Shown here: piece after piece, positions 1-64,000 of the stretch | Numbering within the stretch: position 1 is the stretch's first letter | Layout: the number at the start of each line of letters is the position of its first letter | Source: Siphonodentalium dalli | Taxonomy: Eukaryota; Mollusca; Scaphopoda; Gadilida; Siphonodentaliidae | Reading direction: 5' to 3' | NCBI GenBank assembly: GCA_032622095.1 | Contig: CP136063.1 | Coordinates: 148,915,379-148,979,378 of the forward strand | Length of the DNA stretch: 64,000 bases | Translations under genes and position numbers: made by a program | Notes under the pieces: model-generated | Databases searched by the model: none | What the model was told of the DNA's origin: nothing | The model's input: only the letters and a program-made list of their open reading frames with translations

Positions 1-365
1 GGCAGCCATGTTTTTTGGCCAAACGACCCCAAAATCACTCGTTCCCATCTACATGTCAATATTAACATACATGACAAATTTTATGATGATCAGACGAACA
101 GTACGACCTGTAGCCCGCGCCAATGGATTGAATTTTGAAATTCAAGATGGCCGTCAGCGGCCATGTTTTTTGGCCGAATGACACCAAAATGACTCGTTCC
201 CATCTACATGTCAATGTCAACATTCATGACAAATCTCATAAAGATCAGACCAAAGGTACGACCTGTAGCCCGCGCCAAAGGAAATTGTTGACGGACACAC
301 GCACACACAGACGATGGACGTCAAACCATGGCAATAGCTCAAACTTACAAAGTAAGTTGAGCTAA
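1..365 (+). repeat. tandem array A (about 164 bp unit), with terminal hairpin
   Basis: Units carry 'gacctgtagcccg', 'aagatggc...ggcggccatg', 'ttggccgaatgacccc' and 'actcgttcccatctacatg'. The array starts left of the window. It ends in the stem-loop AGCTCAAACTTAC-AAA-GTAAGTTGAGCT at 336-363, followed by AAAA. The short ORFs across it are repeat reading frames, not genes. Confidence 0.9.
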
Positions 366-980
366 AAATGGCTGTCGGCGGCCATGTTTTTCATAGAATA
401 TAATTCAAGCCAGAGAGCTCCCATCTAGAGGCGACCGTAAACATGCCTCTAAATTTTAAAAGCATTTCTCCAATAAATGTGGGCTGTATGGTGTGCCGTT
501 GGATTCAAATGTGAAATCAAAGATGGCTGCCAGGTTTTTAATGAATTTCGGAAACATTTGATGGCTCCCATATATGGACCACCCCACAGATCCATATACA
601 GTTCGGTGACAATCTGATGAGGAATGTGGCCTGTCGGGTGTGCCAAAGGATTTAGTCATGCAACGAGTAAAATCCAAGACAGCTGTCGACCACCATGTTT
701 TGATAAATGAACACTGTAGCTCAACTTTGGTAGGGGAATAATTTAATGGCTGACAGTAAATGGAGGAATTAGGAAAGGTGATAATTGAAATGTCTATGTA
801 AGAAAAGATGTAAATGTGAAGAGAGACCAAAAAATAAATATTGGTGGAAGTAGAACCTGTAGCCCGCGTCAACGGATTCAATTTTGAAATCCAAATTGGC
901 CACCAGCGGCCATGTTTTTTGGCTAAATAACCCCCAAAATGACTCGTTCCCATCTACATGTCAATATCAACATTCATAAT
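366..980 (+). repeat. diverged units of array A
   Basis: Further copies with 'ggcggccatgtttttc', 'gatgaggaatgtggcctgt' and 'ggatttagt' blocks at less regular spacing. A block near 715-790 ('tagctcaactttggtagggg') recurs near 18564-18640. Confidence 0.75.
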
Positions 981-1021
981 GATCGGATCAGGGATGTGGT
1001 CTGTAGGGTGCACCAAAGGAT

Positions 1022-1632
1022 TTAGTGATGCAAAAAGTTAATTCTATAAAAGGCTGTCTGGCCACAGTGTCCCCCCGAAAAAGTGGCTTCATTGGGGGCA
1101 TCAGCTTTTCTGTAAAAAATAACAAGGACCCTGAATCCGATACTAAATTTCAGAACAAAATGGGTGGATCGTACCCTTATTCGAACTTGATCTGTATTTC
1201 GAACTGCTAAACTCATATACCAAATTTGATTCCGATATGATCACACAAACTAAAGTTATCATCCGGAAACCAGAAATTGACAGGATTCTACGTCGAAAAA
1301 GGGCCATATTGTACCCATATTCGAACTTGACCTGTATATAGGGCTGATAAACTCACATACCAAATTTGGTTCAGATATGATCACACAAACTGAAGTTATC
1401 ATCCGGAAACCAGAAAATTACAAGATTCTAAGTAAAAAAGGGCCATAACTCTTGCAAAAATGGGCGGAGCAAACCCATATTCGAACTTGACCTGTATTTT
1501 GGTCTGATAAACTCACAAATGAAATTTGCTTTTTATCTAATAACCGAAACTAAAGTTATCATCCGGAAACCATTTCCGGATGCACGCACGGACGGACACA
1601 GGCTATTTTAATAGTCCCCATAATAGGGGGAC
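1022..1632 (+). repeat. tandem array B (about 160 bp unit) with terminal hairpin
   Basis: Three to four units with 'tcgaacttgacctgtat', 'aactcacataccaaatttg' and 'gttatcatccggaaacc'. It ends with a 'gcacgcacggacggac' tract and the stem-loop GTCCCC (1614-1619) / GGGGAC (1627-1632). Confidence 0.85.
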
Positions 1633-1768
1633 AAAAATGGCCACTGGCGGCCATGTTTTTTTGCCGAATGACCCCAAAATGAATCGTAGCCATACCAAAG
1701 GAAATTGTTGACGGACGACGGACGCCAACCCATGGCAATAGCTCAAACTTACAAAGTAAGTTGAGCTA
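1633..1768 (+). repeat. fragment of array A with its terminal hairpin
   Basis: One partial unit followed by the same stem-loop as at 336-363, here at 1740-1767 and followed by AAAA. Confidence 0.85.
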
Positions 1769-2124
1769 AAAATGGTTCAAATTTGATATCTCCCATCTGG
1801 AGGTAATCCCAAACAATTATCCAACAAGCAACTATTTTGGTAAATTTTATTAAAGCAGCTGCCTGCTGTCCTCTGGTGATAAAACATGATGATTTAAAAA
1901 TAATATGATTCAAAACAAAGATGTATACAACATTCAACAAAAGGAAGTTATGCATGAGTAAAATGTATCAAATGGATTGATGAACTGATGTTGAAGTCAG
2001 TGGAATGCCTAGTTAAATTGCCACCTTCTATAAGAGTTCACAATTATAGGGCTCCAAGACACTCAGTGGGTAAATGTGCAAAAACATTTTATAAAAGTCA
2101 ATATAAAAGCATCACTACTGAGAA
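1769..2124. other. no gene recognised
   Basis: AT-rich sequence with no coding homology and no clear repeat structure seen. Confidence 0.5.
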
Positions 2125-2380
2125 GCAAGGCTTGAAATAGTGTGTCTGTCATTTGCAGAATGAGGTCCACAGAGGTTGAATTTAGTGATGTTACCCTGCA
2201 TAGCTGGCTAGCATCACCAAATTCACCCTCTGGGGACCTCATTCTGCTTACACCTCAGCAGAATGAGGTTCCCAGAGGGTGAATTTGGTGATGCTAGCCC
2301 GCTATGCGGGGTGGCATCACTAAATTCACCCTCCAGGAACCTCATTCTGCAAATGACAGGCTCACTATTTCAAGGCTTGC
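2125..2380. mobile_element. foldback MITE, family M1
   Basis: A 256 bp near-perfect palindrome. The ends read GCAAGGCTTGAAATAGTG and its reverse complement, and the centre is near 2252. Arms contain 'gcagaatgaggt', 'gaatttggtgatgctagc' and 'cctcattctgc'. A second copy is at 51380-51787. Confidence 0.85.
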
Positions 2381-3765
2381 TAAGAAGAACATGAATATGG
2401 ATAAATAGATCAACTTTGTTCTTGTATCCATTATTGATAGTTATCCAATAATGAAATTTTGCATGTTGAAACCGTTTTTATGTAAACAAAACTCTTACAG
2501 TGATTTGTCAACAAATATTGCTAATCGTGTAGTAAGTTTATCAGTAATCCCACTGTAACAATAATGTTTACATAAAGGTTTTAAAATGTGCTTCTCGTCA
2601 CTGAATTTATACCTATTTTGCCATATTGTTCTTAGTGATGATGGTTGTCCAAACTTATTTAATTTTTCAAATTTACCCACTGCAGGTGCCTTATGTCGCT
2701 TTAACATCTGAGTCAAATACACACAATTCTTACTGACTTTTCAATAAAAGTATACCCAAATGTACATTACTGTCCCAACATATGAGGTGTCTTTTAATGA
2801 ATCAAAAGCCTGTGATATGATTGTTTGTGTGACAACCCGACTGAGGTCGCGTTAAGTACACAGATCAACATGTAATTGGCTTAAGATTTTATACAATGGT
2901 TACGATTATACAATTTGTTGTTCAATCCACATGGAATGGTTGATATAGCATTCACATACTGCTTATAGTTTTTAATGATGCAAATAATTCCTTGGTCGCA
3001 ATTGACACCGTACAGGAGGTGGCAACATTACTAATGGAATGCTAAACCCCCACTTCCTAGTCACACGAACATATTAATTTAAAAGAGACGTTTCATGACT
3101 CACAATTACATAGACCAAGTCTTCTCGGCCCACATCATCTTGGGATATCAGTTGTGATGATGCTGTTTTTGACTGAGTCCCACCATGTTGCTCTTGAATA
3201 AATTACTTTCATTCAAAAGACATACTACATGTACATGTGTAGCCAGGGAATTCACGTAATAATCATCTGACATGTCCTTGATTAATCTGTCTTCAAAATG
3301 ATATATTTACCGTGATATAAAAAGGTATAGTGATGATACGATTGTTAATGTACTGTTTACTTGCATTTTCTGATAGAGTGACTAATCAAGATTCTCTGGA
3401 AAACAAGTTTTTGTTTACTAACACCTCGTTGCTTTGACATTTAATGGTATGTTTGATATCATCATGCTTGGGAAAGGCTGCCCTCAATGTTCATATATGT
3501 AAAGCTTCCATTTGACCTAATCCTAAGACATACAAGCAAGATAACTCTCACCCAAGATTCTGGGTGTAAATTCCGTTAAATATTTAAGAGTAACGGAATG
3601 GGACTCAGCCCAAAACAGAATCATCTCAACCGATGTCTCCATGCTGTTGTTAGCCAGAAAACTTGGTCTAATGATTACACTAACAGTTATGGGAGATTAT
3701 TCGGGCCCCAAGATCCAGGTGGCACTGGAAATGCTCATACTAGTGGGCCTATTTCCACTATGGTT
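2381..3765. other. no gene recognised
   Basis: Sequence downstream of the Piwi 3' end. Only short chance ORFs are present and no protein family was recognised. Confidence 0.5.
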
Positions 3766-4003
3766 AAAAGGGTACTGAACACTAAATCCAGCCATTTATG
3801 GGACCATCTCCTATTATACTCAACAGAATAAATGCAACAAATGAATGAATTTGAGCCATGGATGAGTGCAAAATACACTTGTGTGCTCTATTAACAATGT
3901 AAACAACATGGTAATTATAATGAAAAGGAGTTAATCAACTAATTTTCATTATACTTACCATGTTGTTTACATCATTCATGGAGCACATGAGTGTATTCGT
4001 TCA
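3766..4003. mobile_element. foldback MITE, family M2, right end truncated
   Basis: Starts AAAAGGGTACTGAACAC. It holds the inverted pair 'aacaacatggtaattat' / 'ttaccatgttgtttac' and 'gagccatggatgagtgc'. It matches the fuller copy at 14106-14444 but lacks the right terminus. Confidence 0.75.
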
Positions 4004-5639
4004 TCACGTTAGAAGAATGAAATATATCAGAAAATGATGGAAACTTCGCTGCATAATGACATATTCTCAGTGATAAATCCAGAATGAGGCACACAGTTAA
4101 ACTGTGGAATCACAGGCTAAAATTCCTGGATATGCACAACCCATCCAAGTGACCCAGCTCCTTGTGCAAAACTTATCAAGAAAACAGTGCATATGGTAAA
4201 CAGGCAATTTCTAACTTTTTTTGTATAAAATAATACTTTATATATACAAAATGTACAGTAACATCAAAGTATCAACACATAAATGAAACAGTACAGAAAA
4301 TGTCAGAAGCCCTGACACAAGGACAAAGTAAAATTATTCCGATTCAGAAACAATAGTAAAAGAAAATATTTTTTAACAAGAGCCAAACAAATTTAATTAT
4401 TGAAAATCAGTGCCAAGCATCAGTTCAGTCATTACACTTCTCATGGTACCTAAATCTCAGATGCACAGCATCTACAAGATTAATTGTCCTATGGCATTTT
4501 TTAAATATTAATTCAGTGCAAATATGTTCCAATTCACAGTTCCAAAAGTTTGGGCCGTTTTCTTTTTATCACATGTACAATGCTATCGTATATTATATAC
4601 ACTCCAAAGAACCCTAAACTATTCATTCTGGTGGAATTATTTTTGAAAAGATGTCTTTGTTTACAATTTTTTTTTATTATTAACATCTCATAAAGGTAAC
4701 AGGAAGCATACTGCTTGGCACGAACTTTATTTGATTGAACACACTAGTTCTTTTGGTAGAATACACCTCATAATAGTCAAGACATGTTTAATTTACAGAT
4801 GTTGTCCTTGCAAAGAATGCTGTAAAAATGTAAATGATTTATATTGTCCAAGGATGGGACAGATTATTTATTGGAACATTTTAGAACTCTCTTGTATTTT
4901 TCTCTATTTCTCAAAAATAAACCAATGTATGTGCTAAAAGTAACTTGATTCATGATATTTAAAGGATCTTAGAAAGATCTGTGTAATTTTATGTGGTGTG
5001 ATATGCAATGTAAATTTCAACAATATATTCTGTTTCATTTAAATAAGCAGGGAAATGATATAATCTTGACTTAATTTAATTAGTGATACAATGTCCTTGA
5101 GTCATGGTAAAGAAACAGAAGTTGCATTTTCAACAAAAATCATTAATACTATGACTAAGAACATTCCTAGGAAGAGCTTCCTGGTAGTAGTTAAAAAGAG
5201 CAGACTCGGCTTAGAGATGGGTCAAAATTATTATACATCATTCAGGATAAGATCTTGGTAGACCAAAGGTTGTGCAATGCAATTGGGCTAAACTAAGCAT
5301 AGTCATATTAACATCTTTGTTTTTCGACAAAGAAAAACACAAAGAATACATGCTCAGACAAAATTATGCATGTTGCGAAATATTTAAGTCAAATAAGGGG
5401 GATAACTCCACTCAAAAAAGTTGGACAGACCTCACAAACGCAGGTTAGAAACAAAAACAGGGAAATCCAAAAGGAATATGTGGTAACTACTGTCACCGAC
5501 ATGTACAATTCATATACATTGTTAGCCAAACCAACTGAAAAGAAATATCATGAAAACAGTTAGCATCCAGCCATGGATTTTGATTAAATGAATTTTGATT
5601 AAACCTTTTGAATAAATGAATTTTGATTAAACCTTTCTT

Positions 5640-5840
5640 TACTATATACTCATTGAGGAGTAATGACCTTGGAAAATGTTCAGATAATAAGTTCAACAAA
5701 TGGGTCGTTGAACATTTCTCACCGAAGAATATGAATCCTGCACGTCTATTATCTTTTTGTCAATCTTTCATTTGCAGTTACATGTATTACCTGAACATCC
5801 CTCCAAATGAATAATTGACCATTACAATGTACTCTATAAA
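5640..5840. repeat. dispersed low-copy repeat
   Basis: Contains 'atgttcagataataagttc' and 'gaacatccctccaaatgaat', related to blocks near 6137-6232, 6780-6870 and 13270-13452. Boundaries are not clear. Confidence 0.45.
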
Positions 5841-6136
5841 GAAACAGATAAGTTGCCGCAATGGAGGATACCAGATGTAACCCACTTTAGATAACCAAGC
5901 TGGCCCCACCCATTTAAGAAGGAAATAACATTGGTGAGACAATACAAAGCTATTTCAAATATATTAAAACTGTATAAACTGGTGAAAAGAAACAGAACAA
6001 GGGCCAGAATCTAGCTTTATATCACACATATAGATATACCTCATGCCAATTAAAAACCAAATCAGTCAAAATAACTTCCAGATGCAGAGATAACAGTATG
6101 ACTATCATAATATTTGCAGCATATCAGTGAAGTATT

Positions 6137-6232
6137 TTTTTTCCTGAACACCCCCACCAGATGTATAATACACCATTCTAATGTATACTTTTATAACTGA
6201 GTGGGAGAAACCATTTAGTATAGAAAAGGGTT
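6137..6232. repeat. dispersed low-copy repeat, second block
   Basis: 'ctgaacacccccaccagatg' to 'tttagtatagaaaagggtta' resembles 13360-13450. Confidence 0.4.
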
Positions 6233-7844
6233 AAGAAACTAATCAAACATGGTGCGATAAAATCTAAAGGAGTGTTCATGAAACTGACAATAATCTTGCT
6301 CAATGTGTTTTTTTTATATATTGGCAACACTTGTCATTCCTGTACATGAATCATATGTTGTGTGACTCTTGTGGTCACAATCACTGTTAATTGTCAAATC
6401 CTTCCAATTGGCAGAAGGGCAGTATATCTGCCCCGAGTTCTCACTTATCAGTTTGATTCACTGAAATGTGTGCAATATGCTTTTCAATCGTCTAAATAAG
6501 ATAAGTGAAATCTCAAGAGTCATGATCCTTTGTTTTAAAATAACATTTCTCAGAGACATGCATAACAAAGGAACTCAATTTTTTATTAATCAGAATCGAT
6601 AATAAATTTCCTGCTCAGTACTAAGAATCCAATCATGCTGATCCCTTTCTATGCTAAATGGATTCATCCACCCACTTTAACAGTATACATTGTACTGGTC
6701 TATTATTAATCTGGAGGCATGATCTTGGAATATTAGCAGACAGGTGAAATGATAATACAAGTAAAGAAGGATTCATTTTCCTTGGTGGGAAACATTCAAA
6801 TAATAAATTCAACAAAAAATCTTGTCAGTTTGTTGAAGTTATTATCTGAACATTTCCTAAAGGAATTACTTGACACTGAGAATCTGATAAAGAAAGGGTT
6901 TAGAACTGTACAACCAAACAATCATAATATCTTGACATTTGTTTCTGAAAATTTTATTATAATAGATTCAATTCCCCCCGCCATTTTCATATGTATCATG
7001 TTTATGAAGAATATTAATTTCAGCCTTATACTCTCCCCGCAAAGACAGCCTGATAGAAACATTGAGAACTCAACTAACTACTTTATGTGTTGATACCTCT
7101 AAAGAAAATAAAACCCTGAGTCTTCTTATGTAGTTATTCACTGTTGATGAACAGAAGTAATATTTGTAGTACTGTAAATCGATGCAGAGTGTTATCCTGA
7201 CGGTACAGTTGGCGACAACACTTGGTCACCACCTAACAATTCTATGAAGTTATAACATGCCATGCAGATTTCAACATCTATGTGTCACCGGTGATAATGG
7301 AAGGTATTATAGAGCCCAGATTTGGTGTGATTGTATGCCGAGACACATACAAATAGCTGTTTGAAAACAAATCTTGCTACTCATTTGTGTGCAAAATTAG
7401 GGTGTTCAGCTGTGGACAGTTCAAAGTCTGTACCCATTTCTGGGACAAATTTCATATAGAAATATAGCTTATCTTACCACGTTACGAGGAAAGCAAAAAA
7501 TTCAGTGGATATTTTTCTGGTGTTAGCAATAAAATTACAAAAGTTTACTAATTGTTCTGACTTATTTTCTCTTTCTCCACCTCGAATTACAATACTTTGA
7601 AAACACGTGCAAATAATTATTTCTGTTCATCCACAGTGGTTATTGACAATTTGATGATGAATGAAGATGCATAGATAAACAACTTGCTATATAAGAATAT
7701 CAGAATTTTCAAGCTCAATTTGATTTGGATTCTGCTCATGCATGACCATCTAATTTATCAGATTACTTTTGAAAATACTAAAATCACAAAGAACAAATTG
7801 GACATCCTATATATCATATGAGAATGTTGTAAACTCAATCATCC

Positions 7845-8540
7845 TTAAGTTCCAAATGATAAGATGTTAGAGACAAATAACGTAAATGACCTTTGACTAG
7901 GCAACTTAACTTCAAAATCAAAAAGGCTGCACTGGCAGTGCTGGTATACCCCCACGGTGACAAATCTCAACATGGGCAGGTATGAACCCAAATACTGAGG
8001 ACCTCTGTAATTATCTCTTCTGTAAGACCAATCATTCAGATAATGGTTAAAAGACATTAGTTCCGAGCTGGACAGACAAAAAGTTGAGAAAAATTGACAA
8101 ACTAAGGGCCATAACTGAGCAAAAAAAATTCTGATGTCATTGGGCACACTTTTGAAAGCAGTTGTGATGGCAAATCTCCATACAAAATTAAATTCAGATC
8201 CGATAACCCATGTCCGAGATATATGCATGGATGGACAAAAAACAAACATAGTTCAGAAAAATAAAGGATAACTCTAGAAGGGAAAATGTGAACGTCATTT
8301 GCCCCTCCTTTGAAAGCAAATGATGATGGTGAACCTTCATACCTAATTTCATTCAGATCCGATAACCCACAGGTGAAATAACTGCATGGATGGACAAAAA
8401 ACCCCCCACATTTCCATATAAACAAAGATTGTCAATTGCCCTCTTTTAAAAGCATTCATGATGGCAAACCTCCATACTAAATTTAATTCAGATATGACAA
8501 CCCAAGGCTGAGATATATGCCCGGATGGACACAGTCAATC
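7845..8540 (-). repeat. tandem array D (about 140 bp unit)
   Basis: Four or so units with 'gataactctagaa', 'tcattcagatccgataaccc' and 'gagatatatgcatggatgg'. The family recurs at 11375-11850 and 29880-30250. The ORFs of 134 and 107 codons on the minus strand are repeat frames. Confidence 0.8.
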
Positions 8541-8956
8541 CAGTAACCTCCCCCCCCATTTTTCAAAGAATAATACAATAATCTTTAAATATAACAACAT
8601 TGGAATATAATGACGAACGAAATCTTTGCACAACTTCACAAAGATGGATGTTGGTCCACAGTGTAACCACATGTTACTAGTCTTCATTTTTTGGCACACC
8701 TCCAATGTGATCAGGCCTCTTGTCCTATCCTTATGGCATCGATGGCAGTAACACATAATATAGTGCAGAGTATTATTTAATTTTAATGTTGGAGAGTCAA
8801 AAGGTTCATAAAATGAAGTGAAAAGTGCAGCAGAAGAACATATTTCTGCTGTCAAAGCATTTTTGAAGTCTGCTCGGTTTTCGAATCCTCAGAACTAGAT
8901 TGACCTCCTTCACAAATGCCCAAGAACACAGATTTAAAAAGTGATACGTAAAGACT

Positions 8957-9773
8957 TTCACTCTTTCACTGCCATGCAGAACCACAGACAGATATGCCAC
9001 TGCCAAGCATTCTATAGCATATTCCTACTATTAATATGGATTGGGCATGTAGGTATTGGTCTGGGGAATCTAAAACACGCCCTGGTCCACCACAGTCACA
9101 TGACCATGATCACGGTATGGTCACGTGACTACAAACAAGATGGCGCCACTCCAAAATATAAGAACATTTCAGTTTTTCTCAATAACTTTTGTATTTGAAG
9201 AGATATTTTCACGAAAGTTAGTATGTAAGTATGTATCGGTATTGGGAATAGAAAATATGTTCTAGTCCGCCAATGTCCCGTGACCTCGATCATGTAATCA
9301 CAAAACAAGATGGCCACCATCCCGAAATATAAGAAAATGTTAGTACGGTATATTGCTGATCAATACATTGGGGTATTTCTCAATAACTTTTGTATCTGTA
9401 AAGGTATGTTCGTGAAACTTGGTGCACAGTTAGGTATTGGACTTGCTAATTTAAAACACTTCCCAGTCTGCGATGGTCACCACTTGATCACAAAACAAGA
9501 TGGCCACCACACCGAATATATAAGAAAAATTAATTATTTCTCAATAACTTTTGTATCTGCAGAGGTACGATATATTCCTGAAACTTGGTATGCAGGCAGG
9601 TAGTTTCTCGTTACAAAATTGATTACATCACGTACACTATTTTCACAGAATAATATAGAGTTACTCCTCATGGATTGATGTAACGGGATGAATGTGTCCA
9701 GATTCGACTCAAGTCGCAATCGGCAGTGTATGGGTAATTCGACTCAAGTCGCGGTCGGCAGTGAAAGAGTTAA
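8957..9773. mobile_element. piggyBac-like MITE
   Basis: Perfect 13 bp inverted termini CTCTTTCACTGCC. The right end abuts TTAA (9770-9773). The left flank is TTCA, one change from TTAA. Two subterminal GACTTGAGTCGAAT repeats lie at the right. TTAA target sites are typical of piggyBac elements. Confidence 0.7.
9020..9610 (+). repeat. tandem repeat inside the piggyBac-like MITE
   Basis: Three to four 165-190 bp units with 'acaagatggc' (9136, 9306, 9496), 'ctcaataacttttgtat' and 'gaaacttggt'. Confidence 0.75.
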
Positions 9774-9812
9774 ATAGTACCTGCTTTTATGTTCTCATTA
9801 ATTATGAATGCC

Positions 9813-9818
9813 TTTATT
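9813..9818 (-). promoter_or_regulatory. possible polyadenylation signal of the Piwi gene
   Basis: AATAAA on the minus strand, about 440 bases past the Piwi stop codon and just before the piggyBac-like MITE ending at 9773. Such hexamers occur by chance in AT-rich DNA, so this is a candidate only. Confidence 0.3.
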
Positions 9819-10258
9819 CACAAGGGATTAGGCCATAATATAATTGTGAGTTTATGTGATATAATAAAATGACATATTAAAGTTGACTATGTTGACATAA
9901 CATCCATCATCAAATTGGGTGCCAATAAATGATATGACTGTCAGAATTCACCTCAAACAATCGGTTAAAGCCTGAGAGACAAGAAATTAACTTTGTTTGA
10001 CATGAACTCTTATCCACAAATTACCCTTGACCATCTTCTACCAAAATAGGCCTGATGCCACATTATGTGGGGAAATTAAAAGGTAAACGGTGAATAATCA
10101 CAAATTATCAGCACTTTGAACTTCTTATAATCTTCATAGACTGTAAGCACCTTGATTTAAGAAGTTGACTGCTGGCTAACTGGAGCTTACAGCTCACAAT
10201 GGCACTATAACTTGATCACATATAGTATTGTCTGTCCTTGAGCATGTCTGTGATATGA

Positions 10259-10345
10259 TCACAAGTAGAACAGCCTGTCACTCAGAACATCGGCCGGATC
10301 TTTATGTATAGACTGACCCACAAGGTATGCTAATTTATGAGCATA
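10259..10345 (-). CDS. piwi: Piwi terminal exon with catalytic His and stop codon
   Basis: Twenty-eight codons and TGA (10259-10261), after a tttcag acceptor. It begins YAHKLAYLVGQSIH and ends LFYL, the classic Piwi C-terminus. The histidine of YAHK (codon at 10337-10339) completes the D-E-D-H slicer tetrad, so the protein is predicted to be able to cleave RNA. The carboxyl-terminal leucine matches the terminal residue kept across Argonautes. Confidence 0.97.
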   Translation of the reverse strand, partial: YAHKLAYLVGQSIHKDPADVLSDRLFYL

Positions 10346-10973
10346 CTGAAAGGAAAGAAATATGCAATTATAATAACAATCAACTAAAAGTCCTTGTTCA
10401 TCCCAAATGATTTGAGGGTGAATGATTTGATATCAGAATTTTTCTGGAGGGAAGTACGTCAGAGTCGGGTTCTGATTTAAGGACTTGAATAATGTGACAT
10501 TGCAATGTGCTATAGTTAGTGCCCCTCTTGGTTGGAGTTCTGAAATGTAATTACACAGTATAAAGGCATAATGACAAATCACAAACTGATTATTATGAAC
10601 AATTTGTGATTTGGAATGATGCCTTGAACCTGTAATAATATTAGGAAACCAAGATTATTACATCTCGGTGAAAAATATCAACCTGAAAATTCATATTGAG
10701 TTGAATATACTATAGAAAATGAAGTGGATGTAATTGTTGAATTTATAGATATGAAATTATCAATTGAAGTTATTTCATTCAACTTGATGGGGGCAATATA
10801 CCAAGTTTAGGGGGTTTTCAGCTTGCTCAGACTCTTGTGAAATATATTAATGGAAGACTGTGTTTGCCGCTCTTAAAGAATCATACAACTTTCAAGCTCA
10901 AACTGAACGAAATAAATTAATAATTGCATGATTTTGTTGTATCCATATTTTAACATTGCAGTTTGCTTCGTCA

Positions 10974-11192
<219 letters not shown>

Positions 11193-11374
11193 CTATAACG
11201 CTGTTCACACCATCTTACATGGATATATGCTACTGTCTTATGATAATGAGCAACTTATATCGCTCTTATTTTCAAAGTCTTCAAACAATATGCAGGTATT
11301 TTGGCAATTTTGAAATAATAGGTTGATTGGCCACAAGTCCCCACTGAAGCCATGCAATGTCAATTTCCCATTTC

Positions 11375-11850
11375 TCAGGCCAAAAAGTTGCACCTCGGGT
11401 GCTGAGATACCCCCATGGTGTCAATTGAAACATGGGCAAGACGGAATCCAAAATAAAAAAGATATATGAGCAGACAAAAATTCAACATTTTCAGATGAAC
11501 GAGAGATCTTGAACGGAAAATGCAAATAACATAACTGAATCCACATTTGAAAGCCCTCCTGATAACAAACCTGCAAACCAAATTTAATCAAGATCAGAGA
11601 GCCCGTGGTTCAGATATATGAGCGGACGGATGGAAATCCAACATTTTCACATAAACAAAAGAGGGATAACTCTTGAAAGGAAAATGTGAACGTCGTCAAT
11701 GAACCCTCTTTTGAAATCCCACCTGATGCCAACCCTGCATAACAAATTTCATCGAGATCTGATAACCCAAGGTTGAGTTATATGAGTGGACGCACGGACT
11801 CCCTGATGCATGTAATCCAGTATACCCCCAATATTTTGGATGGGGGTATA
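11375..11850 (+). repeat. array D copy with terminal hairpin
   Basis: Units with 'gagggataactcttgaaagg' and 'tttcatcgagatctgataac'. Ends in a perfect 9 bp stem TATACCCCC (11821-11829) / GGGGGTATA (11842-11850). Lies in the Piwi intron between 12223 and 11155. Confidence 0.8.
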
Positions 11851-12223
11851 ACAATTTTTGAAATAATGCACACATGCGTATTTCTTTTTAGATATATTTT
11901 ATTTCTGGGGCACATGCAAACGAAGCATTCTACATCCTCATCGGCTAGCTCCGGGTCTAATTTATTTCAGTTGCCCGTGGCCATTATTTCCAAAACATCA
12001 GATTGTAAAAAGTTAGTTGACAGAGTCCATGTCAAAAATCGCCTAAATCTAGTATGACTGACATAGTTACCAATTAGCAAAATTAATACCACATTTTTAC
12101 CAAAAGAATATTTCACAGAAGAATTAATAAAATTTGTGCCTCAATATTTGATGTAGGTTCCTACAATTGAATGGGGACTTAGCAAAGAAACAATTCACAA
12201 ACACTAAAATCCTGTGAACAGAC

Positions 12224-12291
12224 CTATTTCTCCTGGTGATCATGTTATCCACCACAGATCCAGGACCAGGATTCTCATATGAACCTCTATC
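12224..12291 (-). CDS. piwi: Piwi short exon, PIWI domain (NPGPGSVVDNMITRR)
   Basis: Sixty-eight bases, starting phase 0 after a ttttag acceptor and ending in phase 2 at AG|gtctg. It encodes NPGPGSVVDNMITRR, matching the NPxPGTVVDxxVTR segment of Piwi proteins. The split codon joins the next exon as AG|C, giving serine. Most relatives have tryptophan or another aromatic residue just before YDFF, so this is a local substitution. Confidence 0.93.
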
Positions 12292-12299
12292 CTAAAATA

Positions 12300-13560
12300 A
12301 AATAAAACTTCAAATTACAAATTACTATATATGTGTGTGTTGCTCTCATTCAAGTACAAAAATCTGCAGCTATAGTTTGATTTCCAATATCAAAGAGTCT
12401 TTCATTAGCTATTTGTTCCCTTTGTCGTAATAAACAATTTAAGGGGAAGAATTTCTAGATAAAATAAGGCTGCAATAAAAATATTGTTGGTTTCTACTCG
12501 GCCTACCCCGAGTTTTGACAGTGAGTAGGTTGGTAGGGAAATTCTTTTTTTTCTCTGTGAGTTTAGGATACCGCTAGTATACTCAAGGTATTTCTGTGAA
12601 CACTGTTTATGGTACATAACTTTAATAACATTAACAACCAAATAGATAGCAGCAATAAAGCAAAGTAAATTTGAACAATAATAACACAATAATACTGAAC
12701 TGTAATCAATACTACTCAGCCAATTACTGAATTTTACTATAATATTAGTTGAATGTAGATGACCTTATATACCGTAAGGTTTCAGGAACAAACAGCAATT
12801 TTTTTGTGAATTCAAAATATACTGCAATATGATCTCATTGTGGTTTAACACAACCGAACACCATTGTCCGATAATTTCTAGTGTATGCATATGCTCTCAG
12901 AACATTCTTTCTTCTTGTCACAATTATCGCAGTACCTGTCATGACAACATATCAAAGTGATCATTAATTTCCTTTACTTTTCGACAACGATTTCAATTAT
13001 ATAGTTGCTTCACTTTTAATACATGTATTATAGTTGCATCCATAAATTGTCAGCAGATGAATAAGTATGACCAGTCTTTATTAATAATAATTTTGTTTTT
13101 TTAAACCTCAATATAATAATTTTAATCAGCGGCTTTTAAAGCAGTCGGTAGGGACAAGCTGAAACCAACAATTTATTAAGAGTGGCCTAAATGATATTGT
13201 GGACCACTGTTATGTAGTACACAACAAAATTATGAAATATCAGAATAGTAAATTTAAGAGAAATGTACACTTGGCGGTTTGTTGAACATACTATCTGAAC
13301 ATTTCCCACAATTGAATAGGAATCCTCCTAAACATGAATTATATGTCGTCGGCTTATATTTCCTTAACATCCCTCTAAATGAATTATAGAACATTCCAAG
13401 GTATACCTATATAACTATTGGGAAAGTCAATTTAGTATAAAAAGGGTTAACCCAGTATTTACCTGTTTTTTTTGGAACAACCTTGTCATTGCAAAATATA
13501 GGTCTGATATCTATATCGGAATTAATAAATTATCAATGTCAATTAAAGGGGTTGACTACC
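12300..13560. other. Piwi intron sequence, no gene recognised
   Basis: AT-rich. Contains a further block (13270-13452) of the dispersed repeat seen near 5640 and 6137. Confidence 0.5.
13270..13452. repeat. dispersed low-copy repeat, third block
   Basis: 'tatctgaacatttccc' and 'aacatccctctaaatgaatt' recur near 5640-5840 and 6840-6860. Confidence 0.45.
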
Positions 13561-13566
13561 TGATAA

Positions 13567-15172
13567 GGCCAAATAAAAAAGATAATATGTTTCCGTACAT
13601 CGACCGACCCTAAAAATAACCCGCCGACCCTAATCTTTTTATTGATATTTTGAGAAAAAGTCAAAATTTTCTATAAAAAAAATAAAAATAAAAAAAAAAA
13701 ATCCTTTTTTTACCGCCAATGCTCATAAATATTGATAATCATTAGGTGCAAAACACATGGTTTCTAACATAAGCCTGTGATAAGTGACATGAAGTGTGAC
13801 AGTTGTCTCAAAAGCCACAGGTGTGTGATGGGTTGTGGATTGATAGGCATGAATCTTGCAATTTTAATTTCAAGAGAGTGGATCTCATGCCTGCTTTACC
13901 ATTATGCCTTGTTTGGGACTTATGGAACATATTCATGAGTTCCAAATAAACATGCATGCCCATTTATTATTTTCTTGACAGCATGAGAAATGTACATTTC
14001 CATTTCGTTTGACACTTAATATTCAAACAACATTTTACTGGTACACTTCATTGCTTCACCCACCATGTTTCTTTTGCACACATTTAAAAATGCTGGGTGC
14101 TATCTAAAGGGGTACTGAATCTGCCAATTATGGGACCATCTCCTTTTATACTCAAGAGAATATATGCAGCAAATTATTGAAATTAATGCATTTGAGCCAT
14201 GGATTAGTGCCAAATACACTGATGTGTTCTATGAGAACGATGCAAACAACATGGTAATTTATATGACTGGAGTCATAAATTCATTTTCAATATACTTACC
14301 ATGTTGTTTGCACCATTCATAGAGCACATAAGTGTATTTGGCATTAATACATGCCTCAAATTCATTCATTTGTTGCATATATTCTGTTGAGTATACAAGG
14401 AGATAGTCCTACAAATAACCGGATTCACGGTACAGTACCCCTTTTAATATATTATTTTGTTCAAAATAAATGTTTTGTTTTGATAAACTTGCTTTTATAA
14501 TTGACACCAACTAATGCTACACAGGTTTTGAAAATGTGCTGAACAGTATATTCGTGTCTTGTCATGATTTCTGTAGCGGATCTTTGTATAGGTTGCAAGG
14601 AAATTTAAAATTAACTGAATACGAACTGCTGGTGGCTGCCAGACTTTCGGGAACACACTTAAAGTAACTGCATTAGTGCTGATCACAAACCCTGTGTACC
14701 CTTCAGCAGATTTTCAAAACCTGTGTACCGTAAAATACCCTTCAGCACTTTTATTTGGTGAGTGACCCCCTTCAGCCCAACTGACATCTTCAACAATCAG
14801 GCAGAATATCCCATATGAACAATTCAAATATATAGGTTCTATAATATTTTCGGACAGTCGGAGAATATGAAGCCCCATCCCTCTGAGTTTATGGCCAAAA
14901 TCAGTATGTGAATACTGAAACACACTATTAAGTATAACAGCAAGTTTGATATCTTGTTCAATGTTAATGTATATTTCCACAAGTAATACTTTCCCTACAA
15001 CACAAGTACTAGTAGGCATTTTATGTCATTTCGGTCGAGGTAGTTAATATTTCTGCAGCTGGAAAAAATATAAAAAAAAAACCAAAAAAAAACATTTCCC
15101 TACCTACCTACCCTAATTTTTTCTCTCCGTTATCGGAAACATATTATCTTTTTTATTTGGCCTAAGCCAAAT
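13567..15172. mobile_element. Harbinger-like non-autonomous element with nested MITE
   Basis: Inverted termini beginning GGCCAAATAAAAAAGATAAT on both sides, flanked by TAA directly (13564-13566 and 15173-15175). A three-base TWA duplication fits PIF/Harbinger elements. It contains the M2 MITE 14106-14444. A 101-codon minus ORF (14714-15019) has no recognised homology, and its counterpart in the copy near 34690-34845 is broken. Confidence 0.7.
14106..14444. mobile_element. foldback MITE, family M2, full copy
   Basis: Termini AAAGGGGTACTG and its complement, with arms of about 165 bp meeting near 14270. Central pair 'aacaacatggtaa' / 'ttaccatgttgtt'. It is inserted inside the Harbinger-like element. 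Confidence 0.85.
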
Positions 15173-15452
15173 TGACTTTGTTTCAACCTGGCCAGTCTTC
15201 AGAAAATGGATCCCTTTTGGAACATCTTAGATTGATAAAGACTTGCAGGAATATATACAAGATTCTGACATATAATAGTCATTAGTTTCGCATTTTCTTC
15301 TCAAATTAAGTGTTCTGTACATTGCCTTGAGCTCCAGAATTAATTTGCCATAATCAGTTCTTATTTTCTTCTTCTATACTATACTTCTATGCTCTTTTTT
15401 TTAACAATTCAAGGTGAACATTGTGACTTATACATGTACAAACAATACTCAC

Positions 15453-15641
15453 TCTCAAGAAAATCCTTGTGTTGATTCTCTTCTGACAAACTATAACAGA
15501 CAAGGTTGGTTGGAATTCAGATCCAAAATGTGAGTAACAGCTTTGTAGCTGTTTGACTTCATAATCGGCCACATAGTCCAACTGACCATCACCAACACCA
15601 TCTCTGTAGATCAGAATCTTGTTGGGAAAGAAATGGTTTAC
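15453..15641 (-). CDS. piwi: Piwi exon, PIWI domain with second catalytic Asp (YRDGVGDG)
   Basis: Sixty-three codons, phase 0 at both ends, with acceptor tttcag and donor aga|gtgagt. IYRDGVGDGQL carries the second catalytic aspartate (codon at 15600-15602). It is followed by YEVKQL, FQPTLSVIVCQKRINTR and the end of the strand that precedes the variable loop. The opening VNHFFPNKI resembles the PIWIL2-type VNHCLPEKI. Confidence 0.97.
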
Positions 15642-15839
15642 CTGAAAGCAAATATAAAGTGTGCTGTTATAAAAATACATTTTCGCACCAGTTGATAACA
15701 TATTTGGTGTGTGACCGATAACAAACTTTGGCAACAAAGAAAGAACTCCACAAAAATCTTTTGCTTGATATTAAGATCATATAAAAAATGTTCACAGGGA
15801 CCAAAAATTTAGCCAGCATGTCCATCAAGGACCTGCAAC

Positions 15840-16377
15840 CAGGGTCCGCGCTGGACCGACATTTACTTTTGCCAAATAATTTGCCAAATGAAAATATTTT
15901 TTGCCAAATTCTTTTATAAATTGCCAAATGCTATCCCTGATAGTACCATTTTCTGCAACCTTAAGTCTTATGTTTCGACTTTCGCGGTTGGACGATATCC
16001 ATATGAAAGCAGTTAGTTAATAATGGTACTCTCACCTCTATTGTGGTTTATCATACAAGAAGCCATCACCGAGCAATAACATGGTAGAAGGGTGGCTTCA
16101 CCAGAAGGGCACACCACAAGGACGTGTTGTGTAAATACCACCACACTAAACACAGGTAATCCCTCCACCCAATTCTAATACCTATCAGATTAACTGCATC
16201 TTAATAGAGGTGTTATATTTTCCTAACCCAAATAAAACGCCACTTATGTAATTATATTATAAGAGTTTCCTCAAATGAATTGATTGACCAATATTTGTTA
16301 ACTGTCTTGAGGAATAAAAAAGTGACTTGCCAAATGTGAATTATTTTTGCCATTGGCAAATGGCAGTGCGAACCCTG
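15840..16377. mobile_element. hAT-like MITE with perfect 8 bp target duplication
   Basis: Termini CAGGGTCCGCGCTG and CAGGGTTCGCACTG (inverted), with repeated 'ttgccaaatg' subterminal motifs. Flanked on both sides by CCTGCAAC (15832-15839 and 16378-16385). Lies in the Piwi intron between 17220 and 15642. Confidence 0.92.
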
Positions 16378-16404
16378 CCTGCAACTCAGGGACGAATTCA
16401 ACCT

Positions 16405-16432
16405 GGGGGGTGGGGGGGGGGGGGGGGGGGGG
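16405..16432 (+). repeat. poly-G tract
   Basis: A G-rich run interrupted by a single T, followed by GGTGGTGG. Length in assemblies is often unreliable. Confidence 0.8.
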
Positions 16433-17220
16433 TGGTGGTGGGTGTAAAATAAACTTTATATACATGTAGCACTGAGAAACACTGAAATATCAATTCTCGT
16501 ATCAATATAAACAACAAAAAATTACCCTGGAATTCATGGTTCGCCCTGATGCGACCAAAGTAAAATAAGGTTAAGGCATGATAAGCATAGGAGATAAAGA
16601 CATTAAAATGAAGAAATGAATGACTGATATATCATGCAAAATTATGGCATCATAAAAACATGGGGAGTTTCTAATTCCATTGGTAATGTTTGCAAAATCC
16701 ATGTGCATCATTTCCCCAATACAATGGTGGCCTATCACGTTACCAAAGAATATATCCACATTGGATCATTTATTAAAGACACATGTACTTGTTCGGATGT
16801 GTGAAACTGATAAGTTAGTGTTCAGGCGCTATGCCAACTGGTGGAAAGTAACATTCTACTTACATTGCTGAAAATCTGAAGCAAATCAACCGTATCACTC
16901 CACAGAAAACATCTTCTGAACTATGCTCAATTGTAAATATTTACTGCTTGATTCGCGACGCACTATCGGCGATAAACTAACGAAACCCATTTTGCCATCG
17001 ACAGTCGCTGCGTTTAATTGATATATAAGAATTACGGTGTGTTTTGTCAATTTGATAAGATTTGTAAAAATAACGAGCTTTCCAATGAATGGCAACAGCC
17101 ATATTTCTGACTAAATCCTGAAAAATTACCCATAATTCTGCTGTGGTTAAGGAGTCGATTATTTAGGGCATTACTGTACCAAGAACTCGGACAAAGGAGG
17201 AATACAAATACTTCACTAAC

Positions 17221-17418
17221 TGAATAGTACTTCTTGATGGCATTCATGAAGACCATCTTTAGACCATCGATCAGTTCTTGGCCAGGCTGCTGAAAGCATA
17301 CTCTGCTATACCAGCGAGAACAACTCTTGTTGATTGATGCAACAAATCCTGCAATTGACCTCTTGCCTCTTCCTGTTGCTTCGTGAAAGACATCAATACC
17401 TATTACCATAATCTTTTC
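17221..17418 (-). CDS. piwi: Piwi exon, PIWI domain with first catalytic Asp and glutamate finger
   Basis: Sixty-six codons, phase 0 at both ends, with acceptor ttttag and donor tca|gttagt. It contains GIDVFHEA with the first RNase H-type aspartate (codon at 17392-17394), then SIAGFVASIN, RWYSRV and GQELIDGLK. The glutamate of QELI (codon at 17275-17277) corresponds to the glutamate finger of slicing Argonautes. The intron before it (27291 to 17419) is the longest one without a missing exon and contains the 5.6 kb insertion. Confidence 0.97.
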
Positions 17419-17564
17419 CTAAAATACATAATAAGGATAAGTTGTACATAATTACAGAAATTTATCCAGGAAAACTACACCATCAGGACAAGTTATAAAT
17501 AATTAATTAAATTGGTTCAGGAATTGAAGCTGAGTACAAAGCCTGTAACCATCTCTTAACCAGT

Positions 17565-18000
17565 GTTTGCGCTGGCCCAAAATTCCTAGTTGCCAATTGC
17601 ATCATTTTTTTTTAGCTACTTTATATTTTCTGTTACCACTTTTTTCCCTGACCCATAATTTCATAAATAGTAATTCCGCGTTCAGGATTAGAGTGTTCTG
17701 ATATTCCATGACATATATCATGACCCGGGTTATGTTCTGTTCATACTAGTAGATGATAAATTCAGCGAAATATCTAAATATTATGGAAACGGCATGTAAC
17801 CATGTGTTACGTGGTGTGATTTTCATATTACGGCGTTAATTTTATAGCCCAGTACAACTACCCAGCACTATTCTCTGGTGCAAGGAAATTGTTTTTTTTT
17901 TTAAACATGGAATTTCTAAATCTGCATACGACGGGCCAACACCATGGTCCTATCCTTGGTTCTACGGACCCTACATTTTAACCCTAGCAGAAATCCTGAA
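17565..18000. mobile_element. possible decayed hAT-like element
   Basis: Left CAGTGTTTGCGCTGGCC resembles the 15840 element, and 'ctagcagaaatcctg' near 17980 could be the other end. No target duplication was seen, so this is weak. Confidence 0.35.
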
Positions 18001-18319
18001 CATGACATTTAGCGATATTATTTATCGGAATTCTGAGCCATATGTATACTCCTCAATATCACCACTTAACTATGAAGTTAATTTTTATTTTAGTTGTAGT
18101 ATACAATGTAAGAAACAGTTGTGCATAATTGCCATTAAGAAATGTAGCAGGGATCCAATGTTGTATTTCTGTAATGCTGGGGCAGAAACAGTTATTGATG
18201 GGGAGATCGATTAACGAAACAAGGGCAACGCCAATTGTGGGCCAATTCCCCCGACTGTACGCTCAATATTGGCTATATTTAGAGAGAGAATTAGTAATAG
18301 TGGGGCATTTCTCTCAGTT

Positions 18320-18560
18320 TATTCCTGGGTCATAACTCTGGCAAAGGGCCATGTAACACTGGAAATAAAGTGCGGACAAAACAAACCCAGGTCATATCTC
18401 TGGCAAAGGGCCATAACTGTGGAATAAAGTGAAGACAAAACCTGCACAATGAAGGACGAACGGATGAAGGTCTCCCCCCAAATCATCAATTCACAAATTT
18501 CAAAGTCAAACAAGGGCCGTAACTGGTAAAAATTAATAAACAATGAAAGTGTCAACAACA
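18320..18560 (+). repeat. interspersed repeat units ('ggccataactctg' type)
   Basis: Units with 'ctggcaaagggccat' and 'aaagtg.ggacaaaac', related to 25500-25950. Confidence 0.7.
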
Positions 18561-18639
18561 CAGTAGCTCAACTTGGAAAGGGAATAATTTAATGTATTAC
18601 AGTCAAAGGAGCGATTAGGATTGTGGAAAGTTGAATGTC

Positions 18640-19078
18640 TAATACGATCTGTAGCCCGTGCTAAAGGATTTAGTCATACAAAGAGTAAAATCCAAGATGG
18701 CTGTTGGCGGCCATGTTTTTTGGCCGAATGACCCCAACATGACTCGTTCCTAATTACATGTCATTATTAACATTCATGACAAATTTTACGATGATCAGAC
18801 TAAAGGTACGACCTGTAGCCCGTGCTAAAGGATTTAGTCATACAAAGAGTAAAATCAAAGATGGTTGCTGGCGGCCATGTTTTTCGGCCGAATGACCCCA
18901 AAATGAGCCGTTCCCATCTACATGGCATTGTTAACATCCATGACAAATTTTATGATGATCAGTCTAAGACAGACTAAAGGTACGACCTGTAGCCTGTGCA
19001 AAAGAATTTAGTCATACAAAGAGTAAAATCCAAGATGGCTGCTGGCGGCCATGTTTTTTGGCCGAATGACCCCAAAAT
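18640..19078 (+). repeat. array A, left half of a split array
   Basis: Units at about 164 bp spacing. The last unit stops at 'gaccccaaaat', and the rest of that unit resumes at 24694 across the inserted element. Confidence 0.9.
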
Positions 19079-19430
19079 ATAATTTTTATATTAAAATTAG
19101 TTTTTCCTCAAGGGAAGCCCGAAACTGAACTATATGGATTATTATCCTCGGCCTTGTGTTATCAGGAGGGTTAAAATTTATTGTCCGTTTATTAGCCTAC
19201 TCCGGTCAATCAGCGACTCCGGTCAATCAGTGCTCGGATTAGCTCACGCATGATTGCGTCCCGTGCAAATCTCGCGCTCTTAACAATTCATCTAGCCAGT
19301 TTTATTTCCGACTTTTAATAGTAAGATTTGCGAGTCGCGGGGTTGGGAATGGCACCGCCATGGGAGGGATCTATGATAGTTCAGTTTCGGGCTTCCCTTG
19401 AGGAAAAACTAATTTTAATATAAAAATTAT
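19079..19430. repeat. inverted repeat, 55 bp perfect arms
   Basis: Arms 19079-19133 and 19376-19430 are exact complements. They include 'ttcctcaagggaagcccg'. It may be a small MITE or a duplicated end of the larger element. Confidence 0.85.
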
Positions 19431-19829
19431 ATTTTTCCGCCAAGGAGAAGCCCTTCAACTGAACTATATGGAATAGAATGCAAGCCCAGGAGGAGGCAAC
19501 GAGCAATAAATTTAATATTCCAGTTTGACGGGAATGTACTCTTCAAAACAGATTTCATGTAAATGTGATTTAGTCATGAATCAGCTTTGATATGTTTTGT
19601 GAAAGAGCTCATAAATTCAGATTCCAGCATTGCTCAAGCTTGTACCTCCCCCCTTGTCGTTTGGAATAAACATCCCAGGCAGTGCCATACCATACGTGCC
19701 AGCTACTAGTAGAAACCGAGCAGTAGAGACTTCGTCTTCTGCTGCTGCTTTTCTCTCGTGTCCAGCGATGAGAGTGATGGCGGTATGTACTATTTATATC
19801 TTCCCAAATAGAAAGCGCTATAGACGGTA

Positions 19830-21110
19830 CGCGACAGCGAGTCTTCCTCACACAGAACAGCCTCCAAAGTCTCGGGTGCTATTGTCCTAGAGGATTGGTT
19901 GCCCGAATCTCAGAGAACGGCACTCTGCCTGCCATGGTCTGCTGATGCAGGACCAGGGGGCGCGAACTGGTACAGCCCGAGGACTGGTACAGTTGTGCAA
20001 AGTTTGTGTAATTCATTGTAACAAGATTTGACACATATCCTGTGATGAAGTGTTTACAAGAGATCGACCCGTGTCGTGTCCGTACGCAAAGCGAGTTCCC
20101 GAGGAACGACAGAATCCTTGACCGACAGTGGGAACCACCGTCGGCCCGAGATCCTTGCTCATCGTCGTCAAAGCCATCAGACGCCAGGAGAATTATAGAA
20201 ACTAGAAAGCATGTCAGGATCGACGCCAGCAACAGAACAGCCTGCATCAGGTTGAGGTAAGGTACTAGAGGGAAGCCCACACTGGGAATGGCTCGAACGA
20301 GGAACAATTGCGCTCGCAGTTAGATTTTAAGGTGTTATTTCCCACCCCAAGGCCAGAATGGCGGAAAAAAAAAAGGAAATTGAAAGGATCCATTTGACCA
20401 GGGAAAGCCCCCCCCACCGAATCTCCCAAATGCAGGTGGTCCTGACACGCTGACATAAACGTCGATGACATACCACTAGGATCCCCTGACGGCAGAGGAG
20501 CAGGCCTGGACGTATCACTTGGGATGACGTTTCCAGGGGGACAAGACCGACCCTCGTAATGGAGTGGGCCACGGCGCCGTGGGGAAGCGTCAGAAGGCCA
20601 GTTGGCTGGTGCGCTTTGTGCGGCACGGGACAACGAGGCTTCCCCACCCAGAACAGTCGCCAAAGGCGCGGGTGCTGGTGTCCTGGAGGATTGGTTGCCC
20701 GAATCTCCGGAGGACGGTACCCTGCCTCCCACGGTCTGCAGAAGACGGGGCTTGCAGCATGACCAGGGGGGACCGAATGGTTCCTGCCCGAGTTAAGACT
20801 GGTACGTTTGCTCAAAATGTAAAACCATGGACCAATGGGCCCTCAACCAACTATGACAATATCGCGTATATTCATGAGCAACCCGTACGGCCATCAAAGT
20901 CGAATCTCGTTCGACTATAAGCAAGACAAGACATTCTGTTAGTTATTAGCAAGCATAATATACAAAACATTTGTTAGTTATTGCAAAACAAGGTTAATAA
21001 GGTAAATTCCGTTATTTACTATGGCCTGCTAGAAATTAAACCGCAGGTAAGATACTGTCTTCTCTCGGCGAAGAGGACGATGAGATCCGATTTCTCCTGT
21101 GCAAGAACAT
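19830..21110. repeat. left copy of a long direct duplication
   Basis: Nearly identical to 62636-64000, in the same orientation. Internally repetitive: 'gaggattggttgcccgaatc' and 'caggggg' modules recur (about 19830-19950 and 20590-20790, with a diverged one at 21755-21880). GC-rich compared with its surroundings. Overlapping ORFs on both strands (up to 162 codons) show no recognised domain, and an 8-base indel changes the frame between the copies. Confidence 0.85.
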
Positions 21111-21879
21111 AGCGGTGTCCTTGCTTACGGTGAGGAGAACGTTTTATACACTTACGGAAAGTCCGCAGATGGTGGAGCAGGCCTGGAATATCCCGAGGGA
21201 GTATGATTCCAGGGGGACAAGACCCACTCTCGTAATGGAGTGGGCCACGGACCGTGGGGAAGAGTCAGAAGTCTCAGTCCTTCCCAGGAGACAGGAGCAA
21301 TTGTTCACGCAGCCGTATGCAATTGTAATTTTCTAAGTCACGAATATTAAACTGTGCACTGTTCCCTCTTGACAGAATGTGCATGGTCATAGTAATCATT
21401 GATTCAATATTAAACTATTGGAAGGTATATATAAAATCGTTCCCATCGCAGTTAAATTATGGGAATGCGAAAGTGCCATGGAACATGCATGTTTTGAGGT
21501 CTATCCCACATTACAGCCCTCATAATTGGCTACGGCAATCGGCAATGCCGAAGCCATTTGCTGAAGCAAACTGGGCCATGATAAAGGGTTGCCGTAGCAG
21601 ATTGCCGAAGCCAAACAATCTGAATTAAAAGGGCTGCCACAATGACATTGAATTTGAGAAAACACAACTGATGATTATACAGGCGCAAGTACATCCGTCT
21701 TCTGAATTGCGAGAGCAAATGAGAGCTCGAGCTGCGTTTACATCTGGGAAGAACTGAAGTCTGGTTGGCTGGTGCGCTGTTAGTGGCACATGATGAGTCT
21801 TCCCCACCCTAAGGCTCAGGAGCGGTGGCATTCGCCCTTGAAGATTTGTTTTCCGAATCAACGATGGTAGCACCCCGCC

Positions 21880-22600
21880 AGTCACTGGTACTGGGCAGTG
21901 GTCATGCACAATATAAAGGCTTCTTTGGGAACGGCGCTTTATATGTGTGATGATACAAATGCTTTCATTTGTGTTATTCATATAGGTTTTCTATTTACCA
22001 GATAATCATGGATATGTAGTAATAGAAAGAGAAGAGCCATGTTTTGGACTCTTTTGAAATTGGCACTGGCAGGCCTGCCGAATGCAAAATAAATCACAAT
22101 CGTATTTGTCGGTTGTATGGTTGTGCTTAGGTACCCATAGGTTACACAAACTGTTATATTCAGTATCACGAGAGCCACATACAACTTTGACGCGACCTAG
22201 ATTTCACAACCTCCAGGTGAACCGAACCGTCGTTCGCCTCCAATACGCAGGCCTGCAGTGGTCGTGCGCAATATAAATAGAAACGCTGTTCATGTAACTG
22301 CACTTTATATGTGTGACAATACAAATGCTGTCCTTTCTGTTATTTGCCCGATAATCAATTGGATATGAGGCAATAGAAGGAAAAGAGCCATGTGTTGGTC
22401 TCTGATGGAAATTATAGTGGCAGTGGCCCTGCGCAATATAAATGCATTTCCTGTAACTGTGCTTAATACGTGAGTGAAGGCTATTTGACATTTGATCTTT
22501 TCTATATGTGGAAATAGAAGGTAGAGAGCCAAGTGATGGACTCTGTTGGAAAGGCTATTGGCAGTGCATCGGGGGCACATGACAATATAAATGCATAGTA
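21880..22600 (+). repeat. three decayed tandem units (about 180 bp)
   Basis: Each has 'gcacaatataaa'-like sequence, 'tgatacaaatgct', and 'agagccatg..ttgg.ctc'. They lie inside the 5.6 kb insertion. Confidence 0.65.
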
Positions 22601-22619
22601 GTTCACCTTGACTATTCAC

Positions 22620-24480
22620 GGATTGAAAGCGCAGAAGTATGATGGTATCAGTAAAAATTTACGCCATATTGATATAGTCAGTTCGTATGTCATTGAGCCT
22701 TTGAGGCACTGATACCCTTGTACTAGTATGGAACAATTATGGCTGGCCATACATGTTTTTAAGCTCACCATTTTGTATCATTTAAATTCGTAATTTGAAT
22801 GTATCTACAAACACTAATATCTGAGGATAACAGTTCAGATGTTGTCTATTTGTTACAGTGAACACATGGAAATGTCAAACATCAAAAGTATAAACATTGA
22901 TTGACTGAAAATTTATTGAGACACTGGCTAGCCAATGAATCCTTTCAACACTGCGACCATGCTAGGTCACACGGATATGGTGACTTGCCACAAGTAGGCC
23001 AGCCAAAGGCTCGCATCCAAAATTTCTCCTAAGAGATCTGATCACGGACGGAAGTATCCTTGGATATTTAAGCAAACTATAGCTGAAGGTTCAGGCTACT
23101 GCATTTGCATATCTGTGCAGTCATGGAACAGGGAAGCCCATTCTGCAAAATACATTGAGTGATTGCAAAGAAACAGACACAATTGTCGCCGAAATAACGA
23201 CAGAGTACCGATATGAATTGATGGAGATCGCCATTCGACAATGGGAACTCTGGCTTCAAGATTCGACGAGAATCACCGAATCGATTCCCGTAATGATTCT
23301 CACAAAACTGTACAATTTTCAGTGCCTTATGACTGACATGATTCAGCATTTGATTCTCGTAAAATGAAATGTATTTTGAGCCCTGGAACTTAAAATGAAA
23401 ATCCTTGTTGCCCAATCTTGTGTCAGATAATCCTAGTCCCCAATCAAACCAGTTGCACGAATCGTAGCAAGCGGACACTGTCAGTTATACTGGACAGACA
23501 TGGAAAGAAAGAGACTATTCAAGAGACACAGCATTATTTGAACACAGGCCATATAATGCTATATGTTACAACAAACATAATCTCATTGTTTCTAACAATT
23601 GTTCCGATAATACAATGAGGGAAAGGAAATGGAATCGCAAGAACAGAGTCAGAATTTCAAATAAATATCTTGAAGTCGATGTAACGGTTGCGACGTTCCA
23701 AGTATCCAAATACGAGCCCTCATGTCAATAGTAATACATTCGGGCTAGCTAAGATGTGCAAATATTAATCGGTAAGCACAATTAATTATAACGACATGTT
23801 GTATATGTACAATGATGTTCTGTGATAATCATTTACCAAATGTCGGTTAAGTTCCAGTCGCTCAACTTACAAATAGTTGAAACTTGAGGCAAAAGAAATG
23901 TCATTGGAATACAAGTTCTATCTTGTTTATTAAGACATGTAAATTATCGCCAAAGGAGACATTTCTGTCGTGGCCAACTTTCTGCGCACTAACAGAGCTG
24001 TTGCATATACGATTAGGTAGTGTACATGAAATGAACGTAGCCAGAAGTCTGCGTCATGAAATATAGTTAGCACGAAATTAGGAGACTTCGCATACCGTAC
24101 CACGTGTACTCAGAAATCGGACGATTCATGCCACCGTATATGTTGCACAATAATGCAATATTGGTTCGCTACAAGTAAACGATGTGCGCCTGTAGTCATT
24201 GTCAAAATGGCCATCAATGGCGAAGTTCTCAACGTAATTTTGTCGATTCCAATCCCAAATTTTTCGAGATAAAATGGGTCGATAAAAACACGGAATTTTT
24301 ATAAATAGCGTTGCGCATACTATGAAACGAAGAGTTTCTGCGCGAACTTAAAAATATTAAACGACCGGGTAAGCAACGGATAAATTGCAAGTTTGTTATC
24401 AACAATAAATATTGAGTTGATAAACTCGCAATAGAGAAATACTTCCTTTAGTTAAAACCACGTCTGATAGGTCCAAGGAG
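22620..24480. other. interior of the 5.6 kb insertion, no gene recognised
   Basis: Contains ORFs up to 133 codons (23077-23478, minus) with no recognisable family and atypical composition. I would not call them genes. Confidence 0.45.
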
Positions 24481-24693
24481 AGAAATAAAACTGGCTAGAT
24501 GAATTGTTAAGAGCGCGAGATTTGCACGGGACGCAATCATGCGTGAGCTAATCCGAGCACTGATTGACCGGAGTCGCTGATTGACCGGAGTAGGCTAATA
24601 AACGGACAATAAATTTTAACCCTCCTGATAACACAAGGCCGAGGATAATAATCCATATAGTTCAGTTGAAGGGCTTCTCCTTGGCGGAAAAAT

Positions 24694-25500
24694 TACTCGT
24701 TCTCATCTACATGTCAATATTAACATCCATGACAAATTTCATGATGATCAGACAAACAGTACGACCTGTGGCCCGTGCTAATGGATTAAATTTTGAAATC
24801 CAAGATGGCCGATGGCGGCCATATTTTTTGTCCGAATGACCCCAAAATGACTCGTTCCCATCTACATTCCAATTTCAACAGCCACGACAAATTTTATGAT
24901 GATCAGACAAAAGGTACGACCTGTAGCCCGTGCTAAAGATTTAGTCATACAAAGAGTAAAATCCAAGATGGCCGTTGGTGGCCATGTTTTTTGGCCGAAT
25001 GACCCCAAAATGACTCGTTCCCATCTACATGTCATTATTAACATTCTTGACAAATTTTATGATGATCAGACTAAAAGTACGACCTGCAGCCCATGCTAAA
25101 GAATTTAGTCATACAAAGAGTAAAATCCACGATGGCTGCTGGCGGCCATGTTTTTGGGCCGAATGACCCCAAAATGACTCGTTCCCATCTACATGTCATT
25201 ATTAACATCCATGACAAATTTCATGACGATCAGACAAACAATACGGCCTGTAGCCCGTGCTAATGGATTGAATTTTAAAATCCAAGATGGCCACTGGCGG
25301 CCATGTTTTTTTTCCGAATGACCCCAAAATTAATCATTCTGGTCTAAATGTTGATGTCAACAGCTATGACAAATTTCATAATGATCCGACCAAAGGTACG
25401 ACCTGTAGCCTGTATTGTTGACGCCTTACGCACAAACGCAGACACGGACGACAAAGCCATGGCAATAGCTCAAGCTTTACAAAGTAAAGTTGAGCTAAAA
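24694..25500 (+). repeat. array A, right half, with terminal hairpin
   Basis: Four to five 164 bp units. Ends in AGCTCAAGCTTTAC (25467-25480), AAA, GTAAAGTTGAGCT (25484-25496), then AAAA. Confidence 0.9.
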
Positions 25501-25950
25501 ACCAGAGAACTATGTGTGTGTCCTTTCCACCAGCCTGTGCTATCATCATGCCAAAGGACAACAAAATCTGATAATTGACACCCAAGTTACAAGCTGAAGT
25601 TTATGTGCTTTTGGACACAAAACAAATTTCTTAGTCAAACAAGGGCTGAAACTCAGGTAAAAATTAATGGACGAAACCCGTAGTATGTTGATATCCTTTC
25701 CCCTAACCTGTGCTATCACCATGCCAAAGGACAACGAAATCCAATAAGACATCCACAGCATAATTTTTTTTATGGACAGTCCAGCAAAGGGCCATAACTC
25801 TGGGAAAATGTGCGGACAAAACCTGCACTATGTGGAGAACCTTTCCACAATGCTGGTCTACCAGCATACCAAAAGACACCCAAATGGGACTATCGATACT
25901 TGAGCTGTGATGTGAAATGTTTGTTAAGGATAGACGGATGTCTCCACTAT
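25501..25950 (+). repeat. tandem array F (about 170 bp unit)
   Basis: Three units with 'cctgtgctatcatcatgcc' and 'aaaggacaac.aaatc', running into 'ggccataactctgg'. Confidence 0.75.
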
Positions 25951-25998
25951 ATACCCCTGAATCCTCCTGAGGGTCGGGGCATAAGTAAATCACAATAT

Positions 25999-26150
25999 AC
26001 AGTTATCGCCCGCGATTGAGTGAGACACGGGATTTGTCGCCCGCTCGAGACCTGGAATATCACCCGAGGGCCGCCAGGCCCGAGGGTGACATTCCAGGTC
26101 GAGACTGGCGACAAATCCCCGTGTCTCACGAAAACAAGGGTGATAACTGT
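25999..26150. mobile_element. 152 bp palindromic foldback element
   Basis: Termini ACAGTTATC, with an inner stem of about 50 bp from GTGAGACACGGG (26020) to its complement ending at 26129. The centre is near 26075. Very stable hairpin if single stranded. Confidence 0.8.
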
Positions 26151-28866
<2,716 letters not shown>

Positions 28867-29085
28867 TTATGTGAAGCTTTAGCAATAAATATGAATTTGT
28901 TGATGCATTTTAAGCAGGATAGATCAATCATGAATTCATAACTAGATCAATGAATAGATAGAATGTAAATGAAAAATATAAAATTTCATTTCAAGGATAT
29001 TTTAATTCCGAACCATATTTTTTCCATACAGAATTAAACTTTTTGTGATCATGGAATACAACATCCAACAAGATAGAAGTCCCAC

Positions 29086-29181
29086 CTGGCTTGGAACAGG
29101 ATTATCTGCACAGCATATTTTCTTAACAGCAGCATAACGGTCATCCCTGCTAGTGGGAAAAACAATCACTACCATCTGAAC
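29086..29181 (-). CDS. piwi: Piwi exon, MID domain core
   Basis: Thirty-two codons, phase 0 at both ends, with acceptor ttgcag and donor cag|gtggga. VQMVVIVFPTSRDDRY then AVKKICC and PVPSQ match the MID segment of Piwi proteins that runs VVxxLxxxRKDxYxxIKKxxCxxxPxPSQ. This region helps hold the 5' phosphate end of the guide piRNA. Confidence 0.95.
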
Positions 29182-29251
29182 CTGCAAACATAAAAACAAG
29201 AGATGTGAATATTTTAGAGATTTATTCATAAGTTACAATACAACTGAAACT

Positions 29252-29785
29252 AGAGGTGTGACTGTCCCAATGAAACTAAGGATACCCCTCCCATTTCAAA
29301 TGTCAGTAAACATAAAATTAAAATAATTAAATAGCAGATTCCCATTGCAAGTGCACAATTATTAACTAAACATCATCTTAACCACAAATAATTGTTAAAA
29401 AAAATAATACTGAGAAAAATGAAAATATTCCAAGTCAAGAAGGTCAATAACTCTGCCAAAATAAGTCTGACCAATATTAAAATTGCAGGTGCACAGTTGA
29501 TGTCTGTGCAAAGTTTAAAAAAAAAATTAAAATACAACTGAGAAACACTCCAAACAAAATTGTGTTGACTGTTGACGATTGAAAATATTCTAAAAGCCAA
29601 TAACTCTGCAAAATTAAGCAAGATATTAAAATCGTAGGTGCATGGGTTCCCATGGTAGTTGATGTCTGTGCCAACTTTCACGGAAAATGATTAAAAAACG
29701 ACTGAGAAAAACTTGTGTCCATGGACGGTAGGAAGGACAAGCTGATTCCACTATACCCCTCCACAACTTTGTTGCAGGGGGTATA
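29252..29785 (+). repeat. array G with terminal hairpin
   Basis: Starts ACTAGAGGTGTGACTGTCCC, the same start as at 49284. Ends in TATACCCC (29752-29759) / GGGGTATA (29778-29785) with an inner CAAC-TTT-GTTG stem. Confidence 0.8.
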
Positions 29786-29879
29786 ATGATATTTATATCA
29801 ACATTCTACAAATGAGCAATAAAGGAAATCATACTGCCTGGTAAACTCATTCCCCAGAAAAAACAGCAAAAGGTTGCAC

Positions 29880-30250
29880 ACAATGCAAACAATGTCATTG
29901 GGCATTCTTCTGAAAGCATTTGTGATGGCAAACATCCATACCAAATTTCATTAAGATCTGATAACCCATGGCTGAGATACCTATACAGACGGACAAGGAA
30001 CCCACATTTCTAGATAAAGAAAGAAGGATAACTCTAGAACGGTAAACACGAACAATATTCATTCCTCGAAATTGGCCATGACAATAAGCAATGCTGTGGG
30101 AAACGCTGTGGCAACATGTGTAATTTAACATGCCATATTATTAAATTTGTTGTGGAATTGTTTTCCTAATTTGAGGGTTGCAATGTCATTTGCCCCTCTT
30201 TTGACATCAGTCATGATGTAAGCCTCTATACCAAATTGAACCATGGCTGA
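29880..30250 (+). repeat. array D fragment
   Basis: 'tttcattaagatctgataac', 'ggctgagatac' and 'aaggataactctagaacgg' match the array at 7845-8540. Confidence 0.7.
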
Positions 30251-30480
30251 GATATATTCAAAACAAAAGCAACAACTCTACAAAATGAGATATGAAAACT
30301 TAGGAGCAAAACTCCTGCATTTTTTAATAAAAATTACTAACACAAATGTCCAAATAAATTCTGCAAACACAGCTGCTTATATAGAATTCTCTGCAAGAAT
30401 GAGTGAACGTAACTATGTAACTCATCAATTAGTTAAATTTCTCTCTGGGGGTGTGTGAACAATGGTATGTGGAAACTCAC

Positions 30481-30786
30481 TGATTCATTAATTCTTTCTC
30501 TTAGTGTGTGAACATAACTCTCAGTTCTATCATCTTTCAACTCATATGGAGTAGGATCTGTACAATTCATCCCTATGGGAGGGCACACTTTCTTCATCAT
30601 ATTACAAAACTCTTTAGCTCTGGGTTGATCTCTCCTTGTGAAGAGAATTATCCATGTATTGAGATCCACGGCGTGAAGCATTTTGGAACTTGTGGCATCC
30701 CTGCCCCAGTCGCACTGTGGATTTGCTATTATTGATCTGTTCTGACCGAAGATGATTTTCTCTGATGGAAGCTGTCGACCTCTTAT
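30481..30786 (-). CDS. piwi: Piwi exon, end of L2 and first part of MID domain
   Basis: One hundred and two codons, phase 0 at both ends, with acceptor ttatag and donor tca|gtgagt. It starts IRGRQLPSEKI, the conserved GRxLxxEKI of Piwi proteins. It continues through CDWGRDA (the usual ADWSR motif), WIILFTRRD and VCPPIGM, to DDRTESYV, the counterpart of DDRTEAYL. A TTAA-bounded MITE (30812-31074) begins 25 bases upstream of the acceptor, so the branch point may lie in or next to that element. Confidence 0.96.
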
Positions 30787-30811
30787 CTATAAAACAATAA
30801 GAGTATAAGCC

Positions 30812-31074
30812 TTAACCCTTTTATGACTGGAGTATCCTGATATTTTGCGAAAACCGTGTATCAATGCATTCTCTTATATATGTGAGTCTCCCATAGGGAG
30901 CCTCACATATATAGGTGAATACATTGGCCTAACAATATTTACCATGACCTTGTAAGCCAGTGCATTCTCTTATACAGGTGAGGCTTCCTATCAGAGACTC
31001 GCATATATAAGAGAATGCACTGGCACTGTGTCTTTAATGCTGCACCAGGGTAACTCCCGTCATGAAACAGTTAA
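30812..31074. mobile_element. TTAA-bounded piggyBac-like MITE
   Basis: TTAA at both ends (30812-30815, 31071-31074). Imperfect inverted termini CCCTTTTATGACTGGAGT and CTGTTTCATGACGGGAGT. Contains two hairpins, one a 68 bp palindrome at 30959-31026. Its left end is 25 bases from the Piwi exon boundary at 30786. Confidence 0.8.
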
Positions 31075-31127
31075 GAAACTGGATCAGAATCTGCATTTGG
31101 AAATGAAATTGTAGTTTCAAAATGACT

Positions 31128-32218
31128 TTAACTCTTTCATCACTGAATAGCATAGCTACATTTATCCCACAACCCTGAATATCTGGCAATAATATTAAGA
31201 AAATAGTATGTGCATGTTATGTATACTATACACTATACTAGTAATTGATACCTATGGCAATCTATGTATTGTCATGTTCGGGAGATATTGAAGTATCAAA
31301 TGAGTATGTTTGTGTGACTGTCAATTTGTCTCGTTAAGTAATTACAGGTATAAAACAGGTGAGAACCGGTAACATTTACGTAAAATCGCCTACTACATCT
31401 TGTTTTCTGTTATTTGTGGTGCAATATGAAAACTACATCTCTAATATAGTTTTACGTTCATGTTCTACTAAACCTCGGTGAACCTATAGTCCATTTACCT
31501 CTGATATACTGTGCCATGACAACAGGTAGAATACATCCTTTACAGGTGTGGTGTATACAAAAATTATCCAATGTAGCATTATCAATGAAGGTATTCCTTA
31601 TCAACTGGGGAAACGTATATAAACTCAACAAATAGGTCTTTATGTATGAACAAGTTGTGTTTTCAATTATGTTCCACATATCCTTGTAATCACTGTCACA
31701 TTCTCCGCTATAGAGTAATTACTTATTTTACTTCCATGCTCTGAATCCAGGTCAGACAGTTCATGCATTATCGCTAGAGTTGGAGTAATCAATTTAGTCT
31801 CCACTGTGATCTTTATCATCTGAGACAAGCTGTTTTCTGGATATTTACTAACTGCACACAATATATCAAATACACAAACATTAAAATTCTCAAAGAATTC
31901 ATCCTCAGAAAACTCGTCACCATCACTATCACCCGATATGTTTATAAATTTAGTTTGCTTGGTCTATGCCTGTTTGGAAAGGAATAAAACTCGTTTCTAT
32001 AACATTTTTGAGATAAAACCAAGTTTATATATTTCCTGTTTATGCTCCAGAATACCCCCACATTAGATAAACTTTAATTGTCATATGTTTGTGATTCAAA
32101 AGCAATTTAAACACAGGATGCCTGTGTTTGACATAATAGACCGCTACAGCGGGCTGCCGTGATGAAGCGTAATTGTTAATTTGGCCGCTACAGCGGGCTG
32201 CCGTGATGAAAGAGTTAA
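31128..32218. mobile_element. TTAA-bounded piggyBac-like element
   Basis: TTAA at 31128-31131 and 32215-32218, with inverted termini CTCTTTCATCAC. Two copies of the palindrome-bearing CCGCTACAGCGGGCTGCCGT lie at the right end (about 32150 and 32185). No transposase ORF. Confidence 0.75.
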
Positions 32219-32999
32219 TGAATTTAAATTATTCTTACAAAAAGCAATAACTTAACAATTAGTCAGGACTGTAGTGTATGACAATAGACCGAGTGCAAGG
32301 TCCAGCTGTCCCAGGTCCTGATTTTTAGCAAAAGGGCCATAATAAATCTATATTGCTTTAAATTATTCAACCCAACAACATAAATATTCTGATTTGCAGA
32401 CACAAGCCTCACTAGTGAAAATTTCCCCATGGGCAGTTTTTATTTCAGCTCAATTATGAATGGCTTGTGATGACATTACCATATCCTATCAGAGACAGCC
32501 AAATATATACCTGCACTGGTTGCTCTCTTGAGATGATCAGTTATTTTATAAACAATCTTACAAATTGCCCCAGTTCCTTAAGAAAATTAAATTTAATAAA
32601 CATATGAGGGCATTCACTCACTGCTTGTCGTAAACCTGCATATAAAATATGAACACGAACCGACAAAAAATAATACTTGATATAGAACATGTCAATGGGT
32701 GGACGGAAAGTGATTAATAATTTCTAACCCATCAATGAATCAATACCAAAAACTATGCAGGTGAGGGGTGTATCATCATAAAATATGAACTTGATCCAAT
32801 AAAAAATACTTGACTCATCATGTCGGATAGCGTGTGTTTACGGACAGAGAGTTGAATGATGGATGGTTATTCAGACCATACATGGAATGGGTGCACATCA
32901 AAATTGACGAACTAAGAACAATGACTCAAGCACAACAAAAATCAGCAGACAACTCTGGTTTTCAAAATCTATCAAGATATTGTTGTGAAAGATACATAT
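32219..32999. other. Piwi intron, no gene recognised
   Basis: Some 'ggccataat' fragments only. Confidence 0.45.
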
Positions 33000-34253
33000 A
33001 ACAAGAGGTGGCATCAGAGATGCTGTGTCTCGTTTTCGGTGGCTTACCGCTGGTGGCTACCGCTAATTGGTGTGCATCAGTATCGGTAGACTAATTAATA
33101 GGTAAAATCGAAAAATGACTAATTAAGGGCCATAACTCCATCAAATTTTATCGGGCCAGGCTGGTTTTCGAACTCGCCCGAAATATTCTTGGCAAGTATG
33201 TCTATTCCAAATTTTAAACAAATCGGAGGATGTTTGTTGAAGTTATCGCGCCAACGAGCTAAAAATTCACGAAAAATGACTAATTAAGGGCCATAACTCT
33301 ATCAAATTTTATTGGGCCAGGCTGGTTTTCGAACTCGTCCAGGATATTATTGGAAGACACTTATATACCAAATTTTAGTTGAATCGGATGACGTTTGTTG
33401 AAGTTATCGCGCTAACGAGCTCAAAATTCGTACAAAATGACTACTTAAGGACCATAACTCTATCAAATTTTATCGGAGCGGGCTAGTTTTCTAACTCGTC
33501 CGAGGTATTCTTGGGAGACACCTATATATCAAAATTTCAATCAAATAGGATGATGTTTGTTAAATTATCACGCTAACGAGCTGAAATTTTTTGAAAAAAT
33601 GACTAATTAAGGGCCATAACTCTATCAAATTTTATCGGACCTTGCCGGTTTTCGAACTCGACCGAGATATTCTTGGGAGACACCTATATACCAAATTTCA
33701 ATCAAATCGGATAACGTTTGTTGAAGTTATCGCGCTAACGAGCTGAAAATTCGTGAAAAATGACTAATTAAGGGCCATAACTCTATCAAATTTTATCGGA
33801 CCAGGCCAGTTTTCGAACTCGTCCGAGATATTCTTGGGAGACACCTAAATACCAAATTTCAATCAAATCGGATAACCTTTGTTGAAGTCGTGAAAAATGA
33901 CTAATTAAGGGCCATAACTCTATCAAATTTTATCGGACCAGGCCGGTTTTCGAACTCATCCGAGATATTCTTGGGAGACACCTATATACCAAATTTCAAT
34001 CCAATCGGATAACGTTTGTTGAAGTTATCGCGCTAACGAGCCTAAAATCAGTGAAAAATGGCAAAGGGTCATAACTCTGTAATAAATGTGCAGCTTACGT
34101 GCATGGATATGTACTCACACACCAAATTTTTTTTAATCCGTCAATAAACGGTTGAGTTATAAGCAAAATACGTCGCCCGCCCGCCCGCGGCCCGCCCACC
34201 CAACCACCGTCCCTCATCAAACTATAAGTCGAGTTTTGGAAAAAAACTCGACT
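33000..34253 (+). repeat. array H: seven units of about 161 bp with hairpins at both ends
   Basis: Begins AACAAGAG (33000-33007), then stem GCATC-AGA-GATGC. 'GGGCCATAACTC' or close variants fall at 33127, 33288, 33449, 33611, 33772, 33909 and 34066. One unit is about 24 bases short. Ends in a perfect 11 bp stem AGTCGAGTTTT / AAAACTCGACT (34227-34253). Confidence 0.92.
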
Positions 34254-34596
34254 AACAAATATGAGTGGAATTGGTTGACAATGAACAAATTATCACGTGA
34301 AGGGTCATAAAATTGCTAAAATTAGACAAACTACCTACCGTAAGGGCCATAAATTATGTAAAAAAAAAAATCGGACAAACCTGGTTTTCGAACTTGAATG
34401 GGGATCGTACACTAAATCAAAGCATTTATGGGTCCATCTCCTTTTATCCTCAACAAAACAAATGATTATTGCAAAATGCTCTCATGTGCTCTATGAACGA
34501 TGTAAAACAAAATGGTAATTATAGTGGAAATGAATTAATGACTCGCGTCATAAACTGATTTTCATTATAATTACCATGTTGATTATTTTGAACTAA

Positions 34597-34907
34597 GGCC
34601 AAAAAAAAAAAAAGATTGTATGTTTCCGCTAATGGAGAGAAATAATTAGGGTAGGTAGGTAGGAAATTTATTTGTTTTATTTTTTTAAATATTTTTTATC
34701 CAGCTGCAGAAACCTCGACCGAAGCGACATAAAATGCCAACTCGTGTTGTGTGAAACTATTACTTGAACAACACAGTGGAAATATACATTAAGATTGAAT
34801 AAAAGATAAAACTTGCTTTATGCTTAAGTGTGTTATTTGTTGTTCGCAGACCGCATTTTCAATCATTCTGTCTATATTACTTGGTATGAAATTGATGTCA
34901 CTGGGCC
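34597..34907. mobile_element. Harbinger-like MITE nested in M2
   Basis: GGCC at each terminus, with TAA on both sides (34594-34596, 34908-34910). Its left part is related to the end of the element at 13567-15172. Confidence 0.75.
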
Positions 34908-34990
34908 TAATCCATGGGTCAAATTATTTCAATTGTTGCATATATCTGTTGAGTCTAAAAGGAGATGGACCCATAAAGGGCCGGATTTAG

Positions 34991-35665
34991 CACAGTCCCC
35001 TGGGGATAAATACCAGATATACCAATATATACTATAACAGTGACAAGGTTCACAAGTCTGATTCTCAGAAAAACACACTATCAAACGAAGGCAAGTCGAG
35101 ATATCATATAGAAAACTTGCAAAACCCACCCACGAAAATCGGTCGTCAATCTCCCTGTCCGGTAAGTAGTGATTATACCCGGATACTAATTCAATTATTA
35201 CGACCAAAATTACAGAACTTTTGAATTCCCCTGTGCGATATGTCGACTTCACTTAAATAGACTTCGTAAAGTTATATATCAAAAGAAAGAAAATTTTATG
35301 CCCTATAACATACACTAGGGCATATTTCAGCTGAGTTGACAATTTTTTAGAATTATTGAATATATTAGGCGGACAGGGAGGCTGACGACCCGTTTTACTC
35401 TCAAATTTCCAGTAGATATTGCAAGTTTTCAGTACGATGTCTCGACTTCCCTTCTTTTAATATTATGGAATTATACATCAAAAGAAAGAACATTTCATGG
35501 TCAATAAAATACGCTGAAATATATTGTGACTGATTTGAATGATATTGAGAATCTATGAGCAATATGATAGATGGTGTTTTTTCCCCCAAAATCGGACTTG
35601 TGAACATTGTCACAGTTGGTATAGTATATATTGGTATATCTGCTATTTTTCCCCAGGGGCCTGTG
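34991..35665. mobile_element. hAT-like MITE nested in M2
   Basis: Inverted termini CACAGTCCCCTGGGG and CACAGGCCCCTGGGG, with 'gatataccaatatatacta' conserved further in. Perfect 8 bp duplication GGATTTAG (34983-34990, 35666-35673). Confidence 0.9.
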
Positions 35666-36266
35666 GGATTTAGTGTACAGTACCCCTTCAAAGTGATGTG
35701 AAACACTCCGGTATGGTGATAAAATAGAAATGGAGAATAATCTTGTTCAAAGTAGTAATTTTTACAAATAGTATATCCAATTTGACAACACACACCATCA
35801 TTCTTATATATGAATCAAATGCAGTGACTCCTGATGGCGAAATATTTTTCGTTAGTTTATCGCCGATAGATGCGCCCCGAATCGAGTAGTAAATATTTAC
35901 AATTGAGCTTAGTTCTTGCGATGTTTTTTATGGAGTAGTACGGTCGATTTGTTTAAAATTTTCGGCAATGTTAGTAGAATGTTACATAATAACATTCCTC
36001 CAGTTGTCATAGCGCCTGAATACCGACTTATCTGTTTCACGCACCCGGACAAGTACATAATATGTCTTTAACCTTTCAGTTTGTTAAACATAAAACTCAA
36101 TTATGATTCATTGACTTTACCTATGCTGTTGGGCTTAAATTATCGACTGATTTAATGATACTAGATATTTGCATTTGGTTGATGGACTGAGATTCCCCCC
36201 CCACCCCCCCCCAGCAGGTGCTATCCCCCAACCCTAGCGGAAACCATGGTTATATCAAATCTACAC

Positions 36267-38130
36267 TAGTGTTGAAACGATTAATCGACTAATCGAAATC
36301 GACGCGATTATTGAATTAGTCGATTCCGAAATCGGCTAGTCGGAACACACCCACCACCATTATGCCATCGCGAAAGCAGTGCCGTTGCTGCCATTACCGA
36401 AATACTGGTCAATGTAAACAATCAGGCTATCGAAATACACAATCACAATTAGCTTGTTAAAGCCTTCTTTGTTGTCCCTTTGATGCATAACTGCTTTCAG
36501 TACTTGGTGGTCATGCACGAGCGCGAAACCCAATGACCTCAACTCAATGTATTTGTCGGTGCCGCGGCGGCTTATTCTTTGAAGTTGAGACGGCCGGCTT
36601 TGATAATCAACTTCAAAGAATCTATTTCGGCGTGACGGAATTGATCTGAGTGATAACTGGTCAACGTGTTTGCAGGTGTGCAGGACTCAACTTCAATCAA
36701 GTTAGTTGCGAGGTGACATTATAAAGTTTAATAACAAGTCCAATATATTATAGTTTATTGAAGCACTATGTCAGTATACCTTTAAAGTTTATTTCTAAAA
36801 TTGTGTGATATGTTTTACGACCACCATATGCATCAACTGACGCATGGGTAAGCGTATACGATCGCACGTTCTAGATATATTATATTATAGATATAAATAT
36901 AAAGCCAACCGCGGTCGACCATGCTATGCATCAAATAGCGTCGCGTATTTCGAACTAAACTGGCGAGTCACTTCGGAAATCCCACGTCGTTTATGGACTG
37001 TGTTTGTGAAAAATTACAATGTATTTTAGCACCTCAAACTTAAATCCTTCGCGGAATTGGGCGGTGACAAAGCTGTTCCCAGAAACGTAATCTGGATGAC
37101 GCAAATTCCTGGAATCGGGCTAAATATAGAACTTACGACATCGCATTGACATGTACTATTAACATCACCGGTCTGCGCAGTTTTATTTCTGAAACTGACA
37201 TGATCGATTGTGTATTCGGGGACTCGGGAGTAAAATTGTATATATTGTATATATATTTACAATGTACCATGCACGAGAGACAATTATGTACGCGATCAAA
37301 TCAAACAGTGAAAACAGGTGCGTTTTGGCGGGAAAATGACTGTCCGTGATTAAGCTATGTCATATCGTGACCTTGCAATGAATACAAGGAACAACATTGT
37401 GTACGCAATGCATGGCCCATTTTTAATATATGCGGACTCTATATATACAGGGAACTTTACCACATTCCGTGGCCGATATATGTACATGACATCTGCGAGC
37501 ATAAAAGGCTTGTACGCACTACAGCTGTTATAACATTTATTTTGTAACTTTTGTTTGACTCTGTCGGAGATGAAGTTCGTTTCTCAAAATATCTTGCATT
37601 TCTTCATGTACGCCCGTTTGTGAAGTCAATCGCTGACAAGCACACTGGGCAAGTTCGAAAACAACGATGTTCGATTGTACGTAAGAACCGGTACGGCCCT
37701 GTAGACCATACCATATCAATTTTAAAGGAACATTTTTACACAAAACATATAGAATAATGCACCGGTTTCTGATTGTTGCACGCACTTCCACTCCGTAATC
37801 CGTAGCGTTTCCGCGATAGATCAGGTGTTTGTCACCACCGCTTAGATACATACATCAACTGGATGGTAATTTTGTTGTCATAAAACATCATATACCTGGG
37901 ACAAATTAATAACCTATTAACCTTCAGTGATATGAAGCCAAATAATCATGACAAATAGTGTTAAATCACGTCTTGCTTTGCGTTCGAAAATGCAAAATTG
38001 GTTACCGCAAATTATATACGTATATGAGCACAAAACGGTAAGTTTCGGAAGAGGTCCGACTAGTCGACTAGTAGTCGATTCACTCTGGCGACTAGTCGAT
38101 TCCCCAAAACCACTAATCGTTTCAACACTA
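36267..38130. mobile_element. hAT-like element, 1.86 kb, perfect 8 bp duplication
   Basis: Inverted termini TAGTGTTGAAACGATTA, with 'gactagtcg'-type subterminal motifs. Flanked by ATCTACAC (36259-36266, 38131-38138). Contains an inverted 'attctttgaagttga' pair near 36575-36620. No transposase ORF. Ends 24 bases from the Piwi exon donor at 38155. Confidence 0.92.
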
Positions 38131-38154
38131 ATCTACACACAGAAAACTACTCAC

Positions 38155-38295
38155 AGGGACAGTTTCCTCCATCAGTTCTAGCCCCCATTTGGCTAATTCA
38201 GCTTTTGTGTTTTCGTTTCCATTAACACTTGTGATATATTTCTGTAAAATTCTCCTCCTCTGTTCCGGAGCCACTCTGGTGTGCTGAGCCAAGTC
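38155..38295 (-). CDS. piwi: Piwi exon, L2 linker (DLAQHTRVAPEQ)
   Basis: Forty-seven codons, phase 0 at both ends, with acceptor tttcag and donor cct|gtgagt. DLAQHTRVAPEQRRR matches the DLAxHTRLTPEQR block of Piwi proteins, followed by the ELxxWGL motif (ELAKWGLEL). A 1.9 kb hAT-like element (36267-38130) is inserted only 24 bases past the splice donor. Confidence 0.95.
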
Positions 38296-38308
38296 CTGAA
38301 ACAATGAA

Positions 38309-39087
38309 TTACAGACCTGTTACCCTCAAAAAATATTTTCCGAGAGATGGGTCACGATTTTCCATGAGATTGGGGTCACCATCAGGGAGATTGAATTCGG
38401 CATTTTCAACAAAGAAAAAAATTAAACAAAATTTGTCATCATCTATCACACAGAAACATGCAAGATTGATAACAAATTCATAAAATAGTCTTCAGGAAAA
38501 CAGTTACTGTGTAGCTATACATTTTATTGTCTAATTTATGGAGAAAACATTGTAGGCCGCGTAACAACAACTGTAAACTACTTTCGGTTTCATTTAGATC
38601 GCATGAGATTTCAACTGTCATGTTAAATTCAGGAATGGACGCGCAAAGTTTAAAATCTAGAACATACGCTTCTTTTGAATTTTATCATACCAATAAACAT
38701 GATAGTTTCATATTGCCTTATCTCCAGAGGGCTGTTAATTGAGTTAACCTTTGTTCAGTCTGGTGTTCCGTTTCAATAGATATTAGGTGTTTGTTGTTTT
38801 ATTGATGAGTACATGCAGCGATGAGCAGTGTTGATTTTGTAAATGCCAGCTTAATTATAATTTATATGCTGTTTATTGCCACAATGATGTCGCTGTCAGC
38901 TCCATTCCCCCACCCGATGTGTGATAGCCTGTCTACTTATAATACTGGTAGTTCAAATAAAAGAGATTAATTTTGGTGATTTTGTAAAGCAGCTAAATCA
39001 GGGAAATTGTCATGCCTGTCTGGGAGTGCAGATGATCGTGCTCAAATCCGGGAGTCTCCCGCATAAACCGAGAGAGGTTAACAGGTC
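38309..39087. mobile_element. possible element of the CAGACCTGTTAA family
   Basis: CAGACCTGTTACC near 38310 and GGTTAACAGGTCTG ending near 39087 form inverted ends. No target duplication seen. Confidence 0.5.
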
Positions 39088-39346
39088 TGGTTGCATATAA
39101 AATAAAACATTGCCTTAAATCTCACAAAAAGGCTTTTTTCTCTACCTCGAACACCTGGTAACATAAATAATAGATGGACAAAGTGCCATGCAACTTATTA
39201 GCTAGCATACACCATCGCCCCAATGTTACATACAGCCATAAAAACACTGCTTTGGTGATAATCAAAGATTGATTCAACGAAAGAATTTGGAGCAACCTAA
39301 AGGACAATTGCCAAGGTTTTTCATGAATGGTGATTTTCTATTTCTC

Positions 39347-39717
39347 AACAAGAGCATTGCTAGGGTGTGGCAAAATAGGCCCTTTAGCATTTTGAATTGT
39401 ACTACCGCAAATTAAATAATAATTTGAGCTTACAAAGAATATCTTATATACCCCTAATTTCAATGCCAAAATGAGGTCAAATTCTAAGTCGAAAAATGTC
39501 CATAACTCATGTGAAAATAACTGGACAGAACCTATATTCAAACTTGGCTTGTAGTTTTAACTGGGAAACACACATACCAACTTTGGTTCCGATCAAATAG
39601 TCCAAACTGAAGTTATCGAGCGGAAACCCAAAATGTAAAGGGGCAGACAGACAGACTGACAGCACGACGGACGGATGGACGGACTGATTACATAATACAA
39701 CCTTTTTTTTCAAAAGG
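39347..39717 (+). repeat. array B-type repeat starting AACAAGAG
   Basis: AACAAGAG at 39347-39354, then 'tccataactcatg', 'actgaagttatcgagcgg' and a 'gacggacggatgg' tract. Ends in CCTTTT / AAAAGG (39701-39717). Confidence 0.75.
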
Positions 39718-39870
39718 GCATATAAAAACCATAGAAGGTTTTTTTCCCGATTTATTTTTTCTCTGTTGCTGATAACATTGGGATAATTTTTCAGACAGGC
39801 AGGTAGGGCTTTTTTTTCACATTATTTGTTGTTGAAAACTTTCAGCCGCAAGTGATTGATAGTGTAGTCA

Positions 39871-41243
39871 CCACACCAGAGCTGTTACGGTTCACGGATT
39901 GTCCGTGAGACTCCTGGATTTCCACGGCAAATACGGATAACCCCCAATTTCTCCAGGATTCAGCAAAATCCCGCTTTCAAAATCCAAAAGAACGATGTTC
40001 AAGTTTTTTATTTTTTTAAATCGTGCATTTGCGGGAGATTTCCCAAATGACAGGGATTTCCTTTTTTCTGGTACCCACACATTAACATTCACAGAATATA
40101 CCGTCGATAACTTTGATGTTCCCTCTGATTGAAGACTGATATTAATTGATTTTCACACTCTGGTGAAGCCACACGTATAAAGGGTGTTGTTATAATATAC
40201 AATACGTATAAACACAAGTGTGCAGCTGTATTGTAAGGGCCCATTGATGCACATTTCTTAGTAACGGATTAGTGGTATGCATTACGAACGGAATGTGTCC
40301 ATTTCGTTTGCAGGTAAAACTGTAAGACGGGTCATTTTGTACATTCGGTTTCATGCATACATGTCCGGTTGTAACCTGTGTAACTTGGGTTCGTTTTTAC
40401 ATATTTTTAACTAAGTTTGTGCTTCTTAAATTTTTTTAATAAATGGTGGAATGTGTGCATTTCTATTGGGGTTAAACTGTAAGACAAGTCCATTTTGTAG
40501 TTTATTCCTATTTTCTACTTTCGGTTTCGCGCATAACCGGTGGAATTCTGAGAATGTGACTTAGTTTATTTATACAAAGTGTCTGCTTCTTTCTCTTCAA
40601 TAAATGGTGGTATCTCCCACTCACAGCAGCTCTATTACAATTACCAACAGGACATTCATTAGGCAAAAAAAAATATTCCTGTGTTTCTGGTGACATACAT
40701 GCAAATTTAATTTAATTTTTTCATTTTATTTTCAACTTTGCTCAAAATAAATATGAAGAGCCCCCAGACTTCTTCTCCTTGTTTTTAATGTACTATAAAA
40801 TAATATTAGAATATAGTGTAATTTGTTGTTTTATTGAATAAAACATGAAAAAATAAGTTTGATTCGGCTGTGACCTAATAATTGAAGTGTGGTATAATTT
40901 CCAGTTTAACAGTCCACGCAATGTGCCCGTTTTAGACGGAAATGAATCGATTTCCACGAAAAATTAAATCGGATGCATACTAATTTTGCAAAATCAATAA
41001 AATGAAAACGGTCGTGGGGTGGCGGAATAGGGGCGGGCGGATCACCAGAAACACAGGTCTTTTTTATTTCGGCCTTACCATTTTATTTAGGTCTATATAT
41101 TTATCAAATAAACACAAACAGAAACTCATAGAAACTATGTAATCTTCATCACAAAAATAATAATTTTTGGAACATGAACATATTTGGGCATACCTCCTGC
41201 AAAAATCTCCCGGATTGACATTTTCAAAACTTAAACAGGTCTG
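39871..41243. mobile_element. element of the CAGA(C/G)CTGTTAA family
   Basis: Ends CAGAGCTGTTACGG and CAGACCTGTTTAAG (inverted). GTAGTCA occurs at 39864-39870 and 41244-41250, but five extra bases precede the left terminus. Internal sequence 40287-40600 is repeated directly in the next element. Confidence 0.6.
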
Positions 41244-41358
41244 GTAGTCATAGTCCCATGGAATATGGTAGATAGATCAATGTGTATTGAAATTGAGACA
41301 AGCATTGGATAAAACATGCTGTCCCTTGAATTCATTCACTCTGCAGTAAGATCTCTAC

Positions 41359-42215
41359 CAGAGCTGTTAAGTTTCACGGATTGTCCGCTGAGACTCCCGG
41401 ATTGCCATAGCGAAAACATCTCAAATATGGATAACCACCCATTTCTCCCGCATGTCACAACGTGGCCAATTAGTAGGGCCACGCATGTCAATAGATAAAA
41501 TGAGTACACGCATCGGTCACTAAACCCTTTTTCACAGTTTTGGCATCCCTCAATATATTAATTAATTGTTCTGAGACAGTTCAAGCGTTTGTCAAAACAA
41601 ACATCCAATCATGCATCTACTTTATTTAAAATAGACCTATTAGATAATTGCCTCCAGAATCACACAGCTGTTAAATAACCACTAAGTCATTTATAAAGCA
41701 TGAGAATGGAATGTGTCAATTTCATTTGCGGGTAAAACTGTAAGACGGGTCCATTTTGTACTTCCAGTTTCACTCATGTCTGGTTGTAATCTGTGTAACT
41801 CTGGTTCTTTTTCACTTACTTTAAACGAAGTTTCCGCTTCTTAAAGTATGTTATTAAATGGTGGAATGTGTCCATTTCTTTTGGGGGTTAAACCATAAGA
41901 CGAGTCCATTTTATAGTTTATTCTGATTTTCTACTTTCCTTTTCGCGCAAATTCGGCCATATCGGGTGGAATTCTGAGTTTAAACGAAGTTTCTGCTTCT
42001 TTCTCTTTCATAAGTGGTGGCTGTGTCTCAACACAGGTGGAATTTGTGCTTTTAACCAAAATTAGGTGGTAGCGGTCGCGTTTAACAGGTGATCACCCAT
42101 TGAAGGTGATATATAGAATAAACCAGGCAGTGAAAAGGAAATGCAGTCGCAAATTGGAGGTGGTCCCTCCCACAGAAATCTCCTGGATGGACATATTCAA
42201 AACTTAACAGGTCTG
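41359..42215. mobile_element. hAT-like element of the CAGA(C/G)CTGTTAA family
   Basis: Ends CAGAGCTGTTAAG and CAGACCTGTTAAG (inverted). Flanks ATCTCTAC (41351-41358) and ATCTCTTC (42216-42223) match at 7 of 8 positions. 41707-41990 repeats 40287-40600. Confidence 0.75.
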
Positions 42216-42544
42216 ATCTCTTCCAAAGTTGAGCTTAATAACAGACTTATTTTTGCTTTTGGGATTGGGAAAAACAATAAATATTCACAAATAGATTAGC
42301 CTTCTGGAGAAAATTGGGGGAAAAAAACTGAGACAGGCAAGAAAATCTCAGCCAGAAAGGTATCGGAAATAAAAGAGATTTTTGTTTTTTGGCCTAAGCA
42401 GTACTTATATATTTACTTATTTATGACAGGTCATAACTATTGTTGAGAAGCGGGTTTTTTGGGGACAAGACTTCCTTGAGAAACAAACTATTTTATTTAT
42501 CTGGCCTAACATGTAAGATAACAGAAAACAGGTTTAATACAAAC

Positions 42545-42643
42545 CTTCATCACTCTGAAGTCCTTCCTCATATCATCATTTAAACCAGTCATATAACACA
42601 ACTCTGGGATGAGGCAAATCACCTCTGGTCGACTTTTTTCACC
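42545..42643 (-). CDS. piwi: Piwi exon, L2 linker start (LIPELCYMTGL)
   Basis: Thirty-three codons, phase 0 at both ends, with acceptor ttccag and donor aag|gttt. It contains LIPELCYMTGL and DFRVMK, the signature that follows the PAZ domain in Piwi proteins (LIPELCYLTGL...NVMKD in vertebrates). It marks the resumption of recognisable coding sequence after the missing PAZ exons. Confidence 0.95.
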
Positions 42644-43714
42644 CTGGAATAAATTATATCAAAATACAGACCTAGAAATCTTGCATGGACAATTCCATCG
42701 CTCGTGTACCACCCATGCAAATTTTAACTGGCATAAGTGATTTTTCACCCCAAGTAAATTTTATAAACCTAATTACATTCAACTCCATTACAAACAGCTA
42801 TTCAAGAAGTAAAAGACAAAGCCACAGCACCAGTCCATTGATCATGCATGAAAGAGAATCTCGCCGAGAGTGACAAAATGAGTAATAATGTTCACTCAAG
42901 CTATCTGTTCACTCAAGCTATCTGCTATGATGTAGCAAATGATGTCAACTGTAACAAGTCTGTGTGTCGTACGTGCCTAATTCCTGAATAAAGCTGAAAT
43001 AATTAACGTTTGATGTTGCCATTCGATGCTGTGGGTCAGAGATAAAGTTGGTCATTCACAAAAAAATAGTTGCCCATGATCAGCATGGACTTGACCGGCT
43101 TAAAATCATGATATTTTATATATGGCCGGCAAGTATTTTTTTTGGTTTCAGACCGACATTTTCTGATGGACTTTTTCACTCTCAAATGTGTTGTGAACTT
43201 TCATTAGTTGGAATATTTAATGAAGTTATAGATACTATCAAGTTATATTATACAAGTCCAATTTTGTTGACCCACTAGTTACAGTAAATCCAGATCAATG
43301 TACCGACGTGGGTAATTTCAGAACCAACCAAAATGTTTCATCTTGCATTTCCACTTATAACTCATATAATTATCAATTAAAAAAAATGTACAATTATTCC
43401 CAAAAATTTCTCCAATATAACACTACTTGGCCAATTGAAATGACCCGGAAATTAGGTTGCTGGATAAGCATATATCAACAATAAAACTGGAAAGTGTACA
43501 TGCAGATCACAAAACGTAAAATCTGTTCTGGTAGTGTGATGTAGTTCACTCAAGGCTCCAGTACAAAAATAATCGCAGACATTACCTCAAGAGATACACA
43601 AACATAGTCTGTCAACTTCAACACTATTTAAAGTAGTTAGTAACAAGAATTCATTTAAAAACTATTAATAATGTTGTGCATCATCATAGACATCGAATAG
43701 GGTGTCAACTCAAG

Positions 43715-45151
43715 CAGGGTTTCCGTTAGTACGGCTCAGCGTCCGTAGGACGGCCTCATTCCCCTCGCATATTATCTGTTTGGTTCATACATATACCAAA
43801 TGTCAGTCGCAATGTCGTAAACAAATCCGGTTACAACGGGAGTTCGGGTGTTAAATAGAATACTGGTGAAAAAGCGGGTCAAATAGCGACGTTAGATACA
43901 GCGTAATGCATGTCGCGGTAACATCAAAAAATGTCGGACTGCTGAATATGCATATTTTTGTGTACGGGATGAAACTACTCATGCTCGAAAATCCCGTGAT
44001 ATCGTAGGATTACATAATTTGATCAAAGAACGCCGAATTTCTTAGTCGGGACATTTTTATGCACAGGATTTTCATGAATGAAACTGCTCCTCTCCGAGAT
44101 CCCGTGCTATCGTACGGTGGTACATAATAAATGGGTCCCCCTGCAGAGTCCATGAGGTATAGAACGGAGTTTTAGCCAACGTGTTATAAAATATAATTTG
44201 GCGGGAGATGTGAACACGTGCGTCGTTGATTGTGCTTGGGGACAACGCAACTATTATTTACCGTCCTTTGACATTATCTCCATATTGGGGAGGGGGTATG
44301 TGTTTGTCTTTATCACCCATGTATGTAATATGGTTCAAATGAATGGTGTTGTTAACTTGTCACTATGAATTCCCACTATAAAGACTGATTTCGGGACAGG
44401 TTCCGTTTTACTGTGAAATAAATCACGTTGGGATTTTGTTGACTATGCGCATAATAAGCAATTGCGGTCGTCAGTTTATGGACTAATATATAGAGATTAG
44501 TGAACAAGCTACGCGTTCCGAGTGAAAGATGTCCCTACCCACAGGTATTAGGCACAATTTTGTTTTTAAATTTAATAAAAATCTCTTTTTATTCATTTTT
44601 TTTGGTGCCAAATACCAGTGTCGCTACCATTCGTATTTTGCCGCTATAAATAGCTCCTGCAGTATGACGTCACAGCGCACAAATAGTTTTACGATTGACA
44701 GCGTATATCATGTCAGTTTCATTTTCACAGAAGCTGCTTGCAATTCTAGGAAATACTTTATTCAATTCTCCTTGCTATCTATTATTGGTCAATGCATAGA
44801 TGTTGTGTAGTGTTTAGATTCATCGGAATCTTATTGTATAAATTTGTAAACAATAACTAGTAGCTTGTTCATTTATATATAATCTTCAATCAGACGGCAG
44901 TCTTATGTGCGTAATTAGTTGATTGATTATCTGGATACCATCAACAGAATTAATGCACCCATGGAAATGATTGACTTGCGTAATATATACGTAGCTTTGG
45001 TTGCTTTGTGAGACTCTTATGTGCAAGGAAATTGCTACTTTTCAGTGTCAAATAACAAAATTTTCGCCCGACGGGACGAACCATGGTCGTCCCGTCGCGT
45101 TATGTGTTTCCCCAATACGGACTCATTAATTTTCCCCTCGCGGAAACCCTG
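43715..45151. mobile_element. hAT-like element, 1.44 kb
   Basis: Inverted termini CAGGGTTTCCG. Flanked by ACTCAAG (43708-43714, 45152-45158). Internal palindrome GACGGGACGA / TCGTCCCGTC near 45070-45100. No transposase. Confidence 0.85.
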
Positions 45152-45778
45152 ACTCAAGACACCCGCTGACAATACAATAAAATTAATAAATTATGCATAA
45201 AGTATGCATATAATGTAACATTTTATTTTACACATTTGCCTAAAAATTGTATGAGAATATCTTGATGATGAGCATTCTATTCATTCTGTCATCCGTAAAA
45301 TATTTTATCCCCGTCAAGTCATAGTTCCGTCGTACTCAGTAGATAGTGAAAGTTAGCAGATTTTGGTCGACTAACATGTTTTATTCCATAGCAATGTCCA
45401 CTTCCATTGGTATACACACTTGGCATATTGATAAAGTTCCTGTTATCATTACTTCAAGCTAAAAAAAATCCCCCAAAAACAGGAAATTTTAATACAGTCC
45501 TCCTTAAAATTTGGGTTGAACATGTTTAATTCCAGAGTGATGTCCATTTCCATTGGTATTCACACTTGTCATTGATAAAGTTCTTGTTATTACTTCAAGC
45601 TAAACAAAAACAGGAAATTCTAATACAGTTTGGGTCATGTAGTTAAATGTAGTTAAATATATTTTGTGGAAATTAAAGTTAAACTTGGAACATTGACAAT
45701 GAATTGTTTTGTCTATACAACTGGATTTATTCCAAATAAAGACATACAGGGCAATTTTTAGCACGCCCAGATTTTTTT

Positions 45779-46050
45779 AACAAGAGCACGCCGTCGGGGC
45801 GTGGCATAATACGCCTGTTTCTGGAGTAGAGTGGGACAAGGTTTAATTCATTTGTTTGAAACCTTTGACTTAAGACGAAATATAAACAAAAATAAAACAC
45901 ATAATCTGGAAACCGCATATCAGGTAAAATCTAAGTCGAAAAAGTGGCATAACTCATATTCGAACTTGATCTGTATTTTGGGGTGGTAAACTAACATACC
46001 AAATTTGGTTCAGTTCACTTGGTTCAATCTGAAGCATAGATGAAAGTAGC
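45779..46050 (+). repeat. AACAAGAG-type repeat with 5' hairpin
   Basis: AACAAGAG (45779-45786) followed by stem CACGCC (45787-45792) / GGCGTG (45798-45803), then a degraded array B unit. Confidence 0.75.
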
Positions 46051-46810
46051 CAGACATTAAAAATCAGGAAAATGATTATTATCCTAGCACGATATACTGA
46101 AGGCATATCACGAGGGCCAAAGGCCCGAGAGGGGGGTTGGTATGGGAGGGGGTATCCCCTTAATAAGTGGGGGTACGCTGGACCTCCCCGGGGAATATTT
46201 TGAAAATCTAATGCTCTGAGAATGATTCTGATGCATTCTGAAGCCTTATAGTATGATTTTCAAGTTGCCTAATTTTGAAATGATAGTTGAAAATTTTGAC
46301 CCTCAGACTAAGAGCAAATTTAGTGCATGTTGATGACACATATAAAACTGTTTATCAATAGTTCTTTGGTACAACCTATATTGTATGTTTTGAACAAATT
46401 GAAGAAAAAAAATTAGCAATGTACTGGTACATGTAATTGCCTTCCTGTCAAATATTTTTGGTCAATATCAGTGAAAAACAGACAAAATTACAAGCATGCC
46501 AACAAGGGTGCTTTTTATAATAGGGATGTTTGTTGAAAGACACATCAGGCTGTTTCATGATGCTGAAATTTAATTTGATTACAATAATTATATTTCCTAT
46601 TGCTATGTTTCACCTACATGTAATTTAAGAAAAAAACACATTAAAAACAACATACCATTTATATTACTCTATATATCAGCTTCACATGTTGATATCTTTC
46701 TTCAAAATGTCACTATCAAAATTGTTCAATGACACAGGAAATTGCAAAGACATGCAATTTCAAGTTCAAATTATTTACATCCAACATCTACTCTCTAAAC
46801 ATCTAGTCAC
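46051..46810. other. Piwi intron, no gene recognised
   Basis: AT-rich; nothing matching PAZ was seen on the minus strand. Confidence 0.45.
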
Positions 46811-48243
46811 TCAGCAAGCTGATTGGTTCTCATTTATTTTGTCTTTGATGTTTTCTGCAACCTTATGAATGCCAACTTTCTTATGAGAGGTACCGGTATT
46901 TCTATCAGATGTGTCCAACTTTAGTTTTTTGGCATTTTCCTCAACTCTATTGCTATTGTCATCCAGCTTCCTTTTATATCGCACGTAGGCAGAATCTAGG
47001 TGGTAGGTATACAATGGCTTCATCTACAGGATCTCTCTTTACATCTTCTCTGTAGAAGAGTTCTAATGATGTTGTGTTTTTCGATGCCAGTTCATACTTT
47101 ACACTCTGTATAGCACTGTATGTATCAATACTCATTCGGTTTGATCTTGCACTGATAAGGTCATTTATAACACTGAAAGACTGCTCCACGTGAGGTCCCG
47201 AGAATACGCTCAAACATGCCTTGACAACTTTCATCATACATGGATATTTCTTTGTTTTAAACACCCGGCCCCACCATTTGTCAAGAGGAACTGCTTTATC
47301 ACCTTCTTCCAGGGCAGGCAAATCACTGTCGAGGCGGATATTCGAGCATTCCAACAGATAGCTGTCAACATCAGTTGAAGATAATATACCAGGGAAGAAT
47401 TCTCTCAACCGCTTCATTGCTGGCAGACAAGCATCATGTCCCACGACTTTAGGGTCTATGGCACTCAAACTGATGAGTAGTGAATTATCGAGAGGGAATT
47501 TGCCTTGCATATATACTTTGCTGCAGCTAAGTATGCTTTTTGAACTGTGACGATAAATTCACTGACATGTTGATCATTTTCTGCTGACTTAAGCCGAGAA
47601 TCACATTTTGCTCCAATGAACATAGATTTGATATTGAGGTGATTGACTGTTGTTTCTATGTCCAATTTCTTTGGTCCTAATCCTCTCAGAACATCTGCTT
47701 TGATGAAGCATCCAAGGAAGGAATGGAGCAGTGAGATTATCTCACCATGGAGGCGATGGATCATAGGTTCTTTCTGCTCAAAGATGAGGACAAATGACTT
47801 AAAAAGTGGCAATACTGAGCAGTTCATGTCCATATGTAGTACAGCTTTCTCATACTGGAAGAACAGCTTTTCAACGATTCTCCCCTTCCTCTGTTGTGAA
47901 GCTTTTGTTAGTTTCTTCTTTCAAAGAGCATTGATAATCTCATAAATTCGGCTCCTCACTTGTTTTGATACATTTGCTTTTGATAAGCATTCAACAAATA
48001 CAGGTAGGTAAGCAGCTTTCAAATTCTTGGCATCCATGCGAAGTATAACACCCGGAAAGCAGGGAGCAGTCCAAGATTACGTTCTGTCACATCATACACA
48101 GACAGCCAACGATGTTCCACTCTTTTCAAAGGCATGTTATAGTGGATTCCAAGGAGGAGGCAGATTTCCTGTAGATAATTCCTCAATTCGGGACTTGTCT
48201 GCATGTCGGTATGGATGTTGTCATCAAGCTTTTCTACATACAT
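46811..48243 (-). pseudogene. broken hAT-superfamily transposase-like gene
   Basis: Reading the minus strand, successive pieces in shifting frames form one hAT-like protein. The first holds EHRWLSVYDVTERNL, like the RWLS block found in many hAT-derived proteins. A middle piece (47465-47833) follows. The last (46974-47510) has KWWGRVF, then GPHVEQSFSVINDLISARSNR, which resembles the C-terminal hAT dimerisation domain. A lysine-rich tail ends near 46811. At least three frameshifts (near 48030, 47510 and 47010) and an in-frame TGA near 47920 break it, so it is not translatable as it stands. No terminal inverted repeats were found around it. It sits in the large Piwi intron, in the same orientation as the host gene. 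The exact hAT subfamily is not clear. Confidence 0.75.
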
Positions 48244-49117
48244 GTCAAAGTGGGCACAGAATTTCTGAACAGAATTATGGATGTGGTGGCACAGGTTTCA
48301 ATGTTAGAGAGTTCAGTCATAGTAATGTTGTTTATTGAATTATATTTCATGGAAAAGAGTGTACATTTCTGATCATTTCGGTACCAAAAGTTTGACAAAA
48401 AGAGAAGTATTACTTGGTGCGTGATCAATAATGTGTCAAAAAATTGCCGCATTATGGTGAAAATCATGCCAATGGGCAATGTACATTTGTATGGGTTTCA
48501 AGGTGGTTTGACCTGGATAATGGCACCACTTTTTGGAGGCTATTTCCCTTTAAAATTCAGTTTATTAATTGTAATTTGGATATTTTTTAAGGTAGAGCAA
48601 CGAAACTTAACATAGTTGATGTTCATTGTATATGCTTGATATTACGTACGAAAACTTGAATATCTAATGAGTTATGCATACTAATTAGGTTAATTAGCAT
48701 ACAATGATGCTCATTATTATGCAAATTAGTAATTTCTTTGGTTTTACCGCAGATGGAGCATAGTTAATCTCACAATATAGGCATGATTATTTTGTTTAAA
48801 TTGTGGAAATAATTTTCACCCGAATGATGAGACATTGCTACCATAATATTTTAGTTAACTGTTATTGAATATTAATTAGCAAATTATTGAATTAATTAGT
48901 AGCTAATTAGCATAATATTTAGTCTGTCTGTCGAATATTCTAAAGTTTTGGAAGGAAATAACCCTGTAACCCCTGTCATGTGAGGTATCAAATTAAAGGT
49001 ATATGAAGATAGAATTCAGAAAGGGGCATGTAAACTATCAGATAATAATGTCATGAATGTTATCAATGCTACAAATGCCTCCAGAGCCATGTATCCATTA
49101 AACTTCAAGTCTCCATT

Positions 49118-49265
49118 AACAAGAGCTGGGCTATCGCCCGGTACATACCCCATGTAACATACGCATTATACCACATAGTGTGGCTTGTGTGGGCATACAT
49201 AAAAACCCATTGCTGTGATACTCGGGCAGATGGATGAAAAAACTACATTTTCAGATAAACAAAGA
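49118..49265 (+). repeat. AACAAGAG-type repeat with 5' hairpin
   Basis: AACAAGAG (49118-49125) followed by CTGGGC-TATC-GCCCGG (49126-49141). Confidence 0.75.
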
Positions 49266-49283
49266 TGAATAACTCCAGAATGA

Positions 49284-49990
49284 ACTAGAGGTGTGACTGT
49301 CCCAATGGACTAAGGATACCCCCCCCCCCCCCCCCCCCCCCCCCGTGTTTTAAAAACACTAAGATGTTTCACATGTCAGTAAACATTTAGTTAAATAATA
49401 AAATAACAGTTCCCATTGTAGGTGCACAACCCTAACCCTAACCTTAAACCTATTGACCGAAAAATGTAGGAATAAAAGTTCTAAGTAAAAAAAGGGGGAT
49501 AACTCCACCAAAAAATGTCGGACGGACGTCATAATCGCAGGTTCACAGGTTCCCTTGGTACTAAATATCTGTGCCAAGTTTTAAAAATATTGCCTTAAAA
49601 ATGTAGGAATGAAAGCTCGGACAAAATTATACATGTTGCCAAAATTTTCTAAGTCAACTCCACCAAAAAAAAGTCTGACAGACGTCATAATCGCAGGTGC
49701 ACAGGTTCCCATAGTGGTTGATGTATGTGCCAAGTTTCACGGAAATTGATAAAAAAAACAACTGAGAAAAACTCCGGACAAATTTGTGTCCACGGACAGA
49801 CGACGGACGGACGGACAAGCTGNNNNNNNNNNNNNNNNNNNNNNNNNNNNNNNNNNNNNNNNNNNNNNNNNNNNNNNNNNNNNNNNNNNNNNNNNNNNNN
49901 NNNNNNNNNNNNNNNNNNNNNNCCAATCTCGGATGCACGGACGCACGGACGAGGGTCATTTCTATAGTCCTCCGACGGAAACGTTGGGGG
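49284..49990 (+). repeat. array G copy with assembly gap
   Basis: Same start as 29252. Contains a 26-C run (49319-49344), a short telomere-like (CCCTAA) stretch near 49429-49446, two 'ctccacca' units, and the gap. Confidence 0.8.
49823..49922. other. assembly gap, 100 N
   Basis: Exactly 100 N, a usual placeholder for a gap of unknown size, between two 'cggacgg' tracts. Confidence 0.98.
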
Positions 49991-50399
49991 ACAACAAACA
50001 GACGGACTGATGGACAGACCAAGGGTTTGACCAAAAACATATGTCCCGTTTTTAACATGGATGTATTCAAAGAACAATTAGGCCACATTAACTTAATTAT
50101 ATGTTTCTCAGGAACCGCCGCCGCCACCTTAAAAAATCCGCCACTGGGAGCTTTTTATTCGACAACGTAAATAACCAGACTCCCAAGTCTTGGGTTAGAA
50201 TTTCACAACCGACATCTCAAACTTTCTCAATTTTTGGAAATTTCCAATCTCACAAGCACCTTTTTATAAAACCATTTAGACATGTTTGAAGCCCATTTAT
50301 CCATGGACCCAAAACACCATACATGTATGTCAGATTAATCAGTTAGGTAGTTCCAAGGAAGATGTTTTAATGAATTTGGTATTTCAATGATTTTTTAAA

Positions 50400-51300
50400 C
50401 ACAAAATTGTTAACTCCCCATAGCCCCCCGTCATTTCTTAACAGGTTGACCTGATGTTAACAAATCTGAATATCAGTCACTAAAGGATCATCCATACTAT
50501 ATGTAAGCTAAATAGTCCAACCTCTCTTGAGAAGACAATTTAAGAATGACTATAGAGACATACAGTTATGTCCCTGGTCCCACCCTATTTAACCTAGTGA
50601 CCACATCTGAATAAATTTCAATACCAGACACCAAAGAACCCTTCATACTAAATATCAGCAAAATAGACCTGTTAACATTTGTGGCGATTTCGGTCGAACA
50701 GTTTAACCCGAAGTAGGAAAATGTGGACTGTTACTGGTTGAAAAATCAAATCTACAGCCTCATTGCCTCCACCCAGGCAGCTTAGAAATCAATATTATTA
50801 TACCAGTATCAAACAGCATACATACAGGTAGGGTGGGTGGTTGAGAGTTAAATCTCTTATCTCTGCCCTTATTTGAACAAATGTGAATCCCCATCTATGA
50901 GATCTATTCATCTAGAAATTTCAAACGGTAAATTTTAAGAGTTGAAGAAAACTGATTTTCCTCAAAAGTTTCCTAAAAATGACCTCACGTGTACAAATCT
51001 GAACCCCACTCACCAAAGGACCCTCCATACCAAAAGCTAAATAGGCCTGATGGTTTCTGAAGAATTACTATGGAGGGAAAGAGTTATGGCCCTGGCTTCT
51101 CACCTATATGAACTGATGAACTCATTTGAACAAATCTGAATGTGAGTCAAAATATATAAACCATTTCGGTCTTTAATATGTATGTGGAGAAGAACAAAAT
51201 TGATGGACGGATGGAAACATCCCAACAGAGGGATGGACGGGAGGACATACTGACAGACAAATTCAATCCAATATACCCCCCCCCCCCCCCAGTTTTCTTT
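50400..51300 (+). repeat. array K units (about 150 bp)
   Basis: 'tttgaacaaatctgaa', 'aaggaccctccataccaa' and 'ggcctgatggtt' blocks. Ends near a 15-C run (51276-51290) within 'atacccc...gggtat'. Confidence 0.75.
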
Positions 51301-51379
51301 GCAAATCAGGGTATAATGAGTACAACTGGATAGGTGGTGGTTAAGAATATAATAGTGGAACAGCCAAGCCTGAATATAG

Positions 51380-51787
51380 TGTCTGACTTTTGCAGAATGA
51401 GGTCACTAAAGGGTGAATTTAGTGCTGCAATCCTGTAAGGTGGGCTAGCATCACCAAATTCACCCTCTGTGGACCTCATTATGCTTAGGCCTCAACTGCC
51501 ATGGGAGACATAGGAACAGATTGAAGTTGTCCAGTTAATTGGTGATGTGCACCCATTGGGCACTTCAATTATCAATTTTATCTTCTGACAGCAAATTAGG
51601 GAATATAGAAACTGAACAGAAGGGAAAAAGTAAGTAGAAATGTCAATTTAAGACCTGTATACTTCCCTGAAGATGAGGCCTAAGCAGAATGAGGTCCCTG
51701 GAGAGTGTATTTGGTGATGCTAGCCTACTGTGCAGAGTAGCATCACTAAATTCACCCTCTGGGGACCTCATTCTGCAAATGTCAGAC
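51380..51787. mobile_element. foldback MITE, family M1, second copy
   Basis: Inverted arms about 51381-51494 and 51673-51786, with GTCTGAC at both ends and a spacer of about 178 bp. Arms match 2125-2380. Confidence 0.8.
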
Positions 51788-52000
51788 ATACAGCATTTTG
51801 TTTTGATATGATATGTTAATGATACACACAGAGCATGACTGTTTACACCTAGCTGTCAGCCAGCTAGATAACATCTGAATTGATGACTGTTATTAACTCT
51901 TTCTGTCTGGGGCTAATACCATACTTTATGGATGTTACAAGGTGTCAGTTTTTCTAATTAATTTTTTCTTGACTGCAGTGGGTGCAGGGCGGCGCAGATT

Positions 52001-52023
52001 GGGGGGGGGGGGGGGGGGGGGGG
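52001..52023 (+). repeat. poly-G run
   Basis: 23 consecutive G followed by G-rich sequence. Confidence 0.9.
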
Positions 52024-52199
52024 TGGTAGTGGGGACAGGGGTGTAGAGGGAAAGGGGTGGAATGGGGTGTTTTGTGTCTAAAAAAATACAAAAAATCAGC
52101 AGGTAAAATGAAAAAAATATTTTTGTATTGGTTCATTTTGAATTGTGATTTGTTTTTTGAATTGAGCAAGGATTTAAATTTAACAATATTTTTTTTAAG

Positions 52200-52734
52200 T
52201 TATGTTCCTGACACGGCCCCTATTTGACACACTGACCCCATTTGAACAAATCTGAACCCCAGTCACACAAGGACCCACCATACAAAATATTAGCTAAATC
52301 GGCCTGATGATTCTGGAGAAGAAGTCATTCTAATAATTACTAGGGAGAATAGAGTTATGTCCCTGATTCTGCCCCTATTTGACCCAGTGACCCCATTTGA
52401 ACAAATCTGACCCCCAGTCACTCAAGGACCTTCCATACCAAATATAAGCTAAATAGGCCTGATTGTTCTTGAAAAGAAGTTGTTTTAATAATTACTATGG
52501 CGGGAAAGAGTTATGGCCCTAGCTTCGCAACTATTTGACTCAGTGACCTTATTTTAACAAATCTGAGTCTGAGTCAAGCAGGGAACATCCACACCAAATA
52601 TGAACTCATTTGGCCTTATGATACTGGAGAAGAAGATGATTGTTGACGGACGGACGTACGGTCAGACGGACGGACGACGGACGAGGAGTGATGACTATAG
52701 CTCCACCGGAGACTTCGTCTCAGGTGAGCTAAAA
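52200..52734 (+). repeat. array K copy with terminal hairpin
   Basis: Three units. Ends AGCTCCACCGGAGAC-TTC-GTCTCAGGTGAGCT (52699-52730; split here by loop), then AAAAA. Confidence 0.85.
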
Positions 52735-52887
52735 AGTATATAAAGTGCCCGACGCCTGCTATAAATGTGCACCGCGTGTTCCGTTTATATCATGTGTGTA
52801 ACTGCAGTAAGCCAGTCATTGGGTAAGAGGGATAACTCTACTTCCAACTACTCCGAACGCATATCGAACGCACCACCTCAAAACATG

Positions 52888-53201
52888 GGTTAGCGATTAT
52901 CGCAATACTATAGGGGAACACCGTGTGCGTAACGTAACCATCACAAGTATAACATACTCTGATAACAACTTATTGCCAAATTCATGCTTCAAACATTTTA
53001 AACATGTCATCTTCGGCTTCTTTTATTTTATTTTTTTGAAAATGAATAATAAATGGGGTGATAAATATGTATATAACGACAAATAGAATAAAATTAGCCA
53101 TTTTCCCGTGAAACTTAGGACAGGCAAGCTAGGTACAAAAATTGGTGAAATATGAGTACGAACGTCAGTGTTCTCCTACCGTATTGCGATAATTGCCAAC
53201 C
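52888..53201. mobile_element. possible MITE with imperfect inverted ends
   Basis: GGTTAGCGATTATCGCAATA at the left and GGTTGGCAATTATCGCAATA inverted at the right. Match continues with a few mismatches for about 33 bp. Confidence 0.6.
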
Positions 53202-53710
53202 AAAATCTTTGGGCTGCTAAATATTTGCGTGATTGAAAATGGACATGTATTGATTCCATGGAGGATAATCAACATAGACACTTCCGACACAACACAATTT
53301 TATGAAGGATAATTCTGTTCATTGTGAATGTGATGAGAGTTCCGTAATTTGGCGTAAATGTCAGTGTTTCCAAATGAAAGAGGGATGAGTTCGACCGTGT
53401 ATCGATGGAGCTGAATGCGGCTGAAGTTGCAGACATATTTGGCCGCTTCTTCCAAATAAATATACGAAAAACCAATAGCACAATAGTACAGATGGATTAC
53501 CTGCACCTTCCATTCGCTTTTATTTTTACATTAAAATTTCAATCAAAACCAAAACAGCCAGTCATATTTTAATTTACCCCCAAAATTCAAGGGTTTTCAA
53601 TCTGCAATCTTTTGTAAACTACAAGTTCTTCTCGTTCCTACAGGAAGCTCAATATGATGTCGAATATATCTCCATGCTGTATATTAAAAACTAGTTTTAA
53701 ATTCTACTAC

Positions 53711-53815
53711 ATGTATGGCAAATTGATATTAATAACATTGACTGAACTGAATATTTTAAATATCACTTAAATAATTCAGTTCAGTCAATGTTATTAATAT
53801 CAATTTGCCATACAT
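53711..53815. repeat. perfect inverted repeat, 42 bp arms
   Basis: Arms 53711-53752 and 53774-53815 are exact complements with a 21-base AT-rich spacer. They include 'attgatattaataacattg'. Confidence 0.9.
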
Positions 53816-54639
53816 CATACATGTACTGCATGTAGTATATTATATATAAATTTTTTCATCCATCTTGAATCTTGAACAGGCATCTCGTAGCGCACCTCCC
53901 AATATAAAATTTGTTGTAAACAGTCACGTATAAAAACCTGCCTCCCGCAAAATTTTCCACATAAAAATTAAGACATAAAAACCTGCCTCCCGGTGAATTT
54001 TGGTCTAAAATAATAAAAATAAATACCTGCCTCCTCCCCTTGTTTTGAAAATAAAAGTGCCTGAGAAACATATAATTAAGTTAATGCGGCCTTATAATCT
54101 GGATATAAAATCTGCATACCAATTCAAATATGTCTTTCTTTTTTTTTTGTGTACATTATCAACTTATTATTTCTATAGAAATGAAATTGCAAATTTGATA
54201 ACAATAATCTTTTGAAATACTCATAAAAATAAGTGCAGTGTGGAAAACAAATTTCTTTAAGCAAAATGCTGTAATTCACTTGGGCACTCAAATCTGTCAT
54301 GAACAAGACAGTCAATGACTGTGGGTCGCTTTAAAGACTGAGAAGACTGGGACTCTGAAGACCATAAGAGTTAGTACTTGTCAAAAGCACATAAAAACAA
54401 GTAGTTGTCTAAACAAGAAAATAGCTAGAGGGTCTCCGTTAAGCAGTGGGTGTCCACATGGAAATTTTCAACTACATGCCCCTGATGCCTCCCATCCCAT
54501 ATAGTCCATAGCCTGTCTGTAGCCTCCTAACTTAAGAAAACACACTCCCAAGTTCGTAAAAATTCCTTTGCACATGTTGGAATTTTACAACTGATATCTC
54601 AAGCTTTCCCAACTGTTGCAAAGTTCCAACCTGACATTC

Positions 54640-55450
54640 CCCCTTTTTTAATGGCTGACCCCATTGAAACATATCTCAATCCAAACTCTCCATGAACCCT
54701 ATACACCAAATGCCAATCTAACCTATTTTTAAAATGTAACCCAGTCACATGAGGATCATTCATACTCTATATAGGCTAAATAGGCCTAATGACTCTTGAG
54801 TAGAAGACGTTTTAAGAATTACCATGGGGGAAAGAGTTATGTCCCTGGTCCAACCCCTATTTGACCTGTTGACCCTATTTGAACAAATCTGAATTCCAGT
54901 CACCGAAGGACCCTCCATACAAAATATAAGCTAAATATGCTAAAGGATTCTTGAGAAGATGTTTTAAGAATAACTATTGAGGTAAAAGAGTTATGTCATT
55001 GGCTCTGCCCCTATTTGATCCAATTTGAACAAATCTGAATCATAGTCACCCAAAGACCATCCATACCAAATATATGCCAAATAGGACTGATGGTTCTTGA
55101 GAAGAAGGTGTTTTATGAAATACTAGAGAGGGAACAAGTTGCGTCCATGGCTCTAATGCTATTTGACCTGGTGAACAAATTTGAACAAATCTGAATCCCT
55201 GTCATCCAAGGACTCTGAATACCAAATATAAGCTGAATAGGTCTGATGGTTCTTGATAAAAACATTTGAAGAATTACAATTGATGGACAAGTTATGTCCC
55301 TGGCTGTGCCCTTATTTTACCCAGTGACCCCATTTGAAAAAATATGTACCACAGTCACCCAAGGACCCTCCATACCAATTTAAGTTGAATAGGTCTGATG
55401 GTTCTTGAGAAGAAGACTATAGATCCACCAGAGACTTGGTCTCAGATGAA
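54640..55450 (+). repeat. array K copy
   Basis: Five to six units of the 'tttgaacaaatctgaa' type, ending near a decayed version of the array K hairpin (55430-55450). Confidence 0.8.
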
Positions 55451-55620
55451 ATAGAAAGCCCCTCCTCTTCCATCCAGTTTCCCATATATATAAATGTGTT
55501 AGAACACAGGTATTTATTTTTAATGTCAGAATCACACTTGGCATCATTTTCTCCATGAATAAAACAAACTTAAGAATGTGGATTGCTAGTTATCATAGCC
55601 ATTCTGGGCCACTTTAGTGA

Positions 55621-57781
55621 ACCTAGAACAAATTGTTTACAAGCTGTTTTCGGTGTCATTCGACGCGGAAAAGCATCAGGAACAACATATCCAAAATCCG
55701 CAAAAATCCGCGTTGGGGAAACTTTGTTATCCACGATGGCGTCCAACATGGTTGTCTGTCTATACTACATCAGTTCTCGATATAAGTCATTATACGATAT
55801 ATAGTGGCATCAGAATTATGCCGTTATATCAGTTTGTGTTAAATTAAAATGCGGGGAGCGAGTAGAGTGACACGAACAAAAAAATTATACAATCGTGGCC
55901 ATGCAATGGCTGTCAAAATGGCTGCAACTCCAAACCATACCACGTAGAAAGCAACATATTGGGTAACCACATAAGAGTGAAATACGTATTGGCAATATAC
56001 AAGTCGGTTGTTAAATATCTTTAAAGGTACACACATCATTAAAACAGATCAATCTGAAGGATCATCAGTCACTGCACAGCAAGTCAACCCCCCAATGATT
56101 TACGTCTTTAACGTTTGGGTGTTCTGCTTATCCAACATCCAACTGTTGGGCAAAACAAAAATAGCTCGTGCATGCAACACACGAACTAATGTTTCGCCTC
56201 ACAGTGCATGGTAGTTTCACTAGTTTCGTTCGGCATGGTGATTAAATATTGAATGCAACGCCGAAATTTAAGTGCATACTCTAGAGGTTTTAATACTAGT
56301 TATATTTCCGGAATTGTCAACACTCCCGGTGATAATAAACGATACACGTATGTCGCAATGGTTATTATACTGTAAAGAAACACTTATATCTTCAATGGAT
56401 TAGCACCGAATCTCACCAGGTCAAAGAGACTGTACATAGTACATTGTATGTAAGACTAATTTTCATTCTGCTATCAACCCGGTTTCTTAGTAGACAATTT
56501 TGTTAAAATTACTTCAGTGGCCACTTTACAACTAGAATAAGCTACAGCGCAATGCACACTATTAGTTTTCAGTATATTTTTGTTTGAAAATATATTACCA
56601 TTACCACCCACGTAATCGTGCTAAATATCAGGTGATCATCGTTTAAGATGTTATTCCAACGTTGAACATTCACCCAATATTGTTAGTTGTGGTTCTGTGT
56701 GCAACAGACATGTGTAACATTATGGAAAATGGGTAAACGCGGTGATGAGGTTGAAGACAACGTAGTAAGTTTCGCGTAGATGTGGCCTTGGTGAATTCAA
56801 CCAAATATAATTTCCAGGTATAAACACAGTCTCTGTCACAGATTATGTAGGCAATTTTGGTCAAGTTTTGAATATTAATTAAGACAGTCTATGGTACTCA
56901 TTTGTGATTTAATAAATTTAGTTCATGGTACACCATCACGCATTCTTGTGATAAAAGCAAAATATTCGTGTTTTATCACTTGATCTGAGGCAACTATAAC
57001 TACTATTTTGAGACACGTACAATATAATCTACGCATTCTCCCCAGTACAATATGAACATAATTCATACCGTTTTATAGCAATTAATGTTTTAAGGTTTTA
57101 TATTGTAGATATCAAAATAAATGGTGATCGGTCTCATTCGTGAGACTGCTCTGAATACATATATTTCTGCTTCTATAGAAAGGCCGTATAGTCAATACAT
57201 CCCTACTAAATCCCGTTTAGCTGTTTAATTACACATATATCACACGATTCAAGATTAGCGGTACAGATAAAACTGCATCATTTTTCCGTTTCTGGACGCC
57301 CAAAAGTCCAGATTTAACCGTTCCACAAGACCCTGATTTCGCTTGCTCTCTCGTGAGATACATCAGAAAGAATTCGTACATCTCTAATCAAAAGTTTCTC
57401 TTATACTTGTAGTCATTCTTCCTCGCAATATTCGAGCGTTTGTTCACTCGTATAGGACTAGCTATTCAATTTTGCACTAAATGTAAATTTCATTCGATTT
57501 TGTCCTTTTTGGTGGCCATTTTGGGAAAAATATTCTACATATATGGTTTACGACTAAGCAATGTTTGTGTATATTTCAATTTATTACGAATTTGGCATTA
57601 ATTGGAGCACCTGCCGCAGAATTCAGTATTTTCCGATAACAACAGACATTATGGACGCCATGCCATCTTCAATAGAGAATTTTCCCCAAAGCGGATTTTA
57701 GCGGATTTTGGATATGTTGTTCCCTACATTCTGCCGGACAATATGACACAAAAAACAGCTTGTAAACAATTTGTTCTAGGT
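55621..57781. mobile_element. 2.2 kb element with long inverted ends
   Basis: Ends read ACCTAGAACAAATTGTTTAC on both sides (inverted), and the arms stay alike for about 125 bp. No target duplication or transposase seen. The 109-codon ORF at 57602-57931 overlaps the right arm and is probably not a gene. Confidence 0.75.
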
Positions 57782-58299
57782 CCAATGCTTCAACAATCAG
57801 ACTATTTATATACAAATGTGACACAGACATGGCATATGCGGGTTACCAGTAGAAGTATGGGATTATTCCACACAGAGCTGTCACAACAAGCAGATATAAT
57901 TTCAATCACAACTGCCATAATGACTTTATAATCACCTTTCTGACTTCTATGCTGTTATTAAGTAAACATTCTGTCTCCTATATCTCAGATAGTTGTAGGT
58001 GCTGTGTACATATGTTCTGGATTTTAGAGTGATTTAAAACCAAATTTGCTGTTGGGGCTCCAGGTATCCATGGGGATGTTATAATGTATAGTTTTCATAT
58101 CTTTTAACAAGTTTAAAAAAAAAAAGCATTAAGAATTTTTTTCTTTTAAAACAAACAAATCATTGAGCAAGGAGTTGAATCTAAATTAATCTGTCTAATT
58201 TAAAAAAAATATTTCCTTTTTTGTTTTTAAATTTTTTTTTAATTGAGCAATGAGTTCAATCTGAATTTTTGAGCAATGAGTTCAATCTGAATTTTTTTT

Positions 58300-58820
58300 T
58301 TTTATGTCCCTGGCTCCGCCCACATTTGACCCAGTGACCTCATTTGAACAAATCTGAACCCCAGTCACCCAAGGACCCTTCATACCAAATATGAACCCAT
58401 TCGGCCTGATGGCACTTGAGAAGAAGTTGTTTTAAGAATTACAATGGATGGAAAGAGTTATGGCCCTGGCTTCGCAACTATTTGACCCAGTGACCTCATT
58501 TGAACAAATCTGAACCCCAGTCACCCAAGGACCCTTCATACCAAATATGAACCCATTCGGCCTGATGGCACTTGAGAAGAAGTTGTTTTAAGAATTACAA
58601 TGGATGGAAAGAGTTATGGCCCTGGCTTCGCAACTATTTGACCCAGTGACCTCATTTGAACAAATCTGAATGTGAGTCACCAAGGGAACATCCACACCAA
58701 ATATGAACCCATTTGGTCCTATGGATTTAAAGAAGATGTTCAAAGAATTGTTGACGGACGGACAGATGGATGGACGGATGAGGAGTGATGACTATAGCTC
58801 CACCGGAGACTTCGTTCCAA
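58300..58820 (+). repeat. array K copy, nearly identical units
   Basis: Two units (58320-58490 and 58490-58660) almost identical over about 165 bp, suggesting recent amplification. The terminal hairpin is cut after its loop. Confidence 0.85.
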
Positions 58821-58886
58821 TCTGAATTGCAAAACAGCTATGATAAATAAGGATATTGTAAAGCCGCAAATATGACAATTATTTAC

Positions 58887-59005
58887 CTTCGAAAGATTAT
58901 ATTATACAGCTGAACACAGCCTTCTGGTTGTAGGAGTTTTGTCAATCTAATTAGGATTCTGATGTCTTCACCATCAGTGGGTCGCTTAGAATTTAGAATT
59001 GTTTC
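58887..59005 (-). CDS. piwi: Piwi exon, N-terminal/L1 region just before PAZ
   Basis: The exon starts in phase 0 after a tttag acceptor and gives 39 codons plus two bases. It includes the motifs DGEDIRI and QLYNIIFR, which match the block preceding the PAZ domain in animal Piwi proteins, where LQFYNIIFRR is usual. It ends in AG|gtaaat, so the next exon should supply the last base of an arginine codon (the second R of FRR). No such exon was found downstream before 42643. Nothing recognisable as the preceding Piwi exon is seen between 59005 and 64000. Confidence 0.85.
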
Positions 59006-59009
59006 CTAA

Positions 59010-60560
59010 AAAATAAGTAAATTCATCATAAATATCTCAACACACACAATGGTAGAGTACAATGGTAGAGATAACTGGAAGTTTAGAACAATGAAAACAA
59101 GTTTAAAATCCAACCAGACACCAAATTAATGACACAATTTGACCCAAATTTGTGAGTACAATCAAATGGCTGATACTCTACATCTGCTAGGATTGCCATC
59201 ATTGGCAACAGACACATTTAATTCAATAATATTGGCGACATGGTTAGAAATAAGCCCAAGTAACCTAGATGATAGTCATGACACCATTAACAACTATCAT
59301 GTGGACTCCCAGAACACTTTTAGTCCAGGCGTGAAAGGGGAAAAGTAAGGAAATAAATAGGGGAAAGCTGATTTTTTTTATATTATTTAGGCCATAACAC
59401 CATGGATGCGTCACGAAAAGTCCCCTAAAATCGGAGTTGAGCTTTCGGAGTTAATAAATTTTTTCCATAAAATGTTTTTTTTTTTTATATTTTTCACAAT
59501 CATAGGAATAATGGGATGATATAACAATTTGTCAGCCAAAACATTAAACCAAATGTACTCAATAATGTTCAATACACGATTCTCGAACCAGAGATACAAA
59601 TTCAATGGGGGATTTGAATGAATTTCGCAGATATGGATATAAAATTACATAATGACGATTTTTTCCGACAAACTGTCCTAATCGATGTCAAATTTCTCGG
59701 GCTATTCATTACGTAGGCGCAAGCAATTTGTTTTAAAAACTGCACAGATATCACTCCTGCAATTTAATATGTGGGATTAGCAACTATACGGTCTATACCT
59801 ATGATAAGTGGTCATTATTTGTAAAAACATAACCCTACCCCCTAAACTGGCTCTCGTCACATTTTGCTCTTCCGCTTGTCCAAATGCTTTTTGTAGAAAA
59901 CACACCAACTGTGAAAAGGGTGATAAAAGCATGAAACTTGGCACATATGTTCCTTTTACGCTACTTCTCATTTCACATGTGGCGACATTCGCGACAGGCT
60001 CTTCTTAGCAACAGTTGCTAGGCAACTACCGGCATTGGATTAATGCATATGACTGATATTATATGTGTTCTAAAAAACTAAATTACGTTGTGTAGCATTT
60101 TTATGGTGAAAATAATTGTTGTCAGTTTTGACCTGACTAACAAATTACCATATTTCTTACTTACAAGGGGGGTGACGGTTGCTAGGGACACACACACAAT
60201 ATAAAAATGCACATATGACTGATATTATGGTAGCTTTAACAAACTAAACTACACCTAATAGCACTTTTATGTTGAAAACAATTAGAATAGTTGTTGTTAG
60301 TGTTGAGCTGGCTGAAAAAAATACCATATAATCTCTTACTTACATGTATATGAGTGGTAACTGTTTTAAGGGGTAGCATTAACATTTTTATGGTGAAAAC
60401 AATAATAAATGTTGTTAGTGTGAGCCTAACCAGAATGTGCTACAAATTTAGTTTTCATATGGGTACAATTATCCGTTATGCTCTGGACATCAGTTCAGAT
60501 ATCGGGAATTCAAAGTGAGAGTTGAAAAGTTGTTGCTTATATTTAATATTAAGCCATAGA
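59010..60560. other. no gene recognised
   Basis: Searched for earlier Piwi exons without success. Near 60110-60420 a block ('ttatggtgaaaa', 'gttgttagtgt') is repeated three times loosely. Confidence 0.45.
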
Positions 60561-62540
60561 CCCACACAGCTAGATGTATAATGTAAGTCATTGACCCACA
60601 CTACTATATATGAAGAACATAGGGTCAGCCACCAATATGTTAGCCATGGGCCTAGCCTACAATAGTTAGGTTAGGACCCAGGGACATATATAGTCACAGG
60701 ACCCATGTCCATACATATAGACTATGGACGTAGAATATGTATAGTCCATGAACCAGACCGCTTCCTATAAGCCAAATATATTGGCATACACCATTCAACC
60801 GCGATGCTAGGCTGGTTATACCTGGTCACCGAGGCCGTGTTATAGAAATACAATAGTATACTATATGGCGATGGACCCAGCCCATTATACATGTATGATA
60901 TCTATGACCATGACACTGTTACATGGTGCAAATACCAAGTGCCCACAGATAGACCATGTACTAAGATACCATAGACCAAGTCCGATGCACAATACATTAG
61001 TGCACCATGGATTCAGGACCCTATATATGGTATGAATATATGGGACAGTTTTGTGAGACCAACCTATATATATATATTGGACCGATGCCACATAAACGAA
61101 AGTTAAGGATGGAGGCCCTTATAAATAGCCCATACACATATAGCACTGTAGGTTGGCCATGAACACATACCCATACGTGTAGACCATGGACCAGGCCGAT
61201 ATATGTATGCCATATATATCATTGTACCCAGGCATAAGCAGGTGTCTGTCTATATGTAGGATATGGACCAACCCTTATACATGATATATCTACACCAAAG
61301 ACCCAGGCAAGTTTACATAGTGCTAATACACAGGTGACTATAATGATGTATGCACTGGATACAGGTGCCTATATGTAGGACATGGACCAGGTCCCTAAAT
61401 AAAAGCTACGGAACCGGCGTTATTAGTCATTTCATAGATTAACATATATGCTGGTAGGCAATGGACTGATCCACATATATAGGAGACACATGTACCCCAT
61501 GTCCTACGGGTAAGTCATGGACCAAAATGCCTGCGCATGGATCCACGTCTCTATATTTTGCATACCATATATATACGTCAGTTTTCAGCCATTTGACCAA
61601 CGCCCTATAGGATGGAGGTCCCTATAGATTGGCTGTGTGCACCACCATAGCTTCGTTATGGACCCAGGCTCATATAGGTAGGAAATTGAGATGGGCCACT
61701 ATGGACAGCCCATGTATCCAGGCTGATTTAGTTAAGACCTTATCCAACAGTTATGACCTTATTATCAAGCATTTATATGTAAGACATGAACCCATCCCAT
61801 GAATGTACATGTTACATGACTATCTAGGTTATAACCACAGCCACGCATACGCCATAGACCCATATGAAAACACATGTTAGTGCAAATACACAGGTGCCTA
61901 TAGTTATGAACCCATGACATGTACCCAGGTATATACGGCAAATCAATAGAACCCGCCCTAAATAGTATATCATCGGTCCAGGCCCCTTTCTATAACATGG
62001 ACACAGTAGTTAAGACACGTCATTGGATGCAGTTCCTTAGTAACTATGGGTTGGTAATGGGCCTGTGGCTGCCCATGTGAATGGGAAAGGTTCACCGGTT
62101 CCAAAGGGTAGTTCATGGTATTTCAGTCTGAAATATATAGGCCACGCTCATGAACACGTTCCTATAGACTTGTAAATGACTCATGACCATGTATTGACAT
62201 ATATGTAGTTATGGCATGGATAGGAAGGAACCAGTTAGTTCCTACCGTATAGCAACTAGTATGCGGATGCTACCACACAGTGATAGAGTGTTCTGCCTGA
62301 ATGCCATTGTCAAATGTAGTGCAAATGTCCGATTCCATGGTGGGGGGCACAGGTGGTATCGACATAAATGTGCATCAGTACACAACACAACAATCTTTAG
62401 TTATGCATTATTGTCAATATAAGCATAATATGGCATATTATGAAACAATTATATCATGTAAATTTCCCGCTCATACCATGTTATGAAACAGTTATATCAG
62501 TTAAATTACCAGAAACTCATACATATGGTATGTTTTCAAA
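60560..62540. repeat. strongly decayed AT-rich minisatellite
   Basis: Many imperfect repeats of 'ccatggaccaggcc' alternating with 'tatatatag' motifs, spaced roughly 30-60 bases. No unit is exact. Composition differs from the flanks. Confidence 0.65.
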
Positions 62541-62635
62541 GGTAGATATGTCCATAGCAACCATTACACCACCCGTTAGGTAACGAATGCGGCAACGTTA
62601 CTGTCATGTTCACACTAACAACAGTTATAAAATAA

Positions 62636-64000
62636 TCGCGACAGCGAGTCTTCCCCACACAGAACAGCCTCCAAAGGCTCGGGTGCTATTGTCCCGGAGG
62701 ATTGGTTGCCCGAATCTCAGAGAACAGCACTCTGCCTGCCACGGTCTGCTGATGCAGGACCAGGGGGCGCAAACTGGTACAGCCCGACGACTGGTACAAT
62801 TGTGCAAAGTTTGTGTAATTCATTGTAACAAGATTTGACACAAATTCATTGTAACAAGATTTGACACATATCCTGTGATGAAGTTTTTACAAGAGATCGA
62901 CCCGTGTCGTTTCCATACGCAAAGCGAGTTCCCTAGGAACGACAGAATCCTTGACCGACAATGGGAACCACCGTCGGCCCGAGATCCTTGCTCATCGTCG
63001 TCAAAGCCATCAGACGCCAGGAGAATTAGAGAAAGCATGTCAGGATCGACGCCAGCAACAGAACAGCCTGCATCAGGTTGAGGTGAGGTACTAGAGGGAA
63101 GCCCACACTGGGAATGGCTCAAACGAGGAACAATTGCGCTCGCAGTTAGATTTTAAGGTGTTATTTCCCACCCAAGGCCAGAATGGCGGAAAAAAGGGAA
63201 ATTGAAAGGATCCATTTGACCAGGGAAAGCCCCCCCCCCCCCCACCGAATCTTCCAAATGCAGGTGGTCCTCACACGCTGACATAAACGTCGATGACATA
63301 CCACTAGGATCCCCTGACGGCAGAGGAGCAGGCCTGGACGTATCACTTGGGATGACGTTTCCAGGGGGACAAGACCGACCCTCGTAATGGAGTGGGCCAC
63401 GGCGCCGTGGGGAAGCGTCAGAAGGCCAGTTGGCTGGTGCGCTTTGTGCGGCACGGGACAACGAGGCTTCCCCACCCAGAACAGTCGCCAAAGGCGCGGG
63501 TGCTTGTGTCCTGGAGGATTGGTTGCCCGAATCTCCGGAGGACGACACCCTGCCCCTCCCATGGTCTGCAGAAGACGGGGCTTGCAGCACAACCAGGGGG
63601 GACCGAATGGTTCCTGCCCGAGTTAAGACTGGTACGTTTGCTCAAAATGTTTAACCATGGACCAATGGGCCCTCAACCAACTATGACAATATCGCGTATA
63701 TTCATGAGCAACCCGCACGGTGTGTGGCCATCAAAGTCGAATCTCGTTCGACTATAAGCAAGACAAGACATTCTGTTAGTTATTAGCAAACATAATATAC
63801 AAAACATTTGTTAGTTATTTCAAAACAAGGTTAATAAGGTAAATTCCGTTATTTACTATGGCCACGTGATCTTACCTGCTAGAAATTAAACCGCAGGTAA
63901 GATACTGTCTTTTCTCGGCGAAGAGGACGATGAGATTCGATTTCTCCTGTGCAAGAACATAGCGGTGTCCTTGCTTACGGTGAGGAGAACGGTTTATACA
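62636..64000. repeat. right copy of a long direct duplication (runs off the window)
   Basis: Matches 19830-21110 in order and orientation with few differences. It has an extra duplicated 'taacaagatttgacaca' block (62824-62867) and an extra 16 bases near 63863. The homology starts at 'cgcgacagcgagtcttcc'. Confidence 0.9.

Follow-up and report, generated by a model that had tools for sequence, protein, structure and literature searches.

Hairpin-ended repeat arrays in the scaphopod Siphonodentalium dalli as the very probable bodies of several families of non-autonomous Helentrons

Elements of the Helentron (Helitron2) branch have neither the TC start nor the CTRR end. The Helitron2 paper of 2013 is reportedly by Bao and Jurka. 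In the available parts of the Helitron2 description (PMC3627910, 2013), the 5' ATIR pairs with the nucleotides downstream of it, forming a 5' hairpin, and the 3' ATIR is located upstream of a second hairpin. Compensatory hairpin changes are described there for two related Culex elements, and pairing between the two ATIRs is proposed as a possible way in which the hairpin is opened and the endpoint fixed. According to excerpts of PMC2374699, subTIRs differ between Drosophila species, and differences in the Drosophila 3' stem suggest compensation. HINE-like elements are linked to Helentrons in the sections available of PMC4067079, and the same kind of element carries satellite-like arrays in the Pacific oyster (PMC7492417, likewise in part).

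The window analyzed here is a 64,000-nt stretch of the S. dalli genome (GCA_032622095.1, contig CP136063.1), in which tandem-repeat arrays had been predicted to end in seven hairpins of differing sequence. All seven were found at the predicted places, and by DNA energies just 0.24-1.6% of the 44-nt stretches in the window are equally or more stable. The whole window gave 0 matches in Rfam at curated thresholds and 0 ARAGORN genes. The array ends were searched against the 2.23-Gb assembly (nine contigs), and 40 scored copies per family, including self, were retained for six families, labeled A, K, M, P, Q, and R; being the top entries of longer candidate lists, these copies give copy numbers as lower bounds. 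In five of the six families, homology ends within 7 nt of the final AA of the hairpin in 34-38 of the 39 non-self scored copies, secondary matches to inner array units being left out of the counts. Thus, alignments stop at 25501-25505 in family A (34/39), 52735-52737 in K (36/39), 34258-34262 in M (hairpin at 34227; 34/39), 11849-11856 in P (hairpin at 11821; 38/39), and 29786-29792 in Q (hairpin at 29752; 34/39). In family R, 26 of the 39 alignments stop at 1619, within the hairpin, because the loops differ; the hairpin nevertheless sits at the element end in 20 fetched copies. The hairpins therefore mark element ends and do not lie at random positions in the arrays. The first AA of the AAAA originally noted after several hairpins is, as a rule, common to the ends, but the remainder is A-rich flank. 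One of the five family A exceptions continues through the flank and resembles a duplicated site.

Very probably, the arrays are the bodies of HINEs, the non-autonomous members of the Helentron (Helitron2) group. Their Helentron orientation is the minus strand, and the hairpin, predicted to be the 3' end, is the 5' subTIR paired with a neighboring inverted copy; the true 3' end lies across the array, with a palindrome and a third subTIR copy. In the orientation of the original prediction, the terminal bases are GAGCTAA in families A and K, GACTAA in M, GGTATAA in P and Q, and mostly GACAA in R. The opposite ends read AATGAAAGTGTCAATGACACT in family A, ACAAGACAGTCAAAGACTGT in K, AACAAGAGGTGGCATCAGAGATGC in M, AACAAGAGGTTGCACCATGGGTGCA in P, AACTAGAGGTGTGACTGTCCCAATGGGAC in Q, and AATAAAAGGCCGCTCGGCC in R. 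With one copy taken per family, a 5' subTIR with an adjacent complementary IR was found in all six, at scores of 18-24; a far-end palindrome next to the 3' subTIR, read by eye, was likewise found in each. The far end additionally holds a copy of the hairpin sequence in families A, K, P, Q, and R; in M this copy is doubtful. Central tandem repeats are present, as in HINE anatomy. Runs of a GGAC-type microsatellite precede the hairpin in K, P, Q, and R and are weak in A; in M, CCCGCC is found. The predicted sharing of AGCT flanks between families A and K was borne out by 23,717 exact genome matches to the common AGCTC...GAGCTAA frame, vs. 199 for a reversed control pattern. Each array was predicted to end in a different hairpin, but the hairpins at 336 and 25467 belong to one family (A), and the stem GTATACCCCC is common to the families at 11821 (P) and 29752 (Q).

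All elements found in the window are on the minus strand, and four of them are complete at both ends. The family M element (33000-34255; hairpin 34227-34255), whose far end carries the palindrome GCATCAGAGATGC, matches genome copy L054 at 90% identity along its entire length, and its ends were seen in fetched copies. The family P element (11381-11851; hairpin 11821-11851) carries the palindrome GCACCTCGGGTGC and the third subTIR copy AGATACCCCCAT near 11390-11416 and is 75% identical to positions 3-522 of the 522-nt copy L072. The family Q element (29248-29786; hairpin 29752-29786), with a far-end palindrome that is degenerate in this copy, is 69% identical to copy L077 end to end. The fourth element, belonging to family R (1048-1634; hairpin 1614-1634), is nested in a family A unit. 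A second family Q element (49283-49808), 78% identical to positions 1-527 of L077, has lost its hairpin end in a 100-N gap (49823-49922). Family K is represented by an element shortened at the palindrome end (50175-52735; hairpin 52699-52732; 96.7% identical to positions 255-2854 of a 2.86-kb genome copy), a diverged element (54303-55416; palindrome end 54303-54430, array to 55416), and an array cut off inside its hairpin (58302-58815). Family A is represented by an array with its hairpin end (24788-25498; hairpin 25467-25498; 94% identical to copy L006), an array with a hairpin end of the CTTAC/GTAAG variant (2-365; hairpin 336-365), another hairpin end of this variant that was absent from the original prediction (1718-1769), and a palindrome end (18539-18645) that matches the initial 107 nt of the element in L006 at 93% identity.

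As far as the available parts of PMC7492417 show, these elements resemble the oyster Cg_HINE in the 5' subTIR with its IR, the satellite-like central array, the 3' subTIR with a palindrome, the microsatellite (GTCY, GTCC, or GTCK in several oyster elements), the T-rich target without TSD, and the presence of related flanks around unrelated arrays. The two are likened here by anatomy and not letter by letter; in S. dalli, six families are described, one nested in another. The Pearl elements of bivalves, named in the same source, are likewise array-carrying mobile elements of molluscs and are likened by description. The Drosophila element DINE-1, as presented in the accessible sections of PMC2374699 and PMC4067079, also has 13-bp subTIRs, an IR beside the 5' copy, a GTCY microsatellite, central repeats, a 3' stem-loop, and insertion at TT without TSD. 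Most DINE-1 subTIRs begin with (T)ATACC, as do those of families P and Q (TATACCCCC); the other families have AGCTCA, AGTCGAG, or GTCCCCC instead. This ATACC resemblance, taken from the published table, is a lead only.

Comparison of flanks with empty sites, proposed in the original prediction for defining the true ends, revealed empty sites for five insertions, two of them weaker, with a blurred boundary; all are in A/T-rich DNA and without target duplication. For the family M insertion at L058, the best uninterrupted sites are 97-99% identical to the joined flanks over 219-220 of 220 nt, and in the five sites fetched GCTAA adjoins AAATAG exactly, with no loss or duplication. Two insertions interrupt family A units, which cross the junction in 51 of 57 alignments for the family Q element at L074 and in 50 of 59 for the family R element of the window; a one-base gap is present at both junctions in the alignments shown. 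The weaker cases are the family M element at L054, with empty sites at ~84% and an A-run leaving the boundary uncertain by ~3 nt, and the family A element at L020, inserted in A-type units and with a weak empty site (2 of 4 alignments, with further gaps); in both, gaps in A-rich sequence make the boundary indistinct. Direct matches at the junctions equal those of shuffled pairs (3.38 vs. 3.27; 39 distinct insertions). Of 94 distinct insertions, 91 have A as the third base beyond the element end (T when the other strand is read), and background is reached from the fourth base; for this count, 12 of the 106 rows were dropped (6 without the end motif, 6 with repeated flanks). Such a preference is expected, since Helentron boundaries have runs of 2-5 Ts according to the available text of PMC4067079.

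These ends and insertion sites bear on three other explanations. The predicted assignment to Helitron-like mobile elements without a TC start stands as far as rolling-circle type and structured ends are concerned, but the elements fit the Helentron/Helitron2 branch instead. Canonical Helitrons (Helitron1) with a 3' hairpin are highly unlikely: families A, K, and M do end in CTAA, which resembles CTRR, and the genome contains at least 151 Helitron_like_N matches, but P and Q end in TATAA and R mostly in ACAA, a TC start is lacking, the elements have subTIRs and a second palindrome, and just 30 of 94 distinct insertions have T as the base next to the element end, as against the A-T insertion of Helitron1. 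Still less probable are MITEs or other cut-and-paste DNA transposons. Being short, non-coding, abundant, and equipped with inverted repeats, the elements would suit this class, but their two extreme ends read differently and the target is not duplicated. The idea of ordinary satellite arrays with chance hairpins nearby is close to negligible, although other equally stable hairpins exist in the window, as dozens of dispersed copies share ends while their flanks are mostly unrelated, and empty sites exist.

The original prediction held that pairing is kept while the stem sequence varies. This was observed between families and subfamilies, but not among copies of one family. Inside the same AGCTC frame, the stems CTTTAC/GTAAAG, CTTAC/GTAAG, and GAGAC/GTCTC differ in sequence and retain pairing; the change between the first two, already predicted, was confirmed, and each form occurs repeatedly in the genome. 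Among the matches listed, TTGATAC/GTATCAA was found once and CTTTATAT/ATATAAAG twice. The 35 strings (29 distinct) entered in the covariation test come from the first places listed among the 23,717 matches, leaving out repeats of one form and longer matches overlapping shorter ones. For the covariation test, 106 copies of the six families, window copies included, provided 1,326 stem cells: 1,280 unchanged, 42 broken, 1 compensated, and 3 gaps. No covariation was found within families, 42 of the 43 classified changes breaking a pair, with G-T scored as broken; the family consensus hairpins were drawn by eye, and the copies come from best-match lists, which favors identical stems. Copies of one family thus decay and do not covary. 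Since stems differ yet pair between families and subfamilies, the refuting condition of the original prediction, no covariation above background, applies to copies but not to lineages.

The pairing could also be maintained without selection on the fold if one arm is rewritten from the other by template switching or quasi-palindrome correction. The compensated differences are indeed whole-stem jumps between subfamilies, point changes within families are uncompensated (only 1 of 43 is compensated), and one listed family A copy without the usual bulge pairs perfectly. Arm rewriting alone, however, leaves the family's own sequence at the far end of most families unexplained, and if transposition is the only step under selection, dead copies should likewise carry uncompensated changes. 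We consider this explanation improbable.

The far-end sequences were compared numerically using one copy per family, the outermost 18 nt being aligned to 60 nt of every family's other end. The true assignment of ends alone gave the highest total score, 1 of 720 permutations of the six families; this permutation control applies to end matching and not to the IR scores, which are 18-24 within a family and, the related pair P/Q apart, do not exceed 14 between families. The far-end matches are TAGCTCAACTT in family A, GCTCACCtGA in K, ATACCCCCAT in P, ATACCCCC in Q, and TGTCCCCCgAAA in R. In M, the third copy is degenerate (only GTTTT), scoring 10 vs. 13 with the far end of Q. The K hairpin scores 15 with its own far end and 15 with that of A, so that its match is not family-specific, and the Q hairpin scores equally with the far ends of P and Q. 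A 3' subTIR clearly matching the 5' one was found in A, P, Q, and R. In most families, the stem sequence goes with that of the opposite end. This suggests that pairing of sequences plays a part alongside shape; recognition by shape, as put forward in the original prediction, is a conjecture. Compared with Helitron2 in the available parts of PMC3627910, both ends and the IR were scored here over six families of one genome.

The genome encodes Helentron-type proteins. Helitron_like_N has at least 151 matches, and four long frames of its weak-scoring group were fetched (regions H1-H4), two of which were searched for domains. H3, one uninterrupted frame of 2,739 codons searched in two pieces, contains OTU, DUF6570, Helitron_like_N, PIF1, and a weak Exo_endo_phos match (E 0.0024, below the Pfam cut-off). 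The first four of these domains also occur in H4, where a TatD DNase frame lies downstream; an Exo_endo_phos-family endonuclease was not found in the pieces tested. This domain order is close to the Helentron layout in the part of PMC4067079 available. No autonomous element sharing the HINE ends was found in the four regions. Scans of H1-H4 for ends in three copies gave one match with 11-mers, in H4, and with 8-mers two low-complexity matches in H1 and none in H2-H4, shuffled sequence giving 0-2; a 7-mer scan missed 3 of 5 known elements, so the silence of such scans means little. Searching with the family ends located HINE copies upstream of the H1, H2, and H3 frames. Further copies lie downstream, and all of these look like separate insertions.

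Read on the minus strand, an element consists of a T-rich flank, TT, the 5' subTIR with its IR (the hairpin), a microsatellite mostly of the GTCC type, tandem repeats, a third subTIR copy, a palindrome, and a T-rich flank. A Helentron Rep-helicase-endonuclease made elsewhere would copy the HINEs by rolling-circle replication and place the copies in T-rich DNA, leaving the target unduplicated. For the hairpin, the likeliest role is that proposed for Helitron2 in the available parts of PMC3627910: the 5' subTIR would fold back on its neighbor, and the 3' subTIR would then pair with the 5' one, open the hairpin, and mark the end of replication. Such a mechanism would demand three matching copies, so that pairing would persist in every new lineage as the sequence drifts. 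A stricter version, in which the 5' subTIR, the IR, and the far-end subTIR together make up an address of three parts specific to the family and each end opens only its own hairpin, is tentative and rather unlikely. If true, it would mean that several Helentron lineages stay apart in one genome and that new families arise through concerted replacement of all three segments.

The repeat-hairpin pattern is real and of a kind already described in other animals; it is explained as HINEs because the same anatomy is described in the available parts of PMC3627910, PMC2374699, PMC7492417, and PMC4067079. To these works are added several HINE families from a single genome and numerical testing of how their ends match. 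Puzzling repeats would thereby become ordinary annotation, namely several HINE families spreading satellite-like arrays around a large genome. The only wider interest is that six families in one genome are diverse enough for testing how recognition of Helentron ends works.

A run of 100 Ns (window 49823-49922), either a gap in the assembly or withheld sequence, directly follows the microsatellite of a family Q HINE, a non-autonomous Helentron whose hairpin end is lost in this run (49283-49808, minus strand). A second GGAC run with a hairpin was found past the Ns, at about 49967-49993, and belongs to a further HINE-like end. The family K HINE (50175-52735, minus strand) contains copies of a long palindromic repeat with a unit of ~103 bp, at 51365-51497 and 51671-51791; this repeat was also found at 2155-2350. 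Its copies in the family K element look like an inserted foldback element.

An end-like structure of a different type, consisting of TATATATGTGAG and its inverse around a second palindrome, CTCCCATAGGGAG, is located at 30875-30913, and a similar one lies nearby in reverse (about 30955-31018). Another structure of the TATATATGTGAG type was found elsewhere in the genome, downstream of a Helentron frame (locus L110, about 5943-6060).

Two 1.3-kb stretches of the window, 19830-21150 and 62637-64000, are 93% identical to each other and have a higher G+C content than most of the window; the longest frames listed in them have 162 and 145 codons. Additionally, a frame of 178 codons is present on the minus strand at 46974-47510, which we take to resemble the C-terminal region of hAT transposases.

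A palindrome end similar to that of family A was found close to the frame start of Helentron H3 (locus L109, about 28-60). This end lies immediately before a T-rich stretch, which has CAG as its last bases, and the initial ATG of the Helentron frame. Its position before the frame may reflect chance placement or, perhaps, recruitment of a HINE as a promoter or splice site.
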